Positions 1-64,000 of a stretch of DNA of 64,000 nucleotides are shown piece after piece. The first letter of the stretch is position 1; each line of letters begins with the position of its first letter. Both the position numbers and the translations under genes were made by a program. The stretch comes from Apostichopus japonicus (taxonomy: Eukaryota > Echinodermata > Holothuroidea > Aspidochirotida > Stichopodidae), in contig NC_092562.1 in assembly GCF_037975245.1 (NCBI RefSeq), positions 27,643,554-27,707,553 on the forward strand, in the 5' to 3' direction. The notes under the pieces were generated by a model. It was given only the letters and a program-made list of their open reading frames with translations. It did not search any database and was not told the origin of the DNA.

Positions 1-190
1 TGTATACTTAAGCTTTCTTTCTATGTTATATTTGTAAAGAGGTGTCAACGTAAACAAGCTCTGTAGAGCTTCTTGTTGGCACTCCTCAATCTCTTGTTCT
101 CTTGTACATTTACCCACGTCTATTGTCATAATTGCATACTTTAGTGCGAGAGATTGAAATAAAGTCTTATGAATTGAAAAAAAAAATTGA
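1..190 (+). repeat. Interspersed retroelement 3' tail
   Basis: The segment ends in an A-rich tail with an ATTGAATTGA-like run. A related copy lies in reverse orientation at about 53090-53205, sharing the words ACCCACGTCTATTGTCA and AAGTCTTATGAATTG. Two dispersed copies with a tail fit the 3' end of a non-LTR retroelement; the family is not identified. It marks the left limit of homology between the two Tie-like blocks. Confidence 0.55.
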
Positions 191-1492
191 ATTGATATTT
201 GAAGTTTGTTATGTCAAGCAGAGTTGACAATACTTAATCTATCCTAGTACAGATAGTGTGAATTGTAATGACATATTACAGCTAAACCTTATCATAACAG
301 GACTTATCTTGAGGATTTTTCATACACGAAACGTAACTAGTGATAATGACTGAAAGTGAGATTTACATAGTCTGTTCCTACACTCACTTATGTTAGCTTG
401 TTGAAATGGTAAAATATTGTGTACAAACATAAACTTAACTACTCGAGTGGTGTTTGTTGTTTGGTTTCAAAGAAATGTAGACTACAAAATGTGCGAAATA
501 TCAACATCTCCCTCATTCAGACATTACATAATTATGTCTCTCTATTCAAATCAATTAATTGTTGTTTGATTTTGCAGAAAGTTCACAACATACTTCATTC
601 CCGTACTTAATACTTTTGAAATAGCATTTCTTATCTGCTTAATCAGTCATCCAAATTGTAGTTTTAAGAAGATATGTTGTCCACATTTCGTGAAGTTATT
701 ATCCTAATATTAAATTCAAAGTTGTACGTTAGAGGAGGGGTGCACTCTAATACTGAAAGTATGATAAGTCATGTAAAGATCACTAAATCAACAAGCATAT
801 AAAAGTATACATAAACAGGATGCTAAAAATACTACATGGATAATTTTCTTCAAAAACTGATCATACAAACATATAACTGAAATATTTATTAATCTTGTCA
901 ACCAAAATAATGTAAATATACAAACAGTATGTAAAAATGAAATTATTTGCATAAATAGAAGCAGTTTGACTGAAACAAGTTACACTTTCCAGTTTAGTTA
1001 CATTTGCTAAATTACACTGATGACAATGACTACCTCTCCATCCACTCATAAATCATGTAAAGATCACTAAATTAACAAGCGTCTAACAGAAATGGTCAAG
1101 TGTCATAGTTTGACCAATTGTTTACGTACTTTGATCACAAGTTCGGTCTGGACACACATCTGACAGAGCGGAATATGTAGCATACATGGTTTAATTATTT
1201 GCAGCGCATCGTGGTCATATCTTGCCTGGTTTCCCTTTCATGCTGCTTTCATTTTTCACTATTGACATAATTTTGAACAAATTATCTGCTTATTAGTCAT
1301 TTATAACCAACTGCCGTTTTGGGCTATATCATGAATCGTGAGCCCAAGTATAAATATGTGACAAAGCATAGAAAACAGCATTATTTCCTACAGTTTCTTT
1401 GTTGTATCTAAGACTACATATCAATGACTGAAAATAAAGAAGTGATAGTTAACAGTGCATAGCTAGTATAAATCATGGACGTTTGTAGTCAC
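191..1492. other. Left flank/intron of copy A block
   Basis: This is non-coding sequence homologous to about 36350-38187 in copy B, sharing for example the word CTTATCTTGAGGATTTT. It should be the intron after the second FN3 domain of the Tie-like copy A. I see no further FN3, transmembrane or kinase exon here, so any continuation lies left of the window. It contains one EGF exon fragment, listed separately. Confidence 0.6.
1016..1050 (-). pseudogene. 3' half of an EGF exon, misplaced
   Basis: The minus strand reads MSGWRGSHCHQC, the C-terminal half of the EGF repeat found elsewhere in this gene. About 200 bp of the matching downstream intron is attached (about 800-1015). It sits after the FN3 exons, outside the EGF cluster. 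A direct repeat of about 32 bp (about 767-800 and 1051-1083, containing CATGTAAAGATCACTAAAT) flanks it. Copy B has only one copy of that flank and no insert, so this is an insertion specific to copy A. The donor site is degraded. Confidence 0.7.
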
Positions 1493-1721
1493 CTGTTATG
1501 GAGTGATATATTGGTTGTGATTTATTGCTTTCTACTCCAGCAGTTGTCATTGACAACTGAAAGGTGTATTCTTCTCTCAATGAGACGTTAAAGGTGTAGG
1601 AGGTATTACTGACATCTATGATCACCTCTGACATTTCACTTCCTCGTTCCATGTTATTTGAGTAGTATAAGGTCAACTGAGTTACACCAGAACTGCATCT
1701 AATATCCTGACTTGATGGCAT
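1493..1721 (-). pseudogene. Copy A exon: FN3-2, second half
   Basis: It starts at a TTTTATTTTAG acceptor in phase 0 and ends at GTGACT in phase 1. It encodes the YY...SNTSYTFNVSL...YTFQLSMTT portion of a fibronectin type III fold. Relative to copy B it lacks one codon (LREEYTF against LEEGEYTF). The reading frame inside the exon is open. Confidence 0.85.
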
Positions 1722-2671
1722 CTAAAATAAAATTAAATCAGAGGATTCAAAATGTATTTGAAATTCTAGTTTGAAAAAAAAATTGGTTCCTGTTTCTATC
1801 TTTTCCCTTCAGTGAAAGTCATATCGTGCAAATATTTCTTCAAAATTTTGTTAGCAACTGATGTATGAAAGCAATGCAAAAATCAATGTTATAAAGACAA
1901 AAAATCATACCTTTCACTCATATAGATTACATGAAACATCCTTTACAGACTCCACATTTGATTTTCTAACTATTTTGAACGAAAAAAGTACAAATTATCC
2001 ATGTAGAATTTTTGGAATCCTGTATATGTATACTTTTACTATGTATATTTTTTATATGTATAAGCAAACCGAAGAATATGAATAATCTGGTTAAAGAAAC
2101 ATTTCCATGTAAAGCCCAAGGACCGATTCATGAGGAAAGTCCTGGGTTAAGTGCTGCCTGATTGTCCTTCCCTTGGTTGATTCCTTGTTCATGTACCCTC
2201 TCATAAGGTAATGGTTTCACACTCTGTAAACACAAGCTATGTGGTTACTACTGTTATAGCTATTATATTACTACGTGATAACTACATGTAAATATAGAAT
2301 GAATTCACACCTATCCATAGACCATTGTTAACACTTACAGTGCTAATCTCTTTAGACTATTGTGCTTTAATTATCTGACATGTGTTATTGGCTAAACTAC
2401 TGTTAATTTATCTGCTCGATTGAAACAAGTGACTACTTTAATTTACTCTTTTCAAGAGGTAATTACTCAACAGCATTGTTCCTCCTATTAGTTCATGTAA
2501 ATTTCTAAAGTAACCAACACTATACCTGTCATATCAAAAGGAAACACATGGACTGATACTAACTTGACTCATGTTACATTCTGAGGTACCAAGTGTTTCT
2601 GAATTTTAAGCATAAATATATATCATTTTGCTCATGCATAAGTGAGAACAAACAATTTTAAGTAGAAAAAC

Positions 2672-2738
2672 CTGCCATGATATGGTAAGACGGTCTTGTT
2701 CCCCTTCCAATGAATCCAATGTTAAATTAGTTGGACTA
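2672..2738 (-). pseudogene. Copy A exon: FN3-2, first half (acceptor lost)
   Basis: It encodes the A and B strands ending in DRLTISWQ, followed by a GT donor. Copy B has a good acceptor, CCAG, before GTAGTCC. Here the corresponding bases are AAAA, so the ancestral AG is gone. The nearest AG lies one base downstream; using it shifts the frame and reaches TAA within six codons. Confidence 0.8.
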
Positions 2739-3340
2739 CTTTTAAAATTATTACTATTTAAAAAAAAACAGGAAATGGAAAATTAGCAGGCAAGCAACCC
2801 TTTACAAGCAGCACAAAGATAAATTGGAGATATAATGCAACTAAAATAACTTTCATTGTCCATTTAACACCCAACTTAGCTTCTGTTAAGATTCTGGACC
2901 CCAAATCTGTAAATATTAACAAATACTTGGACTGAGCTTACATAGGTCTGTTATTACAGGAATCATTAAGAAGACCATTACATTGTAATACAATTTGATT
3001 GTATTTCCTCAAGACCGATTACTATCGGTTTCCTACATGTGCTGAGCGGTGACAAATTGCTGTCGTCATATGCAACAAACAAGTATCCCAACGTATGTAA
3101 TTAGTTACTTCCAGCTGCAACAGAACCTACTATGCTATAACGGTCATATGAAAATGACCATATTTCTTTGCGTCATAATAAGAAATATGTTTTTTGGCTT
3201 ATATATATTGATTATCTATGTGAGGAACAGACGGAAACAAACCAAACGAATTGTCAACATAAAAACACCAGCTTGAAAGTAAAAGCACTGTAACAGCAGG
3301 TACATACACTATTTTGTATTCTCACAACCATCTTAAATAC

Positions 3341-3643
3341 CTGCACAAGTGGTTTTAACAACAAGTTCTGGACTCTTTGGACCTTCTTCATTCCCTTCTA
3401 TAACTACAGACACACTAAATGAGTAGTTTGTATCTGGAGTGAGGTCACTGAAGGTAAAATTGAGGGTCTGTACAAGATCCGAGCTACCAGGTATCCACTC
3501 TGTGGCTGAAGTATTCTTATGGTATGGAATGTAACCAATGACTGATGGGTCCCTTGCATTGGTGTCCCCATCCCAGGCTGACCAGCTGATGGTGATTGAT
3601 AAACTCCCTTTTGTTGCTTCTTCTGGAGCAGAGGTTAGAAGAG
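3341..3643 (-). pseudogene. Copy A exon: FN3-1
   Basis: A whole fibronectin type III domain in one phase 1-1 exon of 303 bp. It has the usual landmarks: SITISWSAW near the start, then [21 protein letters not shown] and VVKTTCAG at the end. Acceptor TTTACTTCAG and donor GTATTT are both usable. The exon itself is intact although the gene copy is not. Confidence 0.88.
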
Positions 3644-3942
3644 CTGAAGTAAAGATATCAAAACACTTCATAAGGCACTCATGTGCTAAATATTTATAAT
3701 GCAAGCAATTGTAACAAATTCAAGAGAGTTGAGTACCAGGCAGGTAATAACATGGGTCAAATTGATACAATATATAGCAATTAACTGCTAGGCACAATTG
3801 CTTCATATGGATATATATGCAGGAAAGACAACATTTTATTGTAGAATAAGAGTATCTGAAAGTATTGATACTATTTAAGATAATTTGATGCAAATATGCA
3901 AATATAATGTCCTTATTCTACAATTGCAACATTTCAATTTAC

Positions 3943-4083
3943 CTTCCTGGCAATTACTTCCTGTCAATCCACGAGAACATTCGTTTCGTTTACCTGTACA
4001 CTGTCCTAAAATCCTGTTACATTGTCTAGAGAGACAGTTGCAGGTCTTACGGCAGTTGGCTCCAAACGTCCTCGCTAAACACT
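3943..4083 (-). pseudogene. Copy A exon: EGF module (acceptor mutated)
   Basis: It encodes [20 protein letters not shown] and continues to GSNCQE, a 141-bp phase 1-1 EGF-like module. Equivalent exons in copy B begin CATCAG|AGTGT. Here the sequence is CATCACAGTGT, so the ancestral AG is lost; the shifted AG two bases on would frameshift to a stop. The usual GW before the last cysteine is GL here. Confidence 0.75.
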
Positions 4084-4257
4084 GTGATGGAACACAGACG
4101 TTTATCAGTGAAGAAGTATATTTCAATAGAAATTATATGCTTATGAAACTTATCAAGCAAAACATTGTTAGTATACAAACAGTATGCAAAGGTACTTTCA
4201 TTTATAACATTTTGAATAAAAGAAGCTACACTTTCCAGTTAATGTTTGCTAACTTAC

Positions 4258-4398
4258 CTTGATGACAACTACTGCCTCTCCATCCACTCATACAGTCTCT
4301 TGTATTTCCTGTACAGATTCCTGTAAATCTGTAACACTCTCCTGACTGACAATGACAGGTATTATCACAGTTGGATCCAAATGTTCCTGCACCACACA
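4258..4398 (-). pseudogene. Copy A exon: EGF module
   Basis: A phase 1-1 EGF exon of 141 bp reading [20 protein letters not shown] and ending WRGSSCHQ. Both splice sites are present. It matches the copy B module type that was amplified at 325-bp spacing; copy A has only this unit and the one at 3943, 315 bp apart. Confidence 0.85.
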
Positions 4399-4580
4399 CT
4401 GATAGTGAAAAATATTCAAAAGGATTGTGAAAGAAAACTTAAAGGTGTTTTTATAAATCTATTTCTATAACTACCAAATACAAATATAATATATTAAAAT
4501 GTGTGTATCATTTGTTTTATTTTAATATCACTAAATCTAAGTCTTTCTATTGTCACGAAGGTATATTTTATCCAACTTAC

Positions 4581-4721
4581 CTTGTTGACACGTCCTGCCT
4601 CTCCATCCATTAGTACAGCCTGTTGGAGTTCCTGTGCAATGCCCTGTAACTATGTTACATTCTCTTGAGAGACAGTTACAGGTATGTTGACATTTCGTTC
4701 CAAACTTTCCTGCAACACATT
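4581..4721 (-). pseudogene. Copy A exon: EGF module (KFGTKC type)
   Basis: A 141-bp phase 1-1 EGF exon with [20 protein letters not shown] and GWRGRTCQQ, good acceptor and GTAAGT donor. It is the third member of the three-exon block that was amplified in copy A; the copy B equivalent is 42056-42196. Confidence 0.87.
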
Positions 4722-4858
4722 CTAATGTAACAAATGAATTGTTAATCAATAGAGAAGTTACCAAGCATGTATCTGAAATTACGATCCATTATTCACTTCA
4801 TATCACAATGTTATATGCAAGTTTGTATGGATAATTAATCAGGCAACAATACACTTAG

Positions 4859-4992
4859 CTTGACAACTACTCACTCTCCATCCATTAGTACAGCCCGTTG
4901 GAGTTCCAGTGCGCTGCCTTGTATGTCTATTACATTTTGCAGAGCGACCGTCACATGTCTGTCAGCAATTTTTACATTTTCTTCAAAACATT
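4859..4992 (-). pseudogene. Fossil EGF exon, unit 3
   Basis: Clearly related to the neighbouring EGF exons but frameshifted near its start by a 1-base deletion after TGTTTTG. The donor GT is replaced by CT (GCTAAG). The same lesions occur at 6654, 7810 and in copy B at 42336, so the exon died before the block was duplicated. Confidence 0.8.
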
Positions 4993-5111
4993 CTGATGAA
5001 AGAAATATGTTTATCTAGTTACAAATTATATTAAACCTAGGTTACATTGTTTACCTTTAAATAATGCACAAACCAATGTTAGATGAATATCCTGCACATA
5101 AAAGTACTTAC

Positions 5112-5249
5112 CATGACAATTAGTCCCTGTCCAACCCCTACTACAGTCTTTTGGTGATCCTGTACAGACTCCTGTATATCTATCACACTGCCCAGACTGA
5201 CAATGACAGGTCTGTTGGCAGCTGGCTCCATAGGTTCCTTGATCACACT
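5112..5249 (-). pseudogene. Copy A exon: EGF module (TYGASC type)
   Basis: A 138-bp phase 1-1 EGF exon reading [20 protein letters not shown] and ending GWTGTNCHG. Splice sites are intact. It is the first member of the third amplified block. Confidence 0.87.
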
Positions 5250-5743
5250 CTATATGTAACAAAGAAATGCAACTTATGAAGTTAATATAGCAACATATAC
5301 TGATAAAAAATATTGATGAAAATACAAAAAACTAAATAGAAACGGTTGTGAAGATAGAAATAGCACAGGATACCAAAACGAATAAAAAAGTACGCTTAGA
5401 GATATAAGAAAACAACTGACAGTATGCAAATGAATGTAAAAACCTACAGCGTATAATGAAAACATAACTAACAAGCTTTTTAAGACATACAAGCAGATAA
5501 ATATAGTGAAACATTTTAATAACCAGCAAATTCCATTCCTAATGCCCAAACAAGCAAATGCAAGTGTGTCCAATGTGAAAATCTTTGTATCCAAAGTTGC
5601 CAATGAGTAGGCAATTAAATGAGTAGTGTACCAACGTTTCAGTGAAGATATTTCATCGTTATTATCAATAGTTTTTCACTTAAATTTATACTACTGAAGC
5701 AACATCTTCTCATTGTCATGAAGTTACATTTTACCCAACTTAC

Positions 5744-5881
5744 GTTGATTACAACTCCTCCCTCTCCATCCATCAGTACAACCTGTTGATCCTCTACAGA
5801 CTCCTGTATATCTGTCACACTGCCCAGACTGACAGTGACAGGTCTGTTGGCAGCTGGCTCCAAAGGTTCCTCGATTACACA
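5744..5881 (-). pseudogene. Copy A exon: chimeric EGF module
   Basis: The first half ([20 protein letters not shown]) is the first-exon type of the block, while the second half (GCTDGWRGRSCNQ) and the following intron are the third-exon type. Acceptor and donor are usable and the frame is open. Its unit is about 530 bp shorter than its neighbours, as expected if recombination between the two exon types deleted the stretch between them. Confidence 0.82.
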
Positions 5882-6375
5882 CTATATGTTACAAAGAAAT
5901 GCAAATTATGCAGTTACTTCAGCAACATATACTGATATTAAATATGGAAGAAAATACAAGGACTAAATAAAATCGGTTGTAAAAATAGAGATAGAACAGT
6001 ATACCAAAACGAATAAACAAATACGCTAAAAGAAATTAAACAACAACACGCATTGTGCAAATGAAAATATAACCCAACAGTTTATAATGACAACGTAATT
6101 ACCTAGCTTTTATGACATACAAGCAGATAAAGATGGTGAATATTTTAATTTCTACCAAATTTTATTCCTCGTGCCCAAACAAGCAAATGCATGTTTGACC
6201 AATATGACCATCTTTGTATTCAAAGTTGCCAATGAGTAGGCAATTAAATGAGTAGTATACTAACGTTTCAATAAAGATATTTCATCCTTATTATCAAGTA
6301 GTTGTATTCATATATTTTGATACTACAGAAGCTACATCTTCCCATTGTCATGAATGTACATTTAACCCAACTTGC

Positions 6376-6516
6376 CTTGTTGACAACTGCTCCCTCTCCA
6401 TCCATCAGTACAACCAGTTGGAGTTCCTGTGCAATACCCTGTATCTATGTTACATTCTCTTGAGCTACCATGACAGGTCTGTTGACATTTCGTTCCAAAC
6501 TTTCCTGCAACACATT
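6376..6516 (-). pseudogene. Copy A exon: EGF module with GC donor
   Basis: It reads [20 protein letters not shown] and ends WRGSSCQQ. The intron begins GCAAGT, a non-canonical but tolerated GC donor; every other member has GTAAGT or GTAATT. One cysteine of the usual CNC or CHC pair is glycine here, which should break a disulfide. Confidence 0.82.
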
Positions 6517-6653
6517 CTAATGTAACAAATAATAGTTAATCAATAGAGAAGTTACCAAGCATGTGTCTGAAATTGGTATCCATTATTAACTTTTATATCA
6601 CAATGTTATATGCAAGTTTGGGTGGATAATCAATCAGGTAACAATATACTTAG

Positions 6654-6790
6654 CTTGACAAGTACTCCCTCTCCATCCATTAGTACGGCCTGTTGAAGTT
6701 CCAGTGCACAGCCCTGTATGTCTCTTACATTTCGCAGAGCGACAGTGACATGTCTGTCAGCAGTATATTCCAAATTTTCTTCTAAACATT
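6654..6790 (-). pseudogene. Fossil EGF exon, unit 2
   Basis: The same 1-base deletion and CT donor as the other fossil exons. In addition the acceptor AG is lost (CATCAT). Non-coding in its present state. Confidence 0.78.
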
Positions 6791-6909
6791 ATGATGTAAG
6801 AAATATGTTTATACAATTTCAACTTAGTTTAAACCTAAGTTACATTGTTTACATTTAATTAATGCACAAACCAATGTCAGGCGAATAACATTTAAGTAAA
6901 ATAACTTAC

Positions 6910-7047
6910 TCTGACAATTAGTCCCTGTCCAACTACTACTACAGTCTGCTGATACTCCTGTACAGACTCCTGTGTATCTGTTACACTGCCCAGACTGACA
7001 ATGACAGGTCTGTTGGCAGCTGGCTCCAAAGGTTCCTCGATCACACT
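6910..7047 (-). pseudogene. Copy A exon: EGF module (TFGASC type)
   Basis: A 138-bp exon reading [20 protein letters not shown], ending SSWTGTNCQS, phase 1-1, acceptor TATAG and donor GTAAGT. First member of the second amplified block. Confidence 0.87.
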
Positions 7048-7528
7048 CTATATGTAACAAAGAAATGCAACTTTTGAAGTTAATATAACAACATATACTG
7101 ATGTAAAATATAGATGACAATACAAAGAACTAAATAAAAACAGTTGTGAAGATAGAAATAGAACAGGATACCAAAACGAATCAAAAACAACGCCAAGAGA
7201 TATAATAAAACAACTGACATTATCCAAGTGAATATAAAACCCTAAGGCTTATAATGACAACATAATTAACTAGCTATTGGAGACATACAAGAAGATAAAG
7301 ATGGCGAAACGTTTTAATTATTAGCAAATTCTATTCCTCATGACCAAACAAGCAAATGCATGTTTGTCCAATGTGACAATCTTTGTATCCAAATTTGCCA
7401 ATGAGTAGTATACTAACGTTTCAGTGAAGATATTTCATCTTTATTATCAAATAGTTTTATTCATTTAAATTGATACTACAGAAGCAACATCTTCCCATTG
7501 TCGTGAAGGTACATGTTATCCAAATTAC

Positions 7529-7669
7529 CTTGTTGACAACTACTCCCTCTCTATCCATGAGTACAGCCGGTTGGAGTTCCTGTACAATACCCTGTATCTA
7601 TGTTACATTCTCTTGAGAAACAGTTACATGTCTGTTGACAATTCGTTCCAAACTTTCCTGCAAAACATG
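7529..7669 (-). pseudogene. Copy A exon: EGF module with nonsense codon
   Basis: It reads [20 protein letters not shown], then meets TAG at 7551-7553, where all sister exons have the conserved TGG tryptophan of the GWRG motif. Splice sites remain usable, so the exon would be included and would terminate the protein. Confidence 0.85.
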
Positions 7670-7809
7670 CTAATGTAACAAATAAGTATAAATCAATAAA
7701 TGAAGTTACCAAGGATGTATCTGAAATTAGGATCCATTATTAACTTTCATACCACAATTTTATAAATGCAAGTTTATATGGATAATTAATCAGGCAACAA
7801 TTCACTTAG

Positions 7810-7946
7810 CTCGACAACTACTCCCTCTCCATTCATTAGTAAAGCCTGTTGGAGTTCCAGTGCACTGCCCTGTATGCCTGTTATATGTTGCAGAGTGACA
7901 GTGACATGTCTGTCAGCAATATATTCCAAATTTTCTTCAAAACATT
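7810..7946 (-). pseudogene. Fossil EGF exon, unit 1
   Basis: Same inherited frameshift and CT donor as at 4859 and 6654, with the acceptor changed to CATCAT. It retains recognisable EGF sequence such as the stretch for WRGSSC. Confidence 0.78.
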
Positions 7947-8065
7947 ATGATGTAAGAAATATGTTTATACAATTTCAACTAATTTTAAACCTAAGTTACA
8001 TTGTTTACATTTAACTAATACACAAACCAATGTCAGACGAATAACATGAAAGTAAAATAACTTAC

Positions 8066-8203
8066 CCTGACAATTAGTCCCTGTCCAACCACTACTACAG
8101 TCTGCTGACACTCCTGTACAGACTCCTGTGTATCTGTCACACTGCCCAGACTGACAATGACAGGTCTGTTGGCAGCTGGCTCCAAAGGTTCCTCGATCAC
8201 ACT
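8066..8203 (-). pseudogene. Copy A exon: EGF module (TFGASC type), first of cluster
   Basis: It reads [20 protein letters not shown] and ends SSGWTGTNCQG; 138 bp, phase 1-1, both splice sites intact. It begins the run of EGF exons that replaces the single third EGF of vertebrate Tie receptors. Confidence 0.88.
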
Positions 8204-9957
8204 CTATATGTAACAAAGAAATGCAACTTTTGAAGTTAATATAACAACATATACTGATATAAAATATAGATGAAAATACAAAGAACTAAATAAAAACAGT
8301 TGTGAAGATAGAAATAGAACAGGATACCAAAACGAATCAAAAACAACGCTCAGATATATAATAAAACAACTGACATTATCCAAGTGAATATAAAACCCTA
8401 AAGCTTATAATGACAACATAATAAAAAAATAAAAAAAATAAAGAAGATAAAGCATTGTACTAAGTAAAAGAGCTGTGATAATTGAAACAGGACACCAAAA
8501 CGAAATAAGGCTCAGATACATTAGAGATAGACAGACTGTATGCTAATGAAATAAAGCCCTACAGCTTATAATGACAAAATAACTATCGTTTTAATAGTGA
8601 CATAAAAGCCGATAAAGGTGGTGGAGTATTGATTTCATCATGCAATCAATTTCACTCATTAGGAAGGTCACATATCAATTGTGTATATGTATGTTTCGAC
8701 TGTCTTTGTGTCCCACAAATTGTAGGTGTCTGCGTCTGACATCTTGTTATAGGGTTTAACTTTCAAATATACATAGTTGCAACCCTGAATACTTGTAGTT
8801 TGCGTTAAAAACGTCTCCTTATACCCAAACAAGTAAAGGCATATTTGTCCAATGTGACAAACTGTGCAATCCAAAGTTTTGGACGAGGAGGCAACTTAAT
8901 ACACATTATACCAACGTCTTAGTTAAGATATTTCATCTTTAATATCAAATAAGTTGTGTGTGACCTCAAGATACCTTAACAATTACAAGATGTAAAACAA
9001 AATTTCGAATTCAATGGATCTAACTACTACATCTTTGACAAGTCTGAAAAGCTCCGTGGTCTGAAGCTTGAGCAGAAGGTATCACATATCCAAGCAGAGT
9101 TTAATACAATATCATGGATTGCTTACATTTCCGAATTAATAAAGCATACACCATGAAGTGAATCTGAGACTGATAAACAAACAAGATGACTGTTTATAAC
9201 AGATTACAAACATAAATAGACCTACTAACCATGGAACTTATGACGTGACTACATCAACTGCTTAAATGCAAAGTATGACTCATCACTATGTAGGCCTATA
9301 GTAAAGCACAGAGATTACTCAACAGTCGTAAAACAACAAAGAACGCCAGTAACAAACGTGAGGACAAAGGTACAGCTGGTTTTTAAAACAATTTTTGCTA
9401 TTTATCAGCATCATATACGTAAAACATAGAGCATATGATTCCTTGTGAAAAATATATTAATAAAGCAAATTTAAGGTATCTGAGCTTTATTGAAGATGAA
9501 AGGTTTTCATGATTCCACTGTCAATCACGCATTCAGCAACATCTTACGGAACAAAGAAATACATTACTTTCATATATTAAATAATTACTTATTACTCAAA
9601 TCTTGACATTCTTTTACCAGCGCACCTCTTTCCAGTCTCCATTAAATTATGTAATGGCTAAAATTAGCTAAACGGCAGTCTTCAAACTGGAGTGATGTCG
9701 AGAAAAAGTTGCTGAAGGATTCATATCGTATTATTTTGATACACGATGTCATACTGCCTATGACATAAACAGTATTGAAAATAGCAACTGTAATTTTATT
9801 CCACCAATATTACTTCAAGGTGCTTTATACAACTTATCAACATACACGTTTACACCGTTCTCTAACTATTCACTCAAACGGATGTTCCAAGAGCTGGGTG
9901 AATTTATCACATTTAATGATTTTTGTAAGTCAATTGTAGACAGTTCTGTATACTAAC
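8204..9957. other. Copy A intron, EGF cluster to EGF2
   Basis: Non-coding sequence collinear with copy B 42718-44807, including the shared words CAGACTGTATGCTAATGAA and ACCCAAACAAGTAAAGG. Copy B carries about 730 bp of extra repeat here. No exon or RNA gene is apparent. Confidence 0.6.
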
Positions 9958-10107
9958 GTTCACTGCAGTTGAGTCCTTTCCAGTCAGTGTTGCATCTGCA
10001 GCCAAATGGATGAACCAGACAAAAGAGGTAATTACGGCATCGATCGGGCTCATCAGTTTCACTACAACGGAATTCACAGGTGTGTCCAAACCTATTGCCA
10101 CCACAAG
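9958..10107 (-). pseudogene. Copy A exon: EGF2
   Basis: A 150-bp phase 1-1 exon. It reads [14 protein letters not shown], then [15 protein letters not shown] and WKGLNCSE, closely following the second EGF of vertebrate Tie2. Aspartate replaces the conserved glycine before W (NTDW against NTGW in copy B). Donor GTTAGT and acceptor CTCTTTCAG are intact. Confidence 0.88.
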
Positions 10108-10227
10108 CTGAAAGAGAGGCAGACATAAATTATCTGAATGAAAGAGTCTCTATATTGACACAACGATGTCAATACTACTAAGTAAGCAGGTGCGTATCCA
10201 GGGGGGGGGCGTTGGGGGCGCGCGCCC

Positions 10228-10400
10228 CCCGGGTAAGAAAAAGAGAAGAGAAAAAAGAGAAGAAAAAAGGAAAAAAGAGGGGAAAAAAGAGGAGGAGGAG
10301 AGGAAGGAAGGGAAAAGAAAAAGAAGAAAGAGAGAAAAAGGAGAAAACGAGGGAGTAAAAGCAAAACACGAAGACACCGGGAAGAGAAAGAAGAACGGGG
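10228..10400 (+). repeat. Polypurine tract
   Basis: A run of roughly 170 bases that is almost entirely A and G on the plus strand, immediately after a G9 tract and a GC-rich palindromic core (GGGGGCGCGCGCCCCCC). Long reading frames on both strands here are composition artefacts. Such tracts can adopt triplex structures. Confidence 0.85.
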
Positions 10401-10736
10401 ACATCATTACAGCGCTGAAGGGTAGCCAGTGACGGATCAATGATTTCGTAAAAGTGTGGCTCACCCTACCCCTTACACCGACAACTTCATTTTTTGACGT
10501 TTCCATTTTCCTCTCTCACTAATGATCTATATATATACTATATATGGTCTATCATAACGCGTGTGTAGAATTGTGCTATGAAACCAACTGTGGCTGGTCT
10601 CGAACTCGACCGTGTCGTCGGGGAACATGACGCATTTTGGGATGGGGGCGACCGCCTGCCCCCCCCCCATTCAGCATTTTTTTTTTAAATGATATCGCTA
10701 AGTAATTTCAAAATAGAAAGTGCTTAGAGGCAACTT

Positions 10737-10880
10737 ACAAGGCCTGGGAAGTGTCATTTCCAGCGATCTGGGAGACATTTTCGGCCAAAATTTGCTTGTA
10801 CGCTTCGCGCCAACCTATGGTGGCGCTACGCTTAGATAATTTGCCTACAGGCTTCGCCCCTCCCAAATTCCTCGCTACGC
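10737..10880 (+). repeat. Dispersed repeat family R1, copy 1
   Basis: It contains GTCATTTCCAGCGATCTGGG, then CTTGTACGCTTCGCGCCAAC and GGTGGCGCTACGCTTAGATA. The same order of words recurs at 11463, 12174, 29600 (reverse) and 34440 (reverse). Probably a non-autonomous transposon end; non-coding. Confidence 0.75.
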
Positions 10881-11234
10881 GCCTGTTCGAATTTGTAACG
10901 CAAACAGCAGATATCACATCATATCAGTGAACATGAAAATGGCGTTCCAGGATGAAAAGCCTCAAAACTGTCCGACTTGCCTGAAAAAATAACCAAAAAT
11001 TTTCGCGCGCCAAGCGCGTTCAACATGTTCGTGACAATATCATATAAGCAAGCATCGGTTATTACATCGCATGCCATCATGTACCGTACGGTCCGTTAAA
11101 ATTGCGCAGTATACCGCCAGATGCTAATGTAAACAACGACATGTCTCATGTAGATGTATAAAAAGCATGGAGGTCCAATTATGTCAAAACTCTCTTTTAC
11201 ATTAGTAATGGCGAATTAGGGCCTGCACCCCGCC

Positions 11235-11640
11235 GCGCAGTGGCGGAGCGTCCATATGGTCAGGGGGCGGATGCCCCCTGACGGACTCAAATGGACTGCT
11301 GGCGCCTTTTTCAGCTCTTTACCACTTTTACTTATTCTAGATTATTGACTTTTTTATTGCGCTCTCATCTACTTATTGACATTTGTCACATTTTGTTGGT
11401 GTACTGTAATTTTCTGACAAAATGGCAATGACACCTATTTATTCTTCGTTATCTGCAAATTAGCAAGGCCCGGAAAGGGTCATTTCCGGCGATCTAGGGA
11501 GTATCTTTACTCAAAAATTTTCTGTACGCTACGCGCCAACCAGTGGTGGCGCTCCGCTTAGATAGTGTCGAAAGCGCCCCTTCAGACCATTCTCGCCACT
11601 CCTGACCAATACCCCTAGCTCCACCACTGCCGCCGCGCCT
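11235..11640 (+). repeat. Dispersed repeat family R1, copy 2 (long)
   Basis: A longer member of the family that includes CAGGGGGCGGATGCCCCCTG and a TTTTGTTGGTGTA stretch. It matches 29570-29945 in reverse orientation over nearly its whole length, which defines an element of about 400 bp. Confidence 0.75.
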
Positions 11641-12173
11641 CCTACGCCTATGTGTGTAGTGTTCGGTTTCGGAAATATCTGCTATTTTTCATTTCCTTCA
11701 ACCAAGTTTCATAATAGCCGTTATAACAGGTTTTAATATTTGTACACCAATAAATTAACTGTGTCTGAATTTTCGAAAATTTCTGACCAACATTCTACAT
11801 CACACTTCCCGCTACTCGTGCAATTTTGACCGGTCTGTTAGGGGTTGAAGGAAGTTTTTTCCTGTATTGGTTGTCCATAGATGAAATTTTGTACAACATT
11901 ATGGGTATGTTTTGAAGTGAGTTTTTTCACGAGAAATGTGAATTTTCAATTCTGAACAAATATGGGGCTTAAAACCTTGAAAAGTGGGGCTGACGGGTAT
12001 TGTGGGCCGCGACGTAGAATCACCTACAAAAGCAAAGACCCACAGGAGATGCGATCAGGTCGAACATGATGTGTGCCGGATTGACAATCTTCAAAAAGGT
12101 TATGGATGGAAAAAAAAAACTATTATGAAATACTTGGTTCTCAGGCAAAAAGTGTACATCTGGTTGGTCATTT

Positions 12174-12318
12174 CAAGCCCGAGAAGTGCCGTTTCCGGTG
12201 ATCTGGGGGGTTTCAAAACAAGAAATTTTCTTGTACGCTGCGCGCCAACCGATGGTGGCGCTCCGCTTAGATAGTAATTCGCGCCCCCCTGGTTTGAAAA
12301 TCCTGGATAAGCGCCTGG
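12174..12318 (+). repeat. Dispersed repeat family R1, copy 3
   Basis: It shares GTTTCCGGTGATCTGGG and GCGCCAACCGATGGTGGCGC with the other members and ends in the right inverted end of the composite insertion. Confidence 0.75.
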
Positions 12319-12550
12319 TAAGTAGTATTTTTGAAATAAGATCGCAATTGACCAAGCTGAGACCCCCTCCTAGATTAGCATGCAATTATTAGGGTGATTA
12401 ATCAAATCTAGGCATTTTCTCATATTGCCTAGTTTCACGCGTTTTAGCGATCGTCAGACAACTCTCGTCAGAGTTGTATACATGTACACATATTCCGCTC
12501 TGTCCACTGGACATAGAGCACTCTGCGCCAAGATAGACGCCAACCAACCC

Positions 12551-16804
<4,254 letters not shown>

Positions 16805-17074
16805 CTCTCACTATCAGTCTCTGTATGCAATGCTTTGCTTCATCTCTCAATCGATTTCGAAAACATCCATAGATGGCAGCATCATCACTTTGTATATTAT
16901 GTGCAATGTTGTATGTGAGACTAGATTGCTGACTTCTTTGTATGACATCATCTTTAAGCCACCTGGGAGCATATTTCACATCATATCTTCCAATCTGAGT
17001 CATCATAATTTGAACATCAGGATCCCCAAGAGCCACAGTTTTTGAAAATAATCTATCACGTGGGGTGAAATGAG
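16805..17074 (-). pseudogene. Copy A exon: Ig2
   Basis: A 270-bp phase 1-1 exon. It reads AHFTPRDRLFSKTVA and later [16 protein letters not shown], ending RLIVRG, which matches the end of Tie2 Ig2 just before EGF1. The exon is open in its own frame, but the upstream 5-bp deletion means it would be entered in phase 2 and stop at TGA (17056-17058) after six codons. Confidence 0.87.
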
Positions 17075-17462
17075 CTACAAAGGGAAAGGTAAATTGACCC
17101 AAATAAATTCACTCAAAAGTACATCCCGAATTATAAAAACATGTTCTTGTTTATATGTACCTATTGACAAATATACTGTACATTTAAAACAGACAATAGC
17201 TCACCTAATAAAGCATTTAAAGCAAAGAGAGTAAAGTAAAAAGCGAATAGGCTGATAGTTACTAATTACCATAAAAACGTTATTAGAAATTATCTCCATG
17301 GGTCATGTTATTACCATTTAAATGATTGTACTAGTTTGGTGTGCATTACAGGGTATACCGACAATCAGCAATTTAAATTCTCAATTTAAACTTAATAATT
17401 CATGCACAAAATTGAGCACTATTTAAAGAGGATATATAAAAAAAGGTTTGTAATAGACTTAC

Positions 17463-17772
17463 CATCTCATGAATACTCCTATTACTTCAGTGTTTCTTCT
17501 TCCTTGCTTCCTTGCTCTACATCCAAACACACCAAAATCATTATTGTTATTGTTGTCCAATGTAACTTTCCAGTGTGGGTAATTACCAGATGTTTTAATT
17601 GGATCTGGAGGGTAAGGATTTAGGTCAGGACTTCTAGTATTCCTTGTATTTACTGCTCTGAATGACTCCACTGTAGCTCCTTCATGTCCATCACTCAAAT
17701 AACGCTGATATTCTGTGTTTGGTCCATTTGAGTTAAAATGTCCCTTCAGTAACATCGTTATCCTCACTTGTT
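17463..17772 (-). pseudogene. Copy A exon: Ig1 (5-bp deletion)
   Basis: A 310-bp exon for an Ig-like domain: [20 protein letters not shown], then [20 protein letters not shown] and [19 protein letters not shown]. Copy B has 315 bp. The difference is CATCTCATG here against CATCTGATCTCATG at the 3' end, a deletion between ATCT repeats that changes the exit phase from 1 to 2. The first Ig cysteine (TEYQC in copy B) is arginine here (17702-17704). Confidence 0.88.
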
Positions 17773-18146
17773 CTATTGGATAAAATAAAACATATTAACA
17801 ACTACACCCTGCAGGAAGCCATGATGATATTTATATTAATTTCTGATCTTAGAAAAGACTCATGGGGCATTCACGAAAATCAAGTCACATCTGTTGATGT
17901 ACAGACGATGCTAATACTGTGATCAGAGACAAAAGTATCCATTAAAAAATGGTGCTTGTGAGCAACAATAACCATTTTGTAATACTTTATGAACAATGTC
18001 TTTGACTAGTCAGACCTTTACCCACTGACCATATATGTTCTGTTGGTTCTTTTTTTTACGTGTCACGTCACCAGTCACCACATACAAAACAAATTATATT
18101 TAACGGTTATAATGATATAATGTAATGTACAGACTGTAATGTATAC

Positions 18147-18229
18147 CTTGTTGTCCGTTACACAGAAAAAAGGGACAAAACAGGAAAGCGCACAGAATAA
18201 AAGGAGACTTGATGCTCATTGTGAGGGAT
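18147..18229 (-). pseudogene. Copy A exon: signal peptide
   Basis: After the acceptor TTCCTTCTTTAG, the start codon at 18217-18219 opens MSIKSPFILCAFLFCPFFLC followed by NGQQ, a good secretory signal. It ends CAAG|GTATAC in phase 1 and continues as EQVR in the Ig1 exon. Exon length, 83 bp, equals that of copy B. Confidence 0.82.
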
Positions 18230-19483
18230 CTAAAGAAGGAAAAACAAATAATAGAGATTGGAAATCCATTTTGAAGATTCACAAAGAGAACAAAAGTGTT
18301 ATGGTCTAATTGGATGAATATAATTTTCTACAGTACTTACACACTGAGTATGGTGAGGTCACTGGTGTAATACACATAAATTTAAGTAATCCTGCACAAT
18401 ATGCTCAAATATCAGCAAGCATATACTGCAACTGCTAACCTCGGATCTTTTGTTTTATTTTCATTTCATATCATTTCATTTAAAAATTTCCAATGAACTA
18501 ATTCCTACCCATATATAGCTTACATAGAACACATTTTATATCATTTAAATTCATAAAACATTTTCTCTATACTGCCTGTATAATTTGGGATTTATACTGT
18601 ACGACTGATGAAGCATTATTCAAGTATTTGTTAGGATGAGTTAGTTTACAATTTCCATAAAATATATACAGATCTGTAATAAATATGAAGAAGGAATAGA
18701 AGATCCAACCAATGACTGATCAAACTTGTAAAGACACAGGCCTTACTAGTTACAAAAGAAAACATAAGAAAAAAGTTTGAAGAGGATTTGTAAGTACATT
18801 TAGCAGTTATACAGATCGGCACCATAAATTGTTACGTGTGTGCAAATATCTTCTCTGCTCAGTTTAACCATACACCCCTATGCTGTTCATATAGGTAGAG
18901 ATAAGGATGTATTTCAACATTAAAATTAATAGAATGATCAATAGCGCCCAGAACTAAATTTTCAACGAGATATATACATATATTATTCATACAAATTGTG
19001 TTAATATTGTTTAAAAAAAGACGAGTATCTTACCAATATTGTCTGAAGTTGAGATAATACGTTCAACACTTTTTAGAAGAATATGCAAACTATAGAGAGT
19101 AAAGGTACGCCAAACTCTCCATATAATGTTACAATAAGAACTTCTTTTTAACGTAAATGCATTGTAAAAAATATTAAGGAGAACAATAGTTTGAAGCAAA
19201 TTCCATTAGTGTTTTTTTTAATGCCTGCTACTTTATTACAAACATTATTAATTCAAATTCTACTTTAGATTATCATGAAAAGGTACTCCCACACACTTAT
19301 GCCTAATTCGATGAATTCCAGTATTATTATTTTTTTTATATTAGTTAGCTTTGCATTCCTAGTATGAAATATAATAGAACTTGGGTTTTCCGTATCTAAG
19401 GAAAGATCAGTACTACACAACCATTCATGGACAGAACAGAGTAGACTTTTGACCGTGCATGCATGCCCCTGCTGCCAGCGAGC

Positions 19484-19590
19484 TTCCGTTTCTACTCTCA
19501 TACAAGATAGTTGTAAAGCATAACATGTCGATAGCTTCCGTTTCTACTCTCATACAAGACAGTTATTAAGCATAACATGTCGATGATGCG
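19484..19590. repeat. Short tandem duplication (about 51 bp x 2)
   Basis: AGCTTCCGTTTCTACTCTCA and the following CATACAAGA...AGCATAACATGTCGAT occur twice in a row with a few differences. Copy B has a single related stretch. Confidence 0.85.
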
Positions 19591-19886
19591 GTATATCATC
19601 CATGTAGATAATACATAAGAATTCAAAAAATGGATCCTGGTGGAACTCCGCAATCTTTGTCACTACCCCCCCCCCCCCCAATATTGCTTAGAAACACAAA
19701 ATATGTAGCAACAGTGACTCTCCGCCAAACAAGTGCATCCATACCGTCGGACCGTTCTAACGTACCCTACAGTAGGTCTACATTTGTCTAGGTGAATCGA
19801 AATAATGAAACGTTTCTTCAGTCAACACAACTTACAATAGATTTTCGAAGACAGATTAATATTTAATCTTGTTCTCGACTGATTAC

Positions 19887-19985
19887 CTTTCGCTCCTTAT
19901 TGCAGCCACAGCTGCAGCCGCAGCTCCTTGCGTTTTCTATCGGGACACCTGTCAAATCCTTTCTATGATTCATTGAGTGTACTAT
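19887..19985 (-). other. Candidate 5' untranslated exon, copy A
   Basis: The minus strand ends GAGCGAAAG|GTAATCA, a good donor conserved at the equivalent place in copy B (63460). No in-frame ATG is present here, so in copy A it would be untranslated. The upstream limit is arbitrary; no TATA box is obvious. Confidence 0.35.
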
Positions 19986-20160
19986 ACAGTCGACTGTAAT
20001 CGAGCGGGTCAGATCTGGCGCTGTTTAGGAACACATACATGGGTACATTCTAAAAATACCGTGGGCGCGACAGATATCCGACAAGAAGGATTGGATCTCG
20101 TTCTTATTCTGGGCATGTATGCAGAGAGAATACCAAGATATTATCGATCTATAGTGAGCT

Positions 20161-20527
20161 ATATTGATATGTAAAAATCACTGCATTGATCTCCCAACTT
20201 GTTTTTTAAAATCATAGACATGAGGGTATATGTTTGCAGTCATACATAAAATGCGTAATTGGCTACTATGTTGGACAAGAAATTGTTCTCTTTTTTTACT
20301 CCTTTTGACTCAATGCCCTACGCTATTGGATGCATTATTGACTCAGTTGTAAGGATGACCGTAGACCTTGAAAAAAAAAAAATTAATTTGGGGAGAAGGG
20401 GTGGGTGATTTGTATAGCTTAAACGTCGGTTTCAGTGGCTGAGCGTAATGTTATTTAAATGTTTCTCTTCAACGTGATTATTGGTACGAAACATGTTTGC
20501 ACTAACATTACCGACAGTGGTTGAGTG
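20161..20527. other. Spacer between copy A and hAT element
   Basis: No coding or repeat structure recognised; ends at the left target duplication of the hAT element. Confidence 0.5.
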
Positions 20528-21875
20528 CAGACCCGTAGCCAGCATGAAGCATGGGTGGCCCTGCCCTCCCCCCCATGCAAGGGTCCGTGCCCCCCCCCCC
20601 CTTGTAAAAAGATGGTAGGGAACAAATTGCGTGAAATTAAACGAATAAAATTTTTAAAATTTTGTTGTTTATATGAATTGCAATTTGTTGTTTAGTTTGA
20701 AGAATTTAATTTCGAAGAGTATAGTTTGCAGCCTCCCTTTCCAACCGCCCTGATTCCCACCCGCCCGTTCCCACCTACTATAGTACGTCTGTGCTGAAAC
20801 TGCAAACTCTTAATAGAGGTCCTGTATAGGCTACTGTAATTTTCACCAGGTTCTCCATTCTACTGTAGTACATGTAATGTATACAAATAATACACGCGTT
20901 TCTACACCCCTTCACACGCGCGTTTCTACACCCCTTCACAATACATTAGAAAAGTTGCACAGTGATCATACACTCTGGACACATTGTTGTAAAGTTGTTT
21001 TAGTTGGAGCTTTGCCTACCTACAATATGGATCGCTCCCTTGTCAGGGGAAGTCTTCAGCCCTTACCTCTTCCTCAGGATGCCCATCAGATCTGGGCAAA
21101 GACTTGCACAGAGACCAATTTTAGCGTCATATCCGCCTACAAAATTTGTGGCAAGGCACAGATCATTCAATAAGGGGTGGTATGATCAATACCCATGAAT
21201 AGAGTATTCAATTTCAACGGAACGGGTGTTTTGTTATGCCTGTAGAAACTTTGCATTAATTAGATCATTAAAAGATAGAACATTCACCCATACAAGGATT
21301 TCATCAGTGGAAATCTGCAATGGAGAAGGGGAAAGGTTTCGTTAAGCACAATGGGTCATAGGCTCACATCCAGGCTATGAACTTGTGGAGAGAAAGAGAT
21401 ATCCAAAGTCCTTAGGGAAGTGGGGTTCATCAGCAACTGTGAGAAGGACAACTGGAGAAAAATATGTACTATCTTTGCAGTATCTGTGATGTAATTAAAT
21501 TTGAGGCCATGAATGAAATGGCATTTCGGGGAAATAACGAAACCGTGGGGGAATTGCAAAAGCCGGACGATTTCTTACTCGGGGAAAAGTTTAAGCAACT
21601 TCTGTTGTGCACAGCAGAAAGAACGGCAAATGCTATAATTGACGTGATTGAAAAGGCAGGACTGTAACCTGAAAAGATTATTAGCCAAACATATGCCGGA
21701 GCTAGTGTTATGTCAGGAAGATTGGATAATTATGATACTATTAATTATGATATTATATGCGACTCGCTCTCGAACACAATTATGCGTTATATTTATTTTC
21801 TCATAAAATTATTTGTGCCCCCCCCCCTTGATACTATGGTGCCTCTCCGTGTAAAAAATCCTGGTTACGGGCCTG
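20528..21875 (+). mobile_element. Complete but decayed hAT transposon
   Basis: The terminal inverted repeats are CAGACCCGTAGCCAG at the left and CTGGTTACGGGCCTG at the right. An exact 8-bp target duplication, GTTGAGTG, flanks it (20520-20527 and 21876-21883), diagnostic of the hAT superfamily. C tracts lie just inside both ends. The interior carries a broken transposase of the TTF-zinc-finger/ZMYM1-like group. Confidence 0.9.
21080..21737 (+). pseudogene. hAT transposase remnant (ZMYM1/DUF4371-like)
   Basis: Fragments in shifting frames read YPPTKFVARHRSFNKGWYDQ, then IEYS, then FCYACRNFALI (the TTF-type zinc finger). Further on come AMEKGKGFVKHNG, FEAMNEMAFRGNNE and IISQTYAGASVMSGR, the start of the hAT catalytic region. 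The expected tryptophan of YPWIEYS is TGA, and at least two further frame breaks occur. The C-terminal dimerisation region is missing. Not functional. Confidence 0.8.
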
Positions 21876-21883
21876 GTTGAGTG

Positions 21884-23331
21884 TAAATGTTTCCTTTATT
21901 CACCTAGGTTATTTCCCAAATTTATGAAAGTTCTGAAGTTAAAAACAGTTTGTTCCAAATACACGATTGGTGTATAATTCATATTATGTCAGAAGAAACA
22001 CGACTCACAGGTACATTTTACAATAGGAACAACCACAATTGCTATCTGCGATTTAGTTGTTTCAAAAGAGCGCCCTTACTTCACATTTTTTTTCACTTCA
22101 CCAACAAGAAACGCCCAAAGTACCAAAATAATGCCAAAAACGTTAGGCCTACATTACAAAACACACGTCACACGTCTTCGAGACAAACGTTCGTCATATC
22201 ACTGCCAGTGTTGGTGAGATAAACAAATGATCCGTTTTTAGTTTTCTGAAGCTAACACTTTGTTTCTACATATTGAAATTGTATTAGAATAACTAACCAT
22301 GTGTTGTTTATCCATGGGAAATGAGAAAGAATTATCGAACGACCATTCAAGTAAGAATTTATTTATATCAAAATCCTAACAAAAAAAAAACAAAAAAAAA
22401 CACAATGGAAATTTGCCCTAACAGTATAAGAATGATGTTCGAGCTTAGATGTATTACTTAGAGTGGTAAAATAAACGTTTCTTTGTGGGAAAGCAGATGT
22501 ATTATGCAATTTTATTTACGAATATCTTCAATGACTGGTCGTCCATCGCATGTTGTACCAAACTTTCATTGTGGAAGGGCGTTATCGAGTCATAAAGTGA
22601 AGCATAAGATCCCCTAGTGTGAATAATAATCTTGAAAAGATTTGAAACTTGCTAATTTCGCATAGTTTACAAACATCACTGATCCCTTATAGCGTATCAT
22701 TACATATGTATGTCTAGTCTACTCACAACTCTGTTGACATTTTGTTAGCATAGGACTTCAATAACAATGGGCAAATTAATAAACCACTACATTGGATAAG
22801 GCCGAACGCTGGCCATTGACGGCACTTCAACGTTCAGTGTTGTTACGGAGACAGGTACAAATTTGTGAGAAGAGTTAAAGGAAAGTCAACTAAGATGATA
22901 TAGAAACGTTAGGTATAAGTTAACATAATTTATTTGCTTCATTTTGCAATATCGATAAATAATACAAATGAGGGATACGTTTCACACACTCAAACGCCCA
23001 TACTGGTAATTTGCAAATTGCACAGTATTAGGACTGAACTGACAGAATCACTACTTACGCGCACGTCGTAAGCGACATTTGTGAGTTCGCTTTCCAGAAG
23101 AAACGATTACTTCCGAGAAGTTGGCGAGTTCCCTTCCAGTAGGATCCTTGAAATTAGGTTAAAAGTAAGCGGCAAGTTTAACAGATCGAACATTAAAATC
23201 AATCACGGGGCCATGTGATTTTCATTACAAATAACCTGTCACCTGACACGTGAGTATATATAGATATTCAATCCTTTATCCTATGGTCAAACCGAGTACT
23301 AGTTCAGGAGGCTTGACCTACACGAGGTCGG
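21884..23331. other. Intergenic, nothing recognised
   Basis: A-rich runs near 22380-22400 and otherwise unremarkable AT-rich sequence. No reading frame with recognisable similarity. Confidence 0.5.
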
Positions 23332-23339
23332 TATAAAAG
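23332..23339 (+). promoter_or_regulatory. TATA box candidate 1
   Basis: TATAAAAG is followed about 80 bases later by a strong plus-strand splice donor, TCAAAAG|GTAAGTCC (GT at 23418-23419). TATA, short leader and donor together resemble a small untranslated first exon. I find no downstream plus-strand coding exon in the window. Confidence 0.3.
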
Positions 23340-23647
23340 AAACAGGTGCATTTTGGGCGAACTTCTTTGCTTAAATTTGTGTACAGGTACCGGTATAGGA
23401 ACGACGGATATCAAAAGGTAAGTCCTATCTAGTTCTGCAAAACTTGACAAGTTGCAGTCTATGAATTTGATGATAGCAAGGCCGTGTGTTGATCACTAAT
23501 AGGATACACAATTTTGTTCATAATTATTGAGAGAGGGATCTTTCATAGTTTCAAGGCAGGCTACTTGTATTTTCTGAAGTATACTCTTTTCATTTGGGGA
23601 AACTTCATAAGGGAAACCTTGAACTAGTCAGTCACCCAGTGAGTGAA

Positions 23648-23655
23648 TATAAAAG
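23648..23655 (+). promoter_or_regulatory. TATA box candidate 2
   Basis: A second TATAAAAG, 316 bases after the first, in similar context (TATAAAAG followed by a 30-60 base leader). Presence of two may reflect duplicated promoters or chance. Confidence 0.2.
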
Positions 23656-26600
23656 TTCATCAGGCGTATTTGCAGCTTGCGAGTGCTTGCACGCGAGCAT
23701 CCTACTTCAATTCATATATGTTAAACAGTACGGATGACACACATAAGGACCGATATGACAGCGAGCTCTAATATAATGCTGGATGGTCACAATATTTATA
23801 ATACGTACATAACAAGCAGAAGTTTCATGAATATGAATTAATACAAAATTTGAATTAATAAATACAAACATACACAAATTATATCAGTATTACAATGTAT
23901 GCCCACATTTGCATTGTAGTTATAATAACAAATCAGCAACAACCATCATAAAACCACTTAAAAACAAGCATGTATCTATAGCGTGATGATTCTTATCTCT
24001 AAACATACAACAATAACAACTAATGTCAAAGAGGTAGTACGTAATATAAGAACATAACCTTTTGCTGCTTTCATGGTAACTTTCAAGGCTATTAATAAAA
24101 TACTCTCTGAATAAAGATTGAAAAATGTAACACAATATGTTATTTACATGAATGAACAATATTTATTTTGATCTTCTACAGCCTTAGTTCAAGAATCCTT
24201 TTCTCCTGTAATGACTGTGTGAAATATGGTAGTATATCACACAAAAGGTACGTACACTTATTTTGCAAGCAATATCTAAATGACTTGGAAAACCATGCAT
24301 TTCAATACCTATAAATGAAAATACAAAATACCATACATTTTTGTTTCCCGCAACAGATTTTAAAGTCATTAGGAGCTAATGAAATTATTTTACAAACTTA
24401 GCTTTCTCTGTGATTAAAGAAACTTAACTTTTGAATTATTTCATAGAGTACTTTTAATATATCCCACTTAATGAAACTTTAAAAGTGTTGTATTGCGATT
24501 GGTTATAATAGGCTAAGTACCTACGAACATACATATAATCATAGGCTATTGTAGAAAGCCCATGGTATCTGGCTGGTTATAATCTCAAATCAGCTTTGAT
24601 GGTTTGAACGATAAGCAATAAAAGCTGAATCAAGACATTTTTTGTCGTCCAATATTTTTTCTATGGATTTTTTTAGTTTTATGAATTGTGCCATTGCCTC
24701 CAGTCAGATTTCAGGCAGCAAACTTTGACATTGGGTGGGGTTGGGGCATATGATTGAGGCTACTCACCAACACCCATCTCCACTAGGGGCACTGAGAGCT
24801 GAGGTGTGCCCCAGGGACAATTATGTTATGTTTTTCATAATTTCCTTTGCCACATGAAAATGAGAAAACATCCTTTTATCTCATACTTCACATGTGCTGC
24901 CCCCCCCCCCAATTTGACCCAGGGTGTAGGTATGTAACCATCACCTCTACCCCGTCCTTCTAGTGCTAATGCCCACACCCCATCTCAGGTTCATACCCAT
25001 GGTATGGACCCAAAATTTTTAGTATTCAGTTTTAAGAGCATGAGGAAGCATTGTAGTTCATTCATAATTCTAGGAATGGAGATATTTCTGTCTTTAATTT
25101 GTCGTATAGTGTGGCACAAAATTGGTTAGATATTCTAAAATGGCCACAAAGTTGCAGAACAATGCACTTTTTACAGCATCCCTCTTTGCAGGTTTAATAT
25201 GTAATTAATCGAAACAAGTTATACACAACGTGTGCCAATCTCTGCCATAAAAGTTTTCTCATAATAACGGAGCAGAGATAAGCAGTCAGTCTCCGTTTAA
25301 TTTTAGAGATGCTCTGGTTTGCTCCACTCTATAGATTCTTTCAAATGTTAGGACATGTTTTGGCAAACATATGTAAATTGTTTTAAATTGTTCCGTTATG
25401 CTGTACCTTTACTGTCTTGTAAGAAAGGACATAATGCCAGTGGCATAGCTAGCGAGAGGTGGGAAAGGGTTTGAATGCCAGAATGTTTTTGGGACGCGAT
25501 GGGGGTGTTACTCTAACGAATGACAATTGCGTTACACATAACAAATGACAATATGTTGTACACACTAAAAATTGCGTTAATTAAAACGAATAACAGTAAT
25601 GAGAGCACAGACATTTGCTTCAACCGGATGTCAAAGTTCAGACTCCGTAGGTATATTAAAGCCACGCAAACCTAGTGGACGCGAAGTGTGTGGCTTACAG
25701 ATCCAGTTGAGTACGGACAAGATACAAACGCACCTTATAGTAAGCGAAATTTTAAGTCTGATTTTTACAAGTAAATTTAACGTCATAAGAAACTAACGAT
25801 ACTATCATCTTGAAACATCTTCAGTTATCGTTCTTTATGATGAATCTACAGAGGTAAATGTCAAAAGCACAGCAATCAAGCGCATTCTCACAAAAAAAAA
25901 ACTTTCCCTGTGGTTTCTATCAGTAAATCACACCAAAACCCTGCAACCACGTAACATGTGATTTTCCTCAAATCATTTTTGCGCAGAAAACCAATAACCG
26001 CATTTACTCCACCCACTCATTCTATCTCCACTCACCACTGTCCTTCGCTGTTATTCGCTGTCATTCGCGAATGATATTAAACCCTGTACAAAGTGAATTG
26101 TCATTCAGTTATTCGCTGTCATTCGATTTGGTTTGTCCCCGCGATGGGCGACCATGGAAATCAATAGGAGCGAAGAAAAACTAATTGTACTCGAACCTGG
26201 GGGATGGGGCTGACGTTTGGGTGGGGTGGGGGACCTGGGGGTTAACTACTAGAGGGAATGTAATGAAAAGTCACCTCAAGAATACGTGCGGCGGGGCTGG
26301 AAGTCAACTACGAAAGAGGATGTTATGACCGGTCACCCAAAAATATGTGCGCTACGCGCGCGGTTGCAGTGTCTCTCTGCCAGTGGCCATATACTTGTAT
26401 TCTCATATATTTGTTTTTCAATATGATATATAACCGGATGGCTTCGACTTCACAGGGGCGAACATTTTTTAATAGTTCCCCCCCCCCAAAAAAAATAAAT
26501 AAATAAAACATAGTACACGAATGTAGTCAAAAGAAATGGAAACGATAGCACCACTTCCCATCTAAGTCCTTTCCGAAAAACAAAAATTTCATAAAAGGAA

Positions 26601-28313
26601 CGGGCGACCTCTTACCCCTTAAACCCCTCCCCCAGGACGACGATCCACCGATTTGTCCCTGAAAAAAGGGGACAAATATTTGTCTTCCCTACCCCCCCCC
26701 CCCGCCTAACTCTAAAAAATTGGCTATGTCCCTGAAACGTAAAACACACAAGGTCACACATTGGTGTAATACTGGGTGACATTTATTTTAAAAGTAATGA
26801 CAATTAATTTGTAGTTTAAGGAGCTTTTATCGAACAGTTTGACCTGTTTTATTTTCCACATTTCCATTGTACCGTTCTTCGTCAGTCTAGGTGATGGGTG
26901 TGGGCTGGAAGTGGGGTTGAGGTGGTGGTATTACATTTTTACCTCTTTTCCTGACGATGGTCATGGACGATTTTCAGTTGGCGGAATACAACGTTCTTTT
27001 GACAAAAGTAAAATAGTATCTCCTTTTTCTCACTTCACAGAGTTCAGAGAGGATTGGGTGGAGAGGTGCGGGGGGGGGGGGGGGTAAGGAGTGTGATATC
27101 AGATGCGCTTTCATTGTTAGTGTTTTTTATCCAAATTCAATTGTCTTCTTTAACGAAGGTATATGTTTGTTCAATCTAGGTTTGTCCAGTTTCACCCTTT
27201 ATCTCTTCACTCTGTCTGCTTACAAAAGAAATCGAACCTGGCTGAAGGAAGAGAGAAAGCAGAGAGAAAGCAGAAAGAAACCACAATGATTATGTTTTGC
27301 TGCAAAATGTATTTATTAATTTCAAGTTTATAAATTATTTTAGCGCAAAGAAAACATAGATTTTCGTTAAAAATAATTGCTTATCGCATTGCCTTATATA
27401 GAAGCATGTGAAACTGGTTTAATTATGTAGCAAGTTTAACAGTACTATTAAAGTTATATTATAATCGAAAGAGAAATTTTGTATTCTATACAACCTGCTT
27501 GCCCTCGTGCGTGTTGAAAGGGGTGTCAGCCAGCCAGCCAGCCCATCGCATCCCCTCCCAACTCTCAAAAGTATATTTTATCAAGCAAACCAGATCGCTG
27601 CAGTTAGGACTCGACATTGAGCATATGAGTTGATGATAGGATTGCCCGTACTTGTGAAGATAGAGATACAGCTTGTTTATACCATAAAAAAATACATATT
27701 TAGAAAAAATTCCGGCTCCCCCTCCACCCCCTTTCTCCATTGCGTATCCATATGTAGCCCACGAAATATACGGTTTTTGACGAGGTTGGGGGTTGTAGAG
27801 GGGGCAGAGCATCAATGAGAAACAATGTATGCATATGGAATTAATCTGTGGTATTGTAATACCACATTGGCCTTTCTGGCAAGACTTTTCCTAATCCAAT
27901 ATATGTAAAACTGTAAAAGGATACGGTGCGGAGGTGGGGGGGGGGGGCGGATGAGCCAAATGATCCAATGACGAGATTAGCTTCAGAATAACAAGAATTG
28001 TATGTCAAATTTTGTAAAATTGCCATCCTATGGAGAAAGGGGTGATGTTTTGGTTTGTGGGTATCTTAGGGCCTACGAAAAGCGAATGGCATCAAACGGC
28101 AAGAACCTATCGAGTTAGAATGTTCATTTAAACCCATTTGAAGTCCCAGGATTATATATTTTCGAGTTTCATGTCCCTCAACTCTAACATTTATCAATCG
28201 GGCTATTTTCATGTCGCATTACTATTATTTTATCATTATTATATAGGTAAATGAAAAAACGGCAAAATGGCTGACGAAAAAATAGAGTCGAGATTTGAAA
28301 GAGCACAGAAACG

Positions 28314-28388
28314 TTGCTAGAAAGGGATTCCAACCAGTGACCTAAGAATTAATCCAGAAGGACACAGTGCCTCGAATCCCTTTCTAGC
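28314..28388. repeat. 75-bp hairpin-forming palindrome
   Basis: GCTAGAAAGGGATTC at the left end is the reverse complement of GAATCCCTTTCTAGC at the right end, giving a 15-bp stem around a 45-base loop. It may be a small MITE or a tRNA-related remnant. Confidence 0.8.
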
Positions 28389-28737
28389 CACACACAAAAA
28401 CAATCCTTCGAATGTCCCTGATGAACTGATTCTAAAGTTGGAAGTTATACATAATTCTTCTACTAAACATTCCAAAACAGATGAAAATTATTAAAGTTTT
28501 ACGTCATATCATTCTAGTTCATATTACATCTTAGAAACTTGAATAATTTACTCCCAGTTTACCTCTTCGTGTTTGGTCGACAACTGACCCTATAAACTTC
28601 CGATTAAACTAATTCCTAACATTTTTTTCTTTTATATTAGTAATTATCAGATGTGTAAAGGTCAAACTTGAAAAGTAAAGAACATTCGACTAAAAGAAAC
28701 TTGGCTAGAAAAACGAAAATCGCACATCGTTTTGGGA

Positions 28738-28743
28738 TTTAAT
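28738..28743 (-). terminator. Polyadenylation signal candidate
   Basis: The minus strand reads ATTAAA about 118 bases after the stop codon of the lectin exon. No AATAAA is seen in the same interval. Confidence 0.3.
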
Positions 28744-28860
28744 ATTCCGCGAAAACTTGTTTTAAACTTTACTCTAATTTAAACTTAAATAGATTTTCTT
28801 CCTATACCCCGTGATCAGACATTTATAGAGTTAATACGTTTGCTCAAACAGGTCGACTAA

Positions 28861-29063
28861 CTACATGCTGTCAGATGCAACGGCTGGTTTTTCGCAAACG
28901 CCAAACCTAACTTGTTTGTCACTCTGACAAGGTGTGTCGTTCCAAAATCCCAGACGGACGTAGTTGATCTTTACACAATTTTCGTTCCCAAGGCGATTGT
29001 TTGGCTCCCGTTGGCGCCAACAATCAAACACCAGTGACGAGCCGTCCGACCAAATGAAAGTAT
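28861..29063 (-). CDS. Terminal exon: C-type lectin domain, second half
   Basis: It encodes DTFIWSDGSSLVFDCWRQRE followed by PNN, then WNDTPC and FGVCEKP, ending SDSM and TAG. EPN and WND are the calcium/sugar-binding motifs of mannose-type lectins, and all expected cysteines are present. Acceptor CTCGCAAG, phase 1. Confidence 0.88.
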
Positions 29064-32000
29064 CTTGCGAGAAATGATGACAAAAAAAATTGTACAGATG
29101 ATAATCCAGACTCTGAGCCAATTAGGTCATGCCTCCCCCTCCCTCCGTGCAAACTACTGTTCCCTTTTATGCCACCGCCGTGTGATATAAAGGCATGAGT
29201 GACAGGAAACAGGTATCATATGTGCATTCCCCTATACTTGAATTATTAGTTCAACCCCCACACCCACCCCCACCTCAGGCCAACTCAGCAGTTCAGTCCA
29301 CTGACATGATGATTATTCTTAATTCTTGTGAACTCTACCTTCAAATACGTACATCTCGGCCCTTTTATCCACGTTAATTAGTTGGCCTCGCGGGGCTGAG
29401 TAAGAGCCTACGTAGGTGTTCTTGAGGAGTAAAGATTCCGGTTTTGGCCCACTTCAACACGGTGCGACAAGCAATGACGTTGCCAGGGGGCTTTCTGGGG
29501 ATGGTCGTAACACCCATATACTTGGTATTCGGTTCGAAGACCTTAAGTTACACCTGTTGCGAAGCTAGGGGTATTGGTCAGGGGGGGCGATAATGGCCTG
29601 TAGGGGCGCTTTCGACACTATCGAAGCGGAGCGCCACCACAGGTTGGCGCGGAGCGTACAGAATTTTTTTGAGTAAAGATACTCGCTAGATCGCGGGAAA
29701 TGACCCTTTCCGGGCCTTGCTAATTTGCAGATAAATGAAGAATAAATAGGTGTCATCGCCATTTTGTCAGAAAATTACACCAACAAAATGTGACAAATGT
29801 CAATAGGTATTTGAGAGCGCAATAAAATAGTAAATAGTCGCGAATAATTAAAAAGTGGTAAACAGATGAAAGGGGGCCAGTAGTCCATTTGAGTTCGTCA
29901 GGGGGAGGGGCCATCCGCCCCTCTGACTGTTTGGACGCCCCCCTTTCTCTGATTTCTAACATCCGGGATTCGCTTCTGGTTTCTCTTTCAAAGAGTAGGA
30001 TGCGTAGGGAATGATTACTGGATAAGTTCGTTTAAATTCGAGATGCTAAAATAAATATTTCTAAATTCTAGTGCAGCCAAAAACGTATGTTACATCGGCT
30101 TTGGCTGACCTTTAAGGATCACTACTTTCGGCCTCAAATTTGAGCATTCTTGAAAATATGACAGAAAAATGTAAAAAGGTTTTTTAACTTGAAAAAAAAA
30201 CGCTTCGAAGGTGGTAGTGAAATATTCATTGATGTTTGGTAAATAATGAGTGATCATTATATCATTATGTACCATATTTGAGGGTAAAACTACACAGTTA
30301 TAGGGTTACCATACGCCAGGGCTATCGCAGACTTGTACTGTTATTTTTCTCTATCATAGGTAAGCGTCCGAGTTATTTACAAAACTTATACACAAAAAAA
30401 AATACAAAAAAAACCCCGGAATTGTATGTATTTTCGACAAAGTTGAAAATACAACTGAAAACATGGCCGGTGATTTAACTAACTAGGCTGTTCAGTGTGA
30501 GTATTGGAAGTAAATTGACAATAGTATGGAATCACATAACGGTTCTGATCATACAATTGAATCTGGCACCTTTCTTAATATAGGTTTAGGTCAAAATCAT
30601 TTCCCCTTAATTGAACCCCACCCCCTCCAGGGCGGGACAACTTGCCCTCTATTCGTGAGATAAAATATGGTAATCCTCATTGCACAGATTACATGCATAT
30701 GTATAACATGTAAGTTGTAAATGTTTCTCTTACCTTGATCGTCGGGATCTCTGATGGCGCCAATCCATGCTTGCTTCAAGTCTGCTGTATCAGACACAAT
30801 CGTGTTTTCTACTTCTCTTTCGATAATCGCTAAATAACCGCCTTGGTCATTACAACGACTAATGGCTTCGTCGGCAGATATAACAACTTCGCCAGGTAAG
30901 TTAACCTTAAAGTAACACGAACCATCGTAGTACTGTGCACCAGGCGTATCCGGGCAACCTTTTAAGAAACATGTATAAATGTGCAATTATAAAAAAAAGA
31001 ATATGATAACAAACATGATATTTGGGGTATTTTCAAAGTATAATGAACAACAACAATAACAGGGAACCGATAACCGTTTGATAATAAACAAATGATCTAT
31101 TTTACGGTATATCGAAATCGCGATACTTACGGTCGTTATCTACGATATCCACGATGACGGTATCGGTGAGAATGTTGATACGGTGAGATAAGCTATCGCG
31201 ATTAATCTGGACCATAAATTGTTCAACATCTTCCGGTATATCATCATCTCTGAGTTGAAACGGTATATCGAGACTTGTCTCTCCAGCCGGTAGGATGGCA
31301 TGTTTGTAACCCATTTCTTCATGGTGCGCCACCTGATACATATAATCTACTTCATGTCTAGCGTGTGAAGTTGTACCTGTCCATTCTAGATTCACCCGGT
31401 AGGCTGTAGATAGATTCAGTTAATGATAACATATTGACACTGGACTATGATAGCATTTTACAAACAAAAAACACATTTTTGAGATGGTGAGGGCATTCCC
31501 TACCCATACTATTCCATCCGCCTTAATTACACAGTGGTCGTTACTACAATCCTTCTTACGAAAACATATCCCCCTCTCCTTACCCCTACACCCCCCCCCT
31601 TACTAATTCCAAGAAAGAAGCAAAAAACTTTCCATATTTTTGTTGTTGAAAAAGCCACATTTGACTTGAACTATGCCAATAGGAAATAAACACAAACAAT
31701 TAACGGAGGCTAAATTAACATAATTCTTTCTGGAGTTAACTTACGAATAACCAAATCTTCATCGAATGGTTCGTTCACGATTAATGTTAAAACTGCGCTC
31801 CCATCGTCCTCATTTGCGATGACACGGCTGGTACGAAATGACCCGGAATGGTAGCCTATATGGGGATGAAGAACGCAACTATACCTTTATTGTACTGATA
31901 TATGTATGTGAACTAAGTATAAACCCACGATATCACTGATGGAATAAGAGGAGGGGGAGGCAGGGGGTAGATGCACCAAATTCCGATGTATAATACCACA

Positions 32001-33624
32001 AGTACACGGTGATAAAATGTAACGTGATGCCGACAACCGTTATACTACTGACTACATATTGTAGAGCGGGAGCGCATACACATTGCAAACGCCTCACAAA
32101 AAAATAGCAACTGTACATCATTCATCATAAATGACTGCATTACCAGAAATATTGTATATGTGGTGGGATCGGCTACTTATATCGAGCAGACTACTCCCAA
32201 TACTGAAAATGTCTGGCGTCCCTGCTCGGAATACCTTGAGATGATAGTCTTGAAGTACATATTGGTTTCAGATCTAACCCCCCCCCCCCACCCCTACCCC
32301 CTCCATCAAATAGACCATAGAGAGGAGTGGTAGCATTAGTATTTCACTGGGACTCAAGCTGAATCAAGCTCATGTAATTATGTATATAAGGTTAAACGTG
32401 ATAAACGTACAAGATCAGACATAAAACAAACCATAAATAACTAGTCTGGAGCGATCTTGTACAGAAGTCAGACTTCTGAGGCCGAGGAACGCCACTCCCT
32501 TAGAATTTGCCAATCACCCCCCCCCCCCCCACTCCCGCCTCCTCCCCCAACTTTGAAATCCAATGCACGCCACGGGAGTTCCAATTAATTCTTACCCGTC
32601 TCGGAAGTTGCATGCCCCAGTATGTTCACGTCTATGATTTCCAGATATCCATAACCTCCGAGAGATGCTTTTCCTTTCAGCACTTCGCTAATTCTGATCC
32701 GTACTTTACGATAACCATTCTCTGAGCTTCCCTCAACAGCATCATCGTGCAGAGTTACGTTAACGCTGCCGACGTATTTCCCTTCTGGAATAGTCGCTGT
32801 CTCTGGTATCGTGATGTCATCGTGTACAATTAGTCCAACACCGTTGCTGAGCAGCCCTATCAAAATACAGGGAATTAATTAAAAGAATTTACTAATATTG
32901 AATCGAGAATTGATCATTTTGATACTGCCTACAGAAAATGAAACGCTAAATAAAAGGAGGAAAGAATTTGTTTGGGCAACAGAGACTTAACTCAAGGGAA
33001 GGGGGGAGGGGTCAAATTTTCATTGACGAAACGGGAACGGTAAAAATAATTGACAAAACAAGGAGAGCTAATAACCAGCCGACTCGTTTATACGATGATT
33101 TATTACGCTGTGATCTGATCCCAGAAGTTTAACTAATTAGTCATACTAAGCATAGAATGAGATTTCTCTGAACAAGCTAACTTTGATCCAGTTAATTTTA
33201 ATTAAAAAGTCCGTACGTCTTTCCGAACTAGATTTTCGTCTATAACAAAACACGGGCTTGGATATATATGCCACTGTACCGTACTATACAATGTAATACA
33301 AACCATCAAAGTGATAACCGGTTTATAAGATATCAATTGGTAACTGGTTTATAAATACACCAAGTGATAACCGGTTTGTATAACACCAAGTGGCGGTTTT
33401 AATAAACAAACAGGATTGTTACTTAGTTTCATTAACATTGTTTGATTTCTGGAGTGTATAGGTGAACATAATTGGGCATTTAAAGCAGCATTTTGAGTTC
33501 TATCTTGACTTATATATAATTAGCGTCCATAGCCTAGTGGTGTCCATATATAAAGCGGGAGGCCCGGGTTCGAATCCCGGTGGAGGCTGGAAGTTTTTTC
33601 ACTTTTCCAACTCATAACAATTAC

Positions 33625-33699
<75 letters not shown>

Positions 33700-34082
33700 G
33701 CCTCGGTTCAATAACCACAAACTTAGTATCCGCAAAAATAACCCAGGTTTCCCTGTTGCTGAACACTTTAATCTCCCCAATCACAGCTTATCTGACCTCA
33801 AATTTGTCATTCTATACGGCTTCTTCAAAACTGTTCATGAAAGAAGCAACAGGGAACTAAAAACCATCTTACGCCTCAACGCACACAACAATGAGCTCAA
33901 CAGAGATCTCCCAACACCCCCATCATACCATATTGATGGTACCACACATGTAATCATGTAACACTAACCAATAGTAACGTCACGTCCTCGTGGTTCGGTA
34001 ATTTCAAGAAAAAGTTTCGCCGTTTTTTCTTCAGCGTAAATCGTTACTTGTTCCGATTGCCATTGTACGATTGGTTCAAAGC
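28861..34082 (-). CDS. Calx-beta x2 / C-type lectin C-terminus (FREM-like), partial
   Basis: Six exons at 33969-34082, 32596-32856, 31745-31855, 31131-31403, 30734-30958 and 28861-29063, each with good splice sites and all joined in phase 1. They encode about 394 residues: Calx-beta domain 1, Calx-beta domain 2, then a full C-type lectin domain and a stop. This order is that of the C-terminal end of FREM1-type extracellular matrix proteins, which act in basement membranes. The first exon begins in phase 1, so an upstream part is missing. No signal peptide or CSPG repeat is visible between here and the Tie-like copy B. It could be a gene fragment, the end of a gene with distant 5' exons, or the 3' end of a fusion with copy B. 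Confidence 0.8.
29064..30733. other. Intron within lectin domain
   Basis: 1.67 kb, containing a reverse copy of the dispersed R1 repeat and otherwise no recognisable sequence. Confidence 0.6.
29570..29945 (-). repeat. Dispersed repeat family R1, copy 4
   Basis: The reverse complement matches 11235-11640, including GTCATTTCCCGCGATC, CGCCAACCTGTGGTGGCGCT and a GGGGGCGGATGG-like segment near its outer end. It lies in the intron of the lectin gene. Confidence 0.78.
30734..30958 (-). CDS. Exon: C-type lectin domain, first half
   Basis: It encodes CPDTPGAQYYDGSCYFKVNL, then SADEAISRCNDQGGYLAIIE and WIGAIRDPDDQ. The WIGA motif and the paired N-terminal cysteines define a long-form C-type lectin fold. 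Phase 1-1, 225 bp, donor GTAAGAG. Confidence 0.88.
31131..31403 (-). CDS. Exon: Calx-beta domain 2, second half
   Basis: It encodes YRVNLEWTGTTSHARHEVDY, then DIPFQLRDDDIPEDVEQFMV and TVIVDIVDND. The D-E-FxVxI...I.DND pattern is the end of a Calx-beta fold, whose acidic loop binds calcium. Phase 1-1, donor GTAAGT. Confidence 0.85.
31745..31855 (-). CDS. Exon: Calx-beta domain 2, first half
   Basis: It encodes YHSGSFRTSRVIANEDDGSA followed by VLTLIVNEPFDEDLVI, the first strands of a Calx-beta domain, 111 bp in phase 1-1. Acceptor ATATAG and donor GTAAGT are good. Too short to appear as a long reading frame on its own. Confidence 0.8.
32596..32856 (-). CDS. Exon: Calx-beta domain 1, second half
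   Basis: It encodes LLSNGVGLIVHDDITIPETA, then GSVNVTLHDDAVEGSSENGY and VRIRISEVLKGK. The acidic HDDAVEG and the following strands fit a Calx-beta fold. 261 bp, phase 1-1, acceptor TTTTGATAG and donor GTAAGA. Confidence 0.78.
32857..33520. other. Intron between Calx-beta 1 exons
   Basis: It contains a local AGTGATAACCGGTTTAT-like direct repeat (33310-33400). No coding sequence. Confidence 0.5.
33523..33587 (+). repeat. tRNA-derived SINE head
   Basis: A box (TAGCCTAGTGG, 33530-33540) and a perfect B box (GGTTCGAATCC, 33567-33577) occur in tRNA-like spacing. The ends GCGTCCA and TGGAGGC pair at six of seven positions and the T arm is perfect. The stretch between D and T arms is too short for a proper anticodon arm, so it is not a working tRNA. 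A body of about 40 bases and a (TA)n tail follow. Confidence 0.65.
33628..33696. repeat. (TA)n microsatellite
   Basis: About 34 uninterrupted TA units; likely the tail of the adjacent SINE. Long reading frames across it are artefacts. Confidence 0.95.
33697..33963 (+). mobile_element. Retroelement endonuclease C-terminus (Penelope-like)
   Basis: An open frame without a start reads RPRFNNHKLSIRKNNPGFPV, then AEHFNLPNHSLSDLKFVILY and ERSNRELKTILRLNAHNNEL, ending GTTHVIM and TAA. The NNHK...PVAxHFN..NHS..D....R..RE pattern is that of the GIY-YIG endonuclease end of Penelope-like elements. 5' truncated by the TA tract. Recent enough to have no stop over 88 codons. Confidence 0.6.
33969..34082 (-). 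CDS. Exon: Calx-beta domain 1, first half
   Basis: It encodes FEPIVQWQSEQVTIYAEEKT followed by LFLEITEPRGRDVTI, a typical Calx-beta opening. Acceptor ATTCCACAG and donor GTTAGT, phase 1-1, 114 bp. This is the most 5' FREM-like exon seen; the Penelope-like fragment abuts its donor side. Confidence 0.8.
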
Positions 34083-34404
34083 CTGTGGAATATTATGGTA
34101 ACAGAAATGTCAAACATATGAATGTTTTTAACATTTTGGTCCTATTTTTACGTATTACGCAACCAGTAATACCACTCTGTACTGTCCATGTCATGCTTTA
34201 AAAACTTTTATTCACAGCACGAACAGTACTAACCTTTATCTGATAGAGGAATAATAGAGAACTCACATTGTTCATATAATGCTAGTACGAGTGCTTGAAA
34301 GCCCTGCCGGTAGACATTAATATGTCGCACTTTGTCGATAAACGTTAGCCAAGACATTCAGTCGCCAAGCCCCCACCCCTCTCCCTATCCTACGCTACCC
34401 TCCA
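34083..34404. other. Sequence upstream of first Calx-beta exon
   Basis: No exon, promoter motif or repeat recognised. Confidence 0.4.
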
Positions 34405-34725
34405 TAGGATAAGCGCGTAGCCAGGAATTTGCCAAGGAAGGGGCGAAAATGTAGGCAAACTATCAGAGCCGCAAATACGGCATTGCAAACTATCTAATCG
34501 TAGCGCCACCATATGGCGCAAAGCGTACACGAAAATTTTTGCTGAAATGCCTCCCAGATCGCTGGAAATGGCACTTCTCAGGCCTTGTGAGTTGCATCTT
34601 AGCATTTTTTCTTTTGAAATTACTAGCGATATCATAAAAACATTAAAAAAGAAAATTAAAAATATGCTCAAGGGGGGGGGGGCGGCTGCCCTCTTCGCCC
34701 CTCCCCCCTTCGCTACGCGCCTGCC
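34405..34725 (-). repeat. Dispersed repeat family R1, copy 5
   Basis: The reverse complement carries GTGCCATTTCCAGCGATCTG and TGGTGGCGCTACGATTAGAT, as in the other members. The ends are near GCGCGTAGCCAGG and GCTACGCGCCTG, which are inverted. It contains a G10 run. Confidence 0.75.
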
Positions 34726-36280
34726 AGAGGAACAGTCAAACACTGCAGATTTCAGATATGCAATATCCTGTCACCGGAAATACCTACTTACTTACCAAAA
34801 AGTGTATAATGTGTGTAATCTACTATGAATTAACCTTGTTTTCTTAAATCATAAAAGAAGGGAACTCAACACATGAACCTTCTAGCCATTTTGTTAAAAT
34901 ACATCTTTTCTTTTAGTCCATACATATATTATTGTTCAGTTTTTAGCAGAGAAAGAGCTATAGAATTGCTCTTTGTTAATCTAAGCTTAGCTTAGCTTAA
35001 CAGTTGTATGAGTACAGAAGGCTTGGGTAGTTTGAGAATGCTATAAATTGCTCAAAGTGTCCAAGGGATCCTATTATCTGCGCTAATAGATGTGACATAT
35101 TTTCTTTACAATGAATTAGCAAATTCATGTTGGCTAGTTTAGAGCAAACACCTCGCTCTGAGCTGAAATATCATGCTGTGAGAGTCACATGTTTTATATG
35201 TGTTTCTCTTGATAAGGCGCCTGATTTAATATTCCGTTTCAACACATGGAATGAGATATATTTCACTTATGAAAACCCATATTTGCCTGGGGACCATAAT
35301 GTTGTGAATTTTTAATTCATCGTTGGCAGGAGGTGTGTTCGGAAATGCTTCATGAGGGCAGCTGTTTGATGGCAGTATTGGTATTGGATGCTGCGTGTAT
35401 CACTGCAGTTGTTCCACTGGCCTTGCCACGGGACGTTAAATGTGATATAATTGTAAGTAGAACTTTGTCATGAAACCTTTATTTACAGTAAACATTATTT
35501 GGTTGAATATCGTAAGCTGCTGTAAAACAATGTTAAAAGGATGCAAATTCAGCCATCACTTCGAATATCATACTTTAAGCAAGTTCATGCAGTCTTATTT
35601 TGAATTATATTATGAAGGAGGGTTCTTAAATTTCTATGAATTCAGATATGTTACTTCCATGCATGCATTATTTGTGGCACGTATGTGTTAAATTCACACC
35701 TATTTAACAATCTGAATAAGTATAACAATATTGTGAAACACTGTCTTACACAATCTGTAAGTTTACTTTAAGTTCTCTTCTTAGAGAAATCAGTTGATTT
35801 TATTTTATTACTCATAAGCAGTAAATTACTCTACCATTTAGATATAATTTCAATATTGAGATGAAAATGATTCATATGCTAATAGCATTGTCAGAAACTT
35901 GGTGTTTTAGACTTTTAAGATGACAAAATAAAATAATAATCTCTAACAATATTGCCACTGAGAATTCACACTAAAACGAAGCATGTTGCATCTGAGTAGT
36001 CCCTGTTTGAATTGTAAAATTACGTTGTCTTAAATTAAGACAAATAATTGATGTTTCTTTAGATTTAAGTGTTATTTCCTTTAGAAAAATTATACAGCGT
36101 ATCCACATATTGTAACTTTGACACACTTTTGTGATTGAACAAACAGGGAGTAGCGAACCAAGAAGTATAAGAGGGATTAATAATTAACCCTTCACAAATA
36201 AACATACAGCAGGAAATTCTCTATGACTATGTTATGAAACATAGCATTTCAAGATATTGTAATACAGACATTTTTTTTTG
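34726..36280. other. Spacer between FREM-like exons and copy B block
   Basis: AT-rich, no recognisable coding sequence. If copy B continued into more FN3, transmembrane or kinase exons they should lie here or in the next interval, and I see none. Confidence 0.5.
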
Positions 36281-38187
36281 ATGCCATATGCAATCAGCAA
36301 CACTCAAAGGGATTGTTCACAAACATGAAGTGAGTTTTGACACAAAGTATTTTAATAATGAAAGAATGATATTTGAAGTGTGTTATGTCAAGCAGAGTTG
36401 CAAATACTTACCTTATTTTAGTACAGATAGTGTGAATTGTAATGACATGTTGCAACTAAACCTTATCATAACAGGACTTATCTTGAGGATTTTCATAGCA
36501 CAAAACGTAAGTAGTGATAATGACTGAAAGTGAGATTTACAGAGTCTGTTACTACACTTACGTATGTTAGCTTGTTGGAATGCTAAAAGACTATGTACAA
36601 ACTGAAACTTAACTACTCGAGTGGTGTTTTTTGTTTGGTTTCAAAGAAATGTAGACAACAAAATGTGCGAAATATCAACATCTCCATCATTCAGACAATA
36701 CATAATTATCTTTCACTATTCAAATCAATTAATTGTTGTTTGATTTTGCAGAAAGTTCACACCATACTTCTTTCTCGTACTTAATACTTTTGAAATAGTA
36801 TTTCTTATCTGCTTAATCAGTCATCCAAACTGTAGTTTTGAGAAGATATGTTGTCCACATTTCGTGAAGTTATTATCCTTATATTAAATTCAAAATGGTA
36901 CGTTAGAGGAGGGACGGAACGAACGCATTCTGAATGAAAAATGAAGACATAAACTTATAAGTAAATCAATCTTGGCATGTAACCCAGAGGACAATGGTTC
37001 AAATCCAAGTTTAGCCCTCAATTTTTTTTTTCCTGCGTCTAAAATTTACCAGTCAAGTTTTCAATATCCAATTACTATAAAGTGATATTAATTAAACATA
37101 TGCCATTGGTTCAAATACTACTCTAGTTACACTTATATTTGCTCTTTTTGAATAAAGCTTCCTTCATTACAGTAAATTAAATAATCTGGAAATCATGACC
37201 CACCATGTGACATTTTGAGTACACATTTTACAACACCATATTAAACCACACATAAGAACACCCAGTAAGTGTGTGAGCAAGTGCGTTGGGTGGGTCAATT
37301 ATTTATAGTACCTATATTGTTAATGGGTAGGACTAGGGGATGAAAGGAAGGGTGCCATATGGGCTGTTGGGAATATATTAGCAGATTTTCAGCTGAGGAG
37401 TTACTTATTAATATAGAAAAAAAGATACAGACTATGACACAGTTCGTATCACCAGGAAGCCGACTCCGTCGCCATCACGTTTGTCTGTTCCTGATGACAT
37501 GGATATTATACACAGGCAGAGAAGGATTACAACTTTAGAGATACTCTGTGTATAACTTGATCATCTCCAATAAACTGTTAAATATCACATTGAGTTAATG
37601 ATGCTCCAAACAATTTCGCCGAACAAGAGCTCTTCTTGCCAATATCTGTGTTGTATATGTAATACACTGCCAACAATGCACAAGTGATCATCATGCAAGA
37701 GTTTAGTGTTGTGTTTCGTGCAATATAATACTGAAAGCATAATAAGTCATGTAAAGATCACTAAATCAACAAGCATCTTACACAAATGGTCATGTGTCTT
37801 AGTACAACAATTTGTTTTACATTCTTTGACCACAAGTCCGGTCTGGACACACATCTGACATGTCTCATGCATGGTTTAATTACTAGGAACGCATCGTGGA
37901 ACTTATCTTGCTGGATTTACTTTCATGTTGCTTTCATTTTCTACTATTGACATGATTTTAATTCAAATTATCAGCTTATTAGTTATTAGTTATTTGTAAC
38001 CAACCGCCGTTCTTTGCTATATCATGAATCTTGAACCCAAATCAGACACTGAATATAAATATGTTTCAAAGAATAAACACAGCATTATTTCCTTGAGTCT
38101 CTAAAACTACATATCAATGACTGAACATAAAGAAGTGCTATATTTAACAGGACATAGCTAATGTAAATCTTGGACAATTGCAGTCAC
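36281..38187. other. Left flank of copy B block
   Basis: Homologous to about 200-1492 in copy A. About 810 bp (36917-37725) are absent from copy A and include a B-box-like GGTTCAAATCC (about 36990), suggesting a SINE-containing insertion. No exon recognised. Confidence 0.55.
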
Positions 38188-38419
38188 CTGTTATGAGGTG
38201 AAATATTGTTTGTGATTTACTGCTTTCTCCTCCAGCAGTGGTAATTGACAACTGAAAGGTGTATTCTCCTTCTTCTAATGAGACGTTTAACGTGTAGGAG
38301 GTATTACTGACATCTATGATCACCTCTGACACTTCACTTCCTCGTTCCATGTTATTTGAGTAGTATAAGGTCATCTGAGTTACACCAGAACTGCATTTAA
38401 TATCCTGACTTGATGGCAT
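38188..38419 (-). CDS. Copy B exon: FN3-2, second half
   Basis: It enters in phase 0 after TTTTATTTTAG and leaves in phase 1 at GTGACTG. It encodes [20 protein letters not shown], then [20 protein letters not shown] and [10 protein letters not shown]. Last Tie-like exon recognised in copy B. Confidence 0.88.
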
Positions 38420-41400
38420 CTAAAATAAAATTGCTTAACTATCTGAAATGATCGATTGACAAAACTACTGTTAATATAACTGCTTGATTGAAACAGGTAA
38501 CTGCTTTTAATTTTACTCTTTTCAAGAGGTAATTTCTCAACAGCATTGTTCCTCATTAAGCATGATGGTAATAAATTAGTTACCCAAAAATATGCTACTG
38601 ATGACCTCTGACCTACTTACATATATTGTTAATTTTGCCTCTTGACAAACTTATATAATTTAAGCCAAAACTGATGGAATTCTCAAAAGAGCCAACAGGA
38701 GAGATGCAGGTTGCATCATTCATTCTTTTAACTGCTGATACGTATGTGATCTTTGATATACTGTTCCTGTGCACTTTCTTTCATCTCACTACTAACTGAT
38801 GTATTTTATCAAATTCGGTGAAACACCTCTGTGAAGAGAACATCATATTGCAGTCATATTCACATATCCAACCTACAAGCTCAATATTTGTCACATGAGG
38901 GCAGGTTTCGGTTTAGGCAACGAACTGACAAGGGAAAGCATTACATATTGAACACGCAACATAAACAATCAAAAAATACACTGACATGAAGATTACTTCA
39001 TGCAGTATGAATTGTTTTTCTAAAGGAAACAAACGATTTTAATTTGACAAACCTGCCAGGATATGGTAAGCCGATCTTTTTCCCCTTTAAACGTTACCAG
39101 TTCCAAATTGTTAGGACTACCTGGAACTATGAGTAGAATATGAGATATTCTCATCAGTAACACTAGAACAGGATCATTAATCCAGCAAATCTTGTGTGGA
39201 ATTAAAATTTGTTATATGATCTGTATTAAAATACAGGAATTGGGAATTTAGCAGGCAAGCAACTCCTTACAAGCAGCACAAAGTTAAATAAAATGTATTT
39301 AAAATAACTTTCATTGTCAATTGAACATCCAACTGAGGTTCTGTTTAGACTATGGACCCTAAATCTGTAAATATTACCAAATACTTGGACTAAGCTTGTA
39401 TAGGTATGTTAGTACAGTGATCATAAAGGTGGCCATTGTATAGCGATGAATTTCTACTGATATCAGATTGTATTTCCTCAAGACCGATTACTGTTGGTTT
39501 CCTACATGTGCTAAGCGGTGACAGATTGCTGTTGTCATATGCACAAACAAGAATCCCAACGTATGTAATTAGTTACATCCAGCTGCAATGGAACCCAATA
39601 TATTACAAAGGTCAAGTGACAATGTCCATATTTCTTTGCAGTCATAATATGAAAGTCTGTTTTGTTTGCTTACCTATTGTATATCTAAGCGAGGAACAGC
39701 AGGAAACAAAATAAACGAATTGTCAACATATAAAAACCAACTTGAAAGTAAAAGCACTGCAACAGCAGGTACAACGTATTTGCATTCATATATTGCAGTG
39801 ATCAGTAATGTTTTGCATTCTCAAAATCATCTTGAATACCTGTACAAGTGGTTTTAACAACCCGTTCTGGACTCTTTGGACCTTCTTTATTCCCTTCTAT
39901 AACTACAGATACACTAAATGAGTAGTTTGTATCTGGAGTGAGGTCACTGAAGGTAAAATTGAGGGTCTGTACAGGATCCGAGCTACCGGGTATCCACTCC
40001 GTGGCTGAAGAATTCTTATGGTATGGCATGTAACCAATGACTGGTTGGTTCCTTGCATTGGTGTCCCCATCCCAGGCTGACCAGCTGATGGTTATTGATA
40101 AACTCCCTTTTATCACTTCTTCTGGAGCAGAGGTTAGAAGGGCTACAAGTAAATATATCAAAACACTTCATAAGGCACCCATGTGCTACATAATATTTAT
40201 ACTGCCAGCAGTTCATTATAGTTGAGAACCAGGCATGTAATAACATGGGTCAAAATAGATACGAACTATACAGATATACTGCTACACACTATAGCTACAT
40301 TTGGATTTATTTGTGGGAACAACAGCAGCTAATAACTGAAGAATAAGAGTAATTGATATTATTGATAATATTTTAGATAATATTAATGCAAATGTGCAAT
40401 AGTATTTCCTTATTCTACAATTGCAACAATTCAAGTTACCTTCCTGACAAATACTCCCTGTCCATCCACTCGTACAATCTGTTGTACCTCCTGTACAGGT
40501 TCCTGTAAATCTGTCACATTCTCCCGACTGACAATGACAGGTATTATCACAGTTGGCTCCAAATGTTCTTGCACCACACTCTGATGTCAGAAAGAAGGTT
40601 TATCGGTAATGAAATATCTTTCCATAGAAATGAAATACTTTAATCTTATCAACTAAAACAATGTAAGTATACAAACAGTACGTGAAACTATTTGCATTGA
40701 TAACTAGTGACATTTTTGTTAAAAGAAGCTATACTTTCCAGTAAAGTTATGTTTGCTAACTTACCTTGATGACAACTACTGCCTCTCCATCCACTCATAC
40801 AGTCTGGTGTACTTCCTGTACAGATTCCTGTAAACCTGTCACATTCTCTTGACTGGCAATGACAGGTATCATCACAGTTGGATCCAAATGTTCCTGTACC
40901 ACACACTGATGGCAAAAAAAAAGTTTATCAGTAATGAACATATTTCATAGAAATGCAATACCTGTTAATCTTATCAAGCAAAACAATGTCAGTATACAAA
41001 CTGTATTCAAAACTATTTGCATTTATAACAAGACACAGTTTGATTAAAAGAAGCTACACTTTCCAGTTCAGTTATGTTTGCTAACCTACCTTGATGACAA
41101 CTACTACCTCTCCACCCACTCATACAGTCTGTTGTACGTCCTGTACAGGTTCCTGTAAATCTGTCACATTCTCCTGACTGACAATGACAGGTATTATCAC
41201 AGTTGGCTCCAAATGTTCTTGCACCACACTCTGATGGTAAAAAGAAAGTTTATCGGTAATGACATATCTATCCATTAAAATGAAATACTTTAATCTTATC
41301 AACCAAAACAATATAAGCATAAAAACAGTATGTGAAACTATTTGCATTGATAAGAAGTGACATTTTTATTAAAATAAACTACACTTTCCAGTTCAGTTAT

Positions 41401-44400
41401 GTTTGCTAACTTACCTTGATGACAACTACTACCTCTCCATCCACTCATACAGTCAGTTGTACGTCCTGTACAGATTCCTGTAAATTTGTCACATTCTCCT
41501 GACTGACAATGACAGGTATTATCACAGTTGGCTCCAAATGTTCTTGCACCACACTCTGATGGTAAAAAGAAAGTATATCGGTAATGAAATATCTATCCAT
41601 GAAAATGAAATACTTTAATCTTATCAACCAAAACAATATAAGCATAAAAACAGTATGTGAAACTATTTGCATTGATAAGAAGTGACATTTTTATTAAAAT
41701 AAACTACACTTTCCAGTTCAGTTACGTTTGCTAACTTACCTTCATGACAACTACTACCTCTCCATCCACTGATACAGTCAGTTTTACGTCCTGTACAGAT
41801 TCCTGTAAATCTATCACATTCTCTAGACTGACAGTGACAGGTATTATCACAGTTGGATCCAAATGTTCCTGCAACACACTCTGATGGTGAAAAATATTCA
41901 AAAGGATTGTGAAAGAAAAATTAAAGGTTTTTTTTTATAAATCTATTTGACAACTTCCAGATACAACAGAATATTAAAAATGAATGTATCATTATTTTAA
42001 CATTACTAAATCTAAGTCTTTCCATTGTCACGAAGGTACATTTTATCCAACTTACCTTGTTGACACGTTCTCCCTCTCCATCCATTAGTACAGCCGGTTG
42101 GAGCTCCTGTACAAAACCCTGTAACTGTGTTACATTCTCCTGAGCGACAATTACAGGTATGTTGACAATTGGTTCCAAACTTTCCTGCAACACATGCTAA
42201 TGTAACAAATAAATATTTAATCAATAAAAGAAGTTACCAAGCATGTATCTGAAATTAGGATCCATTATTACATTTCATATCACAATGTTAAATTCATGGT
42301 TGGATGGATAATTATTCAGGTAACAGTACACTTAGCTTGACAAGTACTACCTCGCCATCCATTAGTACAGCCTGTTGGAGTTCCTGTGCGCTGCCCCGTA
42401 TGTCTGTTATATGTTGCAGAGCGACAGTGACATGTCTGTCAGCAATATATTCCACATTTTCTTCAAACATTCTGATGTAAGAAATAAGTTAATTTACTGA
42501 TAACTTAGGTTACATTGTTTACCTTTACTTAATGCACAAACCAATGTCAGACGAATATCCTGCAAGTAAAAGTACTTACCCTGACAATTAGTCCCTGCCC
42601 ATCCACTACTACAGCCTCGTGGTGATGCTGTACAGACTCCTGTATATCTGTTACACTGCCCAGACAGACAGTGACAGGTCTGTAGGCAGCTGGCTCCATA
42701 CGTTCCTCGGTTACACGCTATAAGTAACAAAGAAATGCACCTTATGAAGTCAATAAAGCAACATACTGTGATATAAAAATAAAGAAGCAAAAGCATAGGA
42801 CTAAATAAAAGAGCTGTGATAATTGAAAAGGACATCTAAACTAACAAGAATACAAAAATGCATTGTGGTTTCGATGACTTAACATGAGCAGTTTTCTTCA
42901 TGAATCTGACGTAGTGTAAAGTGAGGGTGTACATGTTTACAAGGGTTTCAAGATTTGACCATGTTGACCCCAAATGACCTTGCCCTACATTAAAAACAAT
43001 AGCCTTCTTTTAAAGAATGTAGTACTTCAACACACTAGATATGGCGTCTGCCCAAGCTTCTAGTATTGACAAATGTGATTACAAGGTTTTCACAATTTGA
43101 CACCTGGTGAACCCAAATGACCTCTGAGCTCTGCCAAAAACAAAATGTGGTACTTCTTAACACTAACTATGATTTTGGTCCGAACTTCCCTTCTTGAGAT
43201 ATCCTGTTTACAAGGTTTTCACAATATAACCCCTGGTGACCCCAAATGACATTTGACCTCCGCCGAAAACAATAGGCTACTTGTACTCGATGAGGTATAT
43301 TACTACACTAAATATGAAGTTTGTCTGACTTCCCATCTTGAGATATCCTGTTTACAAGGTTTTCAAAATTTAACCCATGGTGACCCCGAATGACATGTGA
43401 CCTTGACCAAAAACAATAAGCTGCTTGTACCCAATGTGGCACTTGTATACATCAATTAGAAGATTTGTCTGGCTTTCTCTTCTTGAGATATCGTGTTTAC
43501 AGGCTGGGCGTCAAAAACGCACACACGCACATATGCCATCATGAATGCATATGTTACGATTATAATTGAAACCAATAAAAAGGGTTTTTTTTAAGATAAA
43601 GACAGACTGTATGCTAATGAAAATAAAACCCTACAGCTTATAATGACAACATAACTACCATTTTAATAGTGACGTAAAAGACCATAAAGGTGGTGGAGTA
43701 TTGATTTCATTATGCAATCAATTCCACTCCTTAGGAAGGCCACATATCAATTGTGTATATGTATGTTTCAATTGTCTTTGTGTTACACAAGTTGCAGGTG
43801 CATGCATCTGACATCTTTTTATGGGGTTTCTCATACAAATACACATAATTGCACATAATTTGTAGTAACAACCTCTCCTTATACCCAAACAAGTAAAGGG
43901 ATGATTAAAAGTCAAATGTGACAATCTTTACATTCCTAAGTTGTGAGGGAGGAGGCAATTTAATTCACAGTATACCAACATTTAATATCAAATAAGTTGG
44001 TTGTGCCCCCCCCCCCCAAAGATACCTTAACAATTACAAGATGTAAGACAACATTTCAAATTCAATGGAACTCACTACAACATCATCTTTACCAGAACTA
44101 TAATGCTGCCCTCTCCCACTTTCGAAAACATGTGGTAAATATCAAGATAAGACCAGTCTGTAAAGCTCCGTTGTATGAAGCTTCGGCAGAAGCTATTCAC
44201 ACTTGCAAGCAGAAATTTAATACAGTATCATGGATTGTTTACATTCCCGACTAATGAAGCTTGCACCATCAAGTGAATCTGAGACTGAGAAACAAACACT
44301 TTACTCAAACATAGACCTACTAGCCATGAAACTTTTCACAGTACTGCATCAATTGCAGAGTATGACTCATCACCATGTAGGCCTATAGTAAAACACATAA

Positions 44401-46777
44401 TGCCAAGAACAAACGTGTGGACAAAGGCACAGCGGGTTTATAAATCAATTTACGTTTTTCCATCAACATCATATATACGAAACACATTATTATAAGAACA
44501 TATACTTCCTTGTGAATAGTATAAGGTAATTTAAGGTTTCTGAGCTTCCTTGCCAATGAACAATATTCATGATTTCACTGTCAATCACGCATTCAGCAAC
44601 ACCTCAACACCTCTCCATTGAATTACAAAATGGCTAAACCTGCTAAAATGAGTTAAACGGCAGTCTTCAAAATGGAGCCTAATATTTCTATTCAACATAC
44701 ATGTTTACACCGTTCTTAATTCCCTCAAGAATATGTTCCAAGAGCTGAGAGAATTTATCACATTTAATGTTTTTATACATCAATAGCTGTAATTTCGGTA
44801 TACTAACGTTCATTACAGTTGAGTCCTTTCCAGCCAGTGTTGCATCTGCAGCCAAATGGATGAACCAGACAAAATAGGTAATGACGGCATCGATTGGGCT
44901 CATCAGTGTCACTACAACGGAATTCACAGGTATGTCCAAACCTATTACCACCACAAGCTAAAAGAGAGGCAGACATAAATTTATCTGAATGTATCAGTCT
45001 CTTCATTGGCACAACTATTTTACTGCAATGAAACTGCAGCCGATATTTTTGGGGAGTTTTACAATCAATTTTACCAAAAATAATAAGTTTTGAAATAAGA
45101 TTACAGTTGACCTAGCTCCGAAGCCCTCCTAGATTTAACATGAAATTATTAGGGTGATTAATCAAATCAAGGTATCTTTTTATAAAGCCTATATATATAT
45201 ATCAGAGTTGTCAACAAGTCCCTAGCTGCAAGTTTCAAGTCAAGTCTTTACCAGCAAGTCTCAAGTCAAGTCTCAAGTCACCTTGAAAATTTTGAGCGAG
45301 TCTCAAGTCAAGTCTCAAGTCTTTGGAGGTCGAGTCTCGAGTCAAGTCTCAAGTCCCTATGAGCAAGTCCCAAGTCAAGTCTCAAGTCTTTAAAGTTTGA
45401 ATACAATGATGCAGGCTACGAATAATGTAACAGTGTTCCAGGAATTATGTGGTATAAATTAAACAGCCGAATGGCAAAACCGGGGCACACGCCACGGAAC
45501 AAATTACCTCAAAATTTGCTAGCCACTGTTTTATTGAAAAAGGCCAACTTTCAGCCAAACAGCAGCCCTGGATGGAATATTCAACCAAGCCAATGGTAGT
45601 TATGGTAACGCCTGTAGTCGTCGTTGGGCGCTCGTAATTCGAGCGTACACGCAGGGCCGTCTTAACGCATGGGCCCACTGGGCCCTGGCCCAGGGCCCCG
45701 CGATGTCAGGGGCCCCGCAATCACAGTAACCCCCCTGTCTTAATCTGGGAGGAAAACTTATTGAATAGGCCATTATGCCTGATTGAATTCGATACTTGAC
45801 AACTTGTGACGAGAGTTGGTGAAACACTTGAGAGTTTGACATTAAATATTCAAATCTGAGTTGGCAACCCTGGAATATACAATGCCCCGAAGGCTTACAC
45901 AGAGAAACTGTTACTCCGTAACTATAAGAAAGAGGAAATTGCCTCAGCCACGAAAGGCATAAAATTTGAAAACCGTGGGCAATACCTCACTACCAAACCT
46001 AAACAAAAGTAAAAACCACTTGTGTTCAAGCTCACCTTTACACCCCATATCAAAACCACGCATTTGAAAACAAAAAAAAAAAAACACTTTAGAAACATTG
46101 GCACTTAATCTCGCAACACGCAACAATTATCCAAACTGTTTCCAAAAGAACCGATTCTAGCCTACAATTGGGCCCAAAATCTCAAAGATTTACTTGTTAA
46201 CTCAAGGTTTCGTACTAACGAAGAATCAGCTGACTCTCAAGGTTCACACGAAGCTCTTTTAGATGCTCTTATAGCTGCACCATGAGTCCATAAAAACTTG
46301 TACACAGAAAATAGATGCATTTTGAGAATGAGACGCCCAATTTTTCAAGCAACTTTTTTCGAACTCACTTGATTGATGGGCCCCGCTCCATTGCCGGGCC
46401 CAGGGCCCGGTGATCACTTAAGACGGCCCTGCGCACACGAAACCATAATTATTTATTGTCGATATCAACTTATGAAGTTATTTAATGATTAGAAAATTGT
46501 GAAATACAAACAAGTCTCTAGTAGAAAAACCGAGTCTTTTAAAGGCAAGTCTCAAGTCAAGTCCCAAGTCTTTGCTAACTTTTTGGGCAAGTCTCAAGTC
46601 AAGTCCCAAGTCTCTGACAGCCGAGTCTCGAGTCGAGTCTCAAGTCCTAAAATTTGCGACTCGAGTCCCCAACTCTGATATATATATATATACATACATA
46701 TATATATATACATATATATATATACATATATATATACATATATACATATAAACATATATATATATATATACATATAA

Positions 46778-46810
<33 letters not shown>

Positions 46811-49800
46811 CAAGAGACGAACAAGACCAAATTTATGACAAGTCTTTTTGAAGAGTTCCATACTAGAATATATCAATTGGCGATTTCAATTCCAACCTAG
46901 CGACTAAACAGAGACAAACTGTGGTCCGTACCACAAACGGGAACAGAAGTACAGTGCGGCTGCTGAGCACAGACTATTTAATACAGAACTTACTTTTGCA
47001 TTTATCTGAATATTTTAGCATTCCATTGTCACCTTGCAATTGATGAAAGAGAGATTACTGTGATAGATTTAGCCATTTCGTAAAAAAGTTGCATTTTTGT
47101 TCACTCAAACAATTATATGCATGCAAATTACACCTTTCGCATTCATATCTAAGACTCAACCAAGCAAATCATCTCTATCACGTGATGCCAGACAATAACA
47201 AATGCTCATGTCTCGTTCATATTATACGTACATTGATGTATTACTGTATACTACTTGATGTAACTGAACCATGCTGAAAACCTATTTGATATTTCCTGTA
47301 CTATCATGCCTTATACCTTACATTTATTAAACTATTAAATGAACAGCAGATAAATATTATAAATGACAAATGTACAAAACCTACCACACGAAATGTCATT
47401 ATATTCCTATAACATTGAAAGCTACACATTTTAAGTACAATTCTTCGGCCGAAAGCAGTCCCGGTTGATCTGGGTCAATTAATTATTTTCTGAATGTTCT
47501 TGATTAAGAGATCATTGAGCATTTTCTCAGTAAAACTTGCCAAATATTAGAGTAAATGATGATCAATTTAATGAGACACTGAGATATTCAGAGACTCAAA
47601 TTCACATAAACAGGTCAGTGTAGGATGCAAGTACAGTATGTGTTACAAGCAGAAGCATTGGCTTAATGCTTATTGGATTTCAATTTTGACGTTATAGAGT
47701 TACAGCATGGTCAGACTTCAGAATTTTCATTTCTTGATTGAGAGCAGCAAGGAAAACAAGTTCCTATCAGCTTCCTTAATCGCTACTAGAGATATTTAGT
47801 CTTTCCAATTTGCCGTTGTGTCAATTATGTTACTTCATCAAAAAAATATATAAAGATTTAATTTTAATTTTACATGCCTTTTGACATAGTAGGTTTTAAA
47901 TATTTGAACATCATGGTAAGTGGTTTTATGTTACAATTATCCTAATCCACGCCAAGAAAGAATCAGCAATACATTACTCTTAATCTGTGAAAATTTATCT
48001 TTACAATATTTAAAAAGTTTTTAAACTGCATACTCTTACCAATCTGACAGTTGTTTCCTTTAAATCCAGGAGCACAAATACAGTTTCCAGTGACTTCATC
48101 ACAAATGCCTCCGTTATAACAAACTCTGCAGACTCCAGAGCAACTATTTCCCAGGTCCCATCTGCCTTCTGGGCATGCTGATTTTGAGATTCACAGGGAA
48201 ACAGGTCAACACACAAATTACAAAGATAATAACATATATTAAATAATGAGAACTTTTTATACAATATATGCCTAATAATGAGTTATACCACTGATTCTTG
48301 TTACTGTAGTTTCAAAACTTTTTACAAAATTCGGCAATGTTGTTACTGCTATATGATTTCAAATGTAGCATCCTGTGGTTGCATGCCCAAAAGCCTTATC
48401 GACCCCTAATAATAGCAATAAAAACATCATTGTGTATATTCCTTATGCCCACACAAAGCTTTGTTATGAGTCATGCTCACATGTTTGCCTTGTCAAATGT
48501 TCTGACAATAGCATTTAACTACGTCTATGTTTGCCTTGTCAAATGTTCTGACAACAGCATTAGACTAACTCTAGTCGTAACCTGCAGAAAACGAACTACA
48601 CCAAAGAGGGGAACAAGCGGAAGTTGTTTACAATGAAGTCATAGTAACGGCAGTTAAACACGCTCAGTGACAACATTACTGAAATCCCATACATAGTCAG
48701 GTGGCTTAGCGACAATTTTCAGGCTTAACGTTACCGGCTGGACAAAAGTACCAAATTTGGCATGATGTTTCTTTTCGACCTATATATTAATTTTATCCGT
48801 GGAACCCACTTGATCGGCTCCGATTTTCCAAGATGGCGGCCAAAATTCAAGATGGCCGCCAGAAAAAAGGAAATGTCATATATCTGGCTGTAAAAATCGG
48901 AGATGAACAAATAAGGGGTCAATTCAGGTGTTTCCGGGGTCACTGAAACAGATGATGATCATGGCATGTTGCTTGAGCCACCCACTTTCAAGATGGCGAC
49001 CAAAATCCAACATGGCCGCCAGAAAAAAAGGAAATGTCATATATCTGGCTGTAAAAATAAAAAATGAACAAATGAGGGGCCATTTTAGGTGTTTTCGGGG
49101 TTCACTGAAACAGATGATGGTCATGGCATGTTGCTTGGGCCACCCAATTCCAAGATGGCGGCCAGAATCCAAGATGGCCCCCTGAAAGAAAAGGAAATTT
49201 CATATATATTTATTCCCCAGACACCCTGTGCCCTTTACTGATTGGGACCATCAAACCGTCCGTCCTCAAACGTGTAAATGAAACCCGGCTAGCACCCTGA
49301 CTATATGTTTTGGCTGGTATTCTAATTGTGTCACTTTGGCTCAGGAAGCCACTTAGGACTTATTGGGGAACTTTGAGGTGTGATCGACCGTGGATAGACA
49401 CTGTCGCAAAGCCCGTATTATATGGGAGTTACAAGTGTCATGTAAGACTGATTACATTGAGTCAACTATATAATAGGGTAACTTAAGGGAAAACCGACCA
49501 GATATGAATACCGACTCATTGAGAGATTTTGTACGATTGTGCACCCTTCATAAACACAACATCAATTGTGCGAACAACACACGCTAAGTCAGGTCACTAG
49601 GCATCTGAGACATTTAGGTTGTTCTTTTCTAACCTGTACTCCAGGGCTGCTGTTAGCGAGGATCTCCAGGAAGACTTGTTGTCTGGTAAAGATAAGCCCC
49701 CCCCCCCTCCTTCATAAACGCAACGTCAATTCTGCGAACAACACCCGCTAAGTCAGGTCACTAGTCATCTGAGGTCAACCAATAACACTTATAACCAAAA

Positions 49801-52800
49801 CAACAACAATAACAACCAATAACACCAATAACGAAGGCGTGAAACCATCATTCCCACACCAACCGGACAAAGGGACACTCCAGCAAAAGGTGTTGCATAA
49901 TCCTGATGGCTTTACAGCCCACACAGGGACAAATCCCATAACCTAATCGCCACCTGACTAAGCGAAAATGGTTAGTGATGAGGACCCCATGTACAATCCT
50001 CCTCGCCAAGTCCCGGAGACGGCTATCTAGTGACTTACAACACACAGACCACCACACATCTGGAGAGATTTGGCAAGCCGACGGGCACACAGGCGCGAGC
50101 ATTGAACATAACACAGAGGGGGCCACGTTCAACAGAACATCGGGCACACCCTCCTCTTTGATTCTACAAAGTGAGTCACCAATCTGAGTATACACCCCGA
50201 AGGGCGTTTCGCCTTTGGCCGGTTATTGGAAAAGGATCCGGGTCAGTAGTGGCGAAAAAGAAACCCACCCCAGAACCTAACAAAAAAGGCAAACGAGGGA
50301 TTCTCAAACGCAACGAAAAAACCTTTCAAAAGTAGGAAGCGCAGTTAAGATGGTAGGTGGACCAAACCATGCCCACCTGCTCAAGGGGGTCTTTTACAGA
50401 ACGGTCCTTTTGAAACGGTTTGGTTTGCACTTTCCCCAAATGAAATAAAAAATGATCCTCTCCAATCGCACCAAGGCATAATCCGGTGCAGCGATCACCG
50501 TTCCAGGATACCAAAGGAGAGGAACAATAAAACGATTGACAACTGTAACCTTCCCAGGGAGGGAGAGTCACCTCCGATTGAATGTGTCGAGCCTTGCCTC
50601 CACCTGATCAGCCTTCTCGGCCCAAGTGGTGGCCTCCGGGGCACCATAACCTAGCCAGATGCCGATTACCCTGATCATGACATCTGTCCAAGTAGCATCG
50701 AACGGGAGGGATTGGTTACGCCTACCTCCTGAACGCAGCCCTTTGGTCTTGGACTTGTTAAGTCTGGCACCAGTAGCCTCTTGGAAGGTGGCCAAAAGCT
50801 TCGATAAAGGCTTGAAGGAGATGAGGTCCGACACAATACAAGTGACGTCATCGGCATATTGCACGCATTTAACTCTAGCCCCGCCCGGTGCATTGAAAGG
50901 CCGAAACCCCAAGCATCTGTCCTGCGAGGTACTGAGCGTTTCGCTGAAGAGAACATACAACAACGGGGAGAGGGGACAAACCTGACGGACTCCCCTTCGA
51001 ACCGGGAAGGGACCAGAAGTAAGTTCGTTAACAGTGACCATGCTCGTGACGTCCATATATAGTAACGAGACCCAACGAATAAACACTGAGTTCAATCCGA
51101 AGGACACGCACAGCGCAAGTCTGGAGAGGACCTACAATATCCGGCATCACATCCGCTAAGCGATTTCCTAATGCTTTGGCCAGGATTTTGTAGTCCCGAT
51201 TTAACAGCGTTTTTGCACGCCTATTAGGGTCTAAGGGTCTTCCGACTTGGGGAATATTTCCAGCCCTCTGTGTTTGGCTCATGTAATTCAACTGGAAAGC
51301 GGTAGCGAACACGTCTCTAAAGTCCCCACCGAGAACCTCCCAGAAGGTCCTATAGAACTCAGCAGGGAGGCCATCGGGACCGGGGACTTTCCCTTCTTCA
51401 TCGCTGCTACCGCTGTCCAGAGCTCACCAACGGAGAGATTCGAACCCAAGCTATCGTTTTACTATGAGGGGGGGGGGGGCTTGTCTATACCAGACAACAA
51501 GTCTTCCTGGAGATCCTCGCTAACAGTAGCCCTGGAGTACAGGTTCGAAAAGACTACTTAAATACCTCAGATGCCTAGTGACCTGCTTAGCGTGTGTTGT
51601 TCGCACAATTGATGTTGTGTTTATGAAGGGTGCACAATCGTACAAATTCTCTCAATGAGTCGGTATTCACATCTGGTCAGTTTTCCCTCAGGTTACCGTA
51701 TTATATAGTTGACTCAATGTAATCAGTCTTACATGACACTCGTAACTCCCATATAATAACGGGCTTTGCGACAGTGTCTATCCACGGTCGATCACACCTC
51801 AAAGTTCCCCAATAAGTCCTAAGTGGCTTCCTGAACCAAACTGACACAATTAGAATACCAGCCATAACATATAATCAGGGTGCTAGCCCGGTTTCATTTA
51901 CACGTTTGAGGATGGAAGGTTTGATGGTCCCGATCAGAAAAGGGCACAGGGGTCTGGGGAATGAATATATATGAAATTTCCTTCTTTTCCAGGGGGCCAT
52001 CTTGAATTCTTGCCGCCATCTTGGAATTGGGTGGCCCAAGCAATATACCATGACCATCATCTGTTTCAGTGAGCTCGGAAACACCTTAATTGACCACTCA
52101 TTTGTTCATCTCCGATTTTTACAGCCAGATATATGACATTTCCTTTTTCTCTGGCGGCCATCTTGGATTTTGGTCGCCATCTTGGAAGTGGGTTACTCAA
52201 GCAACATGCCATGATCATCATCTGTTTCAGTGACCCCGGAAACACCTGAATTGACCACTCATTTGTTCATCTCCGATTTCTACAGCCAGATATATGACAT
52301 TGCCTTTTTTTCCGGCGGCCATCTTGGATTTTGGCCGCCATCTTGAAAAATCGGAACCGATAAAGTGGGTTCCACGGATAAAATCTATAGATAGGTCGAA
52401 AAGAAACTCCATGCCAAATTTGGTACTTTTGTCCGGCCGGTAACGTTAAAGTTGCTAAGCCACCTGACTAACAGTATGCCAATAACATTTAATGTACACG
52501 TTCAGCAGGAGTCCGCTACATAGACTGTACAAATGCATTAGGGCTACACTGTGACTAGCAATCACAGTGCAGTAGGATGCAGAGTGACTGAAAAGACTGT
52601 CTAGGTTTTGACTATTGTTACCTGCCATGCTGCACGGTATTTGCATGCTAACCTTATTTACACATGGACTTCATATTACTTGATTTTACAAGTTATCATG
52701 TAAGAAGCTATTAAGAACTTATCTCATCTTCTTTAGTGCTGGAACATCACTGATGGTGACATCAAATGGTGACTCAATTGAAATGTCAGTCCACATGCAC

Positions 52801-55800
52801 CACTTATCATGGTATTCACACACATTGGCCGCAGTTAACATTGCCATACATTATTCCAACTATGTACTCACACTTGACAAACATTTTCCAATATCAAGCA
52901 AGGAATAATTCTTCAAAGTAGTCCTGATTGGCAGCTCTAGCTGGAATTGACCTTACATATCTCAGATGAGTAACAATTGATTAAGACAGTTTTAACACTT
53001 GCAAGTAACAAATAACTGGCTGAGGCCCATTATTAAGCATAACGCTATAAACAATCCCTATATTGATGTGCAGTAGTACTCCGAAAAGTTCAATTTTTTT
53101 TCAATTTCAATTCAATTCATAAGACTTTTATTTCAATCTCTTGTATTAAATGTGCAATTTTGACAATAGACGTGGGTAATTGTACAAGAAAACAAGAGAT
53201 ATTCATCCACCTGACCTTTTTTATTGTGGCCCACATTGATCAGTGAAGAGAGTGCAACGACTTAATAAAAAGAAAAACAGCTATGCACTGACAGTTGACC
53301 TCCTTTAAAAGACAAAAGGGTCCTTGCACTAGTTTCATATACACATAAAGCATGAACCTCATCAAAATTTTCAATTCTGGAGAGACTGTGCTCAAAATGC
53401 TTTTTTACTCTGATCTCTGTTGACCTCAATTAATCTTCAACCTCCATAAAATAATAGTCCTTGTACTCACAACAGTGGAACCAGATACCCAATATGAAGA
53501 CCATGCAAGGTTTGCTTTTGGAGTTATCATATTTACAAAAAGTTGTATAGACTTTCACGTATGTTAAAATTTAGCATGTAGAGTTCCGCTTTATTGTACT
53601 AATGCAGGTATGTTTCCAGATATAGTACAGTATACAGTACAGTGTGACCAGTAAACCTCTATGTAATAGCTATCAGGTGAAGGATAATGTTCCATCGTTT
53701 TGCAACAAAATTAATTAGGAAAACTTCTTCTATTAATTTCATTATTTGGTCTTGTTATGCATGAGTAACTTTGTATAATAATTAATTGTCCATAGTGATG
53801 TAAAAAAATGAAATACGCATAGAGTACATACAGGCGGAGAAATTGTTATTTGCTCTCGTGTTGTATGCACGACCCTACACAACACAACTTAAATGCAATT
53901 GTAGTAGATTTTTCAACTACAAACTTCTCTTGCACAGTCCTGATACAGATTTTCAGCCACTCTATTATGTTAGGTCACTGTCAGTGATAAAAATGACAAA
54001 ATATGTTTTATTTGGATATTTCGGAATGTTAAGTAAAATTGCAATTCATCAATACTTTCAAGTAAGTCTTCTGATGGAAGACAGTAGGTACTGTACTCAT
54101 TTAACAAATCACAGCTAGTGAAATATTATTTGTGCAGTACTGCACAGTATGTCCGAGACCTACTACTCTCCCCAACCCCCCACCCTTCTACAAGTACTGA
54201 AAATTAAAAATTCCTAAAAAACTTACAACAGTGCTTGTGACTACTAGTAAGAAGGTCATGCAAAGAATTGCTCAAATTGTGTTAGAGGGAAGAACTAGCC
54301 ACTCCTTGTTTTCAACGTTACATTTGTTTTGGATGTTACATATGTTGATAGTAATCGTTTACGTTGATTATGGACAAGACAAAAATAATTCAACCAAAAC
54401 TTATTAAGTTTTAGTTCATTCACACCTCACATCTTGTAAGCAATCTTGTTTCTGCCAAATATGGGTACTTTGGTTATTATAATTTCGGATGTTAAAAAAA
54501 TGTTGAAAGAATATGAGAATTTATTTTATTTTCTCATATTTATCTACATGGGTCAAATCACCAAATTTGAAAAAAAAATCGTAGTTTAACCGTTCTAAAA
54601 ATAACCACCATCCTTGCATGATCAGAACACAATAAAAAAAGCGTACTGTACAAATATCAGTTGCAATGCTTCAAAAATTTTCCGATTTATGAATGTTTGA
54701 ATTTGACAAATTGGCGGTCAGGTAAAATGTTGGCAATTTCTTCATGTTTGAGGTCCTTTTTCTCAGCAATTGAACATCCCACTATTCTCTTATTACAAAC
54801 ATATAGAACCTGCCTCATGATATATCATGAGGACTTAAATTGATCCACCGACTAACATAACGTTAGTCCATCTGGTGCCTCTACCGACTAACATAGCCTT
54901 AGTCAGTTGCTATACCGACTAATTTATTCCTTAGTCAGTTGGATTTCTTAGTCGGTCATCTTAGTCCGTCAGCTTAGTCGATCAACAATATCTTAGTCGG
55001 TAAATGTATATTAGTCAGTTACATTAGTTGGTGACATTAGTCGGTCTTTACCGACTAATTTATATGAGCCACCGACTAGTTTATAGCAGGTTTTACATTA
55101 GTCAGGATGGTGCCTCTCCCGACTAACCTTTCTTAGTCGGTATCGATTGACTAGTTGCACTGACTAGAATCACTGAAAGAATTAAACCTGACTAGTTTCT
55201 CTGACTAGAATCACTGAAAGAAAAGAGAGTAGAAGAAACACAAATAATGTGTACGTTGGCAATATTTATTCCTGATAAAACTTCTGATGTCTACAAAAGC
55301 TGACTTTCGACAGATGGAGAAAAAACCACTGTAAACAAAAATCTGAAAATATCATTTTATTCCAACAAAGTTAAGACAAGTTAATGGATCAAACATGAAT
55401 CGCAAAAGTATAGTACTGCACAATAATGCAAAGTTGAATCTTGGGCAAGAGTTCCTCACGACTTTCGTTCTAAAGTGGTACCCCAAATCAACACCAGTTA
55501 AGTCTTCACGAACAAAGAGTGTTTCTCTTAACCTCAAATGGCCTCCCACTTGTCTTCAGGAAGCCAAAAATCTGCACCATTATTGACCTGTGAACAGAAA
55601 ATATGATAAACGTGTAAGCACAGATACAGATATAGCACATGATAACTCACATTATCATAAACATACATTTACATTAAAATTTTATAACATATTGGGTTTC
55701 AACTGGTTAAATCATGAGCTGACCTAGATCAATAAGGGGAGGGGCATTTTGGGGGTCTATTGGCAGGGGTACCCCACTAATATTAATTACTGGAAATGCC

Positions 55801-58800
55801 CATCCCTTACATATAGAGTCCTGCCAATCAATTTCCAATAGTTTTCAATTGGATACTTCATGAGCTGACCTAGGTCAATGAGGGAAGGGGAATTTTGGGG
55901 GTCTACTGGCAGGAGTACCCCGCTAATAGAAATTACTGGAAGTGCCCATCCCTTACATATAGAATCCTGTCAATCATTTTCCAGTAGTTTTCAACTGGTT
56001 ACCTCATGAGCTGACCTAGATCAATGAGGGGAGTGGCATTTTGGGGGTCTACTGGCAGGGGTACCCCACTAATATAAATTACTGGAAATGCCCATCCCTT
56101 ACATATAGAGTCCTGCCAATCATTTTCCAGTAGTTTTCAACTGGTTACCTCATGAGCTGACCTGGGTCAAGAAGGGGATGGGCATTTTGGGGGTCTACTG
56201 GCAGGGGTACCCCACTAATATAAATTACTGGAAATGCCCATCCCTTACATATGAAGTGATACCTATCATTTTCCAGTAGGTTTCAACTGGTTACCTCATG
56301 AGCTGACCTGGGTCAAGGAGGGGATGGGCATTTTGGGGGTCTACTGGCAGGGGTACCCCACTAATATATATTTCTGGAAATGCCCATCCCTTACATATGA
56401 AGTGATACCTATCATTTTCCAGTAGGTTTCAAGTGGTTACCTCATGAGCTGACCTGGGTCAAGAAGGGGATGGGCATTTTGGGGGTCTACTGGCAGGGGT
56501 AACCCACCAATAAAAATTACTGGCAATGCCCATCCCTTGTATCTGAAGTCCTAACCAATATTTTCCAGTAGGTTTCAAATGGTTACTTCATGAGCTGACC
56601 TAGGTCAGCCGTGAGGGGTCAATTATTGATCACTGGCAGGTGTACCCCACCACCAATAATTACTGGCGATGGCCATTTGTTGCTCTTGGGGCCATACCTG
56701 ACACATTGTTCTTACTTTGATGTGGTTACCAAGAAAGCTGATCTAGGTTAGCTATTAGGTGACTTTAAAATTGCTCTCCCAGCCACACCCACCACAGTCG
56801 GTTGCCAGTCGTCTGGTTTCATATACAGGAATGCATTGTGAACATTGTGATGTACCAGGCAATTGGTTACCTTCCCAGCTAACCAAACCCTCTGGACTCC
56901 CGCTTTACAGATCAGTAAAAATTTGACCAAACTTATGAAGCTTGCACGTAAATGATATACCAGACTGTTTTTTTTTTTAAAGCAGGTTATGAAAAGTATC
57001 TTAAATATCATTAAACAGTTGGGTACAATAGTTAAACTCACTCTTCCATCTTTTTTCTCTATGGTACTTGTTCCTTTGCTTTTTGGACTCTCGGATAAAC
57101 TCTTTTGTTCTGCGAAGGGTACCAATATATCATCTTAAAACATGTCTTTAAGCCATACACAGTTCTCCTCTTCCATTGTTGCCTCCACACTGGTGTCGTA
57201 CATCACAGGAAACCTCACCCTTGACTTGGATATTTGGCTTTTCAATTCTTCCTGGAAAAAAGAAACAGCAAAGTATTCATCATTTGAAAAAAAAATTAAA
57301 TAAAGTTGTCACCATAAAGTTATGTGAGATTTGCTTCCACTATAGTATCAAAAAAAAATCCCAAAGTTTGAAGCAGACTGTATAAAGCTGAAAAGAATCA
57401 AATGCCCAGAATACAGAGATAATAAAGCATGGGCTAAATCTTTGTTTGTTTTTATGATCTTTAACAAAATAAAATTTTAGAAACACAAATGCACTCAGCC
57501 AACTTATTTATAGGCCTAATCGTTTTTAGTTGTTATTTCGCTTGCTCACATAACAAGCCTGTTTAGACCTAGGCTAGAGAAGAATCAGTACTTTGTTACA
57601 CTAAGTTTGTCTTTCGGTCGTTTTGATTTAGTCTTACTAGTAGTACTAAAGTATATAATGGACCGGCGAAGACTAGAGAATACCCAGAGTTTTAGTACCT
57701 GCGTTAAACTTTATGATCTGATCTATTATTTACGTCAATGAGTTTCATTCAATCTGGGATCAAACAAAAAAGAGAAAACTTATTAATCTTAACCATTAAA
57801 CTTTGCTACTATACCCTCATAATCTACGAATCGATGCATATACATATATACATAAACAGAATAATTTGAATTCACGCAAGTGAACCCTGCACTACATTGG
57901 ACAGAAAAAAAAACGTGCAATTAGACCAAACTAAACATACTAAATTTTCCGTGACTTCTACATAAAATATCAATACAAATACAACAACTTACTCTTTTGG
58001 CAGTATACTAAAAGCACACGTTATAATAACTTCAGACTATCAAGCTTTCCTGAGAAAAAACGGTTAATACTTCTTACAGTAAACAAATCGACCGTGAAGG
58101 AATGTCGTAATTGTTTCCTGGGTGTGACCGGAAATTAAATACTAAAAAATGATAAATGAAAAGGTTAAATAGATATGAAGCGTGCATCCTGACTGCTCGC
58201 AACATATAATACCGGTGACTAGCCAACATAATTTGTTCAGCCTACTGTGACTGTAAGTTTCAAGGTCTAGCCTTGCTTATTCAATATCACATAGCCTACC
58301 CATTTATATTCACATGGGAAATTACAGGAAATTTTTACCAAATGAGTGTAGACTTCAAATAAACTACTGGTCCCAGCATAAATTAGAAGTTTATGTGCCA
58401 CTGTTCAATCTAGCCCAATACACACATAACATATTGTTAATTGGTGTTTAGAATGCACACTTTGGTGTTGAAAAGTCACTGCAGTACCCAGTAGAAGCCT
58501 ATAGGCTACTCACTGTCATTGCACTTGTGTATTGCGAAACGCCAGTAACAAGGTAAGTTTCAAGGTCTAGCCTTGCTTATTCAATATCACATAGCCTACC
58601 CATTTATATTCACATGGGAAATTACAGGAAATCTTTACCAAATGAGTGTAGACTTCAAATAAACTACTGGTCCCAGCATAAATTAGAAGTTTATGTGCCA
58701 CTGTTCAATCTAGCCCAATACACACATAACATATTGTTAATTGGTGTTTAGAATGCACACTTTGGTGTTGAAAATTCACTGCAGTACCCAGTAGAAGCCT

Positions 58801-61800
58801 ATAGGCTACTCACTGTCATTGCACTTGTGTATTGCGAAACGCCAGTAACACTAACCATAATACAGTACTAGTGCCAGTGGCCTAACAATTAACTTTAATT
58901 TTACCTTCAATTTAAAGGAATAACAGGTAGGCCGATGATGACAGTTAATACTTCCATTCTTCTAAAGACCTTCTTGGGTGATTTACGGTTGAAAGTTGCT
59001 TAGAGTGATCGTATGAAACTATGCAAAGCCCAGCAAGCTGCCGTTGCCTCTCGGTTTCGAAATTGAATTGAATCGAATTGAGTTAAAATACATTAGTCCG
59101 TCGACACCGACTAAGCTACGATTATGGCGTAAATCGGGTGTCCGTATCGTTCTTATTCCATTGGTTAAAATACCTTCGTCCGTCGCCACCGACTAAGCTG
59201 CGATTAAATATTCCTTAGTCAGTGTAAACTGACTAGGAAGCAGTGATGAAACGAAGATTTTTGCTAGTTCGTGTGCATTGACTAACGTTACAAACTAATT
59301 TAACGTTAGTCCGTTGCAATATTGACTAGTTTATTTTTTCAGTGTAAAGTTACTTACAATTGATGAAATTTCAATAAAAAAAACATGTGTCATTTTGTTT
59401 TATTAACTGCTCCTAGCCTACTAAGGTATTGCTTCAGATTACCTAAGTTATGTTACCATATGTTGTCAGGCTGATACGGTACTTGTTTTCAATCAATGTG
59501 ACAATTCCTAATTTTATGCTAATGACAATGGAAACTTGTCTTCTGAAATTTCAAATTTCCGGAATGGACTAGTCCTTGGTGGAAAAAACATTGTTTACCA
59601 GGAGCTATCACAGTCCAAACAGACTCTGATAAATATTAACATGACTATAGCAGTAGGGATTGCCACCAAAGTAAGGACACAACAGTTTAGTTCATGATAG
59701 AGGGCAACGCTTGCAAACCTCAAGTCGTGGATTGAAATTATGTTTAAGCAATATCCTTTGTTTAAAATTCTCTTTGCCAGTTTGTTTACAGTTTGTTTAC
59801 AATATTGCAGTCAGTGTTCTGTTATTCCTTTCCTTTACATACAAAATAAGTATCATTATAATTTCCAAGACAGATGATAGTCTGTAAGATAAAAGTTCTT
59901 TACCTCTCACTATCAGTATCTGTATGCCATGCTTTGCTTGATCTCTCAATCGATTACGAAAACATCCATAGATGGCAGCATCATCACTTTGTATATCGTG
60001 TGCAATCCTGTAAGTGAGACTTCCACGCTGACTACTATCTGTGTTATCATCTTTAAGCCAACTGGGAGCATGTGTATCATCATATCTTCCAATTTGAGTC
60101 ATCCTTATATGAACATCACGGTCACCAAAAGCCACAGTTTTTGAAAATAATCCATCATGTGGAGTGAAATGAGCTGCAAAGGGAAAGGTAAATTGACCAA
60201 AATAAATTCACACAAAACTACATCCTGGAATAGAAAAACATGTTTCTGTTTATTTTCACCCAATGACAAATATCGTGATCCATATGCAGTCCATACAGTA
60301 GCTCACCTAATAACATCTTAATAGAAAAAGAGAGTAAAGAGACAACGATGATACTTACATAGTTTAATTACCATAACAAACTTTATTAGAAATTATCTCC
60401 ATGAGTCGTGTTATTAACAACTATTGTACTAGTTTGGTGTGCATTACAGGGTCTACCGATCATCAGAAAATCATTGAAAATCTCAATTTTAAATTATTAA
60501 TTCTTCACAAAATTTAGCACTGTTTCAAGCAGATATAAACGAAGTTTGCAGAAGACTTACCATCTGATCTCATGAATACTCCTGTTACTTCAGTGTTTCT
60601 TCTTCCTTGCTTTCTTGCTCTACATCCAAACACACCAAAATCATTATTGTTATTGTTGTCCAATGTAACTTTCCAGTGTGGGTAAGTACCAGATGTTCTT
60701 ATTGGATCTGTAGGGTCAGGATTTAGGTCAGGACTTCTAATATTCCTTGTATCTACTGCTCTGAATGACTCCACTATAGCTCCTTCATGTCCATCACTCA
60801 AATAACACTGATATTCTGTGTTGGGTCCGTCCGAGTTAAAATGTCCCTTCAGTAACATCGTCATCCTCACTTGTTCTATTGTAGAAAGTGAAACAACCAT
60901 ACCTTGTAAGAAGCTATGATGATATATATTAATATCTGATCCAAAGTCAGACTCACGAAGCAATCACAAAGGTCAAATCACATATATATTCATGTAGAGA
61001 AGATGCGAATACTGTGATCAGCGAAAACGTATAGCTTAAATAAAGGTGCTTGTGAGCAACAATATCACTTTTTAACACTTAATACACAATGATAAATTAG
61101 ACCTTTACCCACCGATGTAAAGTTTTTTTTTTGTGGTTCTTTTAATTACATATTTCGTCACCACATACAAAAGAGTTACATTTAACAGCTAGAATGATAA
61201 ACTGCAATATGCAGACTGTAATCTATACCTTGTTGTCCATTACACAGAAGAAACGGACAAAACAGGAAAGTGCACAGAAAAAGAGCAAAATTGGAACTCA
61301 GTGTGATGGACCTACAGAGGCAAAAAAATTAGATTCACTGAGATTGAAAATCATTGCAAAGATTCACAAAGAGAACACATTGTTATGGGTTAATTAAATA
61401 CAAGATTATACAGCATACATTGAGTATAGAAAGGTGACAAGAGTATGATAGTGTGATGTATAATGCAGATAGTTGTTAGAAATCCTCCACAATATGCTCA
61501 AACATCAAGAAGCATGTGACTGCTAACCTCAATCTTTTATTTTATTTTCATAGTTTAAATGAACTCATAAATATCCAGTTATAGCCTACATAGAACAGAT
61601 TCGTATTATTTAAGTATAAATAACATTTTATATACTGCCTGTGTAATTTGGGATTCATACTGATGAAGCATTATTCCGTTATTCTTAATGTTCATTAAGT
61701 GTTATAGTTTCCATGAATATACAGATATGTTAATGTAGGAAACAAAGAATAGAAGCTAAAACCAATGACTGATACAACTTATAAAGGCACAGACCTTACT

Positions 61801-63485
61801 GGTTAGTAAAGAAAACCTGAGAAAAAAGTCTGTGGGATTTTAAGTGCATTTGGTAATGATACAGATCAGCACCAGAAACGTTTACATGTTTGAAATATCT
61901 GCTCTGCTCGGTCTTAGGTATACGCATACATACATGATGAACATACGATGAAGGTCAACATTAAAAACAATAGTATGATCAATAGCGTCCAGAACTAAAT
62001 TTTGTACAAGACGAACAGTCATTATTGTAGCATTCACAATTTATTAACACATTGTGTTTAATGTTTTTTTTTTTTTTCAAACAAGAAGCGAGTACGATCA
62101 ACAGTGTTTGAAGTCGAGATGTACATGCAAGACGTTTCTGAAGAATATGCAAATATGGAGGGCAACGGTACGCCGAACACTCCATACAATGTTACAATAA
62201 AAAATAACTTTGAACGTAAATGCATTGTAAAATACATCTAGGATTACAATAGTTTGAAGCAAATTCATTTAGAGTTTAAATAATACCTGCTTCATTACCA
62301 ACATTATTTATGAAACTTCCATTGTAGATTTTCATGAATAGGAACTCACACACTTCTCTGTGACTCTATGAATTCCAGAATTACTAATTATTATCTTTAT
62401 ATTTGTAACGATTTATTCCTAGTATAAAGTATATATATTATACATTTTATTCAGTATTCAAAGAAAGTTCAGTACTACACAACCATACATAAATAGAACA
62501 GAGTTCACTGTTCACCATGCCTGCCCCTTCTGCCAACAAGCTTCGGTTTCAATTTTAAATTTTCATGAAGAGGAACTCCCACACACGTATGCCTGACACG
62601 ATGGATTCCAGTATTATTATTTATTTTATTTATATTTGGTAGCGTTTAATTCCTAGTATGAAATATAATGTAATTTGTTTTGTTTTTTCTTATTTAAGGT
62701 AAGATCAGTACTACACAACCATTCATGAACACAACTGAGTAGACTAATCACCGAGCCTGCCCCCTTCTGATAGCGATATTCAGTTTCTACGTTCATACAG
62801 GATAGTATTAAAGCATAACATGTTGATTGTGCGATGATATCATTCATGTCTAGATAATAAATTATAGAGTTCCAAGACTGGATCCTGGCGTAACTCCGCA
62901 ATCAACATTCTTTAGAGTATATCTTGTGAAAATATCAACGAATGATTTTTTAGATAGTCACTTATCTATTTGTACATATTCCCTCTTAAGCCATGTGTAT
63001 GTAGTATATAATATAGGAATATTATTTCTTGGTCCACAGTATCAAAGCCTTAGATTTATCTTCAAAGCTACCAATGGCATAGAGCAAATCAGTACAGGGT
63101 AACATCACAACAAACAATATTCCATTGATCACATATGGTTGACCTACATATGGCTAGTGAAAATGTGAAACAATGAGAGATGTAAATTGAACAGCCTTGA
63201 GAGTACCATTGTCAGTACCCGCATAATGCTTAGAAAACAAACAATGTGGCAACAGTGAACGTCCCTTTGCCTAACTTGTGCATCCACACCGTTCTAACGT
63301 AGCCTACAGTAGGCCTAAAATTACCCAGGTGAAACTAATTAATGACAGATGGTACGCTAGTCCCTACTGTTCAAAACATTTCTTCAGAAAACTACAACTT
63401 ACAAAATATTTAATAACATAATATTGAATGAACATTTAATAGTTCGTTCGAATGATTACCTTTCGCACATGACTGCATGGTCCAT
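38188..63485 (-). CDS. Tie-like receptor ectodomain, copy B (open)
   Basis: Fifteen exons joined by consensus splice sites give 856 open codons: signal peptide (residues 1-36), Ig1 (37-141), Ig2 (142-231), EGF1 (232-277), EGF2 (278-327), seven further EGF modules (328-655), FN3-1 (656-756) and FN3-2 (757-856). Architecture and junction motifs match Tie1/Tie2, angiopoietin receptors at the cell surface. The third Ig and third FN3 domains of vertebrates are not seen. No transmembrane or kinase exon follows before the Calx-beta exons, so the product may be a secreted decoy, may continue in unrecognised exons, or may splice into the lectin exons. The start codon used by copy A is CTG here; an in-frame ATG in the upstream exon probably replaces it. 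Confidence 0.82.
38420..39052. other. Intron splitting FN3-2, copy B
   Basis: About 630 bp of non-coding sequence at the same position as the copy A intron (1722-2671). Only parts align, so one copy has lost or gained sequence here. Confidence 0.6.
39053..39120 (-). CDS. Copy B exon: FN3-2, first half
   Basis: A 68-bp exon, acceptor GTTCCAG, phase 1 in and 0 out. It reads [20 protein letters not shown] then WQ. Intact counterpart of the broken exon at 2672-2738. Confidence 0.83.
39840..40142 (-). CDS. Copy B exon: FN3-1
   Basis: A whole FN3 domain in a 303-bp phase 1-1 exon: [42 protein letters not shown] and VVKTTCTG. Splice sites TTACTTGTAG and GTATTC. The 700-bp intron on its 3' side is collinear with copy A. 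Confidence 0.9.
40440..40580 (-). CDS. Copy B exon: EGF 9 (array unit 5)
   Basis: It reads [20 protein letters not shown] and ends WTGSICQEG. 141 bp, phase 1-1; donor GTAACT-like. Last unit of the 325-bp array and the most divergent at its C-terminal end. Confidence 0.88.
40765..40905 (-). CDS. Copy B exon: EGF 8 (array unit 4)
   Basis: It reads [20 protein letters not shown] and ends WRGSSCHQG, phase 1-1. Exactly 325 bp from the next unit on either side. Confidence 0.9.
41090..41230 (-). CDS. Copy B exon: EGF 7 (array unit 3)
   Basis: It reads [20 protein letters not shown] and ends WRGSSCHQG; nearly identical to unit 2 in exon and intron. Confidence 0.9.
41415..41555 (-). CDS. Copy B exon: EGF 6 (array unit 2)
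   Basis: It reads [20 protein letters not shown], then [15 protein letters not shown] and WRGSSCHQG. The intron to unit 3 is almost the same sequence as the intron to unit 1, so the duplication is young. Confidence 0.9.
41740..41880 (-). CDS. Copy B exon: EGF 5 (array unit 1)
   Basis: It reads [20 protein letters not shown] and ends WRGSSCHEG, phase 1-1. First of five tandem exon-plus-intron units. Confidence 0.9.
42056..42196 (-). CDS. Copy B exon: EGF 4 (KFGTNC type)
   Basis: It reads [20 protein letters not shown] and ends WRGRTCQQG. Both splice sites consensus. In copy A this exon type occurs in each amplified block. Confidence 0.9.
42336..42471 (-). pseudogene. Fossil EGF exon, copy B
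   Basis: Same frameshift near the start (TGTTTGAAG region) and same CT in place of the donor GT as the three fossil exons of copy A. It sits in the intron between EGF 3 and EGF 4, so the unit predates the duplication of the gene. Confidence 0.8.
42580..42717 (-). CDS. Copy B exon: EGF 3 (TYGASC type)
   Basis: It reads [20 protein letters not shown] and ends GWAGTNCQG, 138 bp, phase 1-1, acceptor TTATAG and donor GTAAGT. First member of the only copy of the three-exon block in copy B. Confidence 0.9.
42853..43590. repeat. Insertion with a 144-bp tandem repeat
   Basis: About 730 bp absent from the matching intron of copy A. It holds about four units with the words GTTTACAAGGTTTTCACAAT and GGTGACCCCAAATGAC, spaced 130-144 bp. 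A related segment seems present near 53390-53560. Likely part of a dispersed repeat. Confidence 0.7.
43591..44807. other. Copy B intron, EGF 3 to EGF2
   Basis: Non-coding and collinear with copy A 8500-9957. A C11 run near 44007 is the only notable feature. Confidence 0.55.
44808..44957 (-). CDS. Copy B exon: EGF2
   Basis: It reads [20 protein letters not shown], then [19 protein letters not shown] and NE. Strong match to the second EGF of vertebrate Tie2, including the extended loop before FC. 150 bp, phase 1-1, donor GTTAGT. Confidence 0.92.
45196..46675. mobile_element. CAAGTC-rich repeat element, copy B specific
   Basis: Both ends (about 45200-45395 and 46510-46675) consist of many imperfect copies of CAAGTCTCAAGTCAAGTCTC in the same orientation. 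The interior is interrupted by the hAT MITE at 45652-46431. The whole is missing from the copy A intron. Subterminal arrays of a short word suggest transposase binding sites, but no transposase is seen. Confidence 0.6.
45652..46431. mobile_element. hAT-type MITE, 780 bp
   Basis: Terminal inverted repeats CAGGGCCGTCTTAA and TTAAGACGGCCCTG. The flanking 8-mers CGTACACG (45644-45651) and CGCACACG (46432-46439) match at 7 of 8, as expected for an aged hAT target duplication. The internal GGGCCC-rich ends are also inverted. No coding sequence. Nested in the CAAGTC-rich element. Confidence 0.85.
46676..46806. repeat. TA/TACA microsatellite
   Basis: About 130 bases of TATATA interrupted by CATATA and ACATA units. 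Reading frames rich in Y and I across it are artefacts. Confidence 0.95.
46807..48039. other. Copy B intron, EGF2 to EGF1
   Basis: The first part (46807-47283) has no counterpart in copy A; from 47284 onward it is collinear with 12690-13429. No coding sequence. Confidence 0.55.
48040..48177 (-). CDS. Copy B exon: EGF1
   Basis: It reads [16 protein letters not shown], then [19 protein letters not shown] and QI. Matches Tie2 EGF1, with its tryptophan before the second cysteine and the CICxPGF core. Donor GTAAGAG is intact, unlike copy A. Confidence 0.92.
48178..48695. other. Copy B intron segment with 50-bp duplication
   Basis: Collinear with copy A. About 48480-48578 contains two tandem copies of TGTTTGCCTTGTCAAATGTT and the following CTGACAA(T/C)AGCAT; copy A has one. 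Confidence 0.7.
48696..52468. mobile_element. 3.77-kb long-inverted-repeat element
   Basis: The ends are GTCAGGTGGCTTAGC and GCTAAGCCACCTGAC, flanked by TA on both sides. Arms of about 1 kb (48696-49710 and 51466-52468) are inverted copies and contain several CAAGATGGCGGCC words. Copy A lacks the element: CCCATAC runs directly into TGTATGCCAG there (about 14061). Between the arms lies a LINE fragment. A TA target duplication fits Tc1/mariner-like or foldback-type elements; no DNA transposase is present. Confidence 0.8.
49775..51440 (-). mobile_element. Tx1/L1-like LINE fragment, reverse transcriptase
   Basis: In frame-shifted pieces it encodes, from its 5' end: [18 protein letters not shown] (about 51400-51330), [18 protein letters not shown], the ...[16 protein letters not shown] segment, YADD (50847-50858, the catalytic aspartates), then [10 protein letters not shown]. 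It ends in a CPCVGC...HLLLECP zinc-binding domain of reverse transcriptase type. A TTATTGGT-like repeat (about 49778-49838) forms the 3' tail. The endonuclease is missing and there are several frameshifts. A piece of the same LINE also appears inverted in the left arm (about 49625-49700), so the arms captured its 5' border. Confidence 0.85.
52469..54839. other. Copy B intron segment, EGF1 to Ig2
   Basis: Collinear with about 14060-15340 in copy A, interrupted by about 1.1 kb specific to copy B (about 53085-54150). That insert includes a reverse copy of the left-edge retroelement tail (53090-53205) and a stretch related to the 144-bp repeat. The acetyltransferase-like fragment recurs at 54700-54811 with a stop after it. 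Confidence 0.55.
55700..56740. repeat. 146-bp satellite, about 7-8 units
   Basis: CATGAGCTGACCT occurs at 55714, 55859, 56005, 56151, 56297, 56443 and 56589: spacings of 145 then 146 throughout. Each unit also has TTTTGGGGGTCTACTGGCAG and AAATGCCCATCCCTTACATA. A decayed further unit follows near 56735. Non-coding. Confidence 0.95.
57042..57251 (-). pseudogene. Degraded coding exon of unknown protein
   Basis: Acceptor TTTTTCCAG and a GTGAGT donor bound 70 codons in one frame, with a single TAA (57135-57137). It reads [20 protein letters not shown], then [11 protein letters not shown], stop, and [21 protein letters not shown] do not recognise the family. It may be a leftover of the element's own gene. 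Confidence 0.35.
58255..58850. repeat. 300-bp near-perfect tandem duplication
   Basis: The segment starting GTAAGTTTCAAGGTCTAGCC repeats after exactly 300 bases and ends at GCGAAACGCCAGTAACA in both units. I count only two or three differences (for example TTTTTACC against TCTTTACC). A very recent event or an assembly artefact. Confidence 0.93.
59346..59903. other. Copy B intron before Ig2
   Basis: From about 59470 collinear with 16430-16804 in copy A. No other feature. Confidence 0.6.
59904..60173 (-). CDS. Copy B exon: Ig2
   Basis: It reads [18 protein letters not shown], then [20 protein letters not shown] and LIVRG. 270 bp, phase 1-1, acceptor CCCTTTGCAG, donor GTAAAG. As in Tie2 Ig2 the usual Ig disulfide is not evident. 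Confidence 0.9.
60561..60875 (-). CDS. Copy B exon: Ig1
   Basis: 315 bp, phase 1-1. It reads [20 protein letters not shown], then [20 protein letters not shown] and [20 protein letters not shown]. The two Ig cysteines (TEYQC and FGCRA) are both present. The N-run followed by GVFGC resembles the F strand of Tie2 Ig1. Confidence 0.9.
60876..61228. other. Copy B intron, signal peptide to Ig1
   Basis: Collinear with 17773-18146 in copy A; nothing else. Confidence 0.6.
61229..61311 (-). CDS. Copy B exon: signal peptide (ATG replaced by CTG)
   Basis: It reads [18 protein letters not shown] followed by PFLLCNGQQ. The position of the copy A start codon is CTG at 61299-61301. Read in the same frame, the exon joins in phase 2 to the upstream exon at 63460, which supplies ATG. 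The hydrophobic core is kept, so secretion should be preserved. Confidence 0.8.
61312..63459. other. Copy B first intron
   Basis: Collinear with 18230-19886. About 62327-62800 contains two tandem versions of a block that is single in copy A (TTCATGAA(T/G)AGGAACTC...GGATTCCAGTATTATTATT). Confidence 0.6.
63460..63485 (-). CDS. Copy B candidate first coding exon
   Basis: The minus strand carries ATG GAC CAT GCA GTC ATG (MDHAVM) then TGCGAAAG|GTAATCA, a donor conserved with copy A. Both ATGs are in frame with the signal-peptide exon when spliced, giving [15 protein letters not shown] and onward. The frame is also open upstream, so the transcript start is uncertain. Confidence 0.5.
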
Positions 63486-64000
63486 ATTGAAAGCAGAATT
63501 CAATTCAATGTAAATATAGAGGTTATGAGACTCGTAGAAATCCTAGCAAACCTGCAGCCGCAGTTCCTGGCGTATTCTATCTGTCGAAATCTTTGAAGAT
63601 ATGTTGAGTGTACTGCAGTTGTGTAGATGAGAGCTAATACAGTAGGTATGTGTACACTATCGAATGTGTTCGTGTGAACCGGAAAAGCAATAGACACCTT
63701 CGTAATGCGTAAATGAGCGGGTCAGATCTGGCGCTATTTTGGAACACATACATCATGACATTTTAAAATACCATGAACTCGACAGATATCCGTCAAGAAG
63801 GATTGAGCCCCTTTATTATTCGGGGCATGTATGCTTAGAGAATGCCAAGATGTTAGAGATATATAGTGAGTACGGAGTGCCAATTGGTTCAAAACATGTA
63901 AAACTGAAATCAACATGTCCAAACTGACATCGACATGTTCAAAGCGATATCGGCTGGCCTAAAAGTGAAAGCGAAGTGTCGAGATTGACAACGAACATTA
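63486..64000. other. Right flank of copy B block
   Basis: Homologous to 19900-20160 until about 63870 (shared GGGTCAGATCTGGCGCT), then unrelated. The end of homology marks the duplication border. It includes four near-repeats near the edge of the type CATGTCCAAA/CATGTTCAAA. Confidence 0.55.

Follow-up and report, generated by a model that had tools for sequence, protein, structure and literature searches.

A putative secreted fusion of a Tie-like ectodomain with a Calx-beta/C-type lectin gene, and a candidate receptor phosphatase with a Tie-like ectodomain, in Apostichopus japonicus

The window analysed here, a stretch of 64,000 nt from Apostichopus japonicus (C2:27643554-27707553; coordinates are those of the window unless C2 is given, and negative ones lie to its left), carries on its minus strand a chain of 22 exons running from 63485 to 28861, in which a receptor-like ectodomain of Tie type stands directly upstream of exons for two Calx-beta domains and a C-type lectin domain. 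Because two complementary halves abut in matching phase, the best single explanation, to which we give a little less than an even chance on the strength of the sequence, is that they are spliced into one secreted Ig-EGF-FN3-Calx-Calx-lectin fusion protein. The original prediction had proposed such a fusion and implied a kinase receptor as its first parent. It is supported in part, as an ectodomain devoid of membrane and signalling exons adjoins, in the same phase, lectin exons that have no clear start, but the kinase parentage is not: in a sister copy (copy C) the same Tie-like kind of ectodomain leads into a transmembrane exon, and tyrosine-phosphatase exons follow downstream.

When rebuilt, the chain measures 3756 nt, or 1252 codons counting the stop, all in a single frame with AG/GT borders and no internal stop codon; length and codon number are as originally predicted, whereas the exons number 22 rather than 21. 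The ectodomain (copy B; all exons on the minus strand) begins with a 26-nt exon holding an ATG and ending in a phase-2 donor, AAAG/GTAATC (63485-63460), followed by a signal-peptide exon (61311-61229), two Ig-like exons (60875-60561 and 60173-59904), two Tie-type EGF exons (48177-48040 and 44957-44808), EGF exons 3 (42717-42580) and 4 (42196-42056), and EGF exons 5-9 (41880-41740, 41555-41415, 41230-41090, 40905-40765 and 40580-40440), which lie in a 325-bp tandem array. It closes with a first FN3 exon (40142-39840) and a second FN3 domain split between a 68-nt half-exon (39120-39053) and a second half-exon, FN2b (38419-38188), the last exon found common to the three copies A, B and C of this ectodomain. 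Compared with Tie2 (2gy5), copy B scores an E-value of 4e-37 over query residues 117-373 of 373, a match that begins at the end of Ig-like exon 1 and takes in the first EGFs. Pfam matched fn3 (9.8e-9) and EGF families and no Ig family in this ectodomain; the Ig-like domains are named by position against Tie2, the second of them lying within the aligned stretch.

The signal-peptide exon of copy B has CTG where copies A and C have ATG; the ancestral start is lost and the ATG of the upstream exon must serve in its place. The stretch of copy A aligned to this first exon contains no ATG, copy A's own ATG sitting in exon 2. The tandem array (40436-41894; 4.5 copies, 90% match) multiplied one EGF exon, and EGF number therefore differs between copies. 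A dead EGF exon with stops (42462-42328) is kept in copies A and B and was itself multiplied in copy A (about 4973-4851, 6783-6652 and 7936-7814). Minus-strand ORFs at 50571-51423, in the large intron of copy B, look by eye like a retroelement reverse transcriptase. A 146-bp repeat of 6.3 copies and a 300-bp repeat, the latter probably recent because its two copies are 99% alike, are present at 55695-56607 and 58253-58850.

What kind of receptor did this ectodomain belong to? Reading the window together with its 80-kb flanks, we find copies B and A inside the window and copy C just outside it. Copy C extends from -13245 to about -57575 (C2:27630308 down to 27585978) including its phosphatase exons; its ectodomain occupies -13245 to -35654 and its transmembrane exon -37118 to -37232, and the frame is open from signal peptide through transmembrane exon (15 exons, 2513 nt, no stop). 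Four of the seven ORFs tested downstream of the ectodomain on the same strand, a set that includes the transmembrane ORF, match PF00102; the matches include two signature-motif exons, and for one phosphatase exon the nearest solved chains are PTPRA (1e-16) and CD45 (2e-16). Because these same-strand ORFs match PF00102, the family of copy C is best read as a probable receptor tyrosine phosphatase with a Tie-like ectodomain, the frame having been joined only from signal peptide to transmembrane exon. In the six frames of the window, which hold seven isolated HRD strings, a complete kinase catalytic-loop motif was not found, nor was a full kinase motif in the readable letters of the window plus 80 kb on each side (224 kb), where two isolated DFG strings were seen. 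On the opposite strand, phosphatase-like ORFs at -78234 to -66884, one with a GVGRTG signature by eye, suggest a second phosphatase gene.

Copy B was thought to be without a transmembrane or kinase exon, and comparison with copy C bears this out for the transmembrane exon: homology between the two ends at 37098 in B and -36762 in C, before the transmembrane exon of C. Judged by alignment with copy C, neither A nor B has a counterpart of that exon, and the region of C downstream of it finds no blastn match beside copy B. Copies A and B have a 3′ flank in common, about 90-92% identical and not found downstream of C, which occupies 34799-36913 on the minus strand beside B and extends to 34794-34799 there and to -4710 beside A. 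Over 13 non-coding blocks, identity between A and B ranges from 75 to 92%, this flank standing at the top of the range; the spread suggests patchy gene conversion. Copy A itself (20158 down to about 1500) looks like a pseudogene. It has lost 5 nt, and with them the frame, at the end of Ig1, its EGF1 donor reads AT instead of GT, FN2a lacks an acceptor in frame, and the EGF exon at 7670-7530 contains a stop, which makes at least four lesions.

The lectin half, also on the minus strand, consists of six exons. L1 (34082-33969) and L2 (32856-32596) encode the two parts of a first Calx-beta domain, L3 (31855-31745) and L4 (31403-31131) those of a second, and L5 (30958-30734) and L6 (29063-28861) those of the C-type lectin domain; L6 carries EPN and WND, which we take to form a mannose-type calcium site, and the stop codon, past which an ATTAAA lies at 28743. 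In this half, Pfam matched Lectin_C (1.3e-14) and the second Calx-beta (2.5e-4, a value under the Pfam cut-off), with no match for the first, and none of the 52 Calx-beta matches of the genome falls at the window lectin locus or at either of its two relatives. The close relative, D (C2:25327130-25332568), has L1-L6; the distant one, E, lies between C2:24671215 and about 24678000, where one search found L2 and L4-L6 and another L1 and L3. The E region (C2:24671215-24681881) also has a signal-peptide-like exon 3.8 kb upstream of L1, and no CSPG repeats nearby. A scan upstream of L1 in E yielded five rows at three places, two of the places in phase 1, and this exon, MTTFRVLMLLCLARFPSSGRAF, was picked by eye as the phase-1 candidate with the best donor. 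The 48 PF16184 (CSPG) matches listed for the genome sit at four other places, none of them close to the window lectin or to either relative, and a FREM1 tail was therefore rejected as the origin of the lectin half.

How did the two halves come together? The lectin exons sit in a segmental duplication, a block (27190-34799, minus strand; at least 7.6 kb, the compared stretch of the relative ending before the block does) that corresponds to C2:25326681-25333999; identity is 79-90% over the matching pieces and 86-87% over the two main ones. Homology between the window copy and D stops abruptly at 34799, where the copy-A-like flank begins. At 34794-34799 there is thus a genomic breakpoint, with flank on one side and lectin block on the other, and the two parent genes that it separates have open phases. 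As the block is cut at 34799, any start that its relative has upstream of that point is missing from the window. Sequence identities suggest that the block is younger than the array of receptor copies: non-coding identity between the window copy and D is 87.1%, as against 67-76% for the spacers between array copies where still alignable and 74-82% for the 5′ flanks of A and B, although the 90-92% of the A-B 3′ flank does not fit this order unless it was converted.

At the proposed joint, FN2b ends in phase 1 at the donor CAG/GTGACT and L1 is entered in phase 1 at the acceptor CCACAG/GC; the rebuilt chain thus agrees with the claim that copy B ends in a phase-1 FN3 exon followed on the same strand by a phase-1 Calx-beta exon at 34082. 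Copy C shows the normal continuation, the same phase-1 donor leading to the transmembrane exon with phosphatase exons downstream. The nearest clear secretory start for L1-L6 is that of copy B, directly upstream, on the same strand, in the same phase, and itself without an end. By itself the phase match carries little weight, because 19 of the 21 introns in the 22-exon model are phase 1; in R3 receptor phosphatases, as described in PMC5336234, FN3 exons lie mostly between phase-1 introns. The FN2b donor reads CAG/GTGAGT in C and CAG/GTGACT in A and B. Scored with a small home-made leave-one-out matrix built from this locus and D, it is the fourth weakest of 20 sites and the L1 acceptor the weakest of 20, and the weakness of both favours the main alternative, namely that these are two separate genes.

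Under this alternative, which we regard as possible but rather doubtful, copy B would encode a soluble Tie-like ectodomain, ending in a terminal exon of its own or by read-through of the FN2b donor into 14 further residues and a stop, and the lectin would have its own first exon. No start or signal peptide had originally been seen for the lectin part. As far as the signal-peptide scan goes this holds, since 34083-38187 yielded two rows, both at a single poor-donor position (37694/37691), against a mean of 1.8 rows in shuffled sequence; the scan missed, however, a candidate first exon at 34357-34234 (minus strand; MSWLTFIDKVRHINVYRQGFQALVLALYEQCEFSIIPLSDK), whose hydrophobic stretch starts at residue 19. 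This exon would be the most likely start for a separate lectin gene: in both the window copy and D it is open, has an ATG preceded by an in-frame stop, and ends in a phase-1 donor. Against it, its best hydrophobic window (2.01, from residue 19) is unlike a classical signal peptide, and the raw difference between the window copy and D, 17 of 90 aligned nt, exceeds the intron rate of 12.9%, L1-L6 differing by about 3.6%. The window version is 33 nt longer than its counterpart in D (25326787), in frame, and 22 gap-free codons show four synonymous and four nonsynonymous differences, numbers too small for a verdict. The exon would also require a new promoter, because only about 106 nt of D sequence upstream of the ATG precede the breakpoint, with a repeat-like insertion there in the window. 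Over 20 kb of relative D the scan gives 11 rows. Of those beyond the block, the closest are at 25325657-25325706; one row, at 25326787, falls inside it, and this in-block candidate has the better donor score. Another ATG, just upstream of L1 (MLKTFICLTFLLP), was rejected, as a stop intervenes before L1.

The end of copy B can be weighed in the same way. In A and B a common flank has taken the place of the membrane end, so that B may have used a different 3′ end prior to the arrival of the lectin, provided that the copies were used, and short open exons that could be terminal do exist in 34083-38187, after acceptors at 36523 and 36929. Yet no special terminal exon stands out in the flank, where A and B are 90-92% identical throughout. 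The candidate first exon inside the block lowers our confidence in the fusion, which nonetheless remains the reading we prefer.

Is the lectin half under selection? Exons of the window copy and D are 95.4-97.3% identical, compared with 87.1% in non-coding sequence; across 395 codons dS is 0.073, dN 0.027 and dN/dS 0.37, and there are no gaps in 1187 coding nt, whereas the 4180 aligned nt of non-coding sequence contain 69 gap runs. On the two branches together 24.5 nonsynonymous changes are seen, where a single neutral branch would be expected to bring about 65 at the intron rate (P 5e-9) or about 34 by the yardstick of dS (P 0.05); a neutral window branch should also have gathered about 10 indels (P 6e-5). 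Relative E, used without L6, polarises eight of the 23 amino-acid differences, placing six on the branch of D and two on that of the window, one of the two being a tyrosine in place of an L3 cysteine kept in D and E. Exon identity, dN/dS and the absent indels together argue that L1-L6 have been maintained as coding exons. Such constraint could also be simulated by gene conversion with D, but conversion should not spare exons only.

These figures weigh on a further alternative, to our minds improbable, in which the lectin block is an unexpressed, neutral neighbour and copy B is going the way of the decayed copy A, the open frame being due to luck and youth. The constraint on the lectin exons relative to introns and their freedom from indels speak against it, albeit with a P of only 0.05 by dS, as does the fact that no frame or splice lesion was found across the 16 exons of copy B, against at least four in A. 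That A is broken and that B has lost the conserved start ATG are what one would expect of decay. Over 545 codons, 24 of which (in the signal-peptide exon) were read in the wrong frame, synonymous and nonsynonymous changes number 21 and 50 on the branch of B, which is near neutral, 16 and 40 on that of A, and 69 and 141 on that of C; the pairwise dN/dS between B and A is 0.51 over 646 codons. With the B branch evolving this fast, dN/dS is no proof of constraint on its ectodomain. A misjoin of the lectin block at 34799 from elsewhere in the assembly would account for the sharp breakpoint and is very improbable, because the window lectin, whose divergence from D is 12.9% outside and about 3.6% within coding sequence, is a distinct copy, and because the published Apostichopus japonicus assembly, as described in PMC10344927, was built with HiFi reads.

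Returning to the spliced fusion, the following course of events would fit the data. Copies B, A and C may stem from an array of receptor tyrosine phosphatases whose ectodomains were Tie-like, and the lineage of A and B would have lost its transmembrane and phosphatase exons, the transmembrane loss being visible in the alignment with C. Later, in an order that we propose from the block and its junction, a segment bearing L1-L6 of a Calx-Calx-lectin gene would have landed downstream of B, and upstream parts of that gene beyond 34799, including a signal-peptide exon if E is a guide, would have been left behind. The last FN3 exon of B would then splice in phase 1 to L1, and the predicted product would comprise two Ig-like, nine EGF, two FN3, two Calx-beta and one mannose-type C-type lectin domain. 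It should be secreted, since the chain provides a signal peptide, includes no transmembrane exon and runs to a stop codon behind the lectin domain. Such a protein could act as a soluble recognition molecule or decoy that combines the binding part of a receptor with a calcium-dependent sugar site; of the roles one might guess at, that of a decoy or an opsonin-like factor suggests itself most readily.

What would this mean? If the exons are spliced as proposed, the locus captures exon shuffling in progress, with two incomplete halves rescuing each other in matching phase, and each half of the proposed fusion has an intact relative on the same chromosome. If true, the result would be a soluble Tie-like lectin able to bind both a receptor ligand and sugars. 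In its fullest form—a young, expressed fusion that has turned a Tie-like receptor phosphatase into a secreted, lectin-tipped recognition protein of the type Ig2-EGF9-FN3(2)-Calx(2)-CTLD, its breakpoint, a broken sister copy and relatives from either parental side still lying on one chromosome—we hold this reading tentatively, as plausible though somewhat short of even. Among open-access titles and abstract openings, with the sea urchin phosphatase survey lying outside that scope, we found neither a Tie-like phosphatase nor a Tie-Calx-lectin protein.

How do the two halves compare with known systems? The lectin half has L1-L6 in common with the Calx-Calx-lectin genes D and E; unlike them, the window block is cut at 34799 and is without their proposed upstream signal-peptide-like exon. 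A Calx-beta region followed by a C-terminal C-type lectin domain is described for FREM1 (CBCP, CTLD group XVII) in PMC514892 and PMC8346017, the former characterizing the FREM1 lectin domain as without calcium-binding residues. The window's lectin half likewise runs from Calx-beta to a C-type lectin domain, but its lectin has EPN and WND and there are no CSPG repeats nearby. With Tie2, the angiopoietin-1 receptor, copy B shares the second Ig-like region, the first EGFs and their order; it differs in having nine EGFs, two FN3 domains and no kinase motif in the readable letters of the window plus 80 kb on each side. Copy C resembles PTPRA and CD45, which are tandem-catalytic receptor phosphatases, in that a transmembrane exon is followed by PF00102 exons, two of them with the signature motif, whereas its ectodomain is Tie-like and copy B lacks both the membrane and the phosphatase part. 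To our knowledge, a Tie-like ectodomain is not among the known ectodomains of receptor tyrosine phosphatases. Copy C may be more surprising than the fusion itself. It places an ectodomain of Tie type before tyrosine phosphatases, and an ectodomain of this kind may thus be wired to remove phosphate, not to add it.
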